From assembly GCA_028720205.1 (NCBI GenBank), contig JAQYLE010000006.1, forward strand, positions 1 through 60,655: DNA of 60,655 bases, read 5' to 3'. The translations under genes were made by a program, and so were the position numbers. The stretch is from Clostridia bacterium (GTDB lineage: Bacteria > Bacillota > Clostridia > Christensenellales > Borkfalkiaceae). Shown here one piece after another: positions 1-60,655 of this stretch; position 1 is the first letter of the stretch, and every line of letters starts with the position of its first letter. The notes under the pieces are model-generated. The model saw only the letters and a list, made by a program, of their open reading frames with translations. It made no database searches and had not been told where the DNA came from.

Positions 1-765
1 GTATTCCCTCGGGCACACGCCGAAAACGCTTCTGAACATGCGGCTAAAATAAAACTGGTCGTAAAAACCGGCTTTTTCCGCAATCTCCGCAATCGGCATA
101 TCCGTAAAAAGGAGCCAATCGCAGGCAACCGAAAGGCGATAATTGTTCAGGTACTTCATTGGCGATACGCCGATTGTTTTTTTAAAAACGCCGTAAAAAT
201 TTGCCTGCGACATACATGCCGCTTTCGCAAGTTCTTTCACCGTTATTTTATCCGCGAAATTTCGTTCCGCATATTCTGCCGCGCGTTCGATTCTTTCGTC
301 GGAATAATTTTCCGCGGGAGAGGCAAGTTCCGCCAGACGTTGAAGAAGCAAGTAGGATAAAGACATCTTTTCCAATATGCTTTCCGCCGCGAAAATTTTG
401 TTGAAAATCTCGGAAAGTTTTTGAACGGTCTCCCCTTTTACCACCGTGGGAAACAAAAAAAGTTTATCGAATTTATATCTGCCGTTAACTTCGCAATCGA
501 CGAATACCCAACGAGCGGACATTTTTTTACTTACGGAATCAATATGATGCGTTATCGTTTGCAAAACATTTGCCGGGGCAATAAAAAATCCGCCTTTTCC
601 CGTATTTTGCTCTTCTTCATTGCCGAGTTTTATGCCGTACGAACCTTCCGTTGCCTGAACAATCGAAAGATACGGCAGACTTTTCACGATCGGGGCCCCC
701 TCGGTGCAAAGATCGTTAAATCCGTCCGCTTTGAAATATTTGATATATGCCTGTTCTACTTTCAT
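1..765 (-). CDS. AraC-family transcriptional regulator, partial (C-terminus off the left edge)
   Basis: Reading minus from the ATG at 765 gives 255 codons without a stop up to the window edge. The N-terminal ~150 residues look like a cupin-type ligand-binding domain (it includes FFIAPANVLQTITHH). The C-terminal part is a double AraC helix-turn-helix: ERAAEYAERNFADKITVKELA for the first helix pair, then IAEIAEKAGFYDQFYFSR followed by MFRSVFGVCPREY, the classic family end. Only a few residues should be missing. It is divergent from the glycyl-radical-enzyme remnant at 914 and shares a promoter region with it, so it probably controls that gene. The ligand is unknown. Family assignment is firm; the target is inference. 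Confidence 0.9.
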   Translation of the reverse strand, partial: MKVEQAYIKYFKADGFNDLCTEGAPIVKSLPYLSIVQATEGSYGIKLGNEEEQNTGKGGFFIAPANVLQTITHHIDSVSKKMSARWVFVDCEVNGRYKFDKLFLFPTVVKGETVQKLSEIFNKIFAAESILEKMSLSYLLLQRLAELASPAENYSDERIERAAEYAERNFADKITVKELAKAACMSQANFYGVFKKTIGVSPMKYLNNYRLSVACDWLLFTDMPIAEIAEKAGFYDQFYFSRMFRSVFGVCPREY

Positions 766-817
766 TTTTGCGCCTCGTTTCCGAAAAATTTTCTTGTTGA
801 AATTTAGAATTTATAGT

Positions 818-846
818 ATTATACATATTTTTCCGCTTTTTGTCAA
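818..846 (-). promoter_or_regulatory. Sigma-A promoter of the AraC gene
   Basis: On the minus strand TTGACA (841-846) and TATAAT (818-823) are separated by exactly 17 bp, both perfect consensus hexamers. The -35 overlaps the -35 of the divergent promoter at 840-868, so RNA polymerase can probably occupy only one of the two at a time. Confidence 0.8.
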
Positions 847-868
847 TGGACTTCGGCGCCAATATAAT
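840..868 (+). promoter_or_regulatory. Sigma-A promoter of the glycyl-radical-enzyme gene
   Basis: TTGTCA (840-845), a 17-bp spacer and TATAAT (863-868) lie about 45 bp upstream of the ATG at 914. The -35 is embedded in the opposite promoter's -35. Confidence 0.75.
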
Positions 869-913
869 ATATAATGTAATAAAAGGTAATAAAAGCAAAA
901 GCGAGGTATTCAC

Positions 914-1549
914 ATGCAATTTTATACCGTTTCCGATACTCCCCGCCCCGTAAGGCTTTGCGAAACGACGCGGAAGTTTGCCTACGATTCTCTGCATTAT
1001 CAATACGGAAAAGACACCTGGAAAACGCCCAACGTAATTCTGGAAGACAGCGACCTTCCCGAATGCGCTTCTCTTATCGATAAATACGACGCGGCGATAA
1101 AAAAAATTGCCGAAACCGCGCCGATAAGAATTTGCAAAGAGGAACGAATCAGCGGCGCCGCCACTTTAGGCGACGCAATGCGGCATTATGTGCCGGCTTT
1201 GTATAAAGGCGAATATATCTGCTTCAGCGTCAGCCATCTTACAACCGATTTTAAAACGGTGATAGAAGAAGGATACTCCGGACTTTTCGAACGCGCGAAA
1301 AAAAGCCTCGCTGCATATTCGGGAACGGATCGGGAAAGATTTTTGAAAAGCGCTATCCTGGTTCTGCGCAGTTTTGAAACCTATCATAAACGTTATTTGG
1401 CGGCGCTGGAAAATCGGGCGGACAAACAGGAAAATTATAGAAATCTTCTTCGCGTGCCCGCCTTTGGAGCGACAAACTTTTTTGAGGCAGTGCAAAGCCT
1501 CTGGTTTACCTTTTCGTTTAAGATATTCTTTACGCTTTATAAGCGGTAA
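914..1549 (+). pseudogene. Glycyl radical enzyme (pyruvate formate-lyase-like), 3'-truncated
   Basis: The first ~197 residues match the N-terminal part of the PFL/glycyl radical enzyme superfamily: an early basic stretch, the HLTTDFKTVIEEGYSGL segment, a helical stretch and the NFFEAVQSLWF segment that starts the barrel. Full family members are about 700-850 residues and carry a cysteine active-site loop and a C-terminal glycine loop; neither is present. After about position 1,505 the frame runs into the antisense of the ligase D gene and stops at 1547-1549, so the last ~14 residues are not native. The product cannot be a working enzyme. No activating enzyme (radical SAM) is nearby. This is either a real rearrangement or an assembly joint. 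Confidence 0.75.
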
Positions 1550-1942
1550 GTCCGTAAGATTTTCGCCGTCGAAATACAGAATATCGTACGCTACGAATTT
1601 TACGGGGTTTTTCTTTGCCGCGAGTCGGATTCTGAATCGCTCCGACGTTAAACTTCTTTTTTGCAACGCGTAAAAATCAGGCTTGCCGTTTGTAAATACG
1701 ACGAGTTCGCCGTCCAGTACGACTTTTTTCCTTACGCATTTTTTCATTTCCGCAAGTTCCGGATAAATGTCGCTTACGTCTTTAAACCGTTTGTTCTGCA
1801 ACACGACGGCGTCGGGAGATACGTAAGCGATACACCTGATTCCGTCGAATTTCAGTTCGAAAATATAATTTTCGTCGTCGAACGGCTGCGTTTCGTACAA
1901 AAGCATCGGCGATACGTCTTTTTCCTCAAACAGATCGCTCAT
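1166..1942 (-). pseudogene. ligD: ATP-dependent DNA ligase (LigD ligase domain), 3'-truncated
   Basis: From the ATG at 1942 the first ~140 residues are an LigD-type adenylation domain. They show motif I KFDGIR with the nucleotidyl lysine at residue 31, motif III VLDGELVVF and motif IIIa FVAYDILYFDG. Motifs IV and V and the OB-fold domain are absent. Recognisable sequence ends near 1,520, and the rest of the open frame down to 1166 is antisense to the glycyl-radical-enzyme remnant. The start overlaps the ku stop by 4 bases (ATGA), the usual coupled arrangement of a bacterial non-homologous end-joining operon. As it stands the ligase should be unable to complete nick sealing. Confidence 0.8.
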
Positions 1943-2760
1943 TGCGCTTTCCGCCTTTGTGATTTTCTAAGTTCAGGCGGCTTTTTCTTGGCAGATTTAG
2001 GCGTTTGCAGGTTTGACAAACTTTTCATCAGCGCGTCCATCAGGTTAACAGGATTGTTGTTTTTGCTTTCTTTCGGCGAAATTATTTCTTTCCCTGCTAT
2101 TTTTCTCTCTATCGCCTCCCGCACTTTTTCTCGGTATTCGTTTTTGTATTCTTCGGGAGTGAATGTTCCGCTCATTCCTTCGATAATGGCTTTCGCCGTT
2201 TTCAATTCCAGTTCGTTGCCTTTTTCCTTAACTTCTTTCGCCGGATTTTTCGTCACTTCTTCATCGAAAAACAGCGTGTTCAACAACATCTGTCCGTCTT
2301 TCGCGCGTATCATAATCAGCGTTTCTTTCGCACCAAGCACCGTTTTCGCTATCGCCGCTTTTTTTTCTTCTTCCATGGCCGAAACCAACACGGAAAACGC
2401 CTTTTCTGCGCCCGTCGGCACTACGTAATACGGCTTATCGAAATACAACGGATCGATTTCCGCCAGATTCACGAATTTTTCTATGGAAATGCTCTTTTCT
2501 TTTTTGGTTTTGATTTTTTCGAAATCCTTGTCCTCGAAGATTACGTATTTGCCCTGTTCGTATTCGTAGCCTTTTACGATATCTTCCTGCTTTACTTCTC
2601 TGCCTCCGCAGTCCTCGCAGGTTTTTTTATATCTCACGCGGCTCATCGTTTTTTTATCGATAAGATTAAACCCCACGTCCGTGTGTTTTATCGCGCTGTG
2701 CAGAGTTACGGGAATATATACCAGCCCAAAGTTGATGCCGCCTTTATAACTGTATGCCAT
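1939..2760 (-). CDS. ku: Non-homologous end-joining protein Ku
   Basis: Prokaryotic Ku homodimer subunit, about 273 residues, which is normal for the family. It threads onto broken DNA ends and recruits LigD. The start at 2760 (MAYSYKGGINFGLVYIPV) matches the conserved Ku N-terminus and has an AGGAGG site about 8 bases upstream; a longer frame to 2814 has no such support. Conserved segments visible include the CEDCGG knuckle region, the YYVVPTGAEKAFSVL segment and a lysine-rich tail (KSAKKKPPELRKSQRRK) typical of DNA end binding. It is translationally coupled to the truncated ligD downstream, so the pair is probably broken as an end-joining system in this assembly. Confidence 0.95.
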   Translation of the reverse strand: MAYSYKGGINFGLVYIPVTLHSAIKHTDVGFNLIDKKTMSRVRYKKTCEDCGGREVKQEDIVKGYEYEQGKYVIFEDKDFEKIKTKKEKSISIEKFVNLAEIDPLYFDKPYYVVPTGAEKAFSVLVSAMEEEKKAAIAKTVLGAKETLIMIRAKDGQMLLNTLFFDEEVTKNPAKEVKEKGNELELKTAKAIIEGMSGTFTPEEYKNEYREKVREAIERKIAGKEIISPKESKNNNPVNLMDALMKSLSNLQTPKSAKKKPPELRKSQRRKAQ

Positions 2761-2913
2761 ACCGAATTCCCTCCTTTTTTCAGTATGCGCAACCGTTAAA
2801 AGAAAAAACGACAAGCGGAAAATCTAAATAAAAAAGCGATCGGAAACCAGCAGTTATAAAAAACGACGATACTCATGCAAAAATAGAAATTTTTTAACAT
2901 CAGCGAGAAAAAT

Positions 2914-3723
2914 ATGAAAAATATTATTAAGTTGGGTAATCTTTTCCCGTTCACCTACAACGCTTTTATCGCTAAGCACACCGACGTTATCTGTCCTCTT
3001 CACATCAATTCCGAATACGAAGTCGTCATTGTCTGCGGCGGTGCAGTCGCTATGCAGATTCAAGGCAAGGAATATATCCTTCGGAATAGGGAATGTATTT
3101 TCGTCTTGCCTTACGAAACACATTCTTTCGCAACTCCTGAACAAAGCGAGTGTTTTGTTATATTATTCAATCCCAAAATCGTCAATTCCTTTTTCAGACA
3201 AAATAAAACCCCGAAGAGCAGAACAAGTCTACTCCCGAGTTCATTATATGAATATCTGATATCAAACCGAGAAGGAGAATATTTCGACGATCTCCGGGCC
3301 AAAGCCATTGCTTATCCTATTCTTGCGGAAATTTCCAAACAATGCGATTTTGAAAATTCCGTGCGGGAACAGAATACGCTTTTTATTAAAGCGGTTAAAT
3401 ACATCAATGAAAATTATACGGAAGAAATCAATATTTCGTGTATTGCCAAGCAAATTAAATGTTCGACTGCCTCTTTAAGCCGCGCGTTTAAACAGTCTTC
3501 GGGAATAACCGCTATCCATTATCTAACGCTTTTACGTCTTGAACGCGCTAAAGATTTATTAACCTCATCCGATTGTTCGATTACGGACGTTGCTTTTTAT
3601 TCGGGGTTTTCGACAACCCGAAATTTTAATATTGTTTTTTCTAAATTCTGCGGCGTTTCTCCATCCGAATACAGAAGAAAAAGGAGCGTTAACACAGAAA
3701 GCGCGGAAAATCAAAAATTATAG
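2914..3723 (+). CDS. AraC-family transcriptional regulator
   Basis: 269 residues with an N-terminal cupin domain (HINSEYEVVIVCGG, VLPYETHSF) and a C-terminal double helix-turn-helix: INISCIAKQIKCSTASLSRAF, ITDVAFYSGFSTTRNFNIVF and the CGVSPSEYR family signature. It is convergent with the aldolase gene at the end of the glycan-use operon and is the natural candidate, with the AraC gene at 15893, to sense a sugar or sugar-acid for that locus. The 153 bases upstream are AT-rich, but I could not identify a convincing promoter in them. Family certain, target inferred. Confidence 0.9.
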   Translation: MKNIIKLGNLFPFTYNAFIAKHTDVICPLHINSEYEVVIVCGGAVAMQIQGKEYILRNRECIFVLPYETHSFATPEQSECFVILFNPKIVNSFFRQNKTPKSRTSLLPSSLYEYLISNREGEYFDDLRAKAIAYPILAEISKQCDFENSVREQNTLFIKAVKYINENYTEEINISCIAKQIKCSTASLSRAFKQSSGITAIHYLTLLRLERAKDLLTSSDCSITDVAFYSGFSTTRNFNIVFSKFCGVSPSEYRRKRSVNTESAENQKL

Positions 3724-3757
3724 TCCGCAATCAAAAAAACTGTTTATAATCTTTCAT

Positions 3758-3778
3758 GATTGCTTCCCGTAAGCAATC
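3758..3778. terminator. Hairpin between convergent genes
   Basis: GATTGCTT (3758-3765) and AAGCAATC (3771-3778) form an 8-bp stem with a 5-base loop. It lies between the AraC gene ending at 3723 and the aldolase gene whose stop is at 3777. No long T-run follows, so a shared bidirectional terminator is only likely. Confidence 0.4.
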
Positions 3779-4499
3779 AAATCGTAATTTTCTTACAATA
3801 TTCCGCAATGGCGCCGAGTTCGCTTCCGACGGAATACAGCTCAAAACCGCAAGTCTTTGCCGCATTTAAATAGTTTTTGTTGTTCGTAATGATACCTGCC
3901 GTCTTTTGCGTATTTGTCGCTGCTCTTCCGATTTCGGAAATCGCTTCAAGCGCCTGCGGCGCGTTGCCGTTATTGAGACAACCGCAATCGGCAGAAAAGT
4001 CGTTCGGACCAAAAAAACAGCCGTCCACACCCGCCGTGTTTAAAATTTCACGCACATTCTCCAAGCCCTTCCTCGTTTCGATCTGGGCATATACTTTTGT
4101 ACGAGCATTGGCCGTTGGAAGATACTCTTCCGTTTTGGGAGGAGCGTACAGAGTGTGAGCGCGCATGGTGGAAATACCGCGCTGCCCTATAGGCGGGTAC
4201 TTTGCAAATTTTACCACCTGCGCAATATCGGCGGCGGTATTCGTCATGGGCAGGAGCAACCCGTCGGCGCCCATATCCATATACTTAATTATATCCTTCC
4301 GCATATTATTCGGTAAGCGAATCATGACAAAAATATTTGCAAGCCGCGCGTTCATCACGATACGGGCAACGTCGGCATAGTCGAACCCGCCGTGCTCGCA
4401 ATCGACGATAAAAAAATCCAATCCGTTGTTTTTAAACAGAACGGGAAAATGCGCAAAGGCAATTTCCGAAAGCATAATTCCTCTTTTGTTCATCTGCAT
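3777..4499 (-). CDS. HpcH/HpaI-family aldolase
   Basis: 240 residues with the hallmarks of class II pyruvate-type aldolases of the HpcH/HpaI family: FFIVDCEHGGFDY near residue 30, VMIRLPNN, the DGLLLPM strand, PPIGQRGI and the metal/substrate segment AQIETRKGLENV, then FFGPNDFSADCG. Family members cleave 2-keto-3-deoxy sugar acids and similar compounds to pyruvate (or a related keto-acid) plus an aldehyde. It is the last gene of the minus-strand operon and overlaps the FGGY kinase by 10 bases, which suggests a phosphorylated or free keto-deoxy sugar acid is split here. The exact substrate cannot be read from sequence. Confidence 0.85.
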   Translation of the reverse strand: MQMNKRGIMLSEIAFAHFPVLFKNNGLDFFIVDCEHGGFDYADVARIVMNARLANIFVMIRLPNNMRKDIIKYMDMGADGLLLPMTNTAADIAQVVKFAKYPPIGQRGISTMRAHTLYAPPKTEEYLPTANARTKVYAQIETRKGLENVREILNTAGVDGCFFGPNDFSADCGCLNNGNAPQALEAISEIGRAATNTQKTAGIITNNKNYLNAAKTCGFELYSVGSELGAIAEYCKKITI

Positions 4500-5521
4500 A
4501 TTAACCTCGATAATTTTTTCAATCCGTTCACGGCGCTCTGCCCCTCTATGTACACATAGGACGATACGAAATTTTCACAAATCTTTTTAAACAGCGCCTC
4601 GTTATACTTAACAAGTCCGCCCGTGGCAAGCGCCTTGCTGCGAACGGGAAGTTTTTTCAGCGCCTCGTTATACTCTTCCGAAATCTTTTCCTGCGCATCA
4701 GATAAATCCGCGCAACTGCCGCCCCCCAAGAGTCCCGTAATTGTGCAAAGATATTTGTCCCCGAAATACGGGCGGCTCTCGAAATCGCCGACGAGAAAAC
4801 TATCCGAAAGACAGCAAATCTGGCTCGCCGTGCCCGTGTTAAAGAGATATTCCTGCGTTGTGAGTCCCACCCCGAAGGCGCTCGCCTGCTGGTCGCCGAC
4901 GGGAAGATACACCTCGGTATTACCGAACATGCCCGCAAGGCACAACTCATCGGTCGCGGCGGGAAAGGTAATTTTTCGGAAATACGAAAGATTTACAAGA
5001 TCGGAATTGACCTTACCCGAAGGCAACAGATAAAACCCCGTGGGACAGGCGTCCGTGATATGGATAATGTGTTTTCCCGTGAGCCGATATACGATGTACG
5101 AACCGAGCGTATCGAAAAAGGCCGTTTTTTCGACGATATCGGGGAAAATAATGCTTCGGGCATACACGCTCAATGCGGGAAGATTGCTCTTTAACGCCGT
5201 GCCGCTGTTCTTGCCCAACGAGAAGGGATAGCCGCACTGCAAACTCCGAAAAAGCGTATCGCGCCAGGAAATGTATTCCGTAACGGGAATATGATCTTCG
5301 TCGCTAAGAACATATCCGTGCATCTGAACGGAAAAAAACACTCTGTCGACATCGGAACCCCGCACAATCCCTTCGATGATATTCATGATTGCTTCGATGG
5401 AAACCTCGTACAAATATGCGTTGTAGCGAATAGGCGGCGGAAAGGCAATTTGCTGCGTTTCGCCGTCATTTAAGGCATATTTGATATACGTACTTCCGAC
5501 ATCTATGTATAAATTTTTCAT
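4490..5521 (-). CDS. FGGY-family carbohydrate kinase
   Basis: 343 residues. The start shows the phosphate-1 loop of the actin-like ATPase fold (LYIDVGSTYIKYAL). Further on are SVQMHGYVL, the SWRDT strand, LPVGDQQASAFGVGL and NTGTASQI (phosphate-2 region) and the adenosine loop ATGGLVKYN. This matches FGGY sugar kinases, closest in flavour to sedoheptulokinase/xylulokinase-like members. It is about 100 residues shorter than the usual 450-500, mainly in the C-terminal half, but the ATP-binding elements are present. It lies between the nucleoside hydrolase (12-base gap) and the aldolase (overlap), so it probably phosphorylates the sugar released in the pathway. Confidence 0.85.
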   Translation of the reverse strand: MKNLYIDVGSTYIKYALNDGETQQIAFPPPIRYNAYLYEVSIEAIMNIIEGIVRGSDVDRVFFSVQMHGYVLSDEDHIPVTEYISWRDTLFRSLQCGYPFSLGKNSGTALKSNLPALSVYARSIIFPDIVEKTAFFDTLGSYIVYRLTGKHIIHITDACPTGFYLLPSGKVNSDLVNLSYFRKITFPAATDELCLAGMFGNTEVYLPVGDQQASAFGVGLTTQEYLFNTGTASQICCLSDSFLVGDFESRPYFGDKYLCTITGLLGGGSCADLSDAQEKISEEYNEALKKLPVRSKALATGGLVKYNEALFKKICENFVSSYVYIEGQSAVNGLKKLSRLICR

Positions 5522-5533
5522 TCCACCCTCTGG

Positions 5534-6466
5534 CTATTTCTCAGAAAATATATTTTTCCACATCGATCTTCGAAAAAGCGTTTCGTTTACCTTGCAGGCA
5601 ACATTGATCGGCGCGCCCGCTCCCGCTATCGTTTTGCCGCGTTCCGCACCGCACAGTCCGATTCTTACAAACATTTTTTTATACGAAACACACGCAGGAC
5701 ATACGACGGTTGCGACAACGAGAGAATCGTGCATACAAGGCATTCTGCCGCGGTAGAGGGGTTGATTTTCCCATAATTCGAGCATGGCGCGGTTGGCCTT
5801 CGCCACCGCCCCCTCCGATTGTTTTATATTGCACAATTCCTCGTTCGAAACCATGCAATGTTTCCAGGTCATATCCGATCCGATTAAAAAAACAGGCACG
5901 TTTGCGCGAAACACGATGTCCGCCGCCTCGGGATCGAGACGAATGTTCCACTCCGCCGTATCTTGAGAAACGTTGCCGCCCATAAGGTAGACTCCGCCGA
6001 TTTTTCTCATGCTCTCAAAGTCCTTTTGAAAGGCGCGCGCAAGATTGGTCAGGGGGCCGATCGCCAGAATGCCGAGGCGTTCGCCGTTTCGCTTTGCGCT
6101 GTCGATTAAAAAGTCAACGGCGCGCTCCTTTGACACTTTGCTTCTCCTTGCCCGGGGCAGGTACTCCGGCAGCCATCCCTTCCCTTCGCGCATAACTTTG
6201 GCAAGTTCTTGCGGTTGCAAATAGCGATCCGCTTTTTGAATCGCGTCGACCGCTTGCACAAGCGGCAGATCCTCCCCTGCGTACACGGGCACTTTTTTGC
6301 CGCAAAGACGCAACAGGTACGCCGATAACTTCGCACGCAGATAGGCATTGCGGAAAACAGTGGTAACGCCTATAATATCCAAGCCGGCGTTCACAGCATA
6401 TTCGAGGGCAAACGCATCGTCAATGTCATCGCCGATGTCGGTGTCGATAATATATTTTTCTATCAT
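5534..6466 (-). CDS. Inosine-uridine-preferring nucleoside hydrolase family protein
   Basis: 310 residues. The N-terminal IIDTDIGDDIDDAFAL is the calcium-binding aspartate cluster of nucleoside N-ribohydrolases. GPLTNLA and YLMGGNVSQDTAEWNIRLDPEAA supply the ribose-binding region, and the C-terminal HDSLVVA carries the second metal aspartate. The family cleaves the N-glycosidic bond of nucleosides, but members inside glycan-use operons may act on other N- or O-ribosyl compounds. It is 5 bases downstream of the BNR gene and 12 bases upstream of the kinase. Together hydrolase, kinase and aldolase suggest a released sugar that is phosphorylated and cleaved. Confidence 0.9.
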   Translation of the reverse strand: MIEKYIIDTDIGDDIDDAFALEYAVNAGLDIIGVTTVFRNAYLRAKLSAYLLRLCGKKVPVYAGEDLPLVQAVDAIQKADRYLQPQELAKVMREGKGWLPEYLPRARRSKVSKERAVDFLIDSAKRNGERLGILAIGPLTNLARAFQKDFESMRKIGGVYLMGGNVSQDTAEWNIRLDPEAADIVFRANVPVFLIGSDMTWKHCMVSNEELCNIKQSEGAVAKANRAMLELWENQPLYRGRMPCMHDSLVVATVVCPACVSYKKMFVRIGLCGAERGKTIAGAGAPINVACKVNETLFRRSMWKNIFSEK

Positions 6467-6471
6467 GGCCG

Positions 6472-7512
6472 TTATAATTCCGTCTCTGCAAAATAGATAT
6501 CGTGTCGGTTAAATTCAAAGGCAAGTCGCAACTTCCCGTCGGAATCGATAAAACCGTCGGCATACGAATAACAACCGGGAAAATCGGAAATACGTATTTT
6601 TTTATTCCACGTATTCATGTCGTCGTAGGAAACCCAAGCCTCTAAAGGAAACCTCCTGCGCAGATAAAAATCCTTCTTGTTGTTCGGAGTGTTCAACAAA
6701 ATGATTTCTCCGTTTAAGCCCTTTAATAGTTGCGGCTTGTTGGCGGGATTGGGAATCTCCGTTTGATTCGGCCGCTCCCACGTCTTTCCGCCGTCAAAGG
6801 AATCGGTTCGCCAGAGGAAACCCGTATTTTCAATGCGATACAGCATAACGAGATGCTGTTTTTCAAGTTCGACAACGGTGTTTTCCGACCAATTCCAAGC
6901 ACGGCTTCCGTCGGCGGCGCGGGGAAGTTCGGTCTGGCGGAAGGCGGTGATTTTTTCAAATCCGTCTTTGAAATCGCCGATATATACGCCGTTATCCACG
7001 TACTGTATGGGCGGACGGCACGAACAAATGAGAAGGTTGCGCAAACGACAATATTCATGCTGTTCTTTCGTAAGCGGATAGGCATGGTAGGGAAAGAGTT
7101 TTTTGCCGCTTTCGAGAGTAATCATGTCGCGAATGAAGCCGTTCTCCGCAAGTAACGGCGAAGGGTGTTCTTCCCAGCAAAAACCGCTGTCCGTACTCAC
7201 GAGAACGTAATTTTTCCAATCGACGAAATAGCCGTTATGGCGTGTGATAAACACATAAATCGTACCGTTCTCGACAACGGTGCACGTTTGATAGTGCGCG
7301 AATCCGTCTTCCTGATGAATCATTTGCTTCTCCGACCACGTTTTGCCTTCATCGCTGCTGCGGAAAAGATACACGCGGTTTTCGGGCGCAGGTTCTTTCA
7401 CGCCGCCGCACGTACAAATCACAATCAGGTCGCCGTTGGGCGCCCTTCTTACCGTAGCCTCGACCGATTGCGTATCCATATGCACCAATGAAATAAACAC
7501 TTTAATTACCAT
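6472..7512 (-). CDS. Cytoplasmic BNR/sialidase-fold glycosidase-like protein
   Basis: 346 residues, no signal peptide. It carries Asp-box repeats of a six-bladed beta-propeller: SSDEGKTW near residue 53, VSTDSGFCW and DSFDGGKTW, plus a weaker SYDDMNTW. The block PNPANKPQLLKGLNGEI and the following RRRFPLEAWVSYDD resemble the BNR_2 sialidase-like family rather than secreted GH33 sialidases, so a sugar hydrolase or lyase acting on imported oligosaccharide is plausible. The ATG at 7512 has only a weak ribosome binding site, and a second ATG at 7479 is possible. No sialate lyase or NagA/NagB is present, so true sialic acid use is not supported. Confidence 0.8.
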   Translation of the reverse strand: MVIKVFISLVHMDTQSVEATVRRAPNGDLIVICTCGGVKEPAPENRVYLFRSSDEGKTWSEKQMIHQEDGFAHYQTCTVVENGTIYVFITRHNGYFVDWKNYVLVSTDSGFCWEEHPSPLLAENGFIRDMITLESGKKLFPYHAYPLTKEQHEYCRLRNLLICSCRPPIQYVDNGVYIGDFKDGFEKITAFRQTELPRAADGSRAWNWSENTVVELEKQHLVMLYRIENTGFLWRTDSFDGGKTWERPNQTEIPNPANKPQLLKGLNGEIILLNTPNNKKDFYLRRRFPLEAWVSYDDMNTWNKKIRISDFPGCYSYADGFIDSDGKLRLAFEFNRHDIYFAETEL

Positions 7513-7594
7513 TCCGTGCGGTTACGGCATAATCAGGGAAGAAAAATACAGAACCGCAATATTTTGTATTTTTCACGCTGCTTCCCTTGGCTTT

Positions 7595-7622
7595 ACGGAA
7601 CGGAAAAAGTTTTCCGTTCCGT
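7595..7622. terminator. Perfect 13-bp hairpin between the adhesin and BNR genes
   Basis: ACGGAACGGAAAA (7595-7607) pairs perfectly with TTTTCCGTTCCGT (7610-7622). It sits in the 120-bp gap inside the minus-strand operon, just after the MucBP gene. No T-run follows on the minus strand, so it may serve as an RNA-processing or decay barrier rather than a full terminator. Confidence 0.5.
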
Positions 7623-7632
7623 TCGACCGTCT

Positions 7633-10260
7633 TTAATCGTTCGATTTCTTCTTTTTGATAAGGCATCCGACTACCACGCCTGTGAGCACGGGTATTGCCA
7701 GGAACTTTCTTCCCCACGAAAGGTTTCCGCCGCAACCCTTTTGCTCGTTTTTGCGGTAAGTGAGACATATAATCTTTTCGCCCGTGACCGTGAATTTTAA
7801 CCCGGAAGTTGCTTCGATATAGGTGTAGCCTTCGATCTCGTCGGCTTCCACCTCGACGTATTCTCCGAATACGGCCTGAACGGTGCGCGACTCTCGAATG
7901 GTTTCGCCGTTTTCGTCGACGTATTTGAGCACGATTGCGTAAACGGTCTTTTTATAGGTGAGCACGATCGTAAAATCGTTTTCGGCGACGCCCGAAAGTT
8001 CCTTGTCCGCCGACACGAAATCATAGCCGACGACTGTGGGAGGGGTGATATCGTACACCGAACCGCCCGCCTGATACTCCGCGTCTGCAAGCCCGTCCGC
8101 CTTGATGGTTGCGCCCTCTTCGTCGACGTATTTGAGCACGATCTGCGGGGGCATACGAGTCCAATCAACGAGGGCAAGCGCATCTTCGAGAAGCGCCTGA
8201 TCACCGTCGACATGCGAACCTTTGAGCCAACGGTTCATATAAACGGTTTTTCCCTTGGTGTAATCGGCAAGGTTTACGTCAGCCGTTTCGTCCCCTTTGT
8301 CGTTGGTATACGTTAAGTTTGCAAGATTCACCACTTCGTCGACAATCACGTTATAGTCGTCGGCATACACGGTTGCAATCGTTCCGATAGCGATCGGCTT
8401 GCGCACCGACGTTTCGTACCGCGTTTCTCTGCCGAAGTGCAACTTTTTGAATACGGTGCCTTCGGGAATTGACAAGTTATCGATGGTGCTTACGTTGAAC
8501 CAGGGAATATAAATAGTGCCGTCGGTCGAAAGCTGGAAGGCATGACGCCAATTGGTCGCGTCATTCGTAACCGAGCCGATTTGTCCGTCGGGCGTAATAA
8601 GCACGGAGTCGCCGGCGCCCGCTCTGTCATCGACTGCGGTAAAAAGACGATACAACGTGCCGTTCTGATCTTCCAGATACATTCTCACCTGTGCCATGCC
8701 TGTATTTTCGGTACGCTTAACCTTGATGAGAAAGCCCGTGCTCAGGAAGGGATTTACTTCGCCGAGTTCGATCGTAGTAAGAGCATAACCCAAAGAAGAA
8801 TTGATGCCGTTGATATCGACGATGAGCCCGCCCGAGAGAGAGTTGAGAATGTTCACGCCGACAAATTTTCCGTTATCGTCGTATACAACGTCGTAATTTT
8901 TAAATCTGTTTTCCGTTTCTTTAAAGATAAAGGTAATTATCGTATCTTCGGTGATCGTTCCCGTGAGAGGCAAATCGGCGCTTACGTAATCGTAACCGAG
9001 CAACACGGGCTCTTCCAGCGTATACGAGCCTTCCTCCGCGTCAAAATCGTATTCGGAGGGCATTGTTCTGTCGGCCGCGATTCTTGCGCCCGTTTCGTCG
9101 ACAAACTTCGCGGTGAGCGTAGGAGTCCAGGCAACTTTATAGGTGAGTGTGATTTCCGTGCCCGTTACGTCTAATGTACCCGTTAAAGGGGCGGTAGCCG
9201 AATCGTAAGAGTAGCCCTTGATTTCGGGCGGAGTGATTTCGTATACGTTCGTTTTCGTAGCCGCATCGTAAACGGACGCACGGTATTGTGAATCCAAAAG
9301 AGGTTCCCCTTCTTCATTCACATAGTTTACGGTATATCGCGGCGACGTGCGACCGAACGACCAAAGAGATTCGACCTGTTCGATATAACCTGCAATCTTA
9401 TCGGCAGGACCGTCGTCGATGTTGAAACCACCCGTGATGATATGCTTTGCATAAATCTTGGTTCCCTTTGTCATGTCGGCAAGATTTACGTCGGCTGTTT
9501 CGTCGGTTGAATCGTTCGAATAAGTCAACTCGGAAGCGGCCAGAAGCCGTTCTGCCGTGCCGTCAGCCTTGACGGCGGCAATCGTGCCGAAACTCGTGCA
9601 CCTGTTGTCGCCGTACCAACCTGTAGAGCGCGTATCGAGCGAGTAGTGCAACTTCGTAAACGTCGTACCGTTCTCCGGATGATTCATAGTATTATACACA
9701 ACGATATGCGAGAAAGGCACGTAAAGCGTGCCGACCATACCGCTCTGCAACGCGATCGTATGATTCGCGTTCTTCCACGTAGTTACCGTTCCATCGGCTT
9801 TAACAAACGTTTCGTTCAGAGAGGAACCCGTGCTGAAACGGTAAACCGTTCCGTCGTCGCCCTCCAGGAACATGCGGGTATTCACATTGGCGGAAGCGTT
9901 CAAACGGTCGAACTGAATGAGAATGCCCGTATAATCGCCCACCGTAACTTCACCCAATTCAAACGTAATCGTACCGAAATAACCCAAGTAATCGGTATCT
10001 TCTGCCGGTTTTGCGGGATAGGCGGCAGAGCCCGTCGGAATTACTGCCGACAATGTATTATACGTATCGTCTTTAATATTAACCCCCATGAATTCGCCCG
10101 CGTCGTTTTTAACGATTTCGTAATTGTTCCATACGTCCTCCGTCGCTTCGGCATTTGCCGACGTAAGTTCCCCCACGCCCGCATAGGCGGCGAAAAAAAG
10201 CGCCGAGACCAACGTAGACATCGTACACCCTAACAGCCTCTTTTTTGTTTTGGTATTCAT
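7633..10260 (-). CDS. Large surface protein with MucBP repeats and a duplicated N-terminal module
   Basis: 875 residues with an N-terminal signal peptide (hydrophobic core TMSTLVSALFFAAYAG, likely cut after SANAEA). A ~230-residue module at about 45-275 recurs at about 448-690: both contain ELGEV..., NTRMFLE/QVRMYLE, GT(L/I)Y(V/I)P, FGTIA/IGTIA and end in DETADVNLADMTKG / DETADVNLADYTKG. After each copy come MucBP-type domains, four in all (YVNEEGEPL, FVDETGARI, YVDEEGATI, YVDENGETI). The C-terminus has GCGG, a hydrophobic helix (LAIPVLTGVVVGCLI) and KKKK but no LPXTG. The start overlaps the upstream sialidase-fold gene by 4 bases. Probable role: binding host or dietary glycan at the cell surface. 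Confidence 0.85.
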   Translation of the reverse strand: MNTKTKKRLLGCTMSTLVSALFFAAYAGVGELTSANAEATEDVWNNYEIVKNDAGEFMGVNIKDDTYNTLSAVIPTGSAAYPAKPAEDTDYLGYFGTITFELGEVTVGDYTGILIQFDRLNASANVNTRMFLEGDDGTVYRFSTGSSLNETFVKADGTVTTWKNANHTIALQSGMVGTLYVPFSHIVVYNTMNHPENGTTFTKLHYSLDTRSTGWYGDNRCTSFGTIAAVKADGTAERLLAASELTYSNDSTDETADVNLADMTKGTKIYAKHIITGGFNIDDGPADKIAGYIEQVESLWSFGRTSPRYTVNYVNEEGEPLLDSQYRASVYDAATKTNVYEITPPEIKGYSYDSATAPLTGTLDVTGTEITLTYKVAWTPTLTAKFVDETGARIAADRTMPSEYDFDAEEGSYTLEEPVLLGYDYVSADLPLTGTITEDTIITFIFKETENRFKNYDVVYDDNGKFVGVNILNSLSGGLIVDINGINSSLGYALTTIELGEVNPFLSTGFLIKVKRTENTGMAQVRMYLEDQNGTLYRLFTAVDDRAGAGDSVLITPDGQIGSVTNDATNWRHAFQLSTDGTIYIPWFNVSTIDNLSIPEGTVFKKLHFGRETRYETSVRKPIAIGTIATVYADDYNVIVDEVVNLANLTYTNDKGDETADVNLADYTKGKTVYMNRWLKGSHVDGDQALLEDALALVDWTRMPPQIVLKYVDEEGATIKADGLADAEYQAGGSVYDITPPTVVGYDFVSADKELSGVAENDFTIVLTYKKTVYAIVLKYVDENGETIRESRTVQAVFGEYVEVEADEIEGYTYIEATSGLKFTVTGEKIICLTYRKNEQKGCGGNLSWGRKFLAIPVLTGVVVGCLIKKKKSND

Positions 10261-11894
10261 AATTTTTCCTCCTCTTCTTTTTTTATCTGATCGCCGGGAT
10301 TACGCTTCTTCTTACACCCGATTTCCGCCGCTGCCGCCATAACGACGCCGATGACCGCCACGCCGACCGCGCCCATCGTTACGGACAAAGAAGACGCACA
10401 CCCCGTGCTTTCAACCAAATTTATTTCAAATTCCAACTTACTGAAAGAATCCTTGAGCGTTGCGGGCAGTGTGGCAATAAAGTAAATTTTATAAGTCCCT
10501 GCCTGATCCTTATTGTAGCCTGCCGCTCTGTATTTGCCCGTGATTTCATAGTCGCGCCCATACTCGTCGGTTACTTTAATGGTAGTAGGAAGATCGTCGA
10601 GTATGGTTTTCACGTCAGTGCCAACCTTGTAATTTTTACCGCTCGGAAAAGCGCCGTTCACCGACTTGATATCGCCGTAATCGGTGTTGATTTTGGTGAG
10701 CGTGATGAGTTGTTGCGCCCCTTCGGAAACGTATTTGCCCGCCTTGACGTCGTCTTCCGTAACGATACAGAGACGCATGCCGCCCTCACCGTAACGGTCT
10801 TTATCGAAGGCAATGTAAATTTTCCCGTCCTCGTCCTGCCAAAAATCGGGATAAGAGGATTCGGTAGGATCAAGCAACAGCGAATACGGCCAGGAGTCCC
10901 CGTCGTCTGTCGATAAGTACGCCGTCATCTTCTGGCGGTTCGTGCCCATACCGGCGGCGTTCGTAATAAACAACAGGTTTCCCGATTTTAGCCTTTGCAT
11001 TGCAAAACGGGAGCCCGGGCTCGTGAGCGGTGCGGGAAGATTGCCCTGCGATATCGTCCAGGTTTTACCCTTGTCGGCAGAAAACGACTGTTCGATTCCG
11101 CCGTTTACCGAATTTTCCAGCCGACGCATTCCCCAAAGTATCCCGTCCTTCTTTTCGACGATGGTCGATTCGGCAAACACTCTCGACGCGGCGGGCGCCA
11201 GACTTTCCAACTGGGTGATGATTTGAAACGATTTTCCGTCGTCCTCCGAACGAATAACCCTTGCGTCCGACTTACCCGAGAGATACATGATACTGCCGTC
11301 CGATACGAGCGTGGGCTTGGTAAAACTGGAATTCGCCACACCCGTGAAAACCGGCTCTTCGTAGGTGACGTTTGCAAGGTCGCCGTCCATGCCGTGCAAC
11401 ACGATTGCATGAATGCCGACGCCCTCGTAACTGAACAATAAATTCAGTTCGCCCGCATGGTTATAATAAAACTGCGGAACCTGTGCCTGAACGCCCTGAT
11501 CAAGCGGATCGATAATCATAAAGGGGTCCTTCCAGGTTATGCCGCCGTCGATACTCGCCGCAACCGTAATGTAATTGAGTTTGTCGGGATCCGGTTCTCT
11601 CTGTCCGCCCGTCTGCCAAGCGACGAAGATGTTTTTTCCCGCCGTAATGACCGAAGGCATACCCACCCATTTGCGGGAGACGGGACGATAGTCCTCCTCC
11701 GTACCGTTTGCAATCGTTTGAAAAAGATCGGTCTGCTCATTTACAATCGTTACGATGTCCTCATGAATGACGTGATTGGATTTTTCCGTATTTATTTCCT
11801 CCGCCGCAGCGTTTTTTTCGATTTTTACGGGATTGAACGCCAAACCGATCATACATGCCATCGCGCATGCAAGCGCTGTCTTCAAAATTCTCAT
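10257..11894 (-). CDS. Surface-anchored exo-alpha-sialidase-like BNR protein
   Basis: 545 residues with a signal peptide (TALACAMACMIGLAF, cleavage near AAAEE). The mature part is a sialidase-fold propeller with Asp-boxes at SIDGGITWKDP, SEDDGKSF, SADKGKTW and STDDGDSW. A small Ig-like/MucBP-like domain (KVTDEYGRDYEITGKYRA, TYKIYFIATLP) follows at about 425-495. The tail is TGCASS, a hydrophobic helix and a CKKKRN basic stretch, without LPXTG, closely resembling the tail of the neighbouring adhesin. It likely trims a glycan outside the cell for the ABC transporter encoded upstream. Whether it removes sialic acid or another sugar cannot be decided from sequence. Confidence 0.85.
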   Translation of the reverse strand: MRILKTALACAMACMIGLAFNPVKIEKNAAAEEINTEKSNHVIHEDIVTIVNEQTDLFQTIANGTEEDYRPVSRKWVGMPSVITAGKNIFVAWQTGGQREPDPDKLNYITVAASIDGGITWKDPFMIIDPLDQGVQAQVPQFYYNHAGELNLLFSYEGVGIHAIVLHGMDGDLANVTYEEPVFTGVANSSFTKPTLVSDGSIMYLSGKSDARVIRSEDDGKSFQIITQLESLAPAASRVFAESTIVEKKDGILWGMRRLENSVNGGIEQSFSADKGKTWTISQGNLPAPLTSPGSRFAMQRLKSGNLLFITNAAGMGTNRQKMTAYLSTDDGDSWPYSLLLDPTESSYPDFWQDEDGKIYIAFDKDRYGEGGMRLCIVTEDDVKAGKYVSEGAQQLITLTKINTDYGDIKSVNGAFPSGKNYKVGTDVKTILDDLPTTIKVTDEYGRDYEITGKYRAAGYNKDQAGTYKIYFIATLPATLKDSFSKLEFEINLVESTGCASSLSVTMGAVGVAVIGVVMAAAAEIGCKKKRNPGDQIKKEEEEKL

Positions 11895-11920
11895 TTTGCC
11901 TCCTTTTCTCTCTTTTTCTC

Positions 11921-13822
11921 TTATACGCCGCCGTACACCCAGGAAGGACGGTCCATATACTTATCGGCATTACCAAAAAGTTTTACTTCGGGCGCCACGT
12001 AGGCAGGGTCATTCTTCGGCCAGGCGTATTTCACGCCCGTTTTTTCTTTGTAAGTCTTAAAGCACTTGTTTCTGAACGCCATCCACTCTTCGGCACCCCG
12101 CTGATAACTCTTTGCGAGCGCATCCTGATAGATTTTCATCATATCGTCCTCGCTGTTCGCCATTATCATCTTAGGAAGCGCCTCTATCCACACCTTTTCG
12201 ACGTCGGCCTGCCGATCGACGTGTTTATTGAGCGCCTTGCGATCGGATACGTCAAGCGGATAACGGAAGTTCGCACGCGATGCCGTATAGCCGAAGTATG
12301 CTTTCTTGTTGTTATACATCGTCCAGTAGTAGGGGGCAACGATACCGGCGAACCCGTCGTCTGCCGTCACCATTCTCGCATACATGGGGTTGCAGATAAC
12401 CGAAAGTCTGCCGACCCCCCACGAGAGAGTGCTCTGATTGAGTCCGTTTGCAACGGCGTTTTTGCCCTTATCGGTAAGTTCGATTCTTCCGTAGGTGGAG
12501 GGCTTGCCGGTTACGGGATCGGTCTCGCCCGGGCGGAGCGTGTAGTTATACCATTCGCCTTCCGTTTCGCCGTAAAGAATTTCACGCATACCTTGTTCGC
12601 TCATCAGATAATCGATGACCTTAATCACTCTGTCTTCGCGCTTGCAGTTTTTGGTAATCATTACAAGATTCTGTCCGCGACCTGCAAAATCGAGCAGAAT
12701 AGGCGCGTCACCCTCTTCGTTCGTTAAGATAATGGGCACGTATTGAGCCGAATCGGGAACGGTATCGGTCGCCTTATCGTATGCGGTCATTTCGCGCCGA
12801 ACGAACGCCGATCGGTACGATTGATCGTTTCCTACGAACGCAAACACTTTGCCGTTTACAATCTGTTGCGTAATGTCGGCCGTATCGTAAGCGAAGTTAC
12901 CCGAAAAAATAAGTTTATTCCTATACAACTCGTTAATGAACTTCATCACGTTTTGAAATTCCTCGGTCGCGTACTGGTACACGAGGTTGCCTTCGCCGTC
13001 TTCGAGCGGCACGCCCATGAATTCGGTGAGCGCCGTAAGGCTTTGAGAAATGATGTCGTTCATGGCCGTTGTGGGAAATTCGGAAAAGAGCACGGTAGAA
13101 ACCGAATTCGGAATGGAAAACTTATTTTTTACCCACTTGCACATTTCGATGAATCCGCTCGGCTTTGTCACTTCCTTGTCGGCGTCGAACGCAGGGTTTT
13201 CTTTCTTTTTGTAATCGAGATAGGCGTTTAACCAATCCTTACGGACGAGAAGTCCGCCGTTGGCATATTGCTCGCCTCCCATTTCCTTGAATTCCGCCAC
13301 GTCGGCATCGTTATAAAAGTTGTGCGCAACGCAATACGTGTTGCCGTCGCTTGACTTGTAGTAGTCCATATGCTCCTGCGATATACGATTAAGCAAACTA
13401 GGCGCGTAACTTTCGGCAAGTTTGTTGATTGCATAGCAATATCCCTCTTCCGCAAGCTGTACGCGAAGGGGCAGATTGTCGGTTGTAATTATATCGGGGA
13501 GTTTACCGCCCGCAATCATCGTGTTCAATTCATCGTGCGTGTTGTTGATTGCCACTTGAAACGTAACGCGAACGCCCGTACGTTTATAGATGAGCTCTTC
13601 GAGGAACTGATTTCCCCACGTAACGTCCATAAACCACGTGATGCTCACATCGTCGTCGCTCGGATCGATCTGTTCCCAAGAATTCACGTCGGGGTCGTAA
13701 TCGGTCGGATAGCGGTTGTAGTCTGCGTCTCCCGGATTCTGAAAGAGGCTGCCCCCGCCGCAACCGCTGAAAAGCGCCAAAGACATAACGCCGCTCAGCA
13801 AAAGAGTTGCCCATTTTTTCAT
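11921..13822 (-). CDS. Extracellular sugar-binding lipoprotein of an ABC transporter (LplA/YtcQ type)
   Basis: 633 residues. The N-terminus is a lipoprotein signal (LSLALFSGC type, lipobox cysteine at residue 21), so the protein is anchored to the outer face of the membrane. The length and features such as DPDVNSWEQIDPSDDDVSITWF, the GGKLPDIITTD strand and the long C-terminal helical lobe fit the ~500-600-residue family 1 solute-binding proteins that serve LplB/LplC permeases and carry oligosaccharides, often uronate- or rhamnose-containing. It lies 36 bases after the second permease gene and is the third gene of the operon. No ATPase gene is present locally, as is usual where a shared MsmX-type ATPase energises several importers. 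Confidence 0.9.
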   Translation of the reverse strand: MKKWATLLLSGVMSLALFSGCGGGSLFQNPGDADYNRYPTDYDPDVNSWEQIDPSDDDVSITWFMDVTWGNQFLEELIYKRTGVRVTFQVAINNTHDELNTMIAGGKLPDIITTDNLPLRVQLAEEGYCYAINKLAESYAPSLLNRISQEHMDYYKSSDGNTYCVAHNFYNDADVAEFKEMGGEQYANGGLLVRKDWLNAYLDYKKKENPAFDADKEVTKPSGFIEMCKWVKNKFSIPNSVSTVLFSEFPTTAMNDIISQSLTALTEFMGVPLEDGEGNLVYQYATEEFQNVMKFINELYRNKLIFSGNFAYDTADITQQIVNGKVFAFVGNDQSYRSAFVRREMTAYDKATDTVPDSAQYVPIILTNEEGDAPILLDFAGRGQNLVMITKNCKREDRVIKVIDYLMSEQGMREILYGETEGEWYNYTLRPGETDPVTGKPSTYGRIELTDKGKNAVANGLNQSTLSWGVGRLSVICNPMYARMVTADDGFAGIVAPYYWTMYNNKKAYFGYTASRANFRYPLDVSDRKALNKHVDRQADVEKVWIEALPKMIMANSEDDMMKIYQDALAKSYQRGAEEWMAFRNKCFKTYKEKTGVKYAWPKNDPAYVAPEVKLFGNADKYMDRPSWVYGGV

Positions 13823-13858
13823 AACTTAATTTCTCCTTATATAAAATAATTTTAATTT

Positions 13859-14743
13859 TCACCCTTTAAGCGAGCCAACCATGATTCCCTTAGAGAAGAA
13901 TCGGCTAATGAACGGATACGCGAGAAGAATGGGCAACGAAGAGATGATAATTGCCGCAAACGAGAGCGTGGTGGCATTTACCGAACCGGCATAGCCGCTG
14001 TCGATGGCCGGCACTTCGCCTTCGCGAATGAGCCGCATGAGATAATATTGAAGCAACCAGATGCTCTTGTCCTTATTCGTATAGAGCATGGTAGGCATAT
14101 AGGCATTCCAACGGGCGACCACGATCCAAAGTCCCACCGTGGCAATCGCCGGCTTGGATATAGGCAAATAAATCGTCAGCCAGATGCGGAATTCGTTCGC
14201 TCCGTCGAGCACGGCGGCCTCGTAAAGACTGACGTCGATACTGCGGAAGAAATTCTGCAACACGATCATATTGTAAACCGAGTAAAGAGCGGGCAGGATA
14301 TACACCCAAAAACTGTCGTACAGGCCGATGAGCACGATGAGCATATAGGAAGGAATCATGCCGCCGTTTATAAACATGGTTATGAGGTTTGCATACCAAT
14401 AGAATTTTCTGCCTTTGAGTTTTCTGTTTGCCATAGCGTACGCAACGCAACTTGTTAAAAGCATGGCGCCTACCAACGTCGCGCCCGTTGCGAGAACGGT
14501 GTTCAGAAAAGAGCGGTAGAGCCACACGTCTTTCAATTCTACCTTGTAACTTGCCCACGTGAATTGGCGCGGAAAAAACCATATGGGTCCGTACATTAAA
14601 TCCTGCGCATCGTTCAGACTTCCCGCAAGCGTGTAGATGAACGGGTAGAGCGTGAGGCAGGCAAACAGAATAAGCACAACATAAATGATTACGTCGAACA
14701 CATTGAATTTTTGAACGAGTCCTCCGTTCGTCTTTTTCTTCAT
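13859..14743 (-). CDS. Carbohydrate ABC transporter permease (LplC/YtcP type)
   Basis: 294 residues with six predicted membrane helices (first VFDVIIYVVLILFACLTLYPFIYTLAG). It carries the EAA cytoplasmic loop EAAVLDGANEFRIWLTIYLPISKPA, which docks the ATPase. The C-terminal end YPFISRFFSKGIMVGSLKG is the signature ending of this permease subfamily. It starts one base after the first permease ends, so the two are co-translated and form the heterodimeric channel. Confidence 0.93.
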   Translation of the reverse strand: MKKKTNGGLVQKFNVFDVIIYVVLILFACLTLYPFIYTLAGSLNDAQDLMYGPIWFFPRQFTWASYKVELKDVWLYRSFLNTVLATGATLVGAMLLTSCVAYAMANRKLKGRKFYWYANLITMFINGGMIPSYMLIVLIGLYDSFWVYILPALYSVYNMIVLQNFFRSIDVSLYEAAVLDGANEFRIWLTIYLPISKPAIATVGLWIVVARWNAYMPTMLYTNKDKSIWLLQYYLMRLIREGEVPAIDSGYAGSVNATTLSFAAIIISSLPILLAYPFISRFFSKGIMVGSLKG

Positions 14744-14744
14744 A

Positions 14745-15677
14745 TCAGTAAATTCCCTCCCCCGTCGTTTTCTTGGCGACGAAATTCACCGACACCAACA
14801 AGATTAACGAAATTATCCCTTCAAACAAACTCAGTGCCGTTGCAGTGGAATAGTTGCGGTAGGTAAACCCGAGCGTATACATATACGTTGCGAGCACGCG
14901 CGTTTTCGAGAGGTTTGCCGTCGTCTGGAACACGTAGAACTGCTCGAACGAGTTCCCCATGATTCTCGAAATATTCAAAAGAAGGAACACGAGAATGGTG
15001 GAGCGAATGCACGGCAACGTTACGTGGATTGCGCGTTGGAATCGGTTCGCCCCGTCGATCATCGCGGCTTCGTAGAGCGACTGGTCGATTCCCGCAATCG
15101 CCGCAACGTATACGATAGAGCCCCAGCCCACCCCTTTGATAATGGTTGCAATAATCAGTTTGGGATAAAAGTACTGCGCCAGATTGAGGTCGATGGGATT
15201 TTCCTTGGTGGAAAGTCCCAAAAATTCGAGAATGGGATTTACGATGCCGAGGTTGGCGTCGGTCAACGCAAGCACGATGCCGCCGTACACTACCCAGGAT
15301 ATGAAGTGTGGAAAATTACTTACCGTTTGAATGGTTGTTCTTACAAAGCGGTTGCGCACTTCGTTAATGAGCAAAGCGAAGATAATGGGCATCGGGAAAT
15401 TGATTAGCAACATAAGCAAGTTGATATGAAGGGTGTTGAAAAAAACCTGCCAGAATTCCGAATCGGTAAACAGCATTTTAAAGTTGTCGAGCGTCCAGTC
15501 CGCTCCGAGCGCCATGATGATATTCAGATATTTATTTCCGTCTTTAAACGCCAAAATAATGCCCATCATAGGCAAATAACTAAAAATCAACAGAAAGACC
15601 AGGCTGAACGATGCCATGACCGACAGTTGAATATCTCGACTGTTAAACTTGAATTTCGTTTTCGTTTTCTCGCGCAT
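14745..15677 (-). CDS. Carbohydrate ABC transporter permease (LplB/YteP type)
   Basis: About 310 residues, six membrane helices. The EAA loop reads SLYEAAMIDGANRFQRAIHVTLPCIR, and the C-terminus LILLVSVNFVAKKTTGEGIY is typical of LplB-type permeases. The start at 15677 (MREKTKTKF) is chosen because TAAGGAG lies 8 bases upstream; a longer frame from 15695 would put that site inside the coding region. It is the first gene of the glycan-use operon, read from the promoter at 15726-15754 and divergent from the AraC gene. Confidence 0.93.
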   Translation of the reverse strand: MREKTKTKFKFNSRDIQLSVMASFSLVFLLIFSYLPMMGIILAFKDGNKYLNIIMALGADWTLDNFKMLFTDSEFWQVFFNTLHINLLMLLINFPMPIIFALLINEVRNRFVRTTIQTVSNFPHFISWVVYGGIVLALTDANLGIVNPILEFLGLSTKENPIDLNLAQYFYPKLIIATIIKGVGWGSIVYVAAIAGIDQSLYEAAMIDGANRFQRAIHVTLPCIRSTILVFLLLNISRIMGNSFEQFYVFQTTANLSKTRVLATYMYTLGFTYRNYSTATALSLFEGIISLILLVSVNFVAKKTTGEGIY

Positions 15678-15725
15678 GTCAGAACTCCTTAACATTTCTC
15701 CCGGGCATTTTCTAACGGTAGTAAC

Positions 15726-15754
15726 AGTATAGCATGATATTTTGTTGAAATCAA
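15726..15754 (-). promoter_or_regulatory. Promoter of the glycan-use operon
   Basis: On the minus strand TTGATT (15749-15754), a 17-bp spacer and TATACT (15726-15731) lie about 50 bp upstream of the permease start. Both hexamers are identical to those of the divergent AraC promoter. Confidence 0.7.
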
Positions 15755-15757
15755 TAT

Positions 15758-15798
15758 AAAAATCCGTGAACTGTTGTTACAAAAACACGGATTTTTTT
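15758..15798. promoter_or_regulatory. Inverted repeat, likely operator between the divergent promoters
   Basis: AAAAATCCGTG (15758-15768) and CACGGATTTTTTT (15786-15798) form an inverted repeat with a 17-base spacer. It abuts the -35 of the operon promoter and is 38 bp from the -35 of the AraC promoter. A terminator here would serve no gene, so an operator for the AraC protein encoded next to it is the better reading. Confidence 0.5.
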
Positions 15799-15835
15799 AA
15801 ACTTCGTTTTTTTTTATTAAATATTTTCAAGACGC

Positions 15836-15864
15836 TTGATTTTTTGTCGATTATGGTATATACT
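15836..15864 (+). promoter_or_regulatory. Promoter of the AraC gene at 15893
   Basis: TTGATT (15836-15841), a 17-bp spacer and TATACT (15859-15864), about 28 bp upstream of the start codon. Confidence 0.65.
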
Positions 15865-15892
15865 GAAACCAAAGAGGTATAAGAAGGTTAAA

Positions 15893-16633
15893 ATGATGGA
15901 AGATTCCACATATTCTTTCGTGCGGTCGCGCCGTGCAAATGTATTTATCCCCAATCACACCCATTCGAAATATGAATTTGTGTATTTTTTCAGCGGAAAG
16001 GGTACGTTAAACTACGAGGGCAAGACTATACAATTTTCCGCGGGAACCTATTACATTATGGAAAGTCAAGTCGTACACAGCGAGTTGTACGAAAATACGG
16101 GAATCAGCCTCGTCGTGCAATTTATGCCGCCCGAAAGTTTAAAAATCCCCTCGCTCGTTTCCAACGTCTCTACGCTGAACATCAAGGAAATCTGCACGAA
16201 GATGCGCGAAGAACTAAAAAATCATTTTTACGGCTACGACATTATCGTCGACAGCCACATGCGGGAAATCGTGGCGCTTATCGCACGCATGATGCACGTA
16301 AAAAACGGAAAAGGAGAAAACACCGGCGGAATCATCAACGCCATTTTATATATCGACCAATATTTTATGACAGATATCACAATAGACGAACTCGCCAAAG
16401 AGAGCGGGTACAGTCCCGATCATTTCCGTTTTTTATTCAAAAAGCAAACGAACACCACGCCAAAGAAATATATTTTAAACAAACGCTTGAAACTCGCAAA
16501 AAAATTGTTGAAGGAAAGCGATCTTTCGATTACCGAGATTTGTTTTCGGTGCGGCTTCGAATCGTATTCTCAGTTTATGACTTTTTTCCGAACGAGAGCG
16601 AATTTTACGCCCAACGAATACCGAAATTTGTAA
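15893..16633 (+). CDS. AraC-family transcriptional regulator of the glycan-use operon
   Basis: 246 residues. The cupin domain shows NHTHSKYEFVYFFSGKG and FSAGTYYIMESQVVHSE. The C-terminal double helix-turn-helix reads ITIDELAKESGYSPDHFRFLF, ITEICFRCGFESYSQFMTFF and the ending NFTPNEYRNL. The start at 15893 is preceded by AAGAAGG; an upstream in-frame TTG at 15836 actually belongs to the promoter. The gene is divergent from the permease gene with only about 215 bp between the two starts, a standard arrangement for a sugar-responsive activator of an LplB-LplC-SBP operon. Confidence 0.92.
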   Translation: MMEDSTYSFVRSRRANVFIPNHTHSKYEFVYFFSGKGTLNYEGKTIQFSAGTYYIMESQVVHSELYENTGISLVVQFMPPESLKIPSLVSNVSTLNIKEICTKMREELKNHFYGYDIIVDSHMREIVALIARMMHVKNGKGENTGGIINAILYIDQYFMTDITIDELAKESGYSPDHFRFLFKKQTNTTPKKYILNKRLKLAKKLLKESDLSITEICFRCGFESYSQFMTFFRTRANFTPNEYRNL

Positions 16634-16753
16634 AAAGTCGTGCAGAATTTGTCCCCTCACTTCGTCCGGTTTGATAATAGGTCTTTACTATTCCGCCTGA
16701 ACTTTTAGATTTCGCTTCGCAACGGCAAGCGGATTTTCATTTTCGGGCAATGC

Positions 16754-16797
16754 CCTGAGAAAAGCCCCTGACGGTACCGTCAGGGGCTTTTCTCAGG
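16754..16797. terminator. 44-bp perfect palindrome, bidirectional terminator
   Basis: Two 22-base arms centred on GGTACC are perfectly complementary (CCTGAGAAAAGCCCC... to ...GGGGCTTTTCTCAGG). The T-tract and A-tract are inside the arms, so the inner GCCCCTGACGG stem followed by TTTT works in both directions. It lies between the AraC gene (plus) and the phosphodiesterase gene (minus), whose TGA stop (16793-16795) is inside the palindrome. Confidence 0.75.
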
Positions 16798-19063
16798 TAA
16801 TATTGTGCTTGTTTGAATTGGCGACGAATATAATATAATCCGAAAGCGGCAAGGGATAGGAATAATAATACCCCTGCACGGTATCGCAACCGAGCGCGAT
16901 CAGCCGCTCCAGATCTTCTTTGGTTTCCACGCCTTCCTGCGTAACTTTCATGCCGAGATTTTTAGCAAGTTGAATAATGCTGCTGAAAATGGCGTCGTCG
17001 CGGCTTTCGGAATCGCTACGTTCCAGAAAGAATTTATCAAGTTTTATTTCATCCATCGGAAGCGATTTCAAAATTCTGTACGAAGAATATCCGCACCCGA
17101 AATCGTCTATCGAACATTTGAAGCCTCTCCTGTGCAGACCGTCCACGATTTTTCTTAACGTGGCGTAATCCTCATAGGCAAAACTTTCGGTAAATTCAAT
17201 CATGATCAGCCCGTCGGAAATACCGTATTTACGTTTGGTGTTGTAATAATATTCCACAAAATCCGGTTGCACCGCGGTTATTCTTGAAACGTTTACGGAT
17301 ACGGGATACACCGTGCCCCCGTGCGCAATAGTATAACTTATGTACTCGCAAACTTTTTTATAAACGTATTTATCCAGTTTCACGATAAATCCGTTCGTTT
17401 CGAAAAGCCTCAAAAACAAAGCCGGCGCATTGAATTTTCCCGTTTTCGCGTCATACCAGCGAACCAGCGCTTCGCACCCGTCCTGCCTGCCGACGCGCAG
17501 ATTGTATTTGGGCTGATAAAAAATCTGAAACTCCCCGTTTTTAAGCGCGCCTTCCATACGCAGTTCCATATCTTCGTTCAACAAACGAATATTACTCAAT
17601 TCGCTGCTGTAAAAATTAAACTGCATATTTGCGTCCTGCGCGGTAGCCTGCGAAATAGCGTCGTTCGCCTCATAGGCGAAGTCGATCGCTTGCTGAATGG
17701 TCAGATCTTCCGATTGTACCCTTTCAAAAATACCGTATTTTAAAATAATATCGAATTTGTGCGCGCTTTTGTACTGATGGGCAAGATACGAAAGCGTTTT
17801 AAGCCTTGCAATCAGTCCGTCCCTGTCTTTTGCGTGTAAAAGCAGTACGAAATCGCCGTCCACGCAATGCCCGAAAGTCTCTTCGATGCCGATTATTTTA
17901 GCAATCGCCGTTTTTAAATGAAACAAAAGTCTGGAAATTTCGGCTTCACCGAACGAATCTTTTATATGTTTATAATGCTTCAGATGCATCGAGATAACGT
18001 AAAAACTCGTCGTCACGTTATTTCGCGCCAGAATTTCGCTTGCCAACTCTTCAAATCCGCGACGATTCAGACATTGAAGTTTAACGTCGGAGGTTTGCAT
18101 ATTAAAGAATTCTTTCTCTCTGCGCACTCTGCGCACGATAAGATATACAATAATCAGAACCGTTACCATCGCGAATAAAATCATAATCATGATTATCGTA
18201 TCCACGATATCGAAATCAACCGCGCATAAATTGTCGATGCGGTAAAGTTCCGCCAAGGAAAGATCTTTCAGTTTTGTTTTATCGGCGCATACGGAAACGA
18301 CGTACTCCGCAGTATCGATGGTTACCTTCACCGTTCCGTCCTCGCCCCCGTGAATGAGTTTCAACGCCTCGTTCACCCCATCGACCTCGCCCGTCATCGT
18401 CCGCAGGGAATCTTTTAAACTGAACGAAGGAAGATCCTCTCCTCCCGCCAGAATTTCCGTTTTCTCGTTATCGAGCGCGAGAACGGAAAAATCCGCGTCG
18501 GCGGTAACCGCGTCGGCGGAATAAAACGACGACAGTTTATTCCTCGGATAGTAAACGACCACGGCGTCTACAAAAGAAGAGCCGGTTACCGGCGCATAAA
18601 ACCCGGCGACGCTCATATTATATATTTCGTCGTTGAACACACCCGTATACCCCGGCTCGTTTGGAGTTGCGCCGCGGTGCTCCCGCGAGGAATCCGTTCC
18701 GGTATATTCCGCGCCGTTTTCACTATAAAGTACGTCTCCCGAAAAATACCGGACGAAACGCACTTCGCTGAATTCGCTTTTCTGCAACGCGTCCGAAATA
18801 ACTCCGTACGCTTCGACTTCATCGTCGCAATCGGATAACAAAATAGCCAGACTTATCGCTCCGGACGTGTTTTCCGTCAGTTTTTCATAAACGTGCGATT
18901 TGGCTTTCAGCGTTCGTTTCTGCGCTTCCGCCGTAGCGCGGACAGAGATGTCGTCGGAATAATTGATCAGCATGAACACGGCGGCGATAAGCAATACGGC
19001 GCTTGCCAGAGCGATTAAAGAAATAAGAACGGCTTTCCCGTATTTAGAAAAAAATTTATGCAT
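16793..19063 (-). CDS. Membrane c-di-GMP phosphodiesterase with degenerate GGDEF and intact EAL domain
   Basis: 756 residues. TM1 is at about 11-34, an extracytoplasmic sensor domain at 36-285 and TM2 at about 288-312 (IIMIMILFAMVTVLIIVYLIV). A GGDEF-like domain follows in which the signature is replaced by CVDGDFV, so no cyclase activity is expected. The EAL domain keeps its catalytic set: CEALVRWYD, VSVNVSR, MIEFTES, DDFGCGYSS, IKLDKFF and TQEGVET. It is the last gene of the c-di-GMP/fibre locus, 66 bases after the second signal peptidase, and should degrade c-di-GMP in response to an external cue, opposing the cyclase at 28402. Confidence 0.9.
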   Translation of the reverse strand: MHKFFSKYGKAVLISLIALASAVLLIAAVFMLINYSDDISVRATAEAQKRTLKAKSHVYEKLTENTSGAISLAILLSDCDDEVEAYGVISDALQKSEFSEVRFVRYFSGDVLYSENGAEYTGTDSSREHRGATPNEPGYTGVFNDEIYNMSVAGFYAPVTGSSFVDAVVVYYPRNKLSSFYSADAVTADADFSVLALDNEKTEILAGGEDLPSFSLKDSLRTMTGEVDGVNEALKLIHGGEDGTVKVTIDTAEYVVSVCADKTKLKDLSLAELYRIDNLCAVDFDIVDTIIMIMILFAMVTVLIIVYLIVRRVRREKEFFNMQTSDVKLQCLNRRGFEELASEILARNNVTTSFYVISMHLKHYKHIKDSFGEAEISRLLFHLKTAIAKIIGIEETFGHCVDGDFVLLLHAKDRDGLIARLKTLSYLAHQYKSAHKFDIILKYGIFERVQSEDLTIQQAIDFAYEANDAISQATAQDANMQFNFYSSELSNIRLLNEDMELRMEGALKNGEFQIFYQPKYNLRVGRQDGCEALVRWYDAKTGKFNAPALFLRLFETNGFIVKLDKYVYKKVCEYISYTIAHGGTVYPVSVNVSRITAVQPDFVEYYYNTKRKYGISDGLIMIEFTESFAYEDYATLRKIVDGLHRRGFKCSIDDFGCGYSSYRILKSLPMDEIKLDKFFLERSDSESRDDAIFSSIIQLAKNLGMKVTQEGVETKEDLERLIALGCDTVQGYYYSYPLPLSDYIIFVANSNKHNIT

Positions 19064-19129
19064 CTTATCGTCTCCTTGTCGTATTCGTTTTAATCGCCGG
19101 TTCCGAACGCCGCGGGCGGAAGCGCCGCG

Positions 19130-19795
19130 CTATTCTTTTTTTGAATCGTTTTTCTGCCCGTCGCGCACGTCTTCGTCTGCCCGACGGCTTTCGTCCTGTT
19201 TCCGAAGCCTTTCGATTTCCTCTTCAACCAGTCGGTCGAATTCTTTTTTATCGGTCTTTTCGCGGTTTTGCATAATATATCGGCAAAGCCAGAAAACGGT
19301 TCCGGCGAGAATTAACAAAATACACGCGATAAACCCCGCGTTCGAGGTGAAAATCCTGCCGAAAAAAGTCAGCACGGGCATATTGCGCACATAAACCGCA
19401 ACGACGTCCTCGGGGAAAACGTGCTTGGAATCCTGCGTTGCGGAATTGTCGCCTTTCGTAACGAACTCTTCGTTGTCTCCTACGATTTCAATCACCCTGT
19501 GCGTGTTCAGATTACCTTGAATCGCGGCTTCGCGCGAACGGAAAGTGATAACGTCGCCGACTCTGACTTCGCCCGGATCCGCTTTTTTAACGAGGATGTA
19601 ACTTTTTGCCGGAATCGTTTCTTCCATACTGTCGGTCAGCACCCACATCACGGAATAAGGGATTACCGTCTTACCCGTGATTTTTGAATACGCGACGACG
19701 GAAATCATCGCGCACGCCGCAACGCAGAATGCGGCGAATATCAGATTGAGCGTTTTTTTGACGATTCTTTTCACATCAGAAATCCTTTTTTTCAC
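19130..19795 (-). CDS. sipW: SipW/archaeal-type signal peptidase I
   Basis: 221 residues with an N-terminal membrane helix (LIFAAFCVAACAMISVVAYS) and a second near 150-175 (GFIACILLILAGTVFWLC). The catalytic region shows the Ser box VLTDSMEETIPA and the His box NTHRVIEIVG, then FVTKGDNSATQDSKHV. This Ser-His pattern is that of the SipW/eukaryotic-archaeal class rather than the Ser-Lys bacterial class. SipW enzymes process TasA/camelysin-like fibre proteins. The C-terminus is a charged cytoplasmic tail (EFDRLVEEEIERLRKQ). Its start overlaps the end of the 777-residue gene by 4 bases (ATGA), so the two are coupled. Confidence 0.9.
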   Translation of the reverse strand: MKKRISDVKRIVKKTLNLIFAAFCVAACAMISVVAYSKITGKTVIPYSVMWVLTDSMEETIPAKSYILVKKADPGEVRVGDVITFRSREAAIQGNLNTHRVIEIVGDNEEFVTKGDNSATQDSKHVFPEDVVAVYVRNMPVLTFFGRIFTSNAGFIACILLILAGTVFWLCRYIMQNREKTDKKEFDRLVEEEIERLRKQDESRRADEDVRDGQKNDSKKE

Positions 19796-22125
19796 TCTTT
19801 TGCGTTTTCTGATTCTTCCGTTTTTTCATTGCCGCCGCCTTTTTGCACGGCAGCCGTCGGAAAGGGCAGTTCAACGCCTCCGTCCCCTATTTTTTTCACG
19901 AGAGGTTCGGGAAGATTCAGCAATTCTTCCGTAGACATATATCCGCGCGAATAATTCACCGGACGTTTCTCTTCACGCTTTACGCCGTATTTTTTCATAA
20001 CGTCGTCGATCAGATCTTCGGCATACTTTACCGATCGTAAAGATCTGACCTTAAACATTACGGGCAAAACGGGCGTTTTTCCTTCCTTCGTAAGATCCGT
20101 TAAGCGATATTTCGTTCCGACGTAATCGGAAAGAGACAACGCAAAAGATAAAAACATGGATTTCCCGCGTATTTTGATTGTCATCACCGTTTGTCTGCCG
20201 TAATAAAACCTTTCGTGCGACCAAGCCGTAGCCGATCTGACGTTTTTATAAGACAATATCCGGTTTTTGATTTTCCCGTATGCCGCCTGAACGTTTTCGT
20301 CCGACTGGATAAATCTCGCAAGAAACGAATACCGATAACGCAACAGCGGTTTTTTCGCGTGATCCGCAGGAAAAGCGTTCAGATCTTCCCCGGTCCCCTG
20401 CGCCGACGGTCCGCACGGCGCCGCGTCGGGTTTCAAGGTTTTTTTGCCGACGATTTTTATCAGCGGCGGCACGCGCGTAAGCAGTTCTTCCCTCGTAGCA
20501 TACGGCAGATGATAATCTTTGTGCCGTTGCACCGCAAGTTTCTCTATTCCCTCGGCCGCCATCACGGCGTCTATCAGTTGCTTGGCGTATTTTACGCCGC
20601 GTTCCGATCTGACGCGCAGCGCCGAAAGAAACCCTCCGTCGGCGGCGCGGTCCGAAACGTCAACCAGCCGATATTTTTCTTTCTGAAGCGTTGCGTCTAA
20701 CGGCAGGAATAAAAACAACGTTTTTCCCTTCATCTTCAAACGGGCGAATTTTTTTCTTCCCGCAGAAAACTGTTCGTGGTTCCAACTTATACGCGCGCTC
20801 ACCTTTTTGTAAGACAGCAGATAATTTTTGATTTGCGTATAATATTCCTGCGCGGGATCCCCTGCGAGAATGAGTCGCGCCAGAAAAGAATAGCGATAGA
20901 GAAACCGCGGATTTTTTTTCGTCTCCGGGCCCTCGTTTTTCCTTTCGAAGAGCAGTTTATCGGCGGCGATCGCCACGCGTACGGCAAAGTCGGTTTTATC
21001 GTACAATTCTTCGAGCGCGTCCGTATTTTCCGGCGTTTTGTCCGGCAATTTATCCGTATACGTAAAATCGCGCTCGTCGATCGGATCGGGTTCCGTTTTT
21101 ATTTTATATTTTATCGCGTCGATCACGCGTTCGTCAAGCATATTTTCGCGGTCAAAGTCGTTCGACACATATTTGCCGAACAAAACGTACTGTTCCGCCA
21201 GCGTTTTATAAAACTCCTGCGCGCAGTCTTCCGGAATATTTTCGATATCCTCGCGGATAAGCGTCCGACACCCCGCGCTTTCGTAACTTTCCAGAAATTC
21301 CCATAAAGTGAGACAATTGCGGAAGTCGGTGTTTTTCAGTAAAAGATTCGTACGCATAACGGGCGGGCGAACGTAATTTCTGCCCATCTGCCGTATAAAG
21401 TCCGAATCAAGATAAGAACAAACCAGTTGTTTTACTTTTACCGCGCGTTTCCATAAATCGCTTGAAAACACGTGATTTTTTTGTACTTCGCCTTCCTCCG
21501 GTTTTTCGTCGATTTCAATCGTAAGAGAAATTTTACCCCGTTTTTCCCCGTCGGTAAACGTTCTGTCCACCGAAAGCGCGGACTGTTTTTCATCTGCGCC
21601 GTATTTTTCCGCCGCGTCCACTCTTACGCAGACGAAAGCGTACAGACGGGAAATAAGCGTATTGATAAAGCGGTTTTCGTAAGTTAAAACGGTGTCGTCC
21701 TGAAAGACGTTAAGAAGTCTGGAAGGCATAACCGAGCCGTCCGGCCTGATCTCGTTAATTAAATCCGTATGACGGGCGAGATGCTGAACGGAACGCGCGG
21801 AAACCCGTCTTGTCTGCTCCACGGGGCGCAGTTCTTCGCGCTCCACCAGACTTCTGCCGGGGTTTCTGAGAATCACGTCTATCGAGGGAAGAGCGTTTTC
21901 CACCGCGGTAATCCATTCTTCGTCAATCGCCTTAAGCAGAAACCTTTTTTTCAGCGCGACGTTGCCTTCGCCCTCGTTAAAAATTTTCATTACCCGTCGG
22001 TAATAAGAAAATTCGCGCATAAGATTATCAAGGCTGTCCGCCGTGGTCTGATACACGTCGGGCGTCGGCGTACCTTTATCGTCGGGGATAATCGGTTTGT
22101 TCGTATTATTAGTTTCGCCGTTCAA
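19792..22125 (-). CDS. McrC/DUF2357-like protein with a duplicated C-terminal module
   Basis: 777 residues, soluble, no signal peptide. The segment VLTYENRFINTLISRLYAFV (147-165) resembles the conserved ENRF helix of DUF2357/McrC partners of McrB ATPases. I see no PD-(D/E)XK nuclease motif. The C-terminal half holds two copies of a ~150-residue module (408-560 and 595-747). Each copy starts RYSFLAR, then has LSYK(K/N)V, (S/A)W.HE(Q/R)F..GR, (M/I)(K/R)GK(T/S), KYRL.D and VKYA..LID, and ends with a T.EELL....PL..K..G segment. It is encoded 83 bases after the AAA+ ATPase and overlaps the second signal peptidase, so it is the likely partner of that ATPase. Function unknown. Confidence 0.7.
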   Translation of the reverse strand: MNGETNNTNKPIIPDDKGTPTPDVYQTTADSLDNLMREFSYYRRVMKIFNEGEGNVALKKRFLLKAIDEEWITAVENALPSIDVILRNPGRSLVEREELRPVEQTRRVSARSVQHLARHTDLINEIRPDGSVMPSRLLNVFQDDTVLTYENRFINTLISRLYAFVCVRVDAAEKYGADEKQSALSVDRTFTDGEKRGKISLTIEIDEKPEEGEVQKNHVFSSDLWKRAVKVKQLVCSYLDSDFIRQMGRNYVRPPVMRTNLLLKNTDFRNCLTLWEFLESYESAGCRTLIREDIENIPEDCAQEFYKTLAEQYVLFGKYVSNDFDRENMLDERVIDAIKYKIKTEPDPIDERDFTYTDKLPDKTPENTDALEELYDKTDFAVRVAIAADKLLFERKNEGPETKKNPRFLYRYSFLARLILAGDPAQEYYTQIKNYLLSYKKVSARISWNHEQFSAGRKKFARLKMKGKTLFLFLPLDATLQKEKYRLVDVSDRAADGGFLSALRVRSERGVKYAKQLIDAVMAAEGIEKLAVQRHKDYHLPYATREELLTRVPPLIKIVGKKTLKPDAAPCGPSAQGTGEDLNAFPADHAKKPLLRYRYSFLARFIQSDENVQAAYGKIKNRILSYKNVRSATAWSHERFYYGRQTVMTIKIRGKSMFLSFALSLSDYVGTKYRLTDLTKEGKTPVLPVMFKVRSLRSVKYAEDLIDDVMKKYGVKREEKRPVNYSRGYMSTEELLNLPEPLVKKIGDGGVELPFPTAAVQKGGGNEKTEESENAKE

Positions 22126-22208
22126 TTCTCGTTCTCCTTATACACATCGAAAACGCAACGCAACGTAACCGCGGCGCATAAACGCACGGAAAGAATACGT
22201 TAAAAAAG

Positions 22209-23786
22209 TCAATAAGATTTTTGCAGGCGCTTTAAAAACGCAATACATTCTTTCATGGTGTTTTTGCCGAAAGTCGCGTCGAGGAAAGATATCAGACCGT
22301 TAATCTCGTCGCGTATGAGTCCGAGGTTAAGGCTTTCGAATTTTCTGAATACTTTAGTTGCCAGAATATAATCGAGTCCTTCCAGTTCGTCTCCGCCGCA
22401 TTCCACAAAAACGGGCACGAAGGTTTTCAACTGTTTTACGATACGGTTGCCGAAAGCCACGCGGAACCGCTCAATAACGAAGTTATCGAGTTTTTCTATT
22501 TTTTCAAGCAATTCGTCGGATACCGGGTGTTCCAGCACGGCTTTTTCGTACAACTTTGCGATAGTTCCGTAACTAACCCGTCTCGGGGCGGTTTCGGGCG
22601 CTTCGAACGGCACGCCCTTCTTATCGAGGTTGATCACGAAAGCGCGGTCGTAAACCTTATCCGACACGGCGAACGTGGAATCGTCGTTGTTCGCCGTACC
22701 CACGTACCAGACGTTTTCGGGAATTTTCAGTTTTCCGTCTTCCAGCAACGCGGGGTCGTTCGGCCATACGGAAGGAACGAGTTGAATTTTCCATTCTTCC
22801 GGGTCGGGCATTTCCAGAATGGAGAGCATTTCGGCAAAATAATATTCAACGCGGGCGATGTTCATCTCGTCGAGAACGATGATATTCACGTCGTTGGTAT
22901 AAGCGGATTCGTAAATACGGCGCAACACTTCGGTTTCGTTGAATTTTTTGGTAAATTCGTTGAAAAACCCGAACAATTCGGAACGGTCGCGCCAGGAGGG
23001 TTGCACGGAAGCGATGGTGGCGTCGTTTTCAAAATACTTGCCCACAACGTACGGCAGCGAAGTTTTACCCGTACCGGAAATACCCTGCAACAAAATCATT
23101 TTTGTGGAAGCGAAGCCGGCAATCATAAGTCGAATGGTTTTGATTTCATAGAAAAGATGCGATTGAAAACAGGCAAAGTTGCGTATTTCGTTGCAGATAT
23201 CCGCAAGAGTCATATTCTCGTCGTCATATCCGGGCGGCGTGAAATTTTTATATTTTTCGTCCACCGCCGTCAGGCGATAAAACCGCGGTTCCGTATTCTG
23301 CGGTTTTTCGGCAGGATGAACGTCGGCGGAAACAACCATTTCGCCCGCGTAAGCCTCCGCGGGTAAATCGAGTTCATCGCCGTTAACCACCGCCAATTCG
23401 TCCTGCCCGATATTCACGCCGCTCTTCAAGGCGATGATACGCTCTTTTTCTTTGGTAAGCCGCGTTACGTCCTTATGCAACTCCGCGATTTCTTCCAGCA
23501 GATCTTCGTTACACGCCAAAGAAGAGCGGTAACGGATATATTTGCGGATGAGAAGCACGATCAGAACGATGAGTCCCGTCCAGAAAGCGTAAACGAGCAC
23601 GAACGCAAGCACGGCGAAAATCCAGCCTAAAATGCCGAAACTGCCCTGATACTGCGAAAACAAACCGAAATACGTTCCGAAATCGAAGATATGCACGAAC
23701 CCCAGAAAGAACGATTTCAGCCCCTGCCAGATTCCGCCGAACATTTTTGTAATAAATGCAAAAAACCAATTCAAAAAAGCGTCCAT
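22209..23786 (-). CDS. Membrane-anchored McrB-like AAA+ ATPase/GTPase
   Basis: 525 residues. The N-terminus has two hydrophobic stretches (about 5-32 and 52-80, ILGWIFAVLAFVLVYAF...), then a coiled-coil-like segment (95-120) and a linker. The AAA+ core runs from about 215: Walker A GISGTGKTS (235-243), a SWRDRSELFGFF segment, Walker B NIIVLDEMN (301-309) followed by IARVEYYFAEMLSILE, and a sensor region YVGTANNDDSTFAVSDKVYDRA. The LDEMN..RVEYYFAE pattern is that of the McrB/MoxR-like group. McrB normally drives a DNA-restriction complex; a membrane-anchored version encoded between two signal peptidase genes suggests a different job, perhaps assembly or export of surface proteins. Confidence 0.85.
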   Translation of the reverse strand: MDAFLNWFFAFITKMFGGIWQGLKSFFLGFVHIFDFGTYFGLFSQYQGSFGILGWIFAVLAFVLVYAFWTGLIVLIVLLIRKYIRYRSSLACNEDLLEEIAELHKDVTRLTKEKERIIALKSGVNIGQDELAVVNGDELDLPAEAYAGEMVVSADVHPAEKPQNTEPRFYRLTAVDEKYKNFTPPGYDDENMTLADICNEIRNFACFQSHLFYEIKTIRLMIAGFASTKMILLQGISGTGKTSLPYVVGKYFENDATIASVQPSWRDRSELFGFFNEFTKKFNETEVLRRIYESAYTNDVNIIVLDEMNIARVEYYFAEMLSILEMPDPEEWKIQLVPSVWPNDPALLEDGKLKIPENVWYVGTANNDDSTFAVSDKVYDRAFVINLDKKGVPFEAPETAPRRVSYGTIAKLYEKAVLEHPVSDELLEKIEKLDNFVIERFRVAFGNRIVKQLKTFVPVFVECGGDELEGLDYILATKVFRKFESLNLGLIRDEINGLISFLDATFGKNTMKECIAFLKRLQKSY

Positions 23787-23892
23787 CGGGAAGCCTCCAA
23801 AATTACATACGTAAAAATTTCGATCTGATTTTCAAACCGAAATCCCTAAAAAAAATTAAAAAATCCGCAATAGAATACCGCAAACGGGCGGG

Positions 23893-24678
23893 TTACTCGT
23901 TATCCTTTGATACCGTTTCCGAATCCGCAGCCTTGTCGCCCGCGGCGGCATTGTCGGCGGATTTTTCCGCTTCGCCGCAACCGTTTTCGCCCTGAGCGGA
24001 TTGAAGAGCCTGCCGCGCGAGATATTCTTCCACCGCGCGCTGTTTAATCAGTTCTTCTTCCTCTTTGGTGATCTGTTTTTTTCCTTTGTTGCGGATTTTG
24101 TTTATGGTGATAATCATAATCACGAGTTCGTAAACGAAAAACGCGGCGAGAGGAATAACGATACAGATCAGAAAGCCCGTACTGCTGCGCAGAAACGCGA
24201 TTGCCGAGCCCAGATGCGCTATGCGCTTGCCCGACCATATCGCCTCGATATCCGAAACGCCGATAGGGTCGTCGGGCACAAACGAAACTTCTCTGTTGTC
24301 GCCCTGGGTAACGTAAGTCACGGTACCGTTTTCCGCAACGCGCCGTTCGATGATTCTGTGCGTATTCAGCACCTTACCGTCTATACCGTCGCCTTCAAGG
24401 TCGGTATAAAAAGTAATCACGTCGCCCGTCTGAAGATTGTTTTTTTCTTCTTCGCTGAGTACGCGGCAAATAATGAGGTCGCCCTTTTTAAACCCGTCCG
24501 GCGCGTTCATCGAATCGGAAGATACGGTTAACAGACAGGTATTACCTATTTTAGGGTAACCCGCGTTGCTTGCCTGCGCGGAAAACGCAAGAATGGTCAT
24601 CAGAAGCGCGAATACGAGAAAAACCCATAAAATCACGTTAACGACGACTTTGAAAGTTTTTTTGGCTTTCTGGTTCAT
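23893..24678 (-). CDS. sipW: SipW/archaeal-type signal peptidase I (second copy)
   Basis: 261 residues. N-terminal membrane helix VVVNVILWVFLVFALLMTILA and a C-terminal helix GFLICIVIPLAAFFVYELVIMII. The Ser box is LLTVSSDSMNAPDGFKKGD and the His box LNTHRIIERR, followed by VTQGDNREVSFVPDD. A long acidic cytoplasmic tail (KEEEELIKQRAVEEYLARQALQ...) follows. It sits directly after the two small secreted proteins, as sipW sits beside tasA/yqxM in Bacillus, so those proteins are its probable substrates. It is only moderately similar to the copy at 19130, suggesting division of labour rather than recent duplication. Confidence 0.9.
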   Translation of the reverse strand: MNQKAKKTFKVVVNVILWVFLVFALLMTILAFSAQASNAGYPKIGNTCLLTVSSDSMNAPDGFKKGDLIICRVLSEEEKNNLQTGDVITFYTDLEGDGIDGKVLNTHRIIERRVAENGTVTYVTQGDNREVSFVPDDPIGVSDIEAIWSGKRIAHLGSAIAFLRSSTGFLICIVIPLAAFFVYELVIMIITINKIRNKGKKQITKEEEELIKQRAVEEYLARQALQSAQGENGCGEAEKSADNAAAGDKAADSETVSKDNE

Positions 24679-24746
24679 AAGTCTTTACCTTTAATATTTT
24701 TTTAAAACGATTGTATGTTAAAACAAAATTCAAAACGTTCCGCCCG

Positions 24747-25304
24747 TTATGCAGGCGTATTGCTTATCGCCGGAAATTCGGCAGCGGAACTTTCTTTCGT
24801 ATCTTTGCTGCCCGCAACCGCGGTTTTTACCGTAGAGCCTTCGGTTGAGCGCACCTCGCCCACCGTAGCAAAACTTACCACGTTACTCAAATAATCGTCC
24901 GTTTTACCGCCCGTTATCTCGCTTTCGTTAAAAAGAGTAGAAGTCGACAACGAAAGATCTATCTTCGTTGCCGCCGCGGTAAACGAAACCACAAGAACCA
25001 CCGCTCTTTCGTATTCAGAAACGTCGATATTATATTTATCGAATTTCGGCAAAGAATTTACCGGCTTATCGCTTAAAAACTCGTATTCGTTGCCGTTATC
25101 GCCGCTGATAGCCGTAACGGGGCACATACGTACCTGCGAATCGCTGAACGAGGTATCGGGGCAGACGTTCAGCCCGTTTGCCGTAACGTTCTGCGAACTC
25201 GCAAACCAGGAAAACGTGGTAATCGACGCGCATAAAAACACCGCTGTTAAAAACAGAGTAACAACGCACGAAATCAGTTGTTTTTTCAGCGACGGTTCAG
25301 CCAC
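24747..25304 (-). CDS. SipW-dependent-type small secreted protein (minor subunit candidate)
   Basis: 185 residues from a GTG start with a GGAGGGG ribosome binding site 6 bases upstream. The N-terminus has a membrane helix (LISCVVTLFLTAVFLCASI) followed by the TFSWFASSQNVTANGLNV motif. That motif is shared in form with the TFAWFS...VTATGMQV motif of the next gene upstream and is typical of TasA/camelysin-like proteins processed by SipW. The mature part is a short beta-rich domain (AVVLVVSFTAAATKIDLSLS) with a Ser/Thr/Ala-rich tail. Compared with its neighbours it lacks the final (V/I)W-DG-type strand pair. Likely a minor or anchoring fibre component. Confidence 0.7.
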   Translation of the reverse strand: MAEPSLKKQLISCVVTLFLTAVFLCASITTFSWFASSQNVTANGLNVCPDTSFSDSQVRMCPVTAISGDNGNEYEFLSDKPVNSLPKFDKYNIDVSEYERAVVLVVSFTAAATKIDLSLSTSTLFNESEITGGKTDDYLSNVVSFATVGEVRSTEGSTVKTAVAGSKDTKESSAAEFPAISNTPA

Positions 25305-25346
25305 GGTTCCCCTCCGGAAAACAGAAAAAATAAAACGTAAAGTTGC

Positions 25347-25383
25347 AAAAAATCCGCATAAAGCGTGATTCAGCCTGTGCGGA
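25347..25383 (-). terminator. Intrinsic terminator or attenuator after the major fibre gene
   Basis: On the minus strand TCCGCA and TGCGGA (25378-25383 and 25353-25358) close a 19-base loop and are followed by six T residues (25352-25347). It lies between the 270-residue gene and the 185-residue gene, so partial readthrough could set a high major:minor subunit ratio. Confidence 0.5.
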
Positions 25384-25454
25384 AAATTTTTCGGTACGCC
25401 GCGAAAATTGCGTCAGTCTGCGCCGAGCCGTTGCGTCGGACCTTTCGCAATGTC

Positions 25455-25522
25455 TGACGTCTGCAAGACGTCAACGCGGCATTACCGCCTCAGCCGCAGA
25501 GAAACTTTCCCCTGCGGCTGAG
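25455..25522 (-). promoter_or_regulatory. Cluster of hairpins in the intergenic RNA
   Basis: Within the 256-base gap, CTCAGCCGCAG/CTGCGGCTGAG (25489-25499 and 25512-25522) form an 11-bp stem, and TGACGTC/GACGTCA (25455-25461 and 25467-25473) a 7-bp stem; smaller stems lie between and after them. This is more structure than a simple spacer needs. It could stabilise the 3' end of the highly expressed upstream message. Confidence 0.5.
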
Positions 25523-25560
25523 CCCGTTTTACGCTATGCCGTATAAGCAGTGTGCTTTGA

Positions 25561-26373
25561 TTACGCGGCAGGTACGGCGTCTACGTTGAATGTAAGAGCA
25601 ACGGTAGCGCCCGCTAAGTTTGCGGCGTTGTTGGTATTTACCGCCTCATTGTTCCCGTCGTAGTAGATGTAAATGTTAACGGTGAGAACGGTGGAATCGG
25701 TAAGGTTGGTATTGCCTCCTTTTATTTCCTCCGTGTTAGTGGTAGTGGTGCTGTCGAGAATGGCAATGCCGCCGTCGCTGGTGGTAACGAGAACTTTCGC
25801 CGCCGAGATATTCGAACCGTCGCCTTTCTTCGTGAACGCAGCGGTTACGGAAAGGTTATTCGCAGGGTTCGCGCCTTTCGCAACGGTGAGATGAACGGTT
25901 TTTTTAATTACGTAACCCGCGAAGGATGTCAACTGTCTTGCGGTATCCGCTTTTATAGTAGACGCTCCGGGTGCCGCCGCGTTAGCGGTATACCAGTTGG
26001 TAACGGTATCCGCAGTAGTTGCGCTCGTAACTTTTTCACCTGCCGTGGTAATATCAGCGCCATCAACCGTCTTATGACCGGATGCGACGGTAAGATAACC
26101 TACTTCGGTATCGTTAAGAGCGGGCGCGCAAGGATATACTTTGGCTTGATCATCGGAAACCGTCAGCGCAACGGTGGTTGCGTTTTCAGTTTGAATAGCC
26201 TCAGCGGAAGAATTCGTTTCGCTGATTAACAGGTAGGTAGTATCCGTTTTAGCGGTAACCTGCATACCGGTGGCGGTAACCTGCGTGTTCATTGAGAACC
26301 AGGCGAAGGTTGAGGTGCCCAGGAGCGCCGCTGCCAGAAGCGTCATGCAAATTGCGGGGAATAATTTTTTCAT
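25561..26373 (-). CDS. TasA/camelysin-like secreted protein (major fibre subunit candidate)
   Basis: 270 residues with AAAGGAG upstream. Signal region KKLFPAICMTLLAAALLGTSTFAWFSMN: the hydrophobic core followed by TFAWFS is the hallmark of SipW-dependent secreted proteins. The mature chain is threonine-, alanine- and valine-rich, nearly devoid of aromatic clusters, and reads as alternating beta-strands (VIKKTVHLTVAKG, NLSVTAAFTKKG, VLTVNIYIYYDGN, ATVALTFNVDAVP), like TasA-fold fibre proteins. The C-terminal V.IYYDG...G..V.LTF pattern matches VVIWLEG...GG.MKVEMKF of the membrane-anchored neighbour. A tandem repeat array and a hairpin lie in its upstream region and hairpins lie downstream, consistent with strong independent expression. 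Confidence 0.75.
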   Translation of the reverse strand: MKKLFPAICMTLLAAALLGTSTFAWFSMNTQVTATGMQVTAKTDTTYLLISETNSSAEAIQTENATTVALTVSDDQAKVYPCAPALNDTEVGYLTVASGHKTVDGADITTAGEKVTSATTADTVTNWYTANAAAPGASTIKADTARQLTSFAGYVIKKTVHLTVAKGANPANNLSVTAAFTKKGDGSNISAAKVLVTTSDGGIAILDSTTTTNTEEIKGGNTNLTDSTVLTVNIYIYYDGNNEAVNTNNAANLAGATVALTFNVDAVPAA

Positions 26374-26411
26374 TGTTTTTTCTCCTTTTACAAAAAATTT
26401 TATTTATTATC

Positions 26412-26431
26412 GGCGCACGGCTCGTGTGCGC
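26412..26431 (-). promoter_or_regulatory. Leader hairpin upstream of the major fibre gene
   Basis: GCGCAC (26413-26418) and GTGCGC (26426-26431) form a 6-bp stem with a 7-base loop, directly between the 13-bp repeats and the ribosome binding site. Confidence 0.4.
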
Positions 26432-26496
26432 TTTTAACCTTTACTTTTAACCGTTACTATTAACCGTTACATTTACCGTTTACTTTTCACTTTTAC
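26432..26496. repeat. Five tandem 13-bp repeats
   Basis: Consecutive units starting at 26432, 26445, 26458, 26471 and 26484 follow the consensus TTTTAACCGTTAC; units 2 and 3 differ at one base and the outer units are more diverged. The array fills the space between the membrane-anchored protein gene (whose stop lies in the last unit) and the leader of the major fibre gene. Possible uses are a cooperative protein-binding array or a slippage-prone expression tuner. Confidence 0.85.
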
Positions 26497-27254
26497 GTTG
26501 TTTCGGGGTCTACGTCCGAAGTGGAAGTTACGCCAAACTTCATTTCTACTTTCATAACGCCGCCTATAATCGAATCCACGCAATCGGGGTCGTTGCCTTC
26601 CAGCCAGATTACCACGGTATATTTCATTACGTCGTTCGGCTTAAAATCTTCGATAACTCCTTTCGTCACCGTGTTTTTATTAAAGAACGCCACCGTATCG
26701 GGTTCGGGCACGGAATTTCCGTCCTCGTCCACGCCCGCCGCTCTGGCAAAATCGTCCTTTGCAACAAGCGTTTCGTTATACGTCTGAATCAGTCGTATCC
26801 GCACCGCTTTTTCGATGTCCATCGTCATGTTGGTAATATTCATCGAATATTCGTACGACAGCGTTTCCTTCCCCGAATTTTTGCAATAAAACGTATAGCA
26901 CAAATAATTTTCGCCGCTGTCGTTTCCGTCCACCGCGCCCAGATCTATTTCGTCGAGCGTTGCGCCGTCGATATTCGTCATCTCTTCAACCGCTTTACAG
27001 TTCAACCTTGACGTAGGCGCCGAAAAATATCTGTCGTCGGAAAGCGACAATCCGTATTGCAATGCGTGATATTTGTTTACCGATACGGTAAAACTTCCAA
27101 ATTTAGAATACATTACCGAAACAACGTAAACAAGTATCAGAAGCGCCGCAATCACCGCCAGAATTGCCGGAATAAGTTTTTTCAACAAGCGGTAATTACG
27201 TACTTCGTTCGCTCTTCTGCGTAATACCGACTTGCTCTTTTTTTCGGACATCAT
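26493..27254 (-). CDS. Membrane-anchored TasA/camelysin-like protein
   Basis: 253 residues. A basic cytoplasmic N-terminus (EKKSKSVLRRRANEVRNYRLLKK) is followed by one membrane helix (LIPAILAVIAALLILVYVVSVMY, about 31-53) and an extracytoplasmic beta-rich domain. There is no FAWF motif, so it should stay attached as a type II membrane protein. The C-terminal block YTVVIWLEGNDPDCVDSIIGG then VMKVEMKFGV is a pattern seen at the end of TasA/camelysin-like proteins. Its start overlaps the degenerate EAL gene by 4 bases. It is a good candidate for the membrane anchor or nucleator of the fibre. Confidence 0.7.
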   Translation of the reverse strand: MMSEKKSKSVLRRRANEVRNYRLLKKLIPAILAVIAALLILVYVVSVMYSKFGSFTVSVNKYHALQYGLSLSDDRYFSAPTSRLNCKAVEEMTNIDGATLDEIDLGAVDGNDSGENYLCYTFYCKNSGKETLSYEYSMNITNMTMDIEKAVRIRLIQTYNETLVAKDDFARAAGVDEDGNSVPEPDTVAFFNKNTVTKGVIEDFKPNDVMKYTVVIWLEGNDPDCVDSIIGGVMKVEMKFGVTSTSDVDPETT

Positions 27255-28054
27255 AATTCTTCGTACTCCGATTCAGGCTTTGTTAATTTAACCGCCTGCT
27301 CCGCGGTAAGCGGTACGGCTTCGCAATCGATAAACCCCGCGCAATCGGTGCGCCTCAGTTCGCGCCGCTTGTCCGCCGTTCCTTCCGCATACGCCTCTAT
27401 GCCCATGTTCTTTATGTACGTTATCATCGAAGATACCAGCATGGGTTTATCGCGGTTGCCCGCCCACGCTACGGCGGTTTTATCCAGAAGCACCGCGTAC
27501 GGTTGTACGGTAACGAGTTTCGAAAGCGGAAAATCTTCTTTTCCGCAACCCGTAATCATCGTTTTTACTTTTAACGAATGAATATCCTGCAACGCCCGCC
27601 GCGCTTTGTCAGTGGATTTTTCAAGTATTTCGGCAGGAAACTCCACCATAATAAACGACGGGTCGGTTATGCGGCTTTTTTTAAGAACGCCCGCTATCGC
27701 CTCGTATAAATCCGTACGGGAATTTTCTACCGCTTCCGCCGGACAACGCAACGATATAAACCGTATCGGGGGAGTGCAACCTTTAAAATCGCTTATATGC
27801 GCCGCCGCGCGCCTCAGGCTTTGTAAAAACAATTCCGTGCCCGTATCGCGCTTGTCGCAGATATGCGCGTAATCCTCTTGCCGCAGGGTGCCCGCAATCA
27901 CCGAACGAATCACCGTCTGCACCCTGAACGCCACCGGTCTGCCCGTGTCGCAGTCCGCTACGGGAACAAATACGAGTTCCAACGGAGAAACTCCGCTTTG
28001 TAAAGAGAGTTCTACGTATTTTTCAAACGTCCGCTTGTCGCTTATATTTTTCAT
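27251..28054 (-). CDS. Degenerate EAL-domain protein
   Basis: 267 residues from the ATG at 28054, which has AAAGGAGAG upstream; the longer open frame to 28207 runs through the riboswitch and is rejected. The fold order of an EAL domain can be followed: VFVPVADCDTGRPVAFRV stands where QPI...G.EAL should be, MVEFPAEIL for IEITE, ITGCGKEDF for DDFGTG, VLLDKTAV for KIDRSFV and AYAEGTAD for AEGVET. The EAL residues, both metal-binding aspartates of DDFG and the final glutamate are gone, so no phosphodiesterase activity is expected. It is soluble, the first gene behind the c-di-GMP riboswitch, and may be a c-di-GMP or protein-binding regulator of the fibre machinery. Confidence 0.75.
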   Translation of the reverse strand: MKNISDKRTFEKYVELSLQSGVSPLELVFVPVADCDTGRPVAFRVQTVIRSVIAGTLRQEDYAHICDKRDTGTELFLQSLRRAAAHISDFKGCTPPIRFISLRCPAEAVENSRTDLYEAIAGVLKKSRITDPSFIMVEFPAEILEKSTDKARRALQDIHSLKVKTMITGCGKEDFPLSKLVTVQPYAVLLDKTAVAWAGNRDKPMLVSSMITYIKNMGIEAYAEGTADKRRELRRTDCAGFIDCEAVPLTAEQAVKLTKPESEYEEL

Positions 28055-28094
28055 ATACGTTCTCTCCTTTATCGTTTTTTCGTTGCGCCGCAAT

Positions 28095-28149
28095 AAAAAA
28101 GCGGCCGGCTGTAAACGGAAGTTCCGTTTGCAACTGGCTGCCACAATAA
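28095..28149 (-). terminator. Predicted riboswitch expression platform (terminator)
   Basis: On the minus strand AAACGGAA/TTCCGTTT (28122-28129 and 28113-28120) is a perfect hairpin core. Its outer arms extend with GTGGCAGCCAG (aptamer 3' strand, down to 28149) against CAGCCGGCCGC and are followed by TTTTTT (28100-28095). The outer arm shares sequence with the aptamer, so aptamer and full terminator cannot form together. Confidence 0.55.
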
Positions 28150-28200
28150 TTAAGGCCCTATAGTTTTGCGTCGCACGCTTTTGCGTGTTTTGCCCCTCGG
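28128..28200 (-). promoter_or_regulatory. c-di-GMP-I (GEMM-I) riboswitch aptamer
   Basis: The minus-strand RNA contains GGGGCAAAAC, a CACGC-AAAA-GCGTG hairpin, then GACGCAAAACTATAGGGC and, after a short stretch, GGCAGCCAGTTGC. These elements follow in the order and spacing of the GEMM-I consensus (GGCAAACC, hairpin, GGACGCAAAGCTATAGGGCCTAA, ATAGCCAGGTTGCC). The P2 stem has a mismatch and the loop is AAAA rather than GAAA, so it is a slightly divergent member. It lies in the leader of the degenerate EAL/fibre operon, after a strong promoter and before a terminator-like hairpin. Confidence 0.85.
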
Positions 28201-28271
28201 TATTCAATTCTCATTCGATTCTCGCGCCCGCGTCGGCGTAAAACCTTTCGCCGAGCGACGATTACGCGTTT

Positions 28272-28300
28272 ATTTTATCAGAAAAAAACGTATTTGTCAA
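28272..28300 (-). promoter_or_regulatory. Strong sigma-A promoter of the riboswitch-controlled operon
   Basis: TTGACA (28295-28300), a 17-bp spacer and TAAAAT (28272-28277) on the minus strand. Transcription would begin near 28265, giving a leader of about 210 bases that holds the c-di-GMP aptamer and terminator. The rest of the 347-base gap between the two genes (28301-28401) shows no other feature I can support. Confidence 0.8.
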
Positions 28301-28401
28301 GAAAAAAAACGCATAATTCCACAAAAAGACAAGTTATTTTTAAAGCCTGAGCGCAACTCTTCCGTACGACTTTTCCGTAAGCCTTTTCCGTGCGGAATTT
28401 A

Positions 28402-29472
28402 TCACGATTCGCCCCGGTATCTGCCTTCCTGTTCGTTCTGTTCCGCGTAATATCTTTTTTTATTCAGGTACATTTCCGATTCAGCCGCTTTTATCAGTTG
28501 TTCGGTATCTCTTTCTATCTTATCCTGCTCGGCGTACCCGAACGAGAGAAGATTGCCGTGTGCGGCGGAAAAACTTTTTAATTCGTTCAGTTTTTGTTCC
28601 GTTTCGTTTTTATCCGCGTCGGCAAGAAACGCTACGAACTCGTCGCCGCCCACGCGGTAAACGTTTTCGCTCCCGAACAGACGGGTTAATTCTCCGGCTA
28701 TGTTCTTTAACATCTCGTCGCCGTTGTTATGCCCCAACTCGTTGTTGCATTCGTGCAGTCCGTTCGCGTCAACGTAACAGCAGCCTATGCCCCGCTTGCA
28801 CGATTCGGTATGACCGCCCTTATTCAGTTCGAAAGAGTTCCTGTTGTTTACGCCCGTAAGCAGATCGGTCAGGCTGAGATATCTCGAACGGTAATCGAAA
28901 TAGTATCTTTGATACTTCGTTCTTATCGCAAAAAATCCTACGATAACGCTTACGGTACAAAAAAGGATTACGTGAATCACGTCCAACGTACGCACCGAAG
29001 GATCTTTCAGAAATAACGCGGCTATTATAAAAATAATCGTATAAATCAAAAGAAAACAGATTACGCGAATGGGTTTATCCGAAAAAAGCAACGGCGCAAC
29101 AAGCAGTAAGGCGATGAAAGTCACCGCGTTTTTATCGGGAGCGACCACCGTCGCAAGCAATATTCCCACGGCAAACAAAACCGACCAAAAAATATAAACG
29201 TTGAAAATCAGCGCCGTTCTGCTCATTTTAACGCATTTGTAAAGCACGTATAACGCCAGATCAACGCACAATAAACTGAAATAAATCCATCTGCCCGCTT
29301 TTGCAATGTCGAAAAACAGCGAGCAAATAAACATCAAAGCAAAAAAGACCGCTACGATTGCGGCGCACATCTTTAAATTATTCCGGTTTTCTTCCGAAAC
29401 GTCGTTCTTGATTGTTTCATATTCGTCTTTAGTCAAACCGGCATATAACAAATCGTTTTTAGTAAATTTCAT
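28402..29472 (-). CDS. Six-TM membrane diguanylate cyclase (GGDEF)
   Basis: 356 residues, AGGAG ribosome binding site. The N-terminal half has six hydrophobic helices between about 35 and 195 (CAAIVAVFFALMFICSLFF through VIHVILFCTVSVIVGFFAI), forming a small-molecule or membrane-state sensor. The GGDEF domain is intact: LTGVNNRNSFEL, DANGLHECNNELGHNNGDEML and YRVGGDEFVAFL. No RxxD inhibitory site is obvious five residues before the signature. It should make c-di-GMP from two GTP at the membrane. It lies between the two-component regulator and the c-di-GMP riboswitch, and so likely feeds the latter. Confidence 0.92.
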   Translation of the reverse strand: MKFTKNDLLYAGLTKDEYETIKNDVSEENRNNLKMCAAIVAVFFALMFICSLFFDIAKAGRWIYFSLLCVDLALYVLYKCVKMSRTALIFNVYIFWSVLFAVGILLATVVAPDKNAVTFIALLLVAPLLFSDKPIRVICFLLIYTIIFIIAALFLKDPSVRTLDVIHVILFCTVSVIVGFFAIRTKYQRYYFDYRSRYLSLTDLLTGVNNRNSFELNKGGHTESCKRGIGCCYVDANGLHECNNELGHNNGDEMLKNIAGELTRLFGSENVYRVGGDEFVAFLADADKNETEQKLNELKSFSAAHGNLLSFGYAEQDKIERDTEQLIKAAESEMYLNKKRYYAEQNEQEGRYRGES

Positions 29473-29593
29473 TTTGTTATTGCTCCTGTCGGCGCGATCA
29501 ACGCTTCGCGCTCCTGCAAAACGGGATTTCTGAAACGTAAACTTTTCGTTTTTTTAATATTACTATTTTAGTTTTATTTTTATTTTAAACCCC

Positions 29594-29614
29594 AAAGGAC
29601 GACGAAAGGACGAC
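29594..29614 (-). promoter_or_regulatory. Direct repeats upstream of the cyclase gene, candidate SARP-type site
   Basis: AAAGGACGAC occurs at 29594-29603 and 29605-29614 (plus-strand reading), identical copies with an 11-bp period, i.e. one helical turn. They lie in the 200-bp gap between the response regulator and the cyclase gene, just upstream of an A/T-rich promoter-like stretch. SARP-family activators are known to bind tandem direct repeats with 11-bp periodicity next to the -35. Confidence 0.55.
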
Positions 29615-29672
29615 TATTTGTCGAAAAATAAAAATTATTTTAATAATTTATAATAAAATTATGCCGTTTCCG

Positions 29673-30500
29673 TTATTTTCGTTTTGCCATTATCGCTTCG
29701 AATCTTCCCGTGGAAAACTCCGCCCACGAATAGGCGTACATATATTCCCCGCGATAGGCGTTTATCGCGGAGGGGTCGCCTTTTTCAAAGTCGTAGGCGT
29801 CGCATTTTATAGCGGCGGGGTCAATCGCCAACTGATTCCACGATTGCACCAGAACGTTCCCGATTCCCGCCGCTTTCAGGTCCGCTTTTAAAAACGAAAC
29901 CGTTCTGGTTACCGCGTTTTTCAGTTTTTTATCGTAGTTCTCGTTTTCAAACAAAACGGCGGCGATGCGTTCCGTGGTTACGCCCGCACCGTTTCTGTCT
30001 ATCAGATACGCAAACAGTTCTTTGGCTTTTGCCCGTGAAAACTTCAACGGCTTACCGTTTACGAATACTTCGAAATCCCCGAAGGTTTTTACCCGCACTC
30101 CCGCGTTTCGTGCGTTTTGTTCGTCTTTCCAATCTTCCACCATTTCGTCGAGCACGTCGGTTATGTCTTTTGCCCGCACGGGTTTTAATAAATACCCTTT
30201 CGCTTTCAGCCCGAACGCGTCTATCGCGTATCGGCTGTACGCGGTGCAGAAAAACAGCCTGACTTTCGGAAAATACGTTTTTAGCATTTTCGCCGCTTCT
30301 ATTCCGTTCGTTTCCGGCAGTTCCACGTCGCAGAACGCGTAATCGAGTTCCCCGCCGCTCTCTTTCAGCGATTTCGCAAACGCTTCCGCGCCCGCCGCGT
30401 CGTTCAGCCCTTTTATATCCGCAAGGGGAAATACCGTTTTTATCTCCCTGATCAAACCGGCAAGCGCAAGTCTTTCGTCGTCCAGTACCAGAATGTTCAT
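29673..30500 (-). CDS. Response regulator with SARP-type winged-helix DNA-binding domain
   Basis: 275 residues from the ATG at 30500, which overlaps the end of the kinase gene by 4 bases; the longer frame to 30770 is an extension into the kinase and is rejected. The receiver domain shows the acidic pair at D7-D8, the phosphorylatable aspartate at D58 in FCDVELPETNG, FFCTAYS and the lysine in LLKPV. The DNA-binding domain FGDFEVFVNGKPLKFSRAKAK then ELFAYLIDRNGAGVTTERIAAVLF is a Trans_reg_C/SARP winged helix, and the C-terminal YRGEYMYAYSWAEF is a common ending in this response regulator type. It should act with the kinase and probably controls the cyclase gene. Confidence 0.9.
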   Translation of the reverse strand: MNILVLDDERLALAGLIREIKTVFPLADIKGLNDAAGAEAFAKSLKESGGELDYAFCDVELPETNGIEAAKMLKTYFPKVRLFFCTAYSRYAIDAFGLKAKGYLLKPVRAKDITDVLDEMVEDWKDEQNARNAGVRVKTFGDFEVFVNGKPLKFSRAKAKELFAYLIDRNGAGVTTERIAAVLFENENYDKKLKNAVTRTVSFLKADLKAAGIGNVLVQSWNQLAIDPAAIKCDAYDFEKGDPSAINAYRGEYMYAYSWAEFSTGRFEAIMAKRK

Positions 30501-32428
30501 AGTATGGCTTCTCCTTTTTCCGCCGCGTTCTTTTTTAACAGAATGGTTATCGTAGTGCCTTTGCCTTTTTCGCTTTCTATATTCATCGCGGCGCCTGCAA
30601 TCATTTCCAGCCGTTTTTTTACGTTGGCTATTCCTACGTGCGCGGTCCCTTCGTCTTTTAACGTTTCCGCAGGGTCGAATCCCGCCCCGTCGTCTTTTAC
30701 GCATATCGTAGTTATTCCGTTCGAAGAAAAAGAAGAAAGCGTTACCGTGCCGCCCTGTTTTTTTGCGCATATCCCGTGTTTTACGGCGTTTTCCACTAAC
30801 GGCTGTACGGTTAAGGGCGGAATAAAAAAGTTGCTTTCCCTTATATCGTATATCACGTTCAGGCGGTCTCCGAACCTCATCTTTTCAAGGTTCAGATACG
30901 TCTGAACGTGTTTTAATTCCTTAGAAAAATGCACCGCCGTTTCCGTTCCGCTGAATTCCATATTTTCGCGCAGATACGCCGAAAAATCAGTCAGCATTTC
31001 CTTGGCGGTATGCGGTTCGCTCTCGCACAGTTCGATAATAGCGCTCAGCGAATTGTAAATAAAGTGCGGCTTTATCTGCGACAACATCAGCGACATACGG
31101 CTCGTCGCCAGTTCCTTTTCCTGTTCCGCGATTCTTTTACCCCGCTCGCCGTATTCTTCCAACGCATTTATTCCCGAAATAACCGTGTAAAGGATAAACG
31201 CCGCCAGCGTAAACACCAGTACCGACGAATTGCCGATGAGGTAATAAGCCGCCAGATCGCTGAGCGCCCCGGCTATAAATAAAAACGCCGGGTTGCCCGT
31301 TTTACGATTGCGATCGGAATCGGCGTTTCGTTTGTTGAATATAAAATTGCAAAATACTATAACTATGCCTGCGATAATTATAAAATGCGTGACAAACAAA
31401 CTCTCCCTTAAATCGGCAACCCCGAAAACCTGAAGGGCGAGTTGCACCAGGCTGACGCACGTCGCCGCTATGCAGTAAACGTCCGTAAATTTACGGCTGA
31501 GCCTGCCGTACCTGAGCCTTACGGACGTCATCAACGGCACGACGCCCAACGTCAGCATGCAAATCGAACAATAATACACGAACGCGGGATTCTGCGAAAA
31601 AAGAAATGCCGTAAACCGCGTATCGGTAAATCTCCATAATCCCACCAGAACCGAAAACAGTCCGAGCAGCATCAATTCCTCGCCTTGTTTTTTCTTAATA
31701 TAACGCCACAGTCCCGAGGCGACGAATATTAAGCCCATCATCGCCGAAATAACGCTTAAAACCAGTTGAGGTAAATCTTTCTCCAATTGCGCGTTGTAAA
31801 TCGCAAGTTCGTTGCCCTGTAAAATCTCCGTTTCCCAATCATCGAACGCTTTGTATACGGAAGCGATTTTTATAACGACCTCTTTCCCCGCGTCGTCCGG
31901 CGATAGCGGCACCATAACCCAATTCGCGCCGGGGGTTTTAATATTGTTCTTGTCTCCCGTCGTTATACCGTACTCCCGCTCGCCGCCTATAAATACTTCG
32001 CAAAACTGGTGTACCGAATAAAACGCTATACAATCGCCGGATTCGGGCGTTTCGCCTAACGTAAACGAATATTCCGCAAGCGTTCCCGCGCCCTCCTGCG
32101 AATTTTCCGTTTTTACAAGCGTATAATCGTTAATCTTTCTGTAATCGTTCTTCGTTCGTCCGCCGAAAATGATTACGTTGTCCGACAGCAATACAAATAT
32201 CAGATAGCCTAAAAACGCGCATACCGAAACCAGATAAATAACAACGACTAATTTTGTCGACAGGGGTTTCTTTTCGGTTTTTCCCTTTCCGTCGAAATAT
32301 CCGCCCGACGGCAGGTTGTTTTCCCCTGCGTTAAAAGGCGCCCCCGATTTTTTTGCGCGCGATTGCGACGGGCGGACTTCACCCGTCTGCCCGTCCGTGC
32401 GCCTGTCTGAAAAATGCTCGTCCCTCAT
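30497..32428 (-). CDS. LytS-like sensor histidine kinase with 7TM sensor
   Basis: 643 residues. One membrane helix near 57-83 is followed by an extracellular beta-rich sensor domain (about 90-215), then seven hydrophobic helices (about 220-415), an arrangement like 7TMR-DISM receptors. The cytoplasmic part is the His_kinase/LytS type: MSLMLSQIKPHFIYNSL with the phospho-accepting histidine in PHF, then the ATPase domain with PPLTVQPLVENAVKHG (N box) and KDDGAGFD (G1), ending GKGTTITILL. It is the first gene of the two-component operon, read from a promoter with an embedded palindrome. The extracellular ligand is unknown. Confidence 0.92.
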   Translation of the reverse strand: MRDEHFSDRRTDGQTGEVRPSQSRAKKSGAPFNAGENNLPSGGYFDGKGKTEKKPLSTKLVVVIYLVSVCAFLGYLIFVLLSDNVIIFGGRTKNDYRKINDYTLVKTENSQEGAGTLAEYSFTLGETPESGDCIAFYSVHQFCEVFIGGEREYGITTGDKNNIKTPGANWVMVPLSPDDAGKEVVIKIASVYKAFDDWETEILQGNELAIYNAQLEKDLPQLVLSVISAMMGLIFVASGLWRYIKKKQGEELMLLGLFSVLVGLWRFTDTRFTAFLFSQNPAFVYYCSICMLTLGVVPLMTSVRLRYGRLSRKFTDVYCIAATCVSLVQLALQVFGVADLRESLFVTHFIIIAGIVIVFCNFIFNKRNADSDRNRKTGNPAFLFIAGALSDLAAYYLIGNSSVLVFTLAAFILYTVISGINALEEYGERGKRIAEQEKELATSRMSLMLSQIKPHFIYNSLSAIIELCESEPHTAKEMLTDFSAYLRENMEFSGTETAVHFSKELKHVQTYLNLEKMRFGDRLNVIYDIRESNFFIPPLTVQPLVENAVKHGICAKKQGGTVTLSSFSSNGITTICVKDDGAGFDPAETLKDEGTAHVGIANVKKRLEMIAGAAMNIESEKGKGTTITILLKKNAAEKGEAIL

Positions 32429-32512
32429 TTCCCGTCCACCGTTTTTACGCTTTCTTGAAAAATCTTTGAATATTATCTGAAAATTCCCGTTTACAAGGGT
32501 ATTTACAGGGGT

Positions 32513-32541
32513 ATTATAACATATTTTAATCGATTAAACAA
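32513..32541 (-). promoter_or_regulatory. Promoter of the two-component operon with palindromic operator
   Basis: TTGTTT (32536-32541), 17 bp and TATAAT (32513-32518) on the minus strand. A perfect 14-bp palindrome TTTAATCGATTAAA (32525-32538) spans the -35 edge and spacer, a typical position for a repressor. Confidence 0.65.
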
Positions 32542-32575
32542 GCCTTTTTCCGGCGGTAACCCGATGTTTTTATCG

Positions 32576-34066
32576 CTACGACTCTTTTGCCCAGCCGCGA
32601 CAGCGATTTACGGCGTCGCGCCATTTGCACAACCGCTTTTCGCGCTCCGCTTCCCCCATGGCGGGCGTGAATTCTTTTTCTGCCAGCCACAATTTTTTCA
32701 GTTGATTCCTGTCCTGCCATACGCCCGCGCGAAGCCCCGCCAGATACGCCGCGCCCAACGCCGTGGTTTCTCTGATTACGGGGCGCACGACTGTTTTATT
32801 TACGATATCCGATTGAAACTGCATCAGAAACCCGTCGCGCGAAGCCCCTCCGTCCGCTTTCAACGTTTTTAACCCGATTCCCGTATCTTTTTCCATGGCA
32901 AATACAAGTTCCGCCGACTGAAACGCAATAGATTCCTGCGCCGCGCGCACGATATGTTCCCGCCGCGTGCCGCGGGTGAGTCCCACGATAATGCCGCGCG
33001 CATACATATCCCAATACGGCGCGCCTATTCCCGTAAACGCGGGCACAAGATATACCCCGCCCGTATCCTCAACTTTCCGCGCATAATATTCCGCGTCTTT
33101 GCTTTCGGCGAAAAAGCGCATTTCGTCGCGCAGCCACTGAATTACCGCGCCGCCGATAAACACGCTGCCTTCCAGCGCGTATTGCGGCTTTTCGCCGCTG
33201 AGCGTCGCCGCCGCCGTGGTAAGCAGTCCGTTCTTGCTTTTTGCGGGAGTTTCGCCCGTGTTCATCAAAAGAAAGCAGCCCGTACCGTACGTGTTTTTCG
33301 CCTCGCCCGCCGAAAAACAGCATTGCCCGAACAGCGCCGCCTGCTGATCGCCCGCCACGCCGAAAACGGGTATTTCTCTGCCGCCGACGGGCGCAAAGCC
33401 GAAATCGTCGCCCGAGCAAAGCACCTTTGGCAGCATCGCCCTGGGAATATTAAAAAGCCGCAGCAACTCCTCGTCCCACTGCATGGCGTGAATATTAAAA
33501 AGCATAGTCCGCGCGGCGTTGGTCCGGTCGGTCGCGTGCACTTTGCCGCCCGTAAGTTTCCAGATCAAATACGAATCCACCGTTCCGAAAAGCAGTTCTC
33601 CGTTTTTCGCCCGCACTCGGTCGGGATCGACTTCGTTCAGAATCCATTCTATCTTCGAAGCGGAAAAATAGGCGTCGGCAATCAGCCCCGTCTTTTCGCG
33701 TATCATATCGCCCGCGCCCGATTTCACGATTTCCTCTATCCTGCCCGCCGTACGCCTGCACTGCCATACGATGGCGTTATAAACCGGCTTTCCCGTCGAT
33801 TTTTCCCAGACGACGGTTGTTTCCCGTTGATTGGTGATACCGATCGCCGCGATATCCTCCGCCGAAACGCCGCTCTTTGCTATCGCCTCCATCATAATTC
33901 CGTATTGGCTGGACCATATCTCCGTCGGATCGTGTTCCACCCAGCCTTCTTTGGGGTAAATCTGCGGAAATTCCCTGTTTAAAATACATACGATTTTCCC
34001 CTCTTCGCTTACCAGCGCCGCCCGTGAAGAAGTCGTCCCCTGATCCAGAGCCAGCACATATTTCAT
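32576..34066 (-). CDS. glpK: Glycerol kinase
   Basis: 496 residues, full length for Glp[15 protein letters not shown] is the ATP phosphate-1 loop; [21 protein letters not shown] and AIVWQCRRT are the diagnostic glycerol-kinase segments; [17 protein letters not shown] and the [18 protein letters not shown] adenosine motif follow. It phosphorylates glycerol to sn-glycerol-3-phosphate with ATP. It stands alone, without glpF or glpD nearby, and is separated from both neighbours by non-coding DNA. Its regulation cannot be read with confidence. Confidence 0.97.
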
Positions 34067-34423
34067 ATCCTTTTTCCTCCCCGTTTTTCCTCGTCGTTAT
34101 TACGTTTTCCGTTTACCTTTCCGCGGCTTTACGTTCGCGGCAAGCCGCATATGCGTTTTTCCGCATATAACCCGCGATTTATTGCGTTATTTCAGAAGCG
34201 ATAGGGGATCTCCCCTACCGCAGCCTGTTTTTTTCAACAACCGAAAAAACTTATGCGCCGCCGCGCACTTGTCGAAGATTGGGGAAACAGTCGGAAATTA
34301 CGTCTTTTTTAAGCCGATTTCGTCGAATTTTCCGTTTTCGACAAATGCCCCTGCGCACATACGGGTTTTTTCGCGGTTTTTCCACGTTTTTCCCCTTTCG
34401 TTTTTTAACGTATGGCGCCAAGG

Positions 34424-34469
34424 TCATGCGAAAAAAACTACGTCATGCGAATAAACAACGTCATACGAA
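34424..34469. repeat. Three 9-bp direct repeats downstream of galT
   Basis: TCATGCGAA at 34424-34432 and 34443-34451 and TCATACGAA at 34461-34469, spaced 19 and 18 bp, roughly two helical turns. They lie just beyond the galT terminator. Function not evident. Confidence 0.6.
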
Positions 34470-34505
34470 AAACGGCGGAACCGCCCCGTTGAAGCCCCGC
34501 CGTTT
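34470..34505 (-). terminator. Terminator of the galK-galT operon
   Basis: AAACGGCGG and CCGCCGTTT (34470-34478 and 34497-34505) form a 9-bp stem followed on the minus strand by TTTTT. It begins about 10 bases after the galT stop. Confidence 0.7.
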
Positions 34506-34514
34506 GCGCATATT

Positions 34515-36002
34515 TCAGCAAAGTCCGCAATACGATAAAAATCTGCCGAACGCCGCTTTTCCCGCAGCGTCGCGTTTAAATACGGCGGTATTATCCAGAA
34601 TATTTTCGCATACGTTTTCTACGTACGCCGTCACCGCTTTTTCCGCCTGTTCTTCGGTAAGCGCCGTGCCGTACCTTTGCGTAAGCGCGCGGATCATATC
34701 GGCGTGAATCAGCATATCCTCGCCGATTTCCGTATTTTCGCCCGTTAAAAATTTACGGACTTCTTTCAGTTGCCCGTGTAACCTGCCCGGCAGAATAAAC
34801 CTGCCCATCGCCTCTATTAAGCCGATCGATTCGCTTTTGATGTTGTGGTATTCTTTATGCGCGTGAAAAATGCCGTCCGGGTGACGCTCGTCGCAACGGT
34901 TGTTGCGCAGCAATAAATATACCTGATAGCCGCTTTCCGTCTTTCTTGCAATCGGCGAAAGAGTATTGTGCGGCGCGTTTGTTTCGGCGATGATATCCAC
35001 GCTTTCGTCCGAATAGGTCAGCCATTTTTTCAATACGTCCGCCGCCGCCGCGCACAGCGCGTCTTTATCTTCGCCTTCGAATAAAATCACGCTGTTGTAC
35101 CAATCGGGCAGATACGCAACGACGCCGCCTTTTTGGCTGATCGGCTTGCCTTTATCGCAGAGGAACATCGGAAACACGTGCTTGCCGCCCTGAAAATGCT
35201 CGTGCGATAAAATACTGCCGCCTACGATCGGCAACGGCGCGTTGGAACCGATGCAGTAATCGGGCGCGTAATCCACGAAATCAAGCAGTTTCCGCGTTGT
35301 TTTTTCCGTCAATTCCATGGGGGTATGGTTGAGATTTATCGCAATTCCGTGCTGATAAAAATACGCGTACGGCGAAAACTGCCAGAACCACTTTTCTCCC
35401 GCAAGAGTCAGCGGCACGGTGCGCATATTCCGTCGCGTTCTCCCCTGCCCTTCGTAACCGACGTTTTCTTTGCAGAGCATACATTTGGGGTAACCGGAAG
35501 AAACGTTTCTCAGTTTCGCGGTAATCTTATTGTTCTTTTCCGGCTTGCTTAAATTGATGGTGATTTCAATGGGGATACGCGTGGAAGAAGTCGTCCAGCA
35601 TTCGTTTTTCGCAATCGACGAAGCCTTGACGTAATCGTTTTTTACGCCTAAATCGTATAGCATATCGAACGCCGCCGCAGGCGAAGTTTTATGCAGTTCG
35701 TTAAATTTATCGATCACCTGCGAGGGGCGCGGCGAAAGAATATCCAGAATTTCGGAAGTAAAAAATTCCTCTTCTCCCTCCCCGATCAGTCCGTTTTTTA
35801 AAGCGTATTGCTTTACGGGCGCTAAAATCTCGTCGGGGCAGGTAAGCGCCGCGATTTTTTTCTCGTTTATCCAACACGGCTTAATTTCGTTTAAACCGAA
35901 TTTATCCATCAGCAGATTCGAAACGTACACCTCGTCCGTTTCGGGCAGTCCGAGATGAAGTTTCGCGTACGCGATCAGGTCGCAGATGCTTTGAAAAATC
36001 AT
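34515..36002 (-). CDS. galT: UDP-glucose--hexose-1-phosphate uridylyltransferase (Firmicutes type)
   Basis: 495 residues, the length of the class II (Bacillus/Clostridium) GalT rather than the ~350-residue E. coli type. Visible blocks: CMLCKENVGYEGQGR, LNHTPMEL, SNAPLPIVGGSILSHEHFQGG with the His-containing active-site region, and DIIAETNAPHNTLSPIARK. It transfers UMP from UDP-glucose to galactose-1-phosphate in the Leloir pathway. It is 52 bases downstream of galK and shares its promoter and the terminator at 34470. Confidence 0.95.
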   Translation of the reverse strand: MIFQSICDLIAYAKLHLGLPETDEVYVSNLLMDKFGLNEIKPCWINEKKIAALTCPDEILAPVKQYALKNGLIGEGEEEFFTSEILDILSPRPSQVIDKFNELHKTSPAAAFDMLYDLGVKNDYVKASSIAKNECWTTSSTRIPIEITINLSKPEKNNKITAKLRNVSSGYPKCMLCKENVGYEGQGRTRRNMRTVPLTLAGEKWFWQFSPYAYFYQHGIAINLNHTPMELTEKTTRKLLDFVDYAPDYCIGSNAPLPIVGGSILSHEHFQGGKHVFPMFLCDKGKPISQKGGVVAYLPDWYNSVILFEGEDKDALCAAAADVLKKWLTYSDESVDIIAETNAPHNTLSPIARKTESGYQVYLLLRNNRCDERHPDGIFHAHKEYHNIKSESIGLIEAMGRFILPGRLHGQLKEVRKFLTGENTEIGEDMLIHADMIRALTQRYGTALTEEQAEKAVTAYVENVCENILDNTAVFKRDAAGKAAFGRFLSYCGLC

Positions 36003-36054
36003 ATTTTTGCGCTCCCTAAAAAATTTTTGCTTATCGCCGCAGATTCCCGTTCGT

Positions 36055-37212
36055 TTACAATTTCGAAACGGTAACGCCGTCCTCTATCGAAGTTTCGTAG
36101 AAAGAAGCGCGATAACCGATCGCGTCGAAATACGCCTTATCCACATGTCGGATAAACCCTTCCACGGCGGATTTCTTCACAATGGAAATCGTGCAGCCGC
36201 CGAACCCCGCGCCGATCATGCGCGAACCAAGGCAACCCGTTTCTTTTCTGGCGAGCGAAGAAAGCATATCCAATTCTTTACCGGTCACTTCGTACAGATC
36301 GCGCAGAGAATAATGGCTTTCGTTGAGCAATCTGCCGAGTTCCACAATATCGCCGCGCTTTAACGCGGCAACGGCTTCCGAAACGCGCGCGCATTCCGTT
36401 ACCACGTGCTCCGCGCGCTTTGCCACCACGCCGGAAAGAAGATATTTCACTTCGCCGAACTCTTTCACGGAAAGTTCCGCCAGAGCGTTTATCTTTTTCA
36501 CTTCCTGAATTTTTTTAAGCGCGACTTCCACTTCGTGGCGGCGCACGTTATACTTGCTTTCCACCAGATTATGCGGCTTATTGCAGTTAGCCACCACAAT
36601 ACAATACTCGCCCAATTGCAAAGGCACGTATTCGTAATCGAGCGTAGCGCAATCCAGTAAAATCGCATGATCCTTTTTGCCCATCGCCGAAGCGAACTGA
36701 TCCATGATTCCGCAGTTCACGCCCGCATATTTGTTTTCCGCCTTCTGGGAAATCAGCGCGAGTTGCACCTTATCGTACGCAACGCCCGCGTATTCGGAAA
36801 GCGCCACCGCCGTGGAAACCTCTATCGCCGCCGAAGAAGAAAGTCCGCTGCCGAACGGAACGGTACAATCGTACAGCAAATCGCAACCGACAAGAGGCGT
36901 GCCGCTCTCTTTCAGGTAATACGCAACGCCTGCCTGATAATTGCCCCATTTCAGCGATTTGTACTCGCCGATTCTATCGATTTGCAACTCCACGACCCGT
37001 TTCAAATCGGAAGCAGCCACGCGGATCACGTTTTCTCCGTTCTTTCTGCCGTAAACGTTACACCTTAAATTCAGCGCCGCGGGAAACACTTTGCCGCCGC
37101 AATAGTCCACATGCTCTCCGATGACGTTGATCCTTCCCGCCGCGGTAAACAAATCTTCCGCAGGGCGATTGTACAGCCTTTCAAACAGTTCCAGCGCTTC
37201 TTTTCGTTCCAT
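36055..37212 (-). CDS. galK: Galactokinase
   Basis: 385 residues from the ATG at 37212, preceded by a GGAGG/AAAGGA ribosome binding site; the frame extension to 37251 is not needed. GHMP-kinase features: GRINVIGEHVDYCGGKVFPAAL (galactokinase signature), the ATP loop PFGSGLSSSAAIEVS and the C-terminal GSRMIGAGFGGCTISIVKK. It phosphorylates galactose to galactose-1-phosphate. It is the first gene of a two-gene galK-galT operon with its own strong promoter and two direct repeats in the leader. No galE or galactose transporter is in the window. Confidence 0.96.
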   Translation of the reverse strand: MERKEALELFERLYNRPAEDLFTAAGRINVIGEHVDYCGGKVFPAALNLRCNVYGRKNGENVIRVAASDLKRVVELQIDRIGEYKSLKWGNYQAGVAYYLKESGTPLVGCDLLYDCTVPFGSGLSSSAAIEVSTAVALSEYAGVAYDKVQLALISQKAENKYAGVNCGIMDQFASAMGKKDHAILLDCATLDYEYVPLQLGEYCIVVANCNKPHNLVESKYNVRRHEVEVALKKIQEVKKINALAELSVKEFGEVKYLLSGVVAKRAEHVVTECARVSEAVAALKRGDIVELGRLLNESHYSLRDLYEVTGKELDMLSSLARKETGCLGSRMIGAGFGGCTISIVKKSAVEGFIRHVDKAYFDAIGYRASFYETSIEDGVTVSKL

Positions 37213-37251
37213 TTTTTCCTTTTTCCTCCAAGGAGAAGAGTTTTTTAACAT

Positions 37252-37284
37252 AAATACGATAAAAATTTACCGAAAATACGATAA
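37252..37284. repeat. Direct repeats in the galK leader, candidate repressor sites
   Basis: AAATACGATAA occurs at 37252-37262 and again at 37274-37284, identical and 22 bp apart (two helical turns), just downstream of the -10 of the galK promoter. This placement would suit a repressor that blocks elongation or open-complex formation. Confidence 0.55.
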
Positions 37285-37307
37285 TTTTTTTCATTCAGGT
37301 TATATAA

Positions 37308-37336
37308 ATTATATCATAGGCAAACCAAAAAGTCAA
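37308..37336 (-). promoter_or_regulatory. Promoter of galK-galT
   Basis: TTGACT (37331-37336), 17-bp spacer, TATAAT (37308-37313) on the minus strand, close to consensus. Confidence 0.8.
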
Positions 37337-37365
37337 TGATAAAGCCGCCGTTTTTACGTTTTTAA

Positions 37366-37403
37366 AAGGCGGAAGCGTCGGATTTTTCCGCCCCTTCCGC
37401 CTT
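37366..37403 (-). terminator. Terminator after the VTT-DUF1653 operon
   Basis: AAGGCGGAAG (37366-37375) pairs with CTTCCGCCTT (37394-37403). On the minus strand it is followed by TTTTAAAAA, suitable for ending transcription from 38837-37643 before the galK promoter. The remaining bases between 37404 and 37642 show no other feature beyond A/T- and CG-rich low-complexity stretches. Confidence 0.55.
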
Positions 37404-37642
37404 GTTTTCTCTTGCTTTGTACGCCGCTCACACCTCTTGTTAAATATTTACCGTTCATAGCCGCGTTTTATCGTTTACGGTTATTCAATACATTGCCTTT
37501 CGCGTGTTTCCGGCGCATAAAAAACAAAAACGGCCCGGAACCATAAAAATCGGAGCATAAAAAAAGCGCGAAAACCGCGCCGCGCCGCCAAGCGTTTGAT
37601 TGATTATTTTTATTGTTATAACAAGCGGCGATAATAAAGAGG

Positions 37643-37897
37643 TTACTCCCCTATGTAGGTAAACCGCGGCATGTCCTTGCCGTCTTTATTCACCGTTTCG
37701 TTCCACATTTTCGCGGGGCGCACCCACACTTCCCCCGCGCCGTACAGCGCTTTATACACCACCATTTCTTCTTCCGTTTCCGAATATTTCGCCGTGCACA
37801 ACACCTCGTATTCGTTGCCTTTGAAATGCCTGTATCTGCCTTTTTTTACCGTCGCACGATTTGCTTGCGGCAAATTTCCGGATTCATTCTTCCGCAT
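37643..37897 (-). CDS. DUF1653-family small protein
   Basis: About 84 residues. The core KKGRYRHFKGNEYEVLCTAK, then SETEEEMVVYKALYG, VWVRPAKMW and MPRFTYIGE is the DUF1653 pattern. The family's function is unknown; members are small, soluble and common in Firmicutes. The start at 37897 is preferred because AAAGGA lies 8 bases upstream, whereas the ATG at 37906 abuts that site. It overlaps the 3' end of the VTT gene by 14 bases, so the two are co-translated. Confidence 0.85.
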   Translation of the reverse strand: MRKNESGNLPQANRATVKKGRYRHFKGNEYEVLCTAKYSETEEEMVVYKALYGAGEVWVRPAKMWNETVNKDGKDMPRFTYIGE

Positions 37898-38837
37898 GGT
37901 TTTCATCCTTTATCGCTTCGTCTTTCGTCTGCTTTTTCCCCGTCATTTTTTTATACGCCGCCGAGCAGACCAGACCGATGACGAACATCACGCCGAATAC
38001 TATGCCAGAAAGCAGGTAATTTTCCTGCATCAACTGATCTCCGCACCAGGTAGAAACGATTACCGAAGGAATCCGCGACAATAAAATCACGGCAATCGAC
38101 GAACCGGCGCCGTCGTTGGAAAGCGCCGCCACCCAGGTAAAAATATCCTTGGGCGTACCGGGCAGAAAATTCATTAAAAACAGCCAGAGATTGCGTTTCT
38201 TCGCGTCTTTAAACAGCGCCGCCGAGCGCATTTTTTCGGGAGAAACAAACAGTCCTACCAATTTCGTGCCGTATTTTTTACCCAAAAAAAAGATAATCAA
38301 CGTGCCGATCAGCGAACCTACCATACACCACAGCGCTCCCCACCACGTGCCGAACGCATAACCGCCCGCAACCTGTAAAGGTCCGCCCGGAATCACGCGG
38401 AAAACCGTCATCGCCACGCGCAGGAGCACAAAAATAATCACGCTGCCTTCGTCGAACCCTTCGATCCATTGTTTGAATCCCTGCGGATCTTTTACGAAAT
38501 GTACTATATTCAAGCCGATAAACAAATAAAACAAAATAAAGAACACCGCCAACGCCACAAAAGAAACAATGGCTATCATGCGCTTTTTTTTCGCATTCTG
38601 CAACTCCGTGCCGCGCTCTTTCATCGCCGATTTAAAAGCGATCGCCTTGCTCTTTATCCAGCCGCCGAACCGCGCGAAAACGCCGCGTTTTTTTTCCGGC
38701 AAAGCGCGGCCGTCGTCCCGTTCCTTTTTTTCGTCCGCGGCAATCACACCCTCCCGGGCATTCCCGGCGATTTCCGTGCATGATTGCTCCGCCCGGTTTT
38801 CGGATAATTCAGTTGTTATCGTCTTTTCGTCCGTCAT
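37884..38837 (-). CDS. VTT-domain (TVP38/TMEM64-like) membrane protein
   Basis: 317 residues. A ~85-residue charged cytoplasmic N-terminus precedes about six membrane helices (first IAIVSFVALAVFFILFYLFIG). The VTT/SNARE-associated signature region reads RVIPGGPLQVAGGYAFG, WGALWCMVGSLIGTLIIFFLGKKYG and LMNFLPGTPKDIFTWVAALS. VTT proteins (DedA, TVP38 and relatives) are thought to act in lipid scrambling or transport, e.g. undecaprenyl phosphate or phospholipid recycling. The specific substrate here is unknown. The long N-terminal extension is unusual for bacterial members. Confidence 0.88.
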   Translation of the reverse strand: MTDEKTITTELSENRAEQSCTEIAGNAREGVIAADEKKERDDGRALPEKKRGVFARFGGWIKSKAIAFKSAMKERGTELQNAKKKRMIAIVSFVALAVFFILFYLFIGLNIVHFVKDPQGFKQWIEGFDEGSVIIFVLLRVAMTVFRVIPGGPLQVAGGYAFGTWWGALWCMVGSLIGTLIIFFLGKKYGTKLVGLFVSPEKMRSAALFKDAKKRNLWLFLMNFLPGTPKDIFTWVAALSNDGAGSSIAVILLSRIPSVIVSTWCGDQLMQENYLLSGIVFGVMFVIGLVCSAAYKKMTGKKQTKDEAIKDENHAEE

Positions 38838-39126
38838 TCAGCCAATTTCCGTTACAATCATCCGATTTGTCTTTTTTGCTTTCTCTTTATTTCGTTTTGC
38901 CGGCGCCGCCGTTTTTTTCGCGCGACGCGCTGTTGCCGTGGCTTTAACGAAAAAAGAACCGCACTTTCGTATCAAAGAAGAAGCGCGGTTGAAAAATTCG
39001 CTTTTTTCGTTCTTTTCCGAAACGCTTTTTTATAAAACGCACGGAACAGCACTTTTGCTTACGTCCGCCGCCGCTTTCCCGTTCTGTTTTTCAGAACAAG
39101 AATAAGGCGGAACGCCGGAATAAATC

Positions 39127-39339
39127 TTACAGCGCCTGTACGTTTACGGCGCGCAATTTATTGGGATTTTTCGGATCCGTTTCCGTTTCGTAGGATACTT
39201 TCTGCCCTTCTTTCAGGCTTCTGTACCCTTCCGCCTGAATGGCGGAATAGTGAACGAACACGTCGTCGCCGCCTTCATCGCTGGCGATGAATCCGTATCC
39301 TTTTTCCGCATTGAACCATTTCACCGTTCCTTGACTCAT
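39127..39339 (-). CDS. Cold-shock protein (CspA family)
   Basis: 70 residues starting [20 protein letters not shown] at 39339, with AGGAGG about 10 bases upstream; the frame to 39360 includes that site and is rejected. RNP-1 (KGYGFIAS) and RNP-2 (DVFVHYSAI) are both present, so it should bind single-stranded nucleic acid as an RNA chaperone. A ~80-base AT-rich leader between promoter and start is usual for csp genes. Single gene with its own promoter. The 289 bases downstream hold a GTTCTG-TTTTT-CAGAAC hairpin near 39082 but no gene. Confidence 0.96.
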
Positions 39340-39425
39340 CCTTGGGGTTCCTCCTATCAAAAGTTATTCAAAATATAAACCCGTCGAAACAGATTCAAGC
39401 GCAGTTTTATCCCGAATACCTTTAT

Positions 39426-39454
39426 ATTATAACACATCTGTGTTAGAATCGCAA
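39426..39454 (-). promoter_or_regulatory. Promoter of the cold-shock gene with embedded palindrome
   Basis: TTGCGA (39449-39454), 17 bp and TATAAT (39426-39431) on the minus strand. The spacer and part of the -10 form TAACACA-GA-TGTGTTA (39430-39445 read on minus), a 7-bp-arm palindrome suited to a dimeric repressor. Confidence 0.65.
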
Positions 39455-39553
39455 TAATTTTAACAAAAAATTTTTATTTTTTTTCGTAAAATGTCGAATT
39501 CAGCGGCTGTTTTTCCGTTTTTTTCTATGCGCAACCGCTTTAACGCCACGTCG

Positions 39554-39919
39554 CTAAAAAGCGTATTCGATATATTCGATCGTGCCGTCCGCAAGCACTT
39601 CCGCCACGTCGAAACGGGCGTTGGGCTCTACGCCCGTCTGCGTCCAGTAATAAGCGGCGATTTTGCGGTAACGTTCCCGCTTCTTCGCGCCCACCGCTTC
39701 GGCGGGCGTGCCGTAATTATCGCCCGTACGCGTTTTCACCTCCACAAACGCGATTTCTCCGCGCGAAACGTCTTGCGCGATAATATCCGCTTCGCCGAAA
39801 GGCGTTTTATAGTTGGTTTTTAATATGATGCAGCCGCGTTTTTTTAAATATTCCGCCGCCGCCTTTTCGCCCGTTTTGCCTAAAACTTTTTTGTGAACGT
39901 CCTGCGGTGAACGGAACAT
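39554..39919 (-). CDS. yraN: YraN/UPF0102-family endonuclease-like protein
   Basis: 121 residues. GEKAAAEYLKKRGCIIL, FGEADIIAQD and IAFVEVKTR form the PD-(D/E)XK-like core (D in EADII, E-V-K in VEVKT) of the UPF0102 family, related to Holliday-junction-resolvase-type nucleases; its cellular role is not settled. It begins 40 bases before the end of rnhB, with a strong GGGAGGTGGG ribosome binding site inside the rnhB coding region. This rnhB-yraN coupling is widespread in Firmicutes. Confidence 0.93.
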   Translation of the reverse strand: MFRSPQDVHKKVLGKTGEKAAAEYLKKRGCIILKTNYKTPFGEADIIAQDVSRGEIAFVEVKTRTGDNYGTPAEAVGAKKRERYRKIAAYYWTQTGVEPNARFDVAEVLADGTIEYIEYAF

Positions 39920-40500
39920 AATCCCACCTCCCTGATGGCGGCAATGTGTTCCGCCGTGCCGTAGCCTTTGTTTTTTTCAAACCCGTACGCGGGATACGTT
40001 ACGGCAAGTTCGCTCATCAGCGAATCGCGATAAACTTTTGCTATTATGCTTGCCGCGCCGATCGAATACGAAAGCGCGTCGCCGTGCACTATGCTGCGCT
40101 GAAAAAAAGGAATATCCAGCGTCATATTACCGTCCGTCAGCACGGCGTCCGGCTTGATTTTCAACGCCAGAAGCGCTTCGCGCATGCCTTGCCGCGTCGC
40201 CTGTAAAATATTGATTTCGTCTATTCTTTCGGGCGGAACTTCCGCAATCGAATACGCAATCGCGCGCTCTTTAATCAGCGCGGATAACTTTTCGCGCTTC
40301 GCCGCGGAAAGTTTTTTACTGTCGTCCACGCCGCCGATCAGAAGCGCCGTATCCAGCGGCATTATCACCGCCGCGCACACCACCGGCCCCGCCAGAGGTC
40401 CTCTGCCTACTTCGTCTACGCCCGCAATATACCTCGCGCCGTTTGCGATCAATTCCCTTTCGTAAATAAGTTTTTCTGCCGCGTTTGCTTCTTTTTTCAT
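39880..40500 (-). CDS. rnhB: Ribonuclease HII
   Basis: About 206 residues from the ATG at 40500; an upstream in-frame TTG (40524) is possible but has no better ribosome binding site. YIAGVDEVGRGPLAGPVVCAAVI carries the first catalytic Asp-Glu pair, DAVLTDGNMTL and the SIGAASIIAKVYRDSLM block the others, with GYGTAEHIAAI near the end. It nicks RNA-DNA hybrids at single ribonucleotides. It is part of the trmD-rbgA-rnhB-yraN cluster and overlaps yraN by 40 bases. Confidence 0.95.
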   Translation of the reverse strand: MKKEANAAEKLIYERELIANGARYIAGVDEVGRGPLAGPVVCAAVIMPLDTALLIGGVDDSKKLSAAKREKLSALIKERAIAYSIAEVPPERIDEINILQATRQGMREALLALKIKPDAVLTDGNMTLDIPFFQRSIVHGDALSYSIGAASIIAKVYRDSLMSELAVTYPAYGFEKNKGYGTAEHIAAIREVGLCSVHRRTFTKKF

Positions 40501-40610
40501 TCGTTTTTCTCTTTTGCGCTTCAACGTTTTTTACGCGTTTTCTCTTTGATTTTTACGCATTTTTACGCGCTTTAACGCCGATTTTTCGTGTTTTTTACGC
40601 GTTTTTTGCG

Positions 40611-41531
40611 TTAAAATCTTACGTTTTCGTACCGTTCGGGATATTCCAGACAGATTTTGCCTAACCGCCCCTTTCTGAAATCGTCGATCACCGCGCGCGC
40701 CGCGCGATCGTAATCGTACTCGCCGCCGCGCAGGATCAGACCGCGCCGTTTACACACCGCTTCCAACAGAGCCGCCGACGTAAACGCGTTTTCGCCTTCC
40801 TGCGTATTCCCCTGCATATTTTCCCGCATATTTTCCGCGCTCTTTCCCGTCTCTATGCCGTAGCGTTCCGCCAGCGCGGCGGGACAAATTTCTTGCAGTT
40901 CGCCGAGCAATTGCGCCGCCACGTCGGCGATATCCAGAATATCGTCGTTCAGGCTGCCGATATAGGCAAGGTGGCGCGCCAGATACTGCGTTTCGCAAAA
41001 CGGAGGCATAGTGCCGGGCGTATCCAGCAGATCGAAATCGGCGCATTTAATCCAGCGCACGTCGCGCGTAACGCCCGCGACGTCTCCCGTTTTCGCACGT
41101 TTCGCACCGCCCAAAAGATTAACTATCGTACTTTTCCCCGTGTTTGGAATCCCCGCCACCACGTAGCGGAAACGCCGCGTTATCCCCTTGCTTTCGGCGC
41201 GTTCGCGCTTTTCTTTCGTTAAGAGTTGCAGCCGCTTTTCCAAAGCGCGACGGAAAGAGCCGTTCACCGCGCTTAAAAGCACGCACGGCTTGCCCTGTTT
41301 TTCGATCATCGCCGCGAATTTTTCGGCTTTGTTATCGGCAAGGTCGCTTTTGTTTAACACATACAGCACGGGTCTGCCTTTAAAAATTTCGATCAATCGC
41401 GGATTAAACGTTGCAACGGGCGCACGCGCGTCAAGCACGCAGATTACCCCGTCGCAAAGCGCGCGTTTTTCTTCCATATCGCGCGTCGCTTTTTTCATAT
41501 GCCCCGGGAACCACTGTATAATTTTTGCCAT
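40611..41531 (-). CDS. rbgA: Ribosome biogenesis GTPase RbgA (YlqF)
   Basis: 306 residues, circularly permuted GTPase. IIQWFPGHMKKA is the family N-terminus; G4 NKSD (LYVLNKSDLAD) precedes G1 GIPNTGKSTIVN and G3 DTPGT. The C-terminal domain is the short helical ANTAR-like end. RbgA assists late 50S assembly (around L6/L16). It sits between trmD and rnhB as in Bacillus, but rplS, which commonly lies between trmD and rbgA, is absent. Confidence 0.95.
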   Translation of the reverse strand: MAKIIQWFPGHMKKATRDMEEKRALCDGVICVLDARAPVATFNPRLIEIFKGRPVLYVLNKSDLADNKAEKFAAMIEKQGKPCVLLSAVNGSFRRALEKRLQLLTKEKRERAESKGITRRFRYVVAGIPNTGKSTIVNLLGGAKRAKTGDVAGVTRDVRWIKCADFDLLDTPGTMPPFCETQYLARHLAYIGSLNDDILDIADVAAQLLGELQEICPAALAERYGIETGKSAENMRENMQGNTQEGENAFTSAALLEAVCKRRGLILRGGEYDYDRAARAVIDDFRKGRLGKICLEYPERYENVRF

Positions 41532-41569
41532 GCGCTCTCCTTATTCGTCTTTTTCGCTGGTTTTTGCAG

Positions 41570-42238
41570 TTATTTTCCAAGCAAATCGGGGCGTTTTTCC
41601 TTTGTCAGCCGCAACGATTCCTTTCTTCTCCACTCGTCCACTTTCGCGTGATCGCCCGTCAGAAGCACTTCAGGCACGCTTACTCCTTTATATTCTTTGG
41701 GGCGCGTGTATTGCGGATATTCCAACAGATTTTCCGAAAAACTTTCGTCTACCAGCGAGGACGTGCTGATTACGCCGTCCACGTAACGACAGATGCAATC
41801 GGTAAGCACCATGGCGGGCAGTTCTCCGCCCGTTAACACGTAGTCTCCTATGGAAATTTCCTCGTCGATATACAAATCTATCGCGCGCTGATCAACCCCC
41901 TCGTAGTGCCCGCAGAGCAGAACGAGATGCTCGTAGGAAAGAAGGGAAAAAACCTTTTGCTGTTTCAGCGTTTCTCCCTTGGGCGAAAGATAAATGCGCC
42001 GCGCCGTATGTTGCGGATCCACCGCTTCTATCGCGCTGCCTATGGGCTGCGCCATCATCACCATGCCCGCTCCGCCGCCGAAAGGGTAATCGTCGCACTT
42101 CAAATGTTTATCCTGCGTGTAATCGCGGATATTTATCACGTTAATCCGTATCTTTCCTTTTTTTTGCGCCCTGCCTAAAATACTTTCTTTCAGCGCCGCA
42201 AACATTTCGGGAAACAACGTTAAAATATCGATTTTCAT
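41570..42238 (-). CDS. trmD: tRNA (guanine-N1)-methyltransferase TrmD
   Basis: 222 residues starting MKIDILTLFPEMFAA at 42238; a 4-residue upstream extension is not needed. The SPOUT-class trefoil knot is seen in LCGHYEGVDQRAID, EISIGDYVLTGGELPAM and the C-terminal YPQYTRPKEYKGVSVPEVLLTGDHAKVDEWR. It methylates G37 of tRNAs reading CNN codons and prevents frameshifting. Slightly shorter than the ~240-residue norm. No ribosome maturation factor rimM gene lies upstream, where many Firmicutes have it. Confidence 0.96.
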   Translation of the reverse strand: MKIDILTLFPEMFAALKESILGRAQKKGKIRINVINIRDYTQDKHLKCDDYPFGGGAGMVMMAQPIGSAIEAVDPQHTARRIYLSPKGETLKQQKVFSLLSYEHLVLLCGHYEGVDQRAIDLYIDEEISIGDYVLTGGELPAMVLTDCICRYVDGVISTSSLVDESFSENLLEYPQYTRPKEYKGVSVPEVLLTGDHAKVDEWRRKESLRLTKEKRPDLLGK

Positions 42239-42324
42239 CGCGCGCGTCAACCTCGTTTTTTACTGCGTTTTTTTACTGCGTATTCCTCGTGTGTTTTTAC
42301 GGTAATCCGTTTGCGAAATCGCGT

Positions 42325-43221
42325 TTACAAAATCGCGTTGACGAACGCTTCGGAATCGAATTTTTCCAGATCGCCGATTTTTTCGCCCACGCCCGCGTAC
42401 AAAACGGGCAGAGAAAGTTCGTCCGCCAGCGAAAATACAAAGCCGCCTTTCGCCGTGCCGTCGAGTTTGGTTAAAATCAACCCGTCCAATCCCACCGCCT
42501 CGTCGAACGTCTTCGCCTGAGAAAGGGCGTTCTGCCCCGTGGTGGCGTCTAATACCAGCAGTTTTAAAAAGTCCGCTTCGGGAAAGTCGCGTTCCACTAC
42601 GCGGCTCATCTTCTGCAATTCTTTCATGAGGTTGTCTTTTACGTGCAATCTGCCCGCCGTATCCACGATTAAAACGTCGGTTTTCCTCGCCCTGGCGCTT
42701 GCCACCGCGTCGAAAATCACCGCGGAAGGGTCGCTGCTTTCTTCGTGGCGGACGATTCGCACTTTCGCCCTGTCCGCCCAGACGGAAAGTTGTTCCGCCG
42801 CCGCCGCGCGGAAGGTATCCGCCGCGGCAAGCGTAACGCTTTTGCCCTGCGATACGTAATACGCGGCAAGTTTGCCTATCGTAGTGGTTTTGCCAACGCC
42901 GTTCACGCCCACCGCCATAATCACGCACGGGTACTCTATTTCCGGCACTTCCGCCGCTTTGAGCATGCCCGTAAGCACTTCTTTCAACAGCCCCGTTACG
43001 TAATCGGGGTCTTTCAGCCGTTCCGCCTTAGCGCGCTCTTTCACGCCCTCCACCGCCTTTTGCGCGGTTGATACGGATACGTCCGCCGATATTAAAATTT
43101 CTTCCAGGTCTTCGTAAAATTCGTCGCCGAGTTTGTTTCTGGAAAAAAGTTGGCGCAGTTTTTCGGAAAGTCCGTCTTTCGTCTTTTTCAACGCGCCGAA
43201 TAATTTTGTAAATAAGCCCAT
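42325..43221 (-). CDS. ftsY: Signal recognition particle receptor FtsY
   Basis: 298 residues: a short N domain (helical, from LFTKLFGALKKTKDGLSEKL) and the SRP-type GTPase NG domain with GVNGVGKTTTIGKLA (G1), DTFRAAAAEQL (G2/insertion box), DTAGRLHVKDNLM (G3), TKLDGTAKGG (G4) and GVGEKIGDLEKFD (closing loop). It lacks the acidic A domain, as in many Gram-positives. It docks ribosome-SRP complexes at the membrane. It follows smc; the usual ylxM-ffh pair is not here. Confidence 0.97.
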   Translation of the reverse strand: MGLFTKLFGALKKTKDGLSEKLRQLFSRNKLGDEFYEDLEEILISADVSVSTAQKAVEGVKERAKAERLKDPDYVTGLLKEVLTGMLKAAEVPEIEYPCVIMAVGVNGVGKTTTIGKLAAYYVSQGKSVTLAAADTFRAAAAEQLSVWADRAKVRIVRHEESSDPSAVIFDAVASARARKTDVLIVDTAGRLHVKDNLMKELQKMSRVVERDFPEADFLKLLVLDATTGQNALSQAKTFDEAVGLDGLILTKLDGTAKGGFVFSLADELSLPVLYAGVGEKIGDLEKFDSEAFVNAIL

Positions 43222-43321
43222 GTTTCACCCGAACAACGCCGTTTCGCGCCGTTTTATTATTTATCGTCCGAAAAAATCGCCCCGTTTTTTCGCAAGGCGA
43301 TTTTTCGTAACGTTACGCGGT

Positions 43322-46300
43322 TTATTCCACCGTTCCCGCGCCCAGTTCCTTTTCCACTTCTCCGAGTTTTACCGAAACGATTTTGGAAACGCCTTTTTCC
43401 TGCATCGTAACGCCGAAAAGCGAATCGGACTGATTCATCGTGGGGCGGCGGTGCGTGATTACGATAAACTGCGTTTCCTGCGAGAAACGTTTCAGATACG
43501 AGGCGAATCTGTCCACGTTCGCTTCGTCCAGCGCCGCCTCGATTTCGTCCAGAATACAGAACGGCATGGGGCGGCTTTTTAAAATGGCGAACAGTATGGC
43601 TATCGCCGTAAGGGCGCGTTCGCCGCCGGAAAGCAACGAAATTTTGGTAAGTTTCTTGCCCGGCGGACACGCCACGATTTCCACGCCCGCGTCCAGCGGA
43701 TCCTGCCCTTCGATATAGTCCATCTGCAATTCCGCATTGCCGCCGCCGAACAGTTCTTTAAAGGTCACCTTAAAGTTTTCGTTGATAGCGTTGAATCCCG
43801 CGTCGAAAATTTTCAGCATTTCCGCGCGGATTTCGTCCAGCGCTTTCTGCAAATCGTCGATGGCTTTCTGCAAATCGTCGCGCTGCACCGTCATTTCGTC
43901 GTAATGCGTTTTTTCTTCCGCGTATTCTTCCACCGCGTTTAAATTTACGTTGCCCAGCATGGTGATTTTGCGCTTTAACGCGGCAATCAACCCCGCCGCT
44001 TCGTCCGCGTTGAAGTTTTCCGCTTTTAATGCAAGGCAGCCCTCGTAATCGATGCCGTACGCCTCTTCGATGCGCTGGCGCATGTTTTCAAGGTTGGTAT
44101 CTATCTTGCTTATCTCTATCTCGCACTTATACCGCTTGTCCGTCTGCCTTGCGAGTTCTTCCTGCACGGCGGAACGTTCTTCGTCCAGTTGTACCTGCCT
44201 CAGATTCAACGCTTCCTTCTCCGCGGAAAGCGTTGCGATTTCGTCGTTAATCGCCTGAACCGCCGCCTTTTCCTCTTCCGTAAGTTCCGTCTGTCTGGCG
44301 CGTTCTTCCAGCGCGGCGAGTTCGGAAACCGCCGTCGCTTTTTCCCGCTCGGTAGAGATGATGCGCGCGATTAAATCTTCCTTTTCTTCTTCGTAGCGCG
44401 CTATATCGGCATTCAGACTTTCTATCTGCTTTTCGGTTGCCGCCCTCTCTACTTCCAGCGCGTGCAAGGCGGAGGTTTTGTCGTCGCGTTCCGCTTTGAA
44501 CGCCTCGCATTGTCCGCGCTGTTTTTCCATCTTTTCTTCCGCGCCGAGGCGTAACGCGTTCAACTCTTCTTCGCTCTTGCCCGCATACGCTTCCTCGTCT
44601 TTCAGACGGTTTAACTTATCTTCGAAGCCGTGCAGCGTTTCTTCGTATACCGTAACGTTGTCCGCCGCCTCCTGCGCCTCTTTCGAAAGAGAAATTTCGC
44701 GCTGGGAAAGCACCGCGAGTTCGTTGAGGGAACCCTGATATTTGGCGCGCAACTTATTCACCGCCTCTTCCGCTTCTTCCTTGCCCTTTTCGCTTTCCGC
44801 AATGGCGGTTTTCAATTTTTCGATATACTTCTGCTTTTTGGCGATGTTTTCGCGGCATTCCTCTATCTTTCTTTCTCCCGAAAGCACGGAAGCGCCCTTT
44901 TGCTGACGGCTGCCGCCCGTCATCGCGCCGCTGGTGCTTACGATATCGCCGTCTAACGTTACGATACGGAAGGTGTTGCCGTATTTTTTAGCAATCGCCG
45001 TAGCGTTGTACACCGTATCGCAGATTAAGGTGTTTCCCAGAAGATTGGTGACTACGTTATAGTAATATTCATCGTAACGGATGAGATCCGTGGCGAGCCC
45101 TATCGCGCCCTTTTCGCCTGCGGCGCGTTGCGCTTCGCGGCTGTCGGGGCGGGGCTTCATGCCCGAAACGGGCAAAAACGTAACCACGCCGCCGCCCGTG
45201 CGCTTTAAATACTCGATTAAAATACGCGCGTCGTCCTGCGTGGGCGTCACCACGTTCTGCGTCGCCGCGCCCAACGCCACTTCGAAGGCGAGTTCGTATT
45301 TCTGATCGGTATGAATAATATCCGCGATGGTGCCCTTCACGTGGCTGCCCACTTCGGGATTGGTTTTGGCTACCGATAACAGCCGACGTACGGAATCTTT
45401 ATATCCCTCGTAACGGTTTTTTATGCCTATGTACATTTCGAGGGAATCTTTCAGCGAAGAAATCTGCCCGCCCACGCTGAACAGTTCCTGGTTGAAATTA
45501 TTGATGGTGAGTTGCATATCGCGGATTTCTTCTTCTTTTTCCGCCAGTTCCTTTTCGCCGCCCGAAGTGAATTCTTTGAGTTTCTTTAAATCTTTGCGTA
45601 CGCCGTCGAGTTCCTCTTCCAGTTTTTCCTTGCGCGCTTTCTCCTTTTGAAGCGCTGCTTCAAGTTCCGAAATTCTGTCTTGCGTCGCCTGTTTCTGCGC
45701 GGTGAGCGAGCCTTGGTTTTTTTTGATTTCCGAAAGGTTTTCCGCCGAGGAGAGTTGACTTTGCCTATTTTCGTCGGAAAGTTTTTCAAACACTTCTATC
45801 TTGCCCGAAAGCGCTTTGATCGCCTGCGATAACAAATCCGTCTGATTATCTATCTCGGCAATGCGCGTTTCGCCCTTCTGTATCGCCGCTTTCGCCGCCG
45901 CTACCGCGTCGGCGAGTTCGCCCGTGCGCGTTTTGCCCTGTTCCAGAAATTCTTCCGCCGCCGATATCTGACTTTTATATGTGGAAATTTTTTCGCGCGC
46001 CAACTTCCATTCGCCGTCCTTCCTTTCGTTTCCTACGGAAAGTTCCACGCGCCTGTCGTTTAAAGCGGTGAGTTTCAGATCGGCTTCCGACGCCTTTTTC
46101 CGGTTGTCTTCGTAACTCTTGTTTAAAAGTTCCGCCTGCGTGTTCAGCGAAATGATTTTATCGGAATATCCCGCCACCTTTTCGCGGTATTTGTTCTTTT
46201 CTCCCTCCGCGCCGTCGTACTTATAAACGTAGGCGTTCACTTCGTTGAATTTCAGCGAATCGGAATATTCCCTGTATTCCTTCGCCGCCTCCGCCTGTTT

Positions 46301-46918
46301 GGATAACGGACCTAAGCGTCGCTCAGCCTCTTCGATACGCTGCGCGTATATATAGAGGTTGTTTTTGGAAGAATCGATTTTCCGCTCGATTTCCTCCTTG
46401 CGCGATTTATACACCATAAGCCCCGTGGCTTCTTCGAAGATAAGCCGCCGATCTTCCGGCTTGGCGTTCATAATCTGTTCCACCTTGCCCTGACCTATGA
46501 TGGAATATCCCTCTTTGCCCAAGCCGATGCCGTGAAAAAGACGCACGATATCCTTTAAACGCGAAGGCTGATTGTTGATTAAATAACTGCTGTTGCCGTT
46601 TCTGTCCAGCCGGCGAGTCATCGCCACTTCCGCCACGTCTAAATCGAAAATCTTATTCGTGTTATCGAAAACCAGCGTAACTTCGCAATGGCTCTGAGGC
46701 TTTCTCGTTTGCGTGCCGCCGAAAATCACGTCCTGCATGTTTCCGCCGCGCAGGGCTTTCGGCGATTGCTCGCCCAGCACCCAACGCACCGCGTCCGCCA
46801 CGTTCGATTTACCGCAGCCGTTTGGCCCCACGATACACGTGACGCCTTCGTCGAAACGAATCACCGTTTTATCCGCAAACGATTTGAATCCCGAAAGTTG
46901 TATTTCTTTTAAATCCAC
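43322..46918 (-). CDS. smc: Chromosome segregation protein SMC
   Basis: 1198 residues, full length. Walker A GPNGCGKSNVADAVRWVLGE is near residue 32, the two long coiled-coil arms run at about 170-500 and 670-1020, and the hinge is around 510-660 (HVKGTIADIIHTDQKYELAFE and GGVVTFLPVSG). The C-terminal head has the signature LLSGGERALTAIAILFAI and Walker B FCILDEIEAALDEANV. It compacts and segregates the origin region with ScpA/ScpB. Lies 11 bases after rnc. Many antisense open frames overlap it; they are shadows of its biased codons. Confidence 0.98.
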   Translation of the reverse strand: MDLKEIQLSGFKSFADKTVIRFDEGVTCIVGPNGCGKSNVADAVRWVLGEQSPKALRGGNMQDVIFGGTQTRKPQSHCEVTLVFDNTNKIFDLDVAEVAMTRRLDRNGNSSYLINNQPSRLKDIVRLFHGIGLGKEGYSIIGQGKVEQIMNAKPEDRRLIFEEATGLMVYKSRKEEIERKIDSSKNNLYIYAQRIEEAERRLGPLSKQAEAAKEYREYSDSLKFNEVNAYVYKYDGAEGEKNKYREKVAGYSDKIISLNTQAELLNKSYEDNRKKASEADLKLTALNDRRVELSVGNERKDGEWKLAREKISTYKSQISAAEEFLEQGKTRTGELADAVAAAKAAIQKGETRIAEIDNQTDLLSQAIKALSGKIEVFEKLSDENRQSQLSSAENLSEIKKNQGSLTAQKQATQDRISELEAALQKEKARKEKLEEELDGVRKDLKKLKEFTSGGEKELAEKEEEIRDMQLTINNFNQELFSVGGQISSLKDSLEMYIGIKNRYEGYKDSVRRLLSVAKTNPEVGSHVKGTIADIIHTDQKYELAFEVALGAATQNVVTPTQDDARILIEYLKRTGGGVVTFLPVSGMKPRPDSREAQRAAGEKGAIGLATDLIRYDEYYYNVVTNLLGNTLICDTVYNATAIAKKYGNTFRIVTLDGDIVSTSGAMTGGSRQQKGASVLSGERKIEECRENIAKKQKYIEKLKTAIAESEKGKEEAEEAVNKLRAKYQGSLNELAVLSQREISLSKEAQEAADNVTVYEETLHGFEDKLNRLKDEEAYAGKSEEELNALRLGAEEKMEKQRGQCEAFKAERDDKTSALHALEVERAATEKQIESLNADIARYEEEKEDLIARIISTEREKATAVSELAALEERARQTELTEEEKAAVQAINDEIATLSAEKEALNLRQVQLDEERSAVQEELARQTDKRYKCEIEISKIDTNLENMRQRIEEAYGIDYEGCLALKAENFNADEAAGLIAALKRKITMLGNVNLNAVEEYAEEKTHYDEMTVQRDDLQKAIDDLQKALDEIRAEMLKIFDAGFNAINENFKVTFKELFGGGNAELQMDYIEGQDPLDAGVEIVACPPGKKLTKISLLSGGERALTAIAILFAILKSRPMPFCILDEIEAALDEANVDRFASYLKRFSQETQFIVITHRRPTMNQSDSLFGVTMQEKGVSKIVSVKLGEVEKELGAGTVE

Positions 46919-46929
46919 AAAAGTTCTCC

Positions 46930-47652
46930 TTATCTGTCCGACGTGCCGTTCCCGTCGTTCATTCGCCGTTTTTTTAATACTTCAAGCAGATTTTTCGCCG
47001 CCTGCTCTTCCGCCGTTTTAATGCTCGCGCCCTTTCCTTCCGCGCTTATACTTTCGCCGTTTTCATCTTCCGCTCTTACCCGCGCCAGAAAAACGGGGGC
47101 GTTTTCCGCGCCTGTTTTCGAAAGCGTTTCGTAATGCGGCAACCCCTTTCCCGCGCCTTGCAGAATTTCCTGCAAGGCTCCTTTATAATTTTCTTTTCCT
47201 CCGCAAAGCAAGCGTTTTTTTACAAACGCGCGGGCGTTCGCGTATCCGTCGCCCGAAGCGCCGTCTCCGTCCAGATAAATCGCCGCCAGCACGCTTTCAA
47301 ACAGACTCTGCACCGCTTTTCTGCCTAAGTTTTCTTTCTTGCCGGAATACAGAAGCAGTTTTTCCGCGCCCGTTTTACAAACCGCGGTCTGCAACGCCTC
47401 GCCGCTTACGTATTTCTGCCTGAGCGCCGTCATATCCCCTTCCGAAAGATTTTCCTTTTTTGTGTATAATTCTTCGGTGACGATAAGTTGCAATACGGAA
47501 TCGCCTAAAAATTCCAGCCGCTCGTTGTCCTCGCCGCCGTACTGATTCGCGTACGTACTGTGCGTAAACGCCTGCAAAAGCAACCGCTTGTTTTTAAACG
47601 TATATCCTATTTTCTTTTCCGCTTCGGCAATGGAAAAATCATCTTTTTTCAT
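46930..47652 (-). CDS. rnc: Ribonuclease III
   Basis: 240 residues. The catalytic domain shows ERLEFLGDSVLQLIVTEEL (signature with catalytic Glu/Asp) and SLFESVLAAIYLDGD; the C-terminal double-stranded RNA-binding domain reads NYKGALQEILQGAGKGLPHY, then ISAEGKGASIKTAEEQAAKNLLEVL. It processes rRNA precursors and double-stranded RNA. Its start overlaps the plsX stop by 4 bases. The acpP gene that normally lies between plsX and rnc is missing. Confidence 0.97.
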   Translation of the reverse strand: MKKDDFSIAEAEKKIGYTFKNKRLLLQAFTHSTYANQYGGEDNERLEFLGDSVLQLIVTEELYTKKENLSEGDMTALRQKYVSGEALQTAVCKTGAEKLLLYSGKKENLGRKAVQSLFESVLAAIYLDGDGASGDGYANARAFVKKRLLCGGKENYKGALQEILQGAGKGLPHYETLSKTGAENAPVFLARVRAEDENGESISAEGKGASIKTAEEQAAKNLLEVLKKRRMNDGNGTSDR

Positions 47653-48689
47653 TGTTCCGTATCGGCTTCTCCCGCGCCCTCTTTTTCAACGTTCTTTTCC
47701 AGAAGGGTTTTTATCCTGCCTGCCAGATCGCCGCGAACGGCGTTTACCGCCTGAGCGATACATACGGAAAATCCGTAGGCTTTGCTGTTGCCGTGCGCTT
47801 TGACGACGGGTTTTGTCAACCCTAAAAACACCGCGCCGCCCATCGTTTCGTAATCGGCGGATTTTTTTACTTTGTTAAGTACGTCTTTTACCAGCAACGC
47901 GCGGAGTTTGCAAAAGAGATTTTTCTTGAATTCGCGCTTTAAAATGCCGCTGACCGCCTTGCCGCACCCCTCTATGGATTTCAACGCGATATTTCCCGTG
48001 TAACCGTCGCTCACCACCACGTCCACGTCGCCTAACATAATGTCGCGCCCTTCCACGTTGCCCACATAGTTAATGCCCTGCACGGTTTTTAAAATTTCGT
48101 TCGTCTCGCGGTGCAGTTCGTCGCCTTTATGATCTTCCGTGCCGTTGTTGAGCAGCCCCGTCCTGGGGTTTTTCCAGCCGTACACCGCTTCCGCATAAGC
48201 GGAAGCCATCAGGGCAAAATGCACGAGATTCACGCTCTTACATTCCAGATTCGCCCCGCAATCGCAAAGGAGCGTGCCCCTGCCGCTCAGATCGGGTATG
48301 CGCGGGCAGAGCGCGGGACGCGAAACGCCTTTGATCCGCCCCAAAGTAAGCACGCCCGCCGTTAAAACGGCGCCCGTCGCGCCGCCCGAAACCGCCGCGT
48401 CCGCCTTTTCCTCTTTTAAAAGACGGAACGTTGCCACCGTGGACGAATCCTTCTTGGTGCGTACCGCTTTGGTGGGAATATCGTCGTTGGTAATCACCTC
48501 GGGCGCGTGAACGATTTCCACGCGCGAAGTATCGTATGTATACGCGGCAAGTTCCGCCTTTAAAGTTTTTTCGTCGCCGCAGAGCACGGCGATAAAATCC
48601 TTATCCTCGTTAAGGGCGAGAATCGTGCCTTTTACCTGTTCTTTCGGGGCGAAATCGCCGCCCATGGCGTCGATGGCTATTCTTATCAT
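47649..48689 (-). CDS. plsX: Phosphate acyltransferase PlsX
   Basis: 346 residues. IRIAIDAMGGDFAPKEQVKGTILAL is the family N-terminus; GATGAVLTAGVLTLGRIKGVSRPAL and GRDIMLGDVDVVVSDGYTGNIALK are further conserved blocks. It makes acyl-phosphate from acyl-ACP at the start of phospholipid synthesis. First gene of the plsX-rnc-smc-ftsY run. No fapR or rpmF is upstream; asnS is there instead. Confidence 0.97.
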   Translation of the reverse strand: MIRIAIDAMGGDFAPKEQVKGTILALNEDKDFIAVLCGDEKTLKAELAAYTYDTSRVEIVHAPEVITNDDIPTKAVRTKKDSSTVATFRLLKEEKADAAVSGGATGAVLTAGVLTLGRIKGVSRPALCPRIPDLSGRGTLLCDCGANLECKSVNLVHFALMASAYAEAVYGWKNPRTGLLNNGTEDHKGDELHRETNEILKTVQGINYVGNVEGRDIMLGDVDVVVSDGYTGNIALKSIEGCGKAVSGILKREFKKNLFCKLRALLVKDVLNKVKKSADYETMGGAVFLGLTKPVVKAHGNSKAYGFSVCIAQAVNAVRGDLAGRIKTLLEKNVEKEGAGEADTEQ

Positions 48690-48767
48690 TGTTCACCTCC
48701 GCGAACGCGTCGCGCTCGCTTTTGCTTATGTTACCGAAAACGCCGCAAGGCGTGCCGCTCTACGGTT

Positions 48768-50162
48768 TTAAAACTGCAGGTTGGATACGGTGCGCGGAAA
48801 CGGAATAACGTCGCGTATATTGGTTACGCCCGTCAGGTACATAATCATGCGTTCGAAGCCGAGCCCGAAACCGCTGTGCGTTACGCCGCCGTATTTGCGC
48901 AAATCGAGATACCAGGAGTAATCTTCGGGGTTCATGTTGAGTTCTTTGATGCGGCCGAGCAGTTTATCGTAGTTTTCTTCGCGCTGCGAGCCGCCGATGA
49001 GTTCGCCGATGCCGGGCACAAGCAGGTCCGCCGCCGCCACCGTTTTGCCGTCGGGGTTGAGTTTCATATAAAACGCCTTGATTTCCTTAGGGTAATTTGT
49101 AAGGAACACAGGCTTTTTAAATACGGTTTCGGTTAAATAGCGCTCGTGTTCGCTCTGCAGATCTTTGCCCCAGAAAATATTTTTATCGTCGAATTCTGCG
49201 GCGTGCTCTTTTAAAATTTCAATCGCTTCCGTATACGTTAAGCGCACGAATTTGTTTTCCGTAACGTTTTTCAGCCGTTCGATAAGCCCCGTATCCACGA
49301 ATTTATTCAAAAACTCTATTTCGTCTTTGCAGGTTTCGCTTACGTAAGAAATGATATATTTCACCATCTCTTCCGCAACGTCCATATCCCCCGCAAGGTC
49401 GCAGAACGCCATTTCCGGTTCGATCATCCAGAATTCCGCGGCGTGGCGCGCCGTGTTGGAGTGTTCCGCGCGGAAGGTGGGGCCGAAGGTGTACACGTTG
49501 GAAAAAGCCATCGCGTACGTTTCTACGTTGAGTTGCCCGGAAACGGTTAAAGACGCTTTTTTGCCGAAGAAGTCCTGTTTGTAATCGGGCGATTTTCCGC
49601 TTTTTGAAAGCCCGTCCATGTCCAGCGTGGTTACCTGAAACATCGCGCCCGCGCCCTCGCAGTCGCTGCCCGTGATGATGGGCGTATGTACGTACACGAA
49701 GCCTCGCTCGTTAAAGAATTTATGAATGGCAAACGCCGCTTCGCTGCGAATTTTAAACACCGCGGAAAACAGGTTCGTACGCGGCCGCAGATGCGCGATT
49801 TCGCGTAAAAACTCCACCGAATGGCGCTTTTTCTGCAAAGGATAATCGGGAGAAGATTCCCCCTCCACCGTGATTTTTTCCGCTTTGATTTCGTACGGCT
49901 GCTTATTTTCGGGCGTGAGCGCCACCGTTCCCGTTACGCAAACCGCCGCGCCCACGTTCTGATGCGCGATCTCGTCGTAATTTCCTATTTTTTCCCGCTC
50001 GAATACAATCTGCGTGTTTTTAAAATAACTGCCGTCGGAAAGTTCGATAAACCCGAACGCTTTCGAATCGCGCACCGTTTTAATCCAACCCTTTACGCAG
50101 ACGGTTTTTTCCGCATACGCCGCAAGATTTTCGGCTATTTTTTTCAACTCTGTTCTTTCCAT
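48768..50162 (-). CDS. asnS: Asparaginyl-tRNA synthetase
   Basis: About 464 residues from the ATG at 50162 ([19 protein letters not shown]), with a CGGAGAA site upstream. N-terminal OB-fold anticodon domain ([21 protein letters not shown]). The class II core has [23 protein letters not shown] (motif 1 region), [25 protein letters not shown] (motif 2) and [27 protein letters not shown] (motif 3). The ending and insertion pattern fit AsnRS rather than AspRS. Its leader is only about 70 bases and contains no T-box. Confidence 0.97.
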
Positions 50163-50235
50163 ATCGATTTTTCTCCGTAAAACGACGACGTTTCCGCCGC
50201 GCACGTAAATTACGTGTAATTGTCTATACTTTTGT

Positions 50236-50264
50236 ATTATAACATTTTTTTATAAAAAAGACAA
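50236..50264 (-). promoter_or_regulatory. Promoter of asnS
   Basis: TTGTCT (50259-50264), 17 bp and TATAAT (50236-50241) on the minus strand. The leader that follows contains a small hairpin, CACGTAA/TTACGTG at 50202-50216. Confidence 0.75.
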
Positions 50265-50299
50265 TCGTTTCACGGAAAAAACGCGCAAATTCTTTTATT

Positions 50300-51715
50300 T
50301 CATTCCGAATTCTTTGGCGTTTCTTCTACTTTTTTGGCGATAATGCCCACAATGCCGCGCACGGGCGAATAACTGTCTGAAAACAGCCGTTTTTTCGCCG
50401 TGGGTTTGCCGTTTACGTACGTAATTCTGTACAGTACGCTTTTTATCCCTTCGCGCTCGGCGCGGATCGTCACCCTTTCCGTTCCTTCGGGGAATTGCGC
50501 CGAATCGGCGGCGGAAAGTCGTTTTTCTTCGGCGGCGGGCGGCGGAATTTTTCCCGTTACCTCGCTGCAAAGCGAATACGTTTTATTGGTTTTCGTGCCG
50601 TAAAACGTCGCGGTAAGCGTTTCTCCCTCGCACCGCATTTGTAAATAGACGGGGAAAGAAAACGGATTTTGAATTTTTAAATCGCTGGCGGAAGAAACCA
50701 TCGCGTCGCGCGAAGGCGGCACGTAGGAAACCGACAACGAATGTCCTCTCCGTTCGGTTACGTTCAACCCCGATAACAGAGCGGCGTTGAAAAGCGTGGT
50801 GCTCACCTGACACACGCCGCCGCCCACGCCGGAAATAAATTCGCCGCTCTGTATTATCTTCGCTTCGTAATACCCTCTCGCGCCGGTGCGTTCGCCCACC
50901 GTTTTGTTAAACGAAAGCGTCTGTCCCGCCGCGATGACGGAACCGTTGAGCGCCGAAGCCGCCAGAGCGATGTTTTTGCTTCTGCCTGCCGCCGCGCGCG
51001 AAAACCGCGTGGAAAACGACGCGAGTTTCCGCGTGGTTTTTACGGCGTCTTTAACGGTAAACTCCGCTTTTTCCACATAGGTAAACGCCGCCGCGGAAAA
51101 GCGCGGAAACGTATAGCCGTGTTCGCTTAAAGTGAGCGAACACAGCGCTTTTTCCAGCGCGGCGGAAAGTTTTTCTGCGTCTACCCCCACGCCGTTTTCT
51201 TCCTTTTCGTACGAGAAACCCTTTTTCCCGAACGTAACCGCCGCGTTTTTTTTCGGCTTTTGCACGGCGGCAATCAGGCGTTCTTTGCCCGTTCCTTTCA
51301 GATAACAGCGCATTACCGTTTGGTACGAGCCGCCTTTTTTCGCCTTTTCGAACACCTCGTTCAGATTATCCGTAAACCCTATTTCAAAGGGGTAAAACAC
51401 TTCCGTGCCGTCCGCCGTATCCGCGTAAAACGCAGGGATCCTGCGTTCTTCCTCTTCGCGGATGAGTTTAAACGCCGCGTTCTTTTCCATACCGCCCACT
51501 TCCACGTCGCACACCCGCACGTCCTTCGGAAAGCGCCGCGCTTTTTCCACGCCCGCATACGCCGCCGCTTTTAAAGAGCGTGCTCCGCCCGAAACCGTCG
51601 AACCGATACAAAAAACGGCAAAAACCGTAAAAATCAACGTTAAAAAAGCGCTTCCGAAAAGAAGCGTTCGTTTGTGTTTGCGCCAAAGGCGCCGTTCGCC
51701 GCCCGCATTTCGCAT
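50300..51715 (-). CDS. VanW-family protein with peptidoglycan-binding-4 domain
   Basis: 471 residues. N-terminal basic stretch and one membrane helix (LLFGSAFLTLIFTVFAVFCIG), then a PG_binding_4-like domain (VRVCDVEVGGMEKNAAFKLIREEEER). The VanW domain is at about 225-360: KTTRKLASFSTRFS, RSKNIALAASALNGSVIAAGQTLSFN, GYYEAKIIQSGEFISGVGGGVCQVSTTLFNAALLSGLNV, ERRGHSLSVSYVPPSRDA. A small G5-like or beta domain follows. VanW proteins are cell-envelope proteins of uncertain function, named from a vancomycin-resistance operon. The gene alone is not evidence of resistance. Confidence 0.93.
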   Translation of the reverse strand: MRNAGGERRLWRKHKRTLLFGSAFLTLIFTVFAVFCIGSTVSGGARSLKAAAYAGVEKARRFPKDVRVCDVEVGGMEKNAAFKLIREEEERRIPAFYADTADGTEVFYPFEIGFTDNLNEVFEKAKKGGSYQTVMRCYLKGTGKERLIAAVQKPKKNAAVTFGKKGFSYEKEENGVGVDAEKLSAALEKALCSLTLSEHGYTFPRFSAAAFTYVEKAEFTVKDAVKTTRKLASFSTRFSRAAAGRSKNIALAASALNGSVIAAGQTLSFNKTVGERTGARGYYEAKIIQSGEFISGVGGGVCQVSTTLFNAALLSGLNVTERRGHSLSVSYVPPSRDAMVSSASDLKIQNPFSFPVYLQMRCEGETLTATFYGTKTNKTYSLCSEVTGKIPPPAAEEKRLSAADSAQFPEGTERVTIRAEREGIKSVLYRITYVNGKPTAKKRLFSDSYSPVRGIVGIIAKKVEETPKNSE

Positions 51716-51793
51716 CTGCCGCCTCCGCTTTCCGCATTTTTCTTTCCGTCCGTCAGTATGCGCGTTCCGGCGACGATTATGCGCCCGAAGGGA

Positions 51794-52879
51794 TCAACGC
51801 ACGATTTTTCCGCCTTCCACGCGGATTTTTTCGGCTTGTTTTCCGTACAACGCCCGTTCGGCGTGCGTACAGGTCACGATCGTCTGCAAGCCGTCGATAC
51901 GCGCCACGAGTTTTTTCCGCCGCGGCGCGTCCAACTCGCTCATCACGTCGTCTAAAATCAGCACGGGATATTCGCCCGAAACTTCTTTGAAAATTTCCAC
52001 CTCGGCAAGTTTCAGTGCTAACGCCGCCGTGCGCGTCTGCCCCTGCGAAGCGTAACCGCGCGCCTCTTTGCCCGCTATGCAGAAATTAACGTCGTCTCGA
52101 TGCGGGCCCACGGTGGTAAAACCGAGCCTCCTGTCCTTTTCGTACGAATTTTTCAGTTGTTTCAGAAGCCGCGCGGCGATTTCCGCCTCGTCCCCTTCGT
52201 AATTTCTGTCCGGCGAAAGCGAAAGCGTTTCTTTCCCGTCCGTCAGATACGCGTGAATTTCGGAGGCGTATGCCGTCAGGCGCGATAAAAACTCCCGCCG
52301 TTTTACGGCGATCTGCGCGGCGTAGCGGCACAGTTGTTCGTCCCACACGGGAAGGGTTTCCGCCACCGTGGAATAATCGGGATTTTTCAAAAGCGCGTTG
52401 CGCTGATCTAATATGCGACCGTAGCGGAGCAACGCCGTATAATAGGCGGGCGAGGTTTGCGAAACGGAGATATTGATGAACCGCCGCCGTTCGTCCGGTC
52501 CGTCCTGAATAAGGCGCAGTTCGCCGGGAGAAAAGAACACGCTGTTGATATGTCCCATCAGATCGGCGCTTTTTACCAGGCGGTTGCCGTTTACGTACAG
52601 CGCGCGCCTGTTTTCGTAAATTTCCGCTTTTATCGTAACTATGCCGTAACGGTTTACCGCCTCCGCGGAGATTTCGGCTTTTTCCTCGCCGATACGAATG
52701 AGTTGTTTATCGTGACGAATCCGAAGCGACGCGCCCGTGCAAAGGTAAAAAACGGCTTCGGCGCAGTTGGTTTTGCCCTGTCCGTTTTTACCGAACAGCA
52801 CGTTGAGCCCTTCGGAAAAGGAAAACGTTTCCTCCCGATAATTTCTGAAATTGCGCAAGGTAAGAGTTTTAATTTGCAT
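51794..52879 (-). CDS. recF: DNA replication and repair protein RecF
   Basis: 361 residues from the ATG at 52879 (MQIKTLTLRNFRNYREETF); an upstream TTG at 52891 is possible. Walker A GKNGQGKTNCAEAVFYL, SPGELRLIQDGPDERRRFINISVSQ, the ABC signature region ASQGQTRTAALALKLAEVEIF and Walker B LDDVMSELDAPRRKKL define RecF. It loads RecA on gapped DNA and acts at stalled forks. It is divergent from dnaA rather than following dnaN, an unusual arrangement. Confidence 0.96.
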   Translation of the reverse strand: MQIKTLTLRNFRNYREETFSFSEGLNVLFGKNGQGKTNCAEAVFYLCTGASLRIRHDKQLIRIGEEKAEISAEAVNRYGIVTIKAEIYENRRALYVNGNRLVKSADLMGHINSVFFSPGELRLIQDGPDERRRFINISVSQTSPAYYTALLRYGRILDQRNALLKNPDYSTVAETLPVWDEQLCRYAAQIAVKRREFLSRLTAYASEIHAYLTDGKETLSLSPDRNYEGDEAEIAARLLKQLKNSYEKDRRLGFTTVGPHRDDVNFCIAGKEARGYASQGQTRTAALALKLAEVEIFKEVSGEYPVLILDDVMSELDAPRRKKLVARIDGLQTIVTCTHAERALYGKQAEKIRVEGGKIVR

Positions 52880-53100
52880 TTTCTTTTTCAAAATCGAAAA
52901 AAAGCGGCGAAAATACTTTATTTTCCGTAAATTTTGTATTATAATTATAGCAGATATTTTTCAAAAACACAAAGAAAACAACCGCCGATATAAAAAAATC
53001 GCGGAAAAAAGCGCAGAAGTTAAGGCGCGCCCTTTTTTTCTTCGGCTGTTTTCGCGGCATGTTCCGTATCGTTTATACCGCAAAGGAGGGAAAAACCGAC
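52880..53100. promoter_or_regulatory. recF-dnaA divergent intergenic region with back-to-back promoters
   Basis: A very A/T-rich core at 52912-52965 contains TATAAT on both strands (plus 52940-52945; minus 52938-52943, with TTGAAA at 52959-52964 in a 15-bp spacing). These plausibly serve dnaA and recF. I looked for DnaA boxes (TTATNCACA on either strand) and saw none, so I do not call this the origin. Confidence 0.4.
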
Positions 53101-54456
53101 GTGGCAGAAAAATCGCAGACGCTTTATTTATGGAAACTCATTCGCGACAGGGTTCAGAACGTAATCCCGCCCGTATCGTACGACGCGTTTATCAAGGATC
53201 TGGAACCCGTGGATATCATCGGCAGAAAAATCGTTCTGAAAGCGCAGACGGTGATGACGGCGGATACCATCGTAAAAAAACACGCCGCCGCGATAAACGA
53301 TGCCGTGGAAAAGGCGAACGTGGGGCTGGACGGCTTCCGCATGTACGTGGAAAACAGCGTGGCCTACCCCCTCGAAGACGAAGAAGATTTTTCCGATTCG
53401 TTTCACCCCGTGCCGCTCAATAAAAATTATACGTTCGATTCGTTTGTGGTGGGCAGCAGCAATAAATTCGTATACGCCGCGGCGAAGGCGGTGGCGGAAC
53501 ACCCCGGCGACAATTTCAATCCTCTGTTTATATACGGCGAATCCGGTTTGGGCAAAACCCACCTGCTGCACGCAATAGCAAACTATATCGCCGAACACGC
53601 GCCCGCAAAACGCGTGTTATACACTACGTGCAACAACTTTTTAAACGAATTCATCGACTCCATGATTTCGGGTAAATTCTCTTCGCGCGATAAGAGCGCG
53701 CGCTTTCGCACGCATTACAGAAACGTAGACGTATTAATGATCGACGATATCCAGTTTCTCGCCAAAAAACCGGGCGTACAGGAAGAATTCTTCCACACCT
53801 TCAACGAACTGTTTTCGCAGAACAAACAGATCGTTTTAACTTCCGACCGTCCGCCGAAAGAAATCGCCGCGTTGGAAGAACGGCTCCGCACCCGTTTCGA
53901 AGGCGGGTTGATTACCGACGTGCAGCCGCCCGATACCGAAACGAAAATCGCTATTTTAAAACGCAAGGCGATGGAAAAACGCTGCCTTGTTCCGGACGAC
54001 GTTTTAGAATATCTCGCAGGAGATTCCGGGCACGACGTACGCACGCTGGAAGGCAGGCTGAATAAGGTGATTTTTGCCGCGAAACTGCACGAAGAACCCA
54101 TTTCCCTTTCGCTTGCGCATAAGGCGCTGAACGAATCGGTGCGCGAAAACCGTGACGACAACGAAGAAATTACGCCCGATACCATTATCGACGCGGTATG
54201 CTCTTATTATAAATGCCGCAAGGAAGACCTCCTGGGAAAAGGCAAAAAAGCCGACCTCGTGCGCGCAAGGCAGATCTGCGCGTATCTGATGTGCGAACTG
54301 TTGTCGCTTCCGCTTGTTTCCGTGGGCAATCTTATGGGCGGACGCGACCATACAACCATTATGTATTCCCGCGATAAAGTGGAAAAGTTGATCCGTCTGA
54401 ACGAAAAAGCAGCCAAAGAAGTGGACGACGTGAAAAACGCCGTATACAAGCGCTGA
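53101..54456 (+). CDS. dnaA: Chromosomal replication initiator DnaA
   Basis: 451 residues from the GTG at 53101, which has AAAGGAGGG about 10 bases upstream; the ATG at 53059 would place that site inside the gene. Domain I is near the start (LWKLIRDRVQNVIPPVSYDAF). The AAA+ domain has Walker A YGESGLGKTHLLHA (about 146-153), Walker B VLMIDDIQFL and sensor region EERLRTRFEGGLITDVQPPD. The DNA-binding domain IV ends with NLMGGRDHTTIMYSRDKVEKL. It opens the origin. It is followed by mnmG 16 bases later, not by dnaN. Confidence 0.97.
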   Translation: MAEKSQTLYLWKLIRDRVQNVIPPVSYDAFIKDLEPVDIIGRKIVLKAQTVMTADTIVKKHAAAINDAVEKANVGLDGFRMYVENSVAYPLEDEEDFSDSFHPVPLNKNYTFDSFVVGSSNKFVYAAAKAVAEHPGDNFNPLFIYGESGLGKTHLLHAIANYIAEHAPAKRVLYTTCNNFLNEFIDSMISGKFSSRDKSARFRTHYRNVDVLMIDDIQFLAKKPGVQEEFFHTFNELFSQNKQIVLTSDRPPKEIAALEERLRTRFEGGLITDVQPPDTETKIAILKRKAMEKRCLVPDDVLEYLAGDSGHDVRTLEGRLNKVIFAAKLHEEPISLSLAHKALNESVRENRDDNEEITPDTIIDAVCSYYKCRKEDLLGKGKKADLVRARQICAYLMCELLSLPLVSVGNLMGGRDHTTIMYSRDKVEKLIRLNEKAAKEVDDVKNAVYKR

Positions 54457-54472
54457 GCGGAGCGATTGATTT

Positions 54473-56356
54473 ATGGAATCTTTTGAAGAATACAACGCGC
54501 AGGCCGTGGTAATCGGCGGCGGACACGCGGGCGCGGAAGCCGCGCTCGCTCTCGCGCGGACCGGCATAGACACCGTTATGCTTACCCTGAATCTCGACGG
54601 GATCGGCTTTTTACCGTGCAATCCCTCCGTCGGCGGCACGGCGAAAGGGCATCTGGTGCGCGAAATCGACGCGCTGGGCGGAGAAATGGGAATCATTGCG
54701 GATAAAACCGCGTTGCAGATACGCATGCTGAACGCGGGCAAGGGCGCGGCGGTGCAGTGCCTTCGCGCGCAGACTGACAAAGCCGCTTACCACCGCGAGA
54801 TGAAACGCGTTCTGGAAAACACGGAAAACCTGCGCATTTTACAGGCGGAAGCCGCCGAAATTTTAATAAAAGACGGCAGATGCGCGGGCGTAAAAACCAC
54901 GTACGGCGGCGTGATTTCCTGCCAAGCCGTCGTAATCTGCACGGGCGTATATTTAAACTCGCAGACGATTACGGGCGAAGAAGTACGCCCTTCCGGTCCC
55001 AACGGGTTTATGCGCGCCACCGCGCTGACTTCCTCGCTCCTTTCGCTCGGCTACAAAGTGCGCCGGTTTAAAACGGGCACGCCCGCCCGCGTAGACGGGA
55101 ATACGGTGGATTTTTCAGCCTGCGAAAAACAGACGGGCGACAAAAAAGGCTATGCCTTCTCGTTTATGACAACCGAACCGCCAAAAAACACCGCGTGTTG
55201 CTATCTTACCTACACCAACGAAAACACGCACAAAATTATCCTGGACAACCTCGATCGTTCTCCGCTGTACAACGGACGGATCACTTCCACGGGGCCGCGA
55301 TACTGCCCTTCGGTGGAAACGAAAATCGTGCGCTTCAAAGATAAGGAACGCCACCAGATTTTTCTGGAACCGGAAGGCGCGGATACTTCGGAAATATACG
55401 TTCAGGGCATGTCCACTTCGATGCCGCACGATATTCAGCGGCGTATGTACGCAACGGTGGCGGGGTTACAAAAAGCGAACATCGTGCGCTACGGCTACGC
55501 CATAGAATACGACTGTATCGATACGCTGGACGTATTGCCCACGCTGGAATTCAAACACGCGGAAGGCGTTTACACGGCGGGGCAGATCAACGGCACTTCG
55601 GGTTACGAAGAAGCGGCGGCGCAAGGGCTTATCGCGGGATTGAACGCCTCCTTGAAACTGCGCGGCAAGCCGCCGCTCGTTCTGCGGCGCGATCAGGCGT
55701 ATATCGGCGTTTTAATCGACGATCTGGTTACCAAAGGCACCGACGAGCCCTACCGCATGATGACTTCCCGCGCGGAATACCGCGTATGCCTCCGGCAGGA
55801 CGACTGCGATTTCCGCTTAACCCCTATCGGCTACGAATGCGGTCTGGTCAGCGAAGAGCGTTACGCGCGCTGTATGCGTCGCAAAAATCAGTATACCGAA
55901 GCGCTCGCTTTGCTGGAAGAAAAAATCGAACGGGAAAAATGTTTGCCCCTGTTGCAGGCGCACGGATACGAACCGCCGCATTGCGCGCTTACCTATGCCG
56001 ATTTACTGCGCCGCAACATACCGCTTAGCGAAATTATCAACGAACTTTTAAAAGACCGCGGCGCCTCCCCGTTTGAAGGCTTCCCCGCGGACGTTCTGGA
56101 AACGGCGGAAATTTCCGTACGCTACGGCGGGTACGTAAAACAGGCGGAAGAACAGATCGCGCGGGCGAAAAAGTTAGAGGAAAAAGCGCTGCCAAAAAAC
56201 CTCGACTATTCTTCTATCGAAGGCTTGCGGTTAGAGGCGCGGGAAAAATTAAACCGCGTAAAGCCGCTGAATTTAGGGCAGGCGGGGCGCATTTCGGGCG
56301 TCAATCCCGCCGACGTAACCGTGCTGATGGTGTATTTAAGCACGTTGAAAAAATAA
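54473..56356 (+). CDS. mnmG: tRNA uridine-5-carboxymethylaminomethyl modification enzyme MnmG (GidA)
   Basis: 627 residues. FAD-binding Rossmann start VVIGGGHAGAEAALALARTG; GFLPCNPSVGGTAKGHLVREIDALGG and MLNAGKGAAVQCLRAQTDK are MnmG signatures; GQINGTSGYEEAAAQGLIAGLNA and MTSRAEYRVCLRQDDCDFRLT follow, with the helical C-terminus SIEGLRLEAREKLNRVKPLNLGQAGRISGVNPADV. With MnmE it modifies U34 of several tRNAs. mnmG is commonly close to the replication origin; here it is in an operon with dnaA. Its terminator lies in the 3' end of the convergent MATE gene. Confidence 0.98.
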   Translation: MESFEEYNAQAVVIGGGHAGAEAALALARTGIDTVMLTLNLDGIGFLPCNPSVGGTAKGHLVREIDALGGEMGIIADKTALQIRMLNAGKGAAVQCLRAQTDKAAYHREMKRVLENTENLRILQAEAAEILIKDGRCAGVKTTYGGVISCQAVVICTGVYLNSQTITGEEVRPSGPNGFMRATALTSSLLSLGYKVRRFKTGTPARVDGNTVDFSACEKQTGDKKGYAFSFMTTEPPKNTACCYLTYTNENTHKIILDNLDRSPLYNGRITSTGPRYCPSVETKIVRFKDKERHQIFLEPEGADTSEIYVQGMSTSMPHDIQRRMYATVAGLQKANIVRYGYAIEYDCIDTLDVLPTLEFKHAEGVYTAGQINGTSGYEEAAAQGLIAGLNASLKLRGKPPLVLRRDQAYIGVLIDDLVTKGTDEPYRMMTSRAEYRVCLRQDDCDFRLTPIGYECGLVSEERYARCMRRKNQYTEALALLEEKIEREKCLPLLQAHGYEPPHCALTYADLLRRNIPLSEIINELLKDRGASPFEGFPADVLETAEISVRYGGYVKQAEEQIARAKKLEEKALPKNLDYSSIEGLRLEAREKLNRVKPLNLGQAGRISGVNPADVTVLMVYLSTLKK

Positions 56357-56465
56357 ACGTTTCCCGGCCGAACTTCCCGTCTGAACTTCCCGTCAGGTTG
56401 AAAAAAGATTTTTTCTGTTTAACGCCGCGAAAAAAATCGAAAATTTCTTTCCCAAAAAAAGACAA

Positions 56466-57827
56466 TCATTCCGCCGCCGATTTTTCTGCGGCGGATTTTT
56501 TCTTTTTTAAGGGGTTCCATACGTTTGTTAAAAACAGCGCGAACGCGTACAACGTTTCGCCGATCCACGAAATCGCCCAGCCTGCGTAAAAGCCGCTCAT
56601 GCCGTATTTGCCGATCAGCATCGCCGAAGCGGTATATCGTATCGCCGCGCCGACCAGCGTGGAGGTAAACAGACACGCGGAAGCCTTTACGCCGCGGTAC
56701 AGCGCGTGAAACAGATTATTCACCATGCAAAACGTCATAAACGGCACGTATACACGGGCAAACAGCACGGAATATTGCCGCGTTTCTTCCGCCGCGTCCG
56801 CTTTGAAAAACAACGAACAGACGGCTTCGGGAAACAGCGCGCATACGCCGATAAACGGCAAGGTAAACGCAAGCCCCTGCAACAATCCGGCCAGCAGACC
56901 CCTTCTGATTTTTCCGAATTTTTTCAATCCCACGCACTGCGCCGCGTAATTGCTGAGCGCTTTGGAAGAATTGCAATACACCGCCTGCACTAAATTAAAC
57001 AAAGTAAGCGCTACGGCATACGCCGCCGAAGCGGATTTCCCCATGCCGTTTACAAAAGGGGAGAGCAACAACGACGATAGATACATCACCATCTGCTGCG
57101 CCATGTTGGGCAGGGAATAGGCGAACGACTCTTTAAACCGTATCCCTTTCAACGCGATTTTTTCTTTATCCGCCCCCATTTCTTTATAGCAGGAGCGCAG
57201 TTTGATTAAATAACAGATATCCACTACCACCGCCGCGATCACCGAGGCGAGCGCCAGCCCTTTTACGCCCAGTCCGCATTTTACGAGCAGTATGTTGCCG
57301 CCGATATTCAGCGCCGTGGAAAGCGCCGACATAAAAAGTTGAAACAAACTGATGCCGAAAGCGTTTAAAATAAACAGAAACGTATTGTTGAAAACAATGA
57401 AAATCAGTCCCGTAACGTAAACGGCGTAATATTCGAACGCCTCTTTTTCCACGGCGGCGTCTACGTTTAAAACGTTGAAAATCCCCTCGTGAAAAATCAG
57501 ACACACCGCAACGATAATCGCCGCCGCAATCAGTTGCAGAATTAAACTCAACGCCACGCAAGACCGTATTTTTACATATTGTTTTTCGCCGAACAACCGC
57601 GCGAGATAAATGGAAAATCCCACGCCGAATCCCCAGAAAACGGAAGATAAAAACGTGGTAAGCGGCGAAGTGGCGCCCGTAGCCGCAAGCGCCTCCTCTC
57701 CTATGAGTTTTCCCGCCACCGAAGTATCGATAATGCCGTACGCCTGCGCCAGCAACCCGGAAAGCACCAGCGGCGCCCCGAACAGAAAAAATGTTTTATA
57801 AATGTTGCCTCGCGTTAAATCTTTCAT
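56466..57827 (-). CDS. MATE-family multidrug/metabolite efflux transporter
   Basis: About 453 residues, twelve membrane helices. The start MKDLTRGNIYKTFFLFGAPLVLSGLLAQAYGIIDTSVAGKLIGEEALAATG at 57827 is typical of clostridial MATE proteins; PLTTFLSSVFWGFGVGFSIYLARLFGE and the matching second-half bundle support it. It exchanges Na+ or H+ for organic cations; the substrate is unknown. The C-terminal tail KKKKSAAEKSAAE is encoded by the arms of the terminator for the convergent dnaA-mnmG operon. The ribosome binding site is weak, and the longer frame starting with TTG at 57851 is less likely. Confidence 0.92.
   Translation of the reverse strand: MKDLTRGNIYKTFFLFGAPLVLSGLLAQAYGIIDTSVAGKLIGEEALAATGATSPLTTFLSSVFWGFGVGFSIYLARLFGEKQYVKIRSCVALSLILQLIAAAIIVAVCLIFHEGIFNVLNVDAAVEKEAFEYYAVYVTGLIFIVFNNTFLFILNAFGISLFQLFMSALSTALNIGGNILLVKCGLGVKGLALASVIAAVVVDICYLIKLRSCYKEMGADKEKIALKGIRFKESFAYSLPNMAQQMVMYLSSLLLSPFVNGMGKSASAAYAVALTLFNLVQAVYCNSSKALSNYAAQCVGLKKFGKIRRGLLAGLLQGLAFTLPFIGVCALFPEAVCSLFFKADAAEETRQYSVLFARVYVPFMTFCMVNNLFHALYRGVKASACLFTSTLVGAAIRYTASAMLIGKYGMSGFYAGWAISWIGETLYAFALFLTNVWNPLKKKKSAAEKSAAE
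56470..56501 (+). terminator. Terminator of dnaA-mnmG inside the MATE 3' end
   Basis: TCCGCCGC (56470-56477) pairs with GCGGCGGA (56488-56495) and is followed by TTTTTTC on the plus strand. It starts about 115 bases after the mnmG stop and overlaps the last codons of the opposite-strand MATE gene. Confidence 0.8.
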
Positions 57828-57871
57828 ATAATACCCGCCTGAACTTCTCAAAGCCGCGCGTTTTACGCACT

Positions 57872-57911
57872 AAAAAAGACTACGCAATCATCGATTCGCG
57901 CAGCCTTTTTT
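57872..57911 (-). terminator. Terminator of pnp
   Basis: An imperfect hairpin (AAAAAAG.CT.CGC... against ...GCG.AG.CTTTTTT) just after the pnp stop, with A- and T-tracts on both sides, so it may work in both directions. Confidence 0.7.
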
Positions 57912-57924
57912 ATTTCGGTCAGAT

Positions 57925-60024
57925 TCAATCCATCTTTTCAAGAAGTTTTAAATCTACGCCTTTTTCGCCGATTTTAATGATTTCCACTTTCACTTTGTCG
58001 CCGATATTCAGAACGTCTTCCACCTGGTTTACGCGGTCCTTCGAAAGGCGGGAAATATGCACCATGCCGTCCTTTCCGGGGGCGAATTCCACAAACGCGC
58101 CCACTTTGGAAAGAATACGCACCACCACGCCCACGAACATATCGCCCACTTCGGGGTCGTGCGCGATCGATTCCACAATGGACTTCGCGCGTTGCGCCGC
58201 CGAAATATCGCCGTAGCAGGCGATGCATACGGTGCCGTCCTCTTCGATGTCGATTTTCGTGCCCGTCTGCTCGATGATCTTGTTGATGACTTTGCCTTGC
58301 TTGCCCACCACGTCGCCGATCTTTTCGGGATTGATTTTGAAAGAGACGATCTTCGGCGCGTAATCGGAAAGGCGATCGTTCACTTTCGGGATACATTCCA
58401 ACATCTTGCCTAAAATAAATCTTCTGCCTTCCTGCGCCTGCGCAATCGCGTCCAGCATGATCTCTTCGGAAATGCCTTTGATTTTAATATCCATCTGAAT
58501 GGCGGTAATGCCCTTTTCCGTGCCCGCCACTTTAAAGTCCATATCGCCGAGGAAGTCTTCCAGCCCCTGAATGTCCGTCATAATCACGTACTTGCCCGTA
58601 TCGGGGTCTTTGATAAGTCCCATGGCGCAACCCGCAACGGGGGCTTTGATGGGAACGCCCGCGTCCATCAGCGCCATGGTAGAGCCGCAGACGGAGGCCA
58701 TCGACGAAGAACCGTTGGAAGATAAAATATCCGATACCACGCGGATCGCGTACGGGAATTCCTCTTCGGAAGGAATCACGGGAACGAGCGCACGTTCGGC
58801 AAGCGCGCCGTGGCCGATTTCGCGGCGACCGGGACTGCGCAACGCCTTGGCTTCGCCCGTGCAGTAACCGGGGAAGTTGTATTGGTGCATATAGCGCTTT
58901 TCTTCCTCTTCGTCCAGTCCTTCCATTCTCTGCGCCTCGTCGAGCATACCGAGGGTGCAAGTGGTAAGCGCCTGCGTCTGCCCTCTCGTGAACACCGCCG
59001 AGCCGTGCACTCTGGGCAGAACCCCGTGTTCGCACCAGATGGGGCGCACTTCTTTCAGTTTTCTGCCGTCCGGGCGGACGCCGTCTTCGAAAATCTTCTT
59101 TCTTACGATGGCTTTCGTGATATAATATACGGAATCTTTAATCTCTCTCTGCTTATCGGGATAAATATCGGCGAAATGCTCTAATATTTCCTTTTCCGTC
59201 TGCGCCTGACGCGCCTCTCTTTCCTGTCTGTCGAACGTATCCAGCGCCCATACCAGTTTATCGTACGCGTATTCTTTCACCGCCGCGTCCAAATCTTCGG
59301 GAATATGGTACAATTCCATTTCTCTCTTGGGTTTGCCCGCTTCTTTGGCGATGCCTTCGATGAACGCGCACACCTTTTTGATCTCTTCGTGCCCGAACGT
59401 AATCGCGCCTACCATCTCCGCGTCGGAAACCTCTTTCGCGCCCGCTTCGATCATTAAAATCGCGTCTTTCGTGCCCGCCAAGGAAAGGTGAATCGTGCTC
59501 TTTTCCTTCTGCGCCACCGTAGGATTGATGATATATTTTCCGTCGATACAACCCACGATAACGCTGCCCGTCGGGCCCGCCCAGGGAATATCCGAGATAG
59601 AAAGCGCGATGGAGGAACCGATCATCGCAATGGGTTCGGGCGCGATGTCGGGGTCTACCGAAAGCGCCGTAGCCACAACCACCACGTCGTTGAAAATTCC
59701 TTTGGGAAATAAGGGACGGATAGGTCTGTCGATCAGACGGCTGACTAAAATCGCCTTATCGGAGGCTCTGCCCTCTCTCTTTTTGAATCCGCCGGGGATC
59801 TTACCCACGGCGAACATCTTTTCTTCGTAATCTACGGAAAGGGGAAAGAAATCCATACCCTCTCTGGGCTGCTCCGCCATACATACGGTAACGTTCACCA
59901 CCGTATCTCCGCAACGGACGAGGCACGCCCCGTTCGCCTGTTCCGCATACTTGCCGATTTCTACGGTAAGTTCTCTCCCCGCATAATCCGTTTTAAAAAT
60001 TTTGCTGTTTTCCAATGCCGGCAT
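57925..60024 (-). CDS. pnp: Polyribonucleotide nucleotidyltransferase (PNPase)
   Basis: 699 residues, full length. Two RNase PH domains (FKTDYAGRELTVEIGKYAEQANGACLVRCGDTVV at the start; DGRKLKEVRPIWCEHGVLPRVHGSAVFTRGQTQAL in the second), an alpha-helical linker, then KH (KIGDVVGKQGKVINKIIEQTG) and S1 (GDMFVGVVVRILSKVGAFVEFAPGKDGMVHISRLSKDRV) RNA-binding domains. It degrades RNA 3'-5' by phosphorolysis. It follows rpsO, the widely conserved order, separated by 214 bases with the rpsO terminator. Confidence 0.98.
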   Translation of the reverse strand: MPALENSKIFKTDYAGRELTVEIGKYAEQANGACLVRCGDTVVNVTVCMAEQPREGMDFFPLSVDYEEKMFAVGKIPGGFKKREGRASDKAILVSRLIDRPIRPLFPKGIFNDVVVVATALSVDPDIAPEPIAMIGSSIALSISDIPWAGPTGSVIVGCIDGKYIINPTVAQKEKSTIHLSLAGTKDAILMIEAGAKEVSDAEMVGAITFGHEEIKKVCAFIEGIAKEAGKPKREMELYHIPEDLDAAVKEYAYDKLVWALDTFDRQEREARQAQTEKEILEHFADIYPDKQREIKDSVYYITKAIVRKKIFEDGVRPDGRKLKEVRPIWCEHGVLPRVHGSAVFTRGQTQALTTCTLGMLDEAQRMEGLDEEEEKRYMHQYNFPGYCTGEAKALRSPGRREIGHGALAERALVPVIPSEEEFPYAIRVVSDILSSNGSSSMASVCGSTMALMDAGVPIKAPVAGCAMGLIKDPDTGKYVIMTDIQGLEDFLGDMDFKVAGTEKGITAIQMDIKIKGISEEIMLDAIAQAQEGRRFILGKMLECIPKVNDRLSDYAPKIVSFKINPEKIGDVVGKQGKVINKIIEQTGTKIDIEEDGTVCIACYGDISAAQRAKSIVESIAHDPEVGDMFVGVVVRILSKVGAFVEFAPGKDGMVHISRLSKDRVNQVEDVLNIGDKVKVEIIKIGEKGVDLKLLEKMD

Positions 60025-60195
60025 ACTGTTTTTTCTCCTTGTTTTCCTTGATTTGTTCTTTTTTTGTTCTTGTCCCCGCGCTTTTGCCTGCCACGCAAAA
60101 AGGCGAAGTTTGAATACGCTTGAAGTTTTACGCTTTTTTTCGCGGCTTTCCTGAATTCGCCGCTGTTTTTACGCTGATTCCCCGCGCTTTCAAGT

Positions 60196-60228
60196 AAAAA
60201 AGGGTGGATATAAAAACCCGCCCTTTTT
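60196..60228 (-). terminator. Terminator or attenuator between rpsO and pnp
   Basis: AAAAAGGGTGG (60196-60206) and CCCGCCCTTTTT (60217-60228) form a near-perfect stem with flanking A/T-tracts directly after the rpsO stop. Partial readthrough would give the known rpsO-pnp cotranscript. The bases from 60025 to 60195 show no other feature beyond T-rich stretches. Confidence 0.7.
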
Positions 60229-60238
60229 CAGCCGCTTT

Positions 60239-60493
60239 TTATTTTCTCAGATTCAACGCTTCCACAATCGCTCTGTAACGCGCGATGTCCTTTTCTTTCA
60301 GATAGTCCAGAAGACCTCTGCGCTTACCTACCATCTTTAAAAGCCCGCGGCGGGAATGATTATCCTGCTGGTGAGTAAGAAGGTGCTCGTTGAGGTGATT
60401 GATGCGCTCCGTAAGCAGCGCGATCTGCACTTCGGGCGAACCGGTGTCGCCGGGGTGCGTTGCGAATTTTGCCATGATTTCTTTCTTTTCCAT
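60239..60493 (-). CDS. rpsO: 30S ribosomal protein S15
   Basis: 84 residues, a little shorter than the usual 88-89. [40 protein letters not shown] and [31 protein letters not shown] are unmistakable S15. It binds 16S rRNA and nucleates the platform. The start at 60493 has GGAGG 9 bases upstream. The short leader contains a strong hairpin that may serve autoregulation, since S15 controls its own translation in several bacteria. Confidence 0.98.
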
Positions 60494-60526
60494 TTATTTT
60501 ATCCTCCGATGGAATACTGTCGCGTA

Positions 60527-60564
60527 TTTCAAAGCATGCCGTGGAGATTCGAACCGCTTTGAAA
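60527..60564 (-). promoter_or_regulatory. Leader hairpin of rpsO
   Basis: TTTCAAAGC and GCTTTGAAA (60556-60564 and 60527-60535) form a perfect 9-bp stem at the very 5' end of the predicted transcript, enclosing a ~20-base loop. A candidate S15-binding leader. Confidence 0.5.
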
Positions 60565-60575
60565 CCGTTGCTATT

Positions 60576-60604
60576 ATTTTAGCACATTAAATCTTTCTTG
60601 TAAA
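60576..60604 (-). promoter_or_regulatory. Promoter of rpsO
   Basis: TTTACA (60599-60604), 17-bp spacer, TAAAAT (60576-60581) on the minus strand. Confidence 0.75.
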
Positions 60605-60655
60605 GAAAAACCGCGGCGTTTTTAAAATTTCTTTACAAATAATTTTCTTGAATTT

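Follow-up and report, generated by a model that had tools for sequence, protein, structure and literature searches.

A conserved SipW operon of Clostridia, linked to c-di-GMP and carrying an McrBC-like pair with no recognised nuclease

The window analysed here, a stretch of 60,655 nucleotides from a Clostridia bacterium, carries on its minus strand a real and conserved c-di-GMP-linked SipW operon, which includes an McrBC-like pair with no recognised nuclease. Sequence comparison documents the gene set, its conservation, a fusion of McrC with a SipW-type peptidase, the state of the EAL residues and the riboswitches together with the genes behind them. With moderate confidence, we read the operon as a c-di-GMP-switched system for SipW/TasA-like surface-fibre export, in which the nuclease-less, membrane-bound McrBC-like NTPase would serve as motor or gate. 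That the system makes fibres is likely, and we infer the fibres themselves; motor or gate is our best guess for the part that McrB/McrC may play.

Organization and conservation of the locus

The sequence-only reading had described twelve consecutive genes at this locus, and all twelve ORFs were found (16793–32428, minus strand; Table 1), tightly spaced at -4, 200, 347, -4, 119, 256, 68, 106, 83, -4 and 66 nt. Its domain labels (GGDEF, EAL, two SipW-type peptidases, DUF2357, McrB-like AAA+, LytS-like kinase and receiver domain) agree with Pfam, NCBIfam and PADLOC, and the diguanylate cyclase that it had proposed has an intact GGDEF motif.

Table 1. Features of the locus, in order along the minus strand (positions in the window)
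Feature	Position	Strand	Evidence
LytS-like histidine kinase, multi-TM	30497..32428	-	Pfam His_kinase 1.5e-21, HATPase_c 4.8e-10; 6 TM-like stretches
Receiver-domain regulator, SARP-like C-terminus	29673..30500 (ORF to 30770)	-	Pfam Response_reg 3.4e-12; likely start 30500 (by reading); SARP label from the sequence-only reading
Membrane diguanylate cyclase	28402..29472	-	Pfam GGDEF 9.7e-17; intact GGDEF at residue 275; 6 TM-like stretches
Sigma-70-type promoter-like site TTGACA-17-TAAAAT	28272..28300	-	11/12 matches; ahead of riboswitch
c-di-GMP-I riboswitch aptamer	28126..28204	-	Rfam RF01051 54.4 bits, cut-off 35
Predicted terminator hairpin, then T run	28100..28142	-	-20.9 kcal/mol; 5' arm begins within aptamer 3' end
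Catalytically dead EAL protein, candidate c-di-GMP receptor	27251..28054	-	Pfam EAL 3.2e-16; likely start 28054 (by reading), directly behind riboswitch (~70 nt)
ANCH, membrane-anchored beta-rich protein	26493..27254	-	AF2 pLDDT 84.4; homologous to FAWF
FAWF, SipW-type signal protein, candidate fibre subunit	25561..26373	-	AF2 pLDDT 79.4
FSWF, SipW-type signal protein	24747..25304	-	Found by clean FAWF profile at 1.8e-7, chiefly over residues 7-47
SipW-type (ER/archaeal type) signal peptidase 1	23893..24678	-	NF046067 76.1 bits, below its 190-bit cut-off; motifs SDSM, NTHR
McrB-like AAA+ NTPase	22209..23786	-	N-terminal TM stretch 46-84; NxD motif GTANNDDS
McrC-like protein	19792..22125	-	N-terminal DUF2357 (Pfam 1e-8, sole match over cut-off); duplicated C-terminal ~150 aa domain
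SipW-type signal peptidase 2	19130..19795	-	TIGR02228 76.5 bits, over cut-off; motifs DSM, NTHR; 4-nt overlap with McrC
Membrane phosphodiesterase	16793..19063	-	Pfam EAL 8.1e-56, GGDEF 6e-9; degenerate GGDEF (DGDFV); EALVRW, IDDFG, TQEGVET, VQGYYYS present

A search of genome contigs with an alignment of the membrane McrB gave at least 582 relatives, and the counts over 81 loci given here refer to the window plus the best 80 of these, kept with flanks of up to 10 kb. The ORFs of each neighbourhood were picked by a script that favours homologous ORFs. Many contigs end near the locus, so that the denominators are limited by the flanks, to 56 loci where at least 5 kb remain upstream of McrB and 54 where at least 6.5 kb remain downstream. 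The usual order is dead EAL, anchored protein, SipW, McrB, McrC and SipW, often followed by a small coiled-coil-like protein and a GGDEF-EAL protein. Upstream of McrB, SipW is present in 56/56 loci, and the anchored protein and the dead EAL in 49/56 each; downstream, McrC and the second SipW (fused forms included) are found in 54/54 and a long active EAL in 24/54. Regardless of flank, a DUF2357 McrC follows in 78 of the 81 loci. The co-occurrence of these genes in related genomes, which had been proposed as a check, is thus borne out for SipW, McrB and McrC. FAWF-type genes co-occur as well, being present somewhere in 48/81 loci, but their position is less fixed: they lie between the anchored protein and SipW in 12/57 and, in several Ruminococcus loci, upstream on the opposite strand.

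In a control comparison, SipW accompanies 10/10 loci with a TM-bearing McrB and only 1/9 loci of other McrB relatives (L078) from the same set of relatives. This membrane McrB is rare: at 1e-100 it was found in 15 of 341 sampled genomes of the class (11 from the N-terminus, seven families), and in a sample of the phylum in 1/398 genomes, the window's own.

The LytS-like kinase and the receiver/SARP regulator, which the sequence-only reading had counted as parts of the system, do not belong to its core. LytS profile matches occur in 2/81 loci (the window and L122) and SARP/receiver matches in 1/81, the window alone, with a further SARP-like match (3.7e-9) upstream of the same-genus locus L065. 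Both were rejected as core parts on conservation; they are lineage-specific and stand outside the conserved core.

Seven loci have neither the anchored protein nor the dead EAL, and each of them carries an upstream ORF of 1280–2884 aa. Giant ORFs of 1968–2884 aa lie directly upstream of SipW in L085:1164-7304, L096:3043-8946, L101:1-8454 and L103:3-8654; a Pfam scan of two of them gave a marginal Fascin match in one and none in the other (L085, L103). Further genes accompany the operon in relatives. In 51/101 loci (for example L088:12678-13412 and L089:5594-5857), the second SipW or McrC is followed by a conserved, coiled-coil-like protein of ~75 aa that has an RSRSQ[SA]AL core and is absent from the window. 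Ruminococcus loci have a membrane-type protein of ~150 aa between McrC-SipW and this small protein (L120:14581-15033); neither has a convincing Pfam match. A fluoride riboswitch match lies near the locus in R. albus KH2T6 (L120:19370-19445).

Riboswitches and EAL proteins

The class-I c-di-GMP riboswitch that had been claimed within the locus is present, well over the Rfam cut-off, and promoter-like sites number two in the region against 0.5 expected. A covariance model (R1), whose seeds include the window aptamer (82.4 bits), finds 25 riboswitches in 20 of 91 loci, tandem copies being counted singly. The gene behind them encodes the dead EAL in 18 cases, SipW in four, a FAWF-type protein in two and the anchored protein in one. 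Tandem class-I riboswitches stand before the dead-EAL gene at L102:6536-6721 and L095:5416-5613.

In 17 of the 25 riboswitches, the best terminator hairpin starts inside the 3' end of the aptamer and is followed by T; the overlap ranges from 6 to 19 nt and is just 6 in five of them. An arm of 7 or more pairs without interruption was seen in 14/25, compared with 1.39 expected from dinucleotide shuffles. The terminator stem of the window is interrupted, so that it was missed by the pattern scan and scores 5 in the uninterrupted-arm count; its helix is also found inside the minimum free energy fold of the leader. Since the terminator uses the aptamer's own 3' end, ligand binding should hinder termination, and the riboswitch is therefore predicted to turn the operon ON at high c-di-GMP, in line with the earlier proposal that the fibre operon is switched on in this way. 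In C. difficile, c-di-GMP riboswitches likewise control pilus and adhesin-type genes, turning on pilA1 and adhesins at high c-di-GMP; however, as described there, class II acts as ON and class I as OFF (PMC6200980), whereas the class-I aptamers of the present operon are predicted to be ON.

The regulon was searched in ten genomes with the membrane McrB, with 150 candidates scored per genome, so that the counts are lower bounds. At least 11 class-I riboswitches were found in six of the ten genomes, and none among the candidates scored in the other four. Ten of the at least 11 precede this operon or proteins with SipW-type signals, and five are on the McrB contig. Two (G071:C39, G001:C71) sit near contig ends, ahead of genes for a dead EAL and an anchored protein, and three lead pairs of proteins with SipW-type signals, in which the second protein has 1150 (G000:C58), at least 761 (G071:C20) or at least 1019 aa (G028:C5). 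The one misfit, G114:C38, lies ahead of an unrelated 463-aa membrane protein. The signals of these riboswitch-led pairs were assigned by eye, as were the dead EAL and the anchored protein of L171 and L174. In the genome of the window itself, the second class-I riboswitch (L169:1366-6570, G000:C58) is followed by proteins of 285, 1150 and 232 aa with SipW-type signals.

The two EAL proteins of the operon differ sharply in their residues. Among 51 upstream proteins (two of 53, of at least 420 aa, were left out), the Glu of the EAL motif and the catalytic Lys are kept in 0/51 each and the second Asp of DDFG in 9/51; the Glu of the EFTES stretch remains in 38/51 and the Arg of the ExLxR motif in 34/51. 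Downstream, all ten positions checked are kept in 26–27 of 27 proteins, including the EAL-motif Glu and the catalytic Lys in 27/27. Judged from these residues, the upstream EAL is catalytically dead, as had been suspected from its degenerate motif, and the downstream one is intact in its catalytic residues, which upholds the description of that gene as an active phosphodiesterase with a degenerate GGDEF. The dead EAL may bind c-di-GMP as a receptor.

Peptidases, candidate subunits and the McrB/McrC pair

Both peptidases show the Ser and NTHR His motifs of the SipW type, as the sequence-only reading had claimed, and one of them scores over the cut-off of TIGR02228; the other stays below that of NF046067 (Table 1). 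In the window's own genome, they score highest among the SipW-type matches (77.2 and 50.9 bits, cut-off 51.85), with a weak third at 25.8 bits.

The three small beta-rich proteins match no Pfam or NCBIfam family. TasA and camelysin families (Pfam, NCBIfam) gave zero matches among the 30 proteins of the FAWF alignment, the cognate_SipW signal had a weak match in 1/30 (0.0069), and membership of TasA by sequence was rejected, no family match having been found. In the predicted structures, the TasA fibre and archaeal pili are within the top five Foldseek matches for the FAWF and ANCH models alike, all weak: for FAWF, ranks 2, 3 and 5 are 7ueg, 8aur and 7pnb (E 2.0e-3 to 4.1e-3), and for ANCH, rank 2 is the TasA fibre 8aur (4.4e-4). 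The models thus suggest a TasA-like fold for FAWF and ANCH, and predict that these subunits are beta-sandwiches. The fold prediction that had been proposed earlier, run on FAWF and ANCH, therefore places TasA and archaeal pilus subunits as most alike, albeit through weak matches. The description of three TasA/camelysin-like proteins holds as far as the signal motif and, for two of them, the weak fold matches go, but not at the level of sequence families.

The FAWF and anchored proteins are related to each other. One row of the FAWF alignment (L088:4636-5502) proved to be an anchored protein and was removed in a clean repeat, in which the FAWF profile finds ANCH at 3.5e-11 and FSWF at 1.8e-7 among 18 window proteins scored; the anchored-protein profile missed FAWF among the same 18. 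The clean FAWF and anchored profiles pair at 96% (4.2e-9), and a C-terminal domain is common to the two proteins. With the one anchored row included, the FAWF profile matches only FAWF, the anchored protein and FSWF in the whole genome.

The labels McrB-like AAA+ and DUF2357/McrC were confirmed. The McrB profile matches the solved E. coli McrB (6hz4, 6ut6 and 7vsr, 2.8e-9 to 7.2e-9), and in 81/81 McrB proteins a TM-like stretch falls within residues 1–130 and the motif takes its NxD form, GTANNDDS. The DUF2357 profile of McrC, compared with PDB sequences, gave just a chance-level match to EF-Tu (0.93). Pfam found no nuclease domain in McrC of the window and L120, and a search for a simple D...(D/E)xK pattern in the C-terminal parts of five McrC proteins (one part of 397 aa) came up empty in 5/5, so by sequence no PD-(D/E)xK nuclease is recognised in the window McrC. 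The pair thus resembles the E. coli McrBC type IV restriction system in its AAA+ domain and DUF2357 partner, but differs from it in the unrecognised nuclease, the NxD rather than NxxD motif and the membrane helix.

The pattern of partial matches indicates that the C-terminal part of the window McrC is a duplication of a ~150 aa domain, at about 408–551 and 592–750. The 777-aa McrC query matches 81/121 genomes, many solely through this part, and the domain (window 19846–20940) occurs also in other proteins of relatives; its alignment was set aside, as rows L014 and L019 are unlike the family. By eye, the McrC proteins of L118 and L102 have charged, coiled-coil-like stretches. A McrB tree of 33 rows (the window, L063-L072, 11 of the 80 kept loci and 11 non-TM proteins, pieces below 200 aa dropped) puts TM and non-TM groups on either side of one branch with a support of just 61/72, which does not establish a single origin of the membrane McrB. 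In L073 and L074, non-membrane McrB/McrC pairs, with McrB duplicated in L074, are flanked by proteins of 994–1477 aa; these are possibly true defence systems.

At 13 of 78 loci, all in Ruminococcus or Oscillospiraceae records, McrC is in frame with a SipW-type peptidase in one polypeptide, and in R. albus KH2T6 both DUF2357 and Peptidase_S26 exceed the Pfam cut-offs in a single protein. The fusion is perhaps a single event. It is the strongest sign that McrB/McrC may act at the secretion step, and as such a hint.

Known systems, mechanism and alternative readings

The sequence-only reading knew of no characterised system with these parts. The system is indeed uncharacterised, but its class was named CoCoPALM in 2024 by Bell et al. 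in eLife, in one paragraph that announces a later paper (PMC11090510); by name, the relevant literature found consists of that article and its preprint. CoCoPALM is described there as an NxD McrB with an FtsB-like TM/coiled-coil domain and adjoining signal peptidases, together with a DUF2357 McrC that is usually fused to a coiled coil. The loci analysed here agree in the NxD motif (81/81), in the DUF2357 McrC (54/54) and in the SipW upstream (56/56) and downstream (54/54). A TM-like stretch (46–84 in the window) is present in 81/81 McrB proteins, and where CoCoPALM usually has a coiled coil fused to McrC, the window McrC carries the duplicated domain. The main text of the CoCoPALM paper has no mention of SipW, camelysin, biofilm, c-di-GMP, GGDEF, TasA or riboswitch, and our literature search, which covered the work on SipW and c-di-GMP in part, showed no paper joining McrBC-type AAA+ pairs, SipW/TasA-like fibres and c-di-GMP. 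What the present analysis adds is the circuit around c-di-GMP, a candidate cargo that is TasA-like, the regulon of the riboswitches and the McrC–SipW fusion.

Two fibre operons come close. As described for tapA-sipW-tasA of B. subtilis (PMC9674648), a SipW-type peptidase goes with dedicated subunits, which are beta-sandwiches there and predicted to be so here; that operon, however, has three genes under SinR, and the present subunits match no TasA family. In C. perfringens, the SipW operon sipW-bsaABCRSD likewise belongs to a clostridium and encodes a two-component system as well as BsaA, which polymerises, yet McrB/McrC are absent from the operon as named and the available text mentions no riboswitch (PMC7395162).

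We propose that c-di-GMP would rise through the local GGDEF cyclase and other inputs and bind the class-I aptamer in the leader, blocking the overlapping terminator so that the operon is transcribed. Its products would be the dead EAL, the anchored subunit, the FAWF and FSWF subunits, two SipW-type peptidases and McrB/McrC. SipW would cleave the signal helix of FAWF-type proteins, and their beta domains could then assemble outside, either as adhesins or as TasA-like fibres, on a base formed by the anchored protein. McrC, itself nuclease-less, may position a membrane-tethered McrB ring at SipW, where NTP hydrolysis would drive or gate the release and assembly of subunits. The dead-EAL protein, as c-di-GMP receptor, would license the ring, and the downstream phosphodiesterase would reset the signal. 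Of the earlier interpretation, the neighbourhood, the c-di-GMP wiring, the predicted ON switch and the phosphodiesterase are retained, and LytS/SARP are not. In a bolder form, which we consider possible but doubtful, a restriction-type McrB/McrC became a membrane-bound, c-di-GMP-gated export motor in which McrC, fused to a SipW peptidase in some lineages, couples NTP hydrolysis by the McrB ring to the cleavage, release and polymerisation of TasA-like subunits and giant adhesins; it would be a class of Gram-positive motor for fibre assembly unrelated to the ATPases of type IV pili.

McrB/McrC could instead be a quality-control unfoldase, extracting stalled or miscleaved SipW substrates rather than driving assembly. 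The membrane tether, the McrC–SipW fusion and the AAA+ domain would fit an extractor equally well, and BsaA of C. perfringens is reported to polymerise even in E. coli, which makes a motor unnecessary for such polymers (PMC7395162). We regard this as unlikely, however, because the pair is tightly conserved together with the operon and with its control by c-di-GMP, which suggests a dedicated role, and in the gene maps of the 81 loci we noticed no protease that might be its partner. A low probability is also given to a c-di-GMP-controlled SipW secretion island that makes no fibres, where FAWF would be a monomeric surface protein or a partner of giant adhesins and McrBC a regulator; the domain common to the anchored and FAWF proteins and the polymerising proteins among the best folds speak against it, while the seven loci with very long ORFs and the pairing of a 285-aa with a 1150-aa SipW-signal protein behind the second riboswitch are what it would lead one to expect. 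Anti-phage defence, in which McrB/McrC would be a restriction machine like CoCoNuT, assisted by SipW and the surface proteins in a sensing or abortive role, is quite improbable, since the unrecognised nuclease, the galactose, FGGY-kinase and ABC-transport genes on both flanks and the ill-fitting c-di-GMP riboswitch, phosphodiesterase and dead EAL weaken it, despite the naming of the class as a clade of CoCoNuT-like McrBC systems (PMC11090510) and the PADLOC matches of PDC-M26A to the McrB region (2e-34) and, weakly, of PDC-S18 to McrC and its duplicated domain (2.7e-7).

With c-di-GMP-switched fibre export as the favoured reading, the CoCoPALM class gains a concrete candidate role outside defence. 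This type of locus is found in gut and rumen Clostridia, and the fused McrC–SipW protein occurs in the cultured rumen bacteria R. albus and R. flavefaciens. The combination of a c-di-GMP-I riboswitch with a SipW-type signal may also be used as a search key for unknown surface structures in gut Clostridia.
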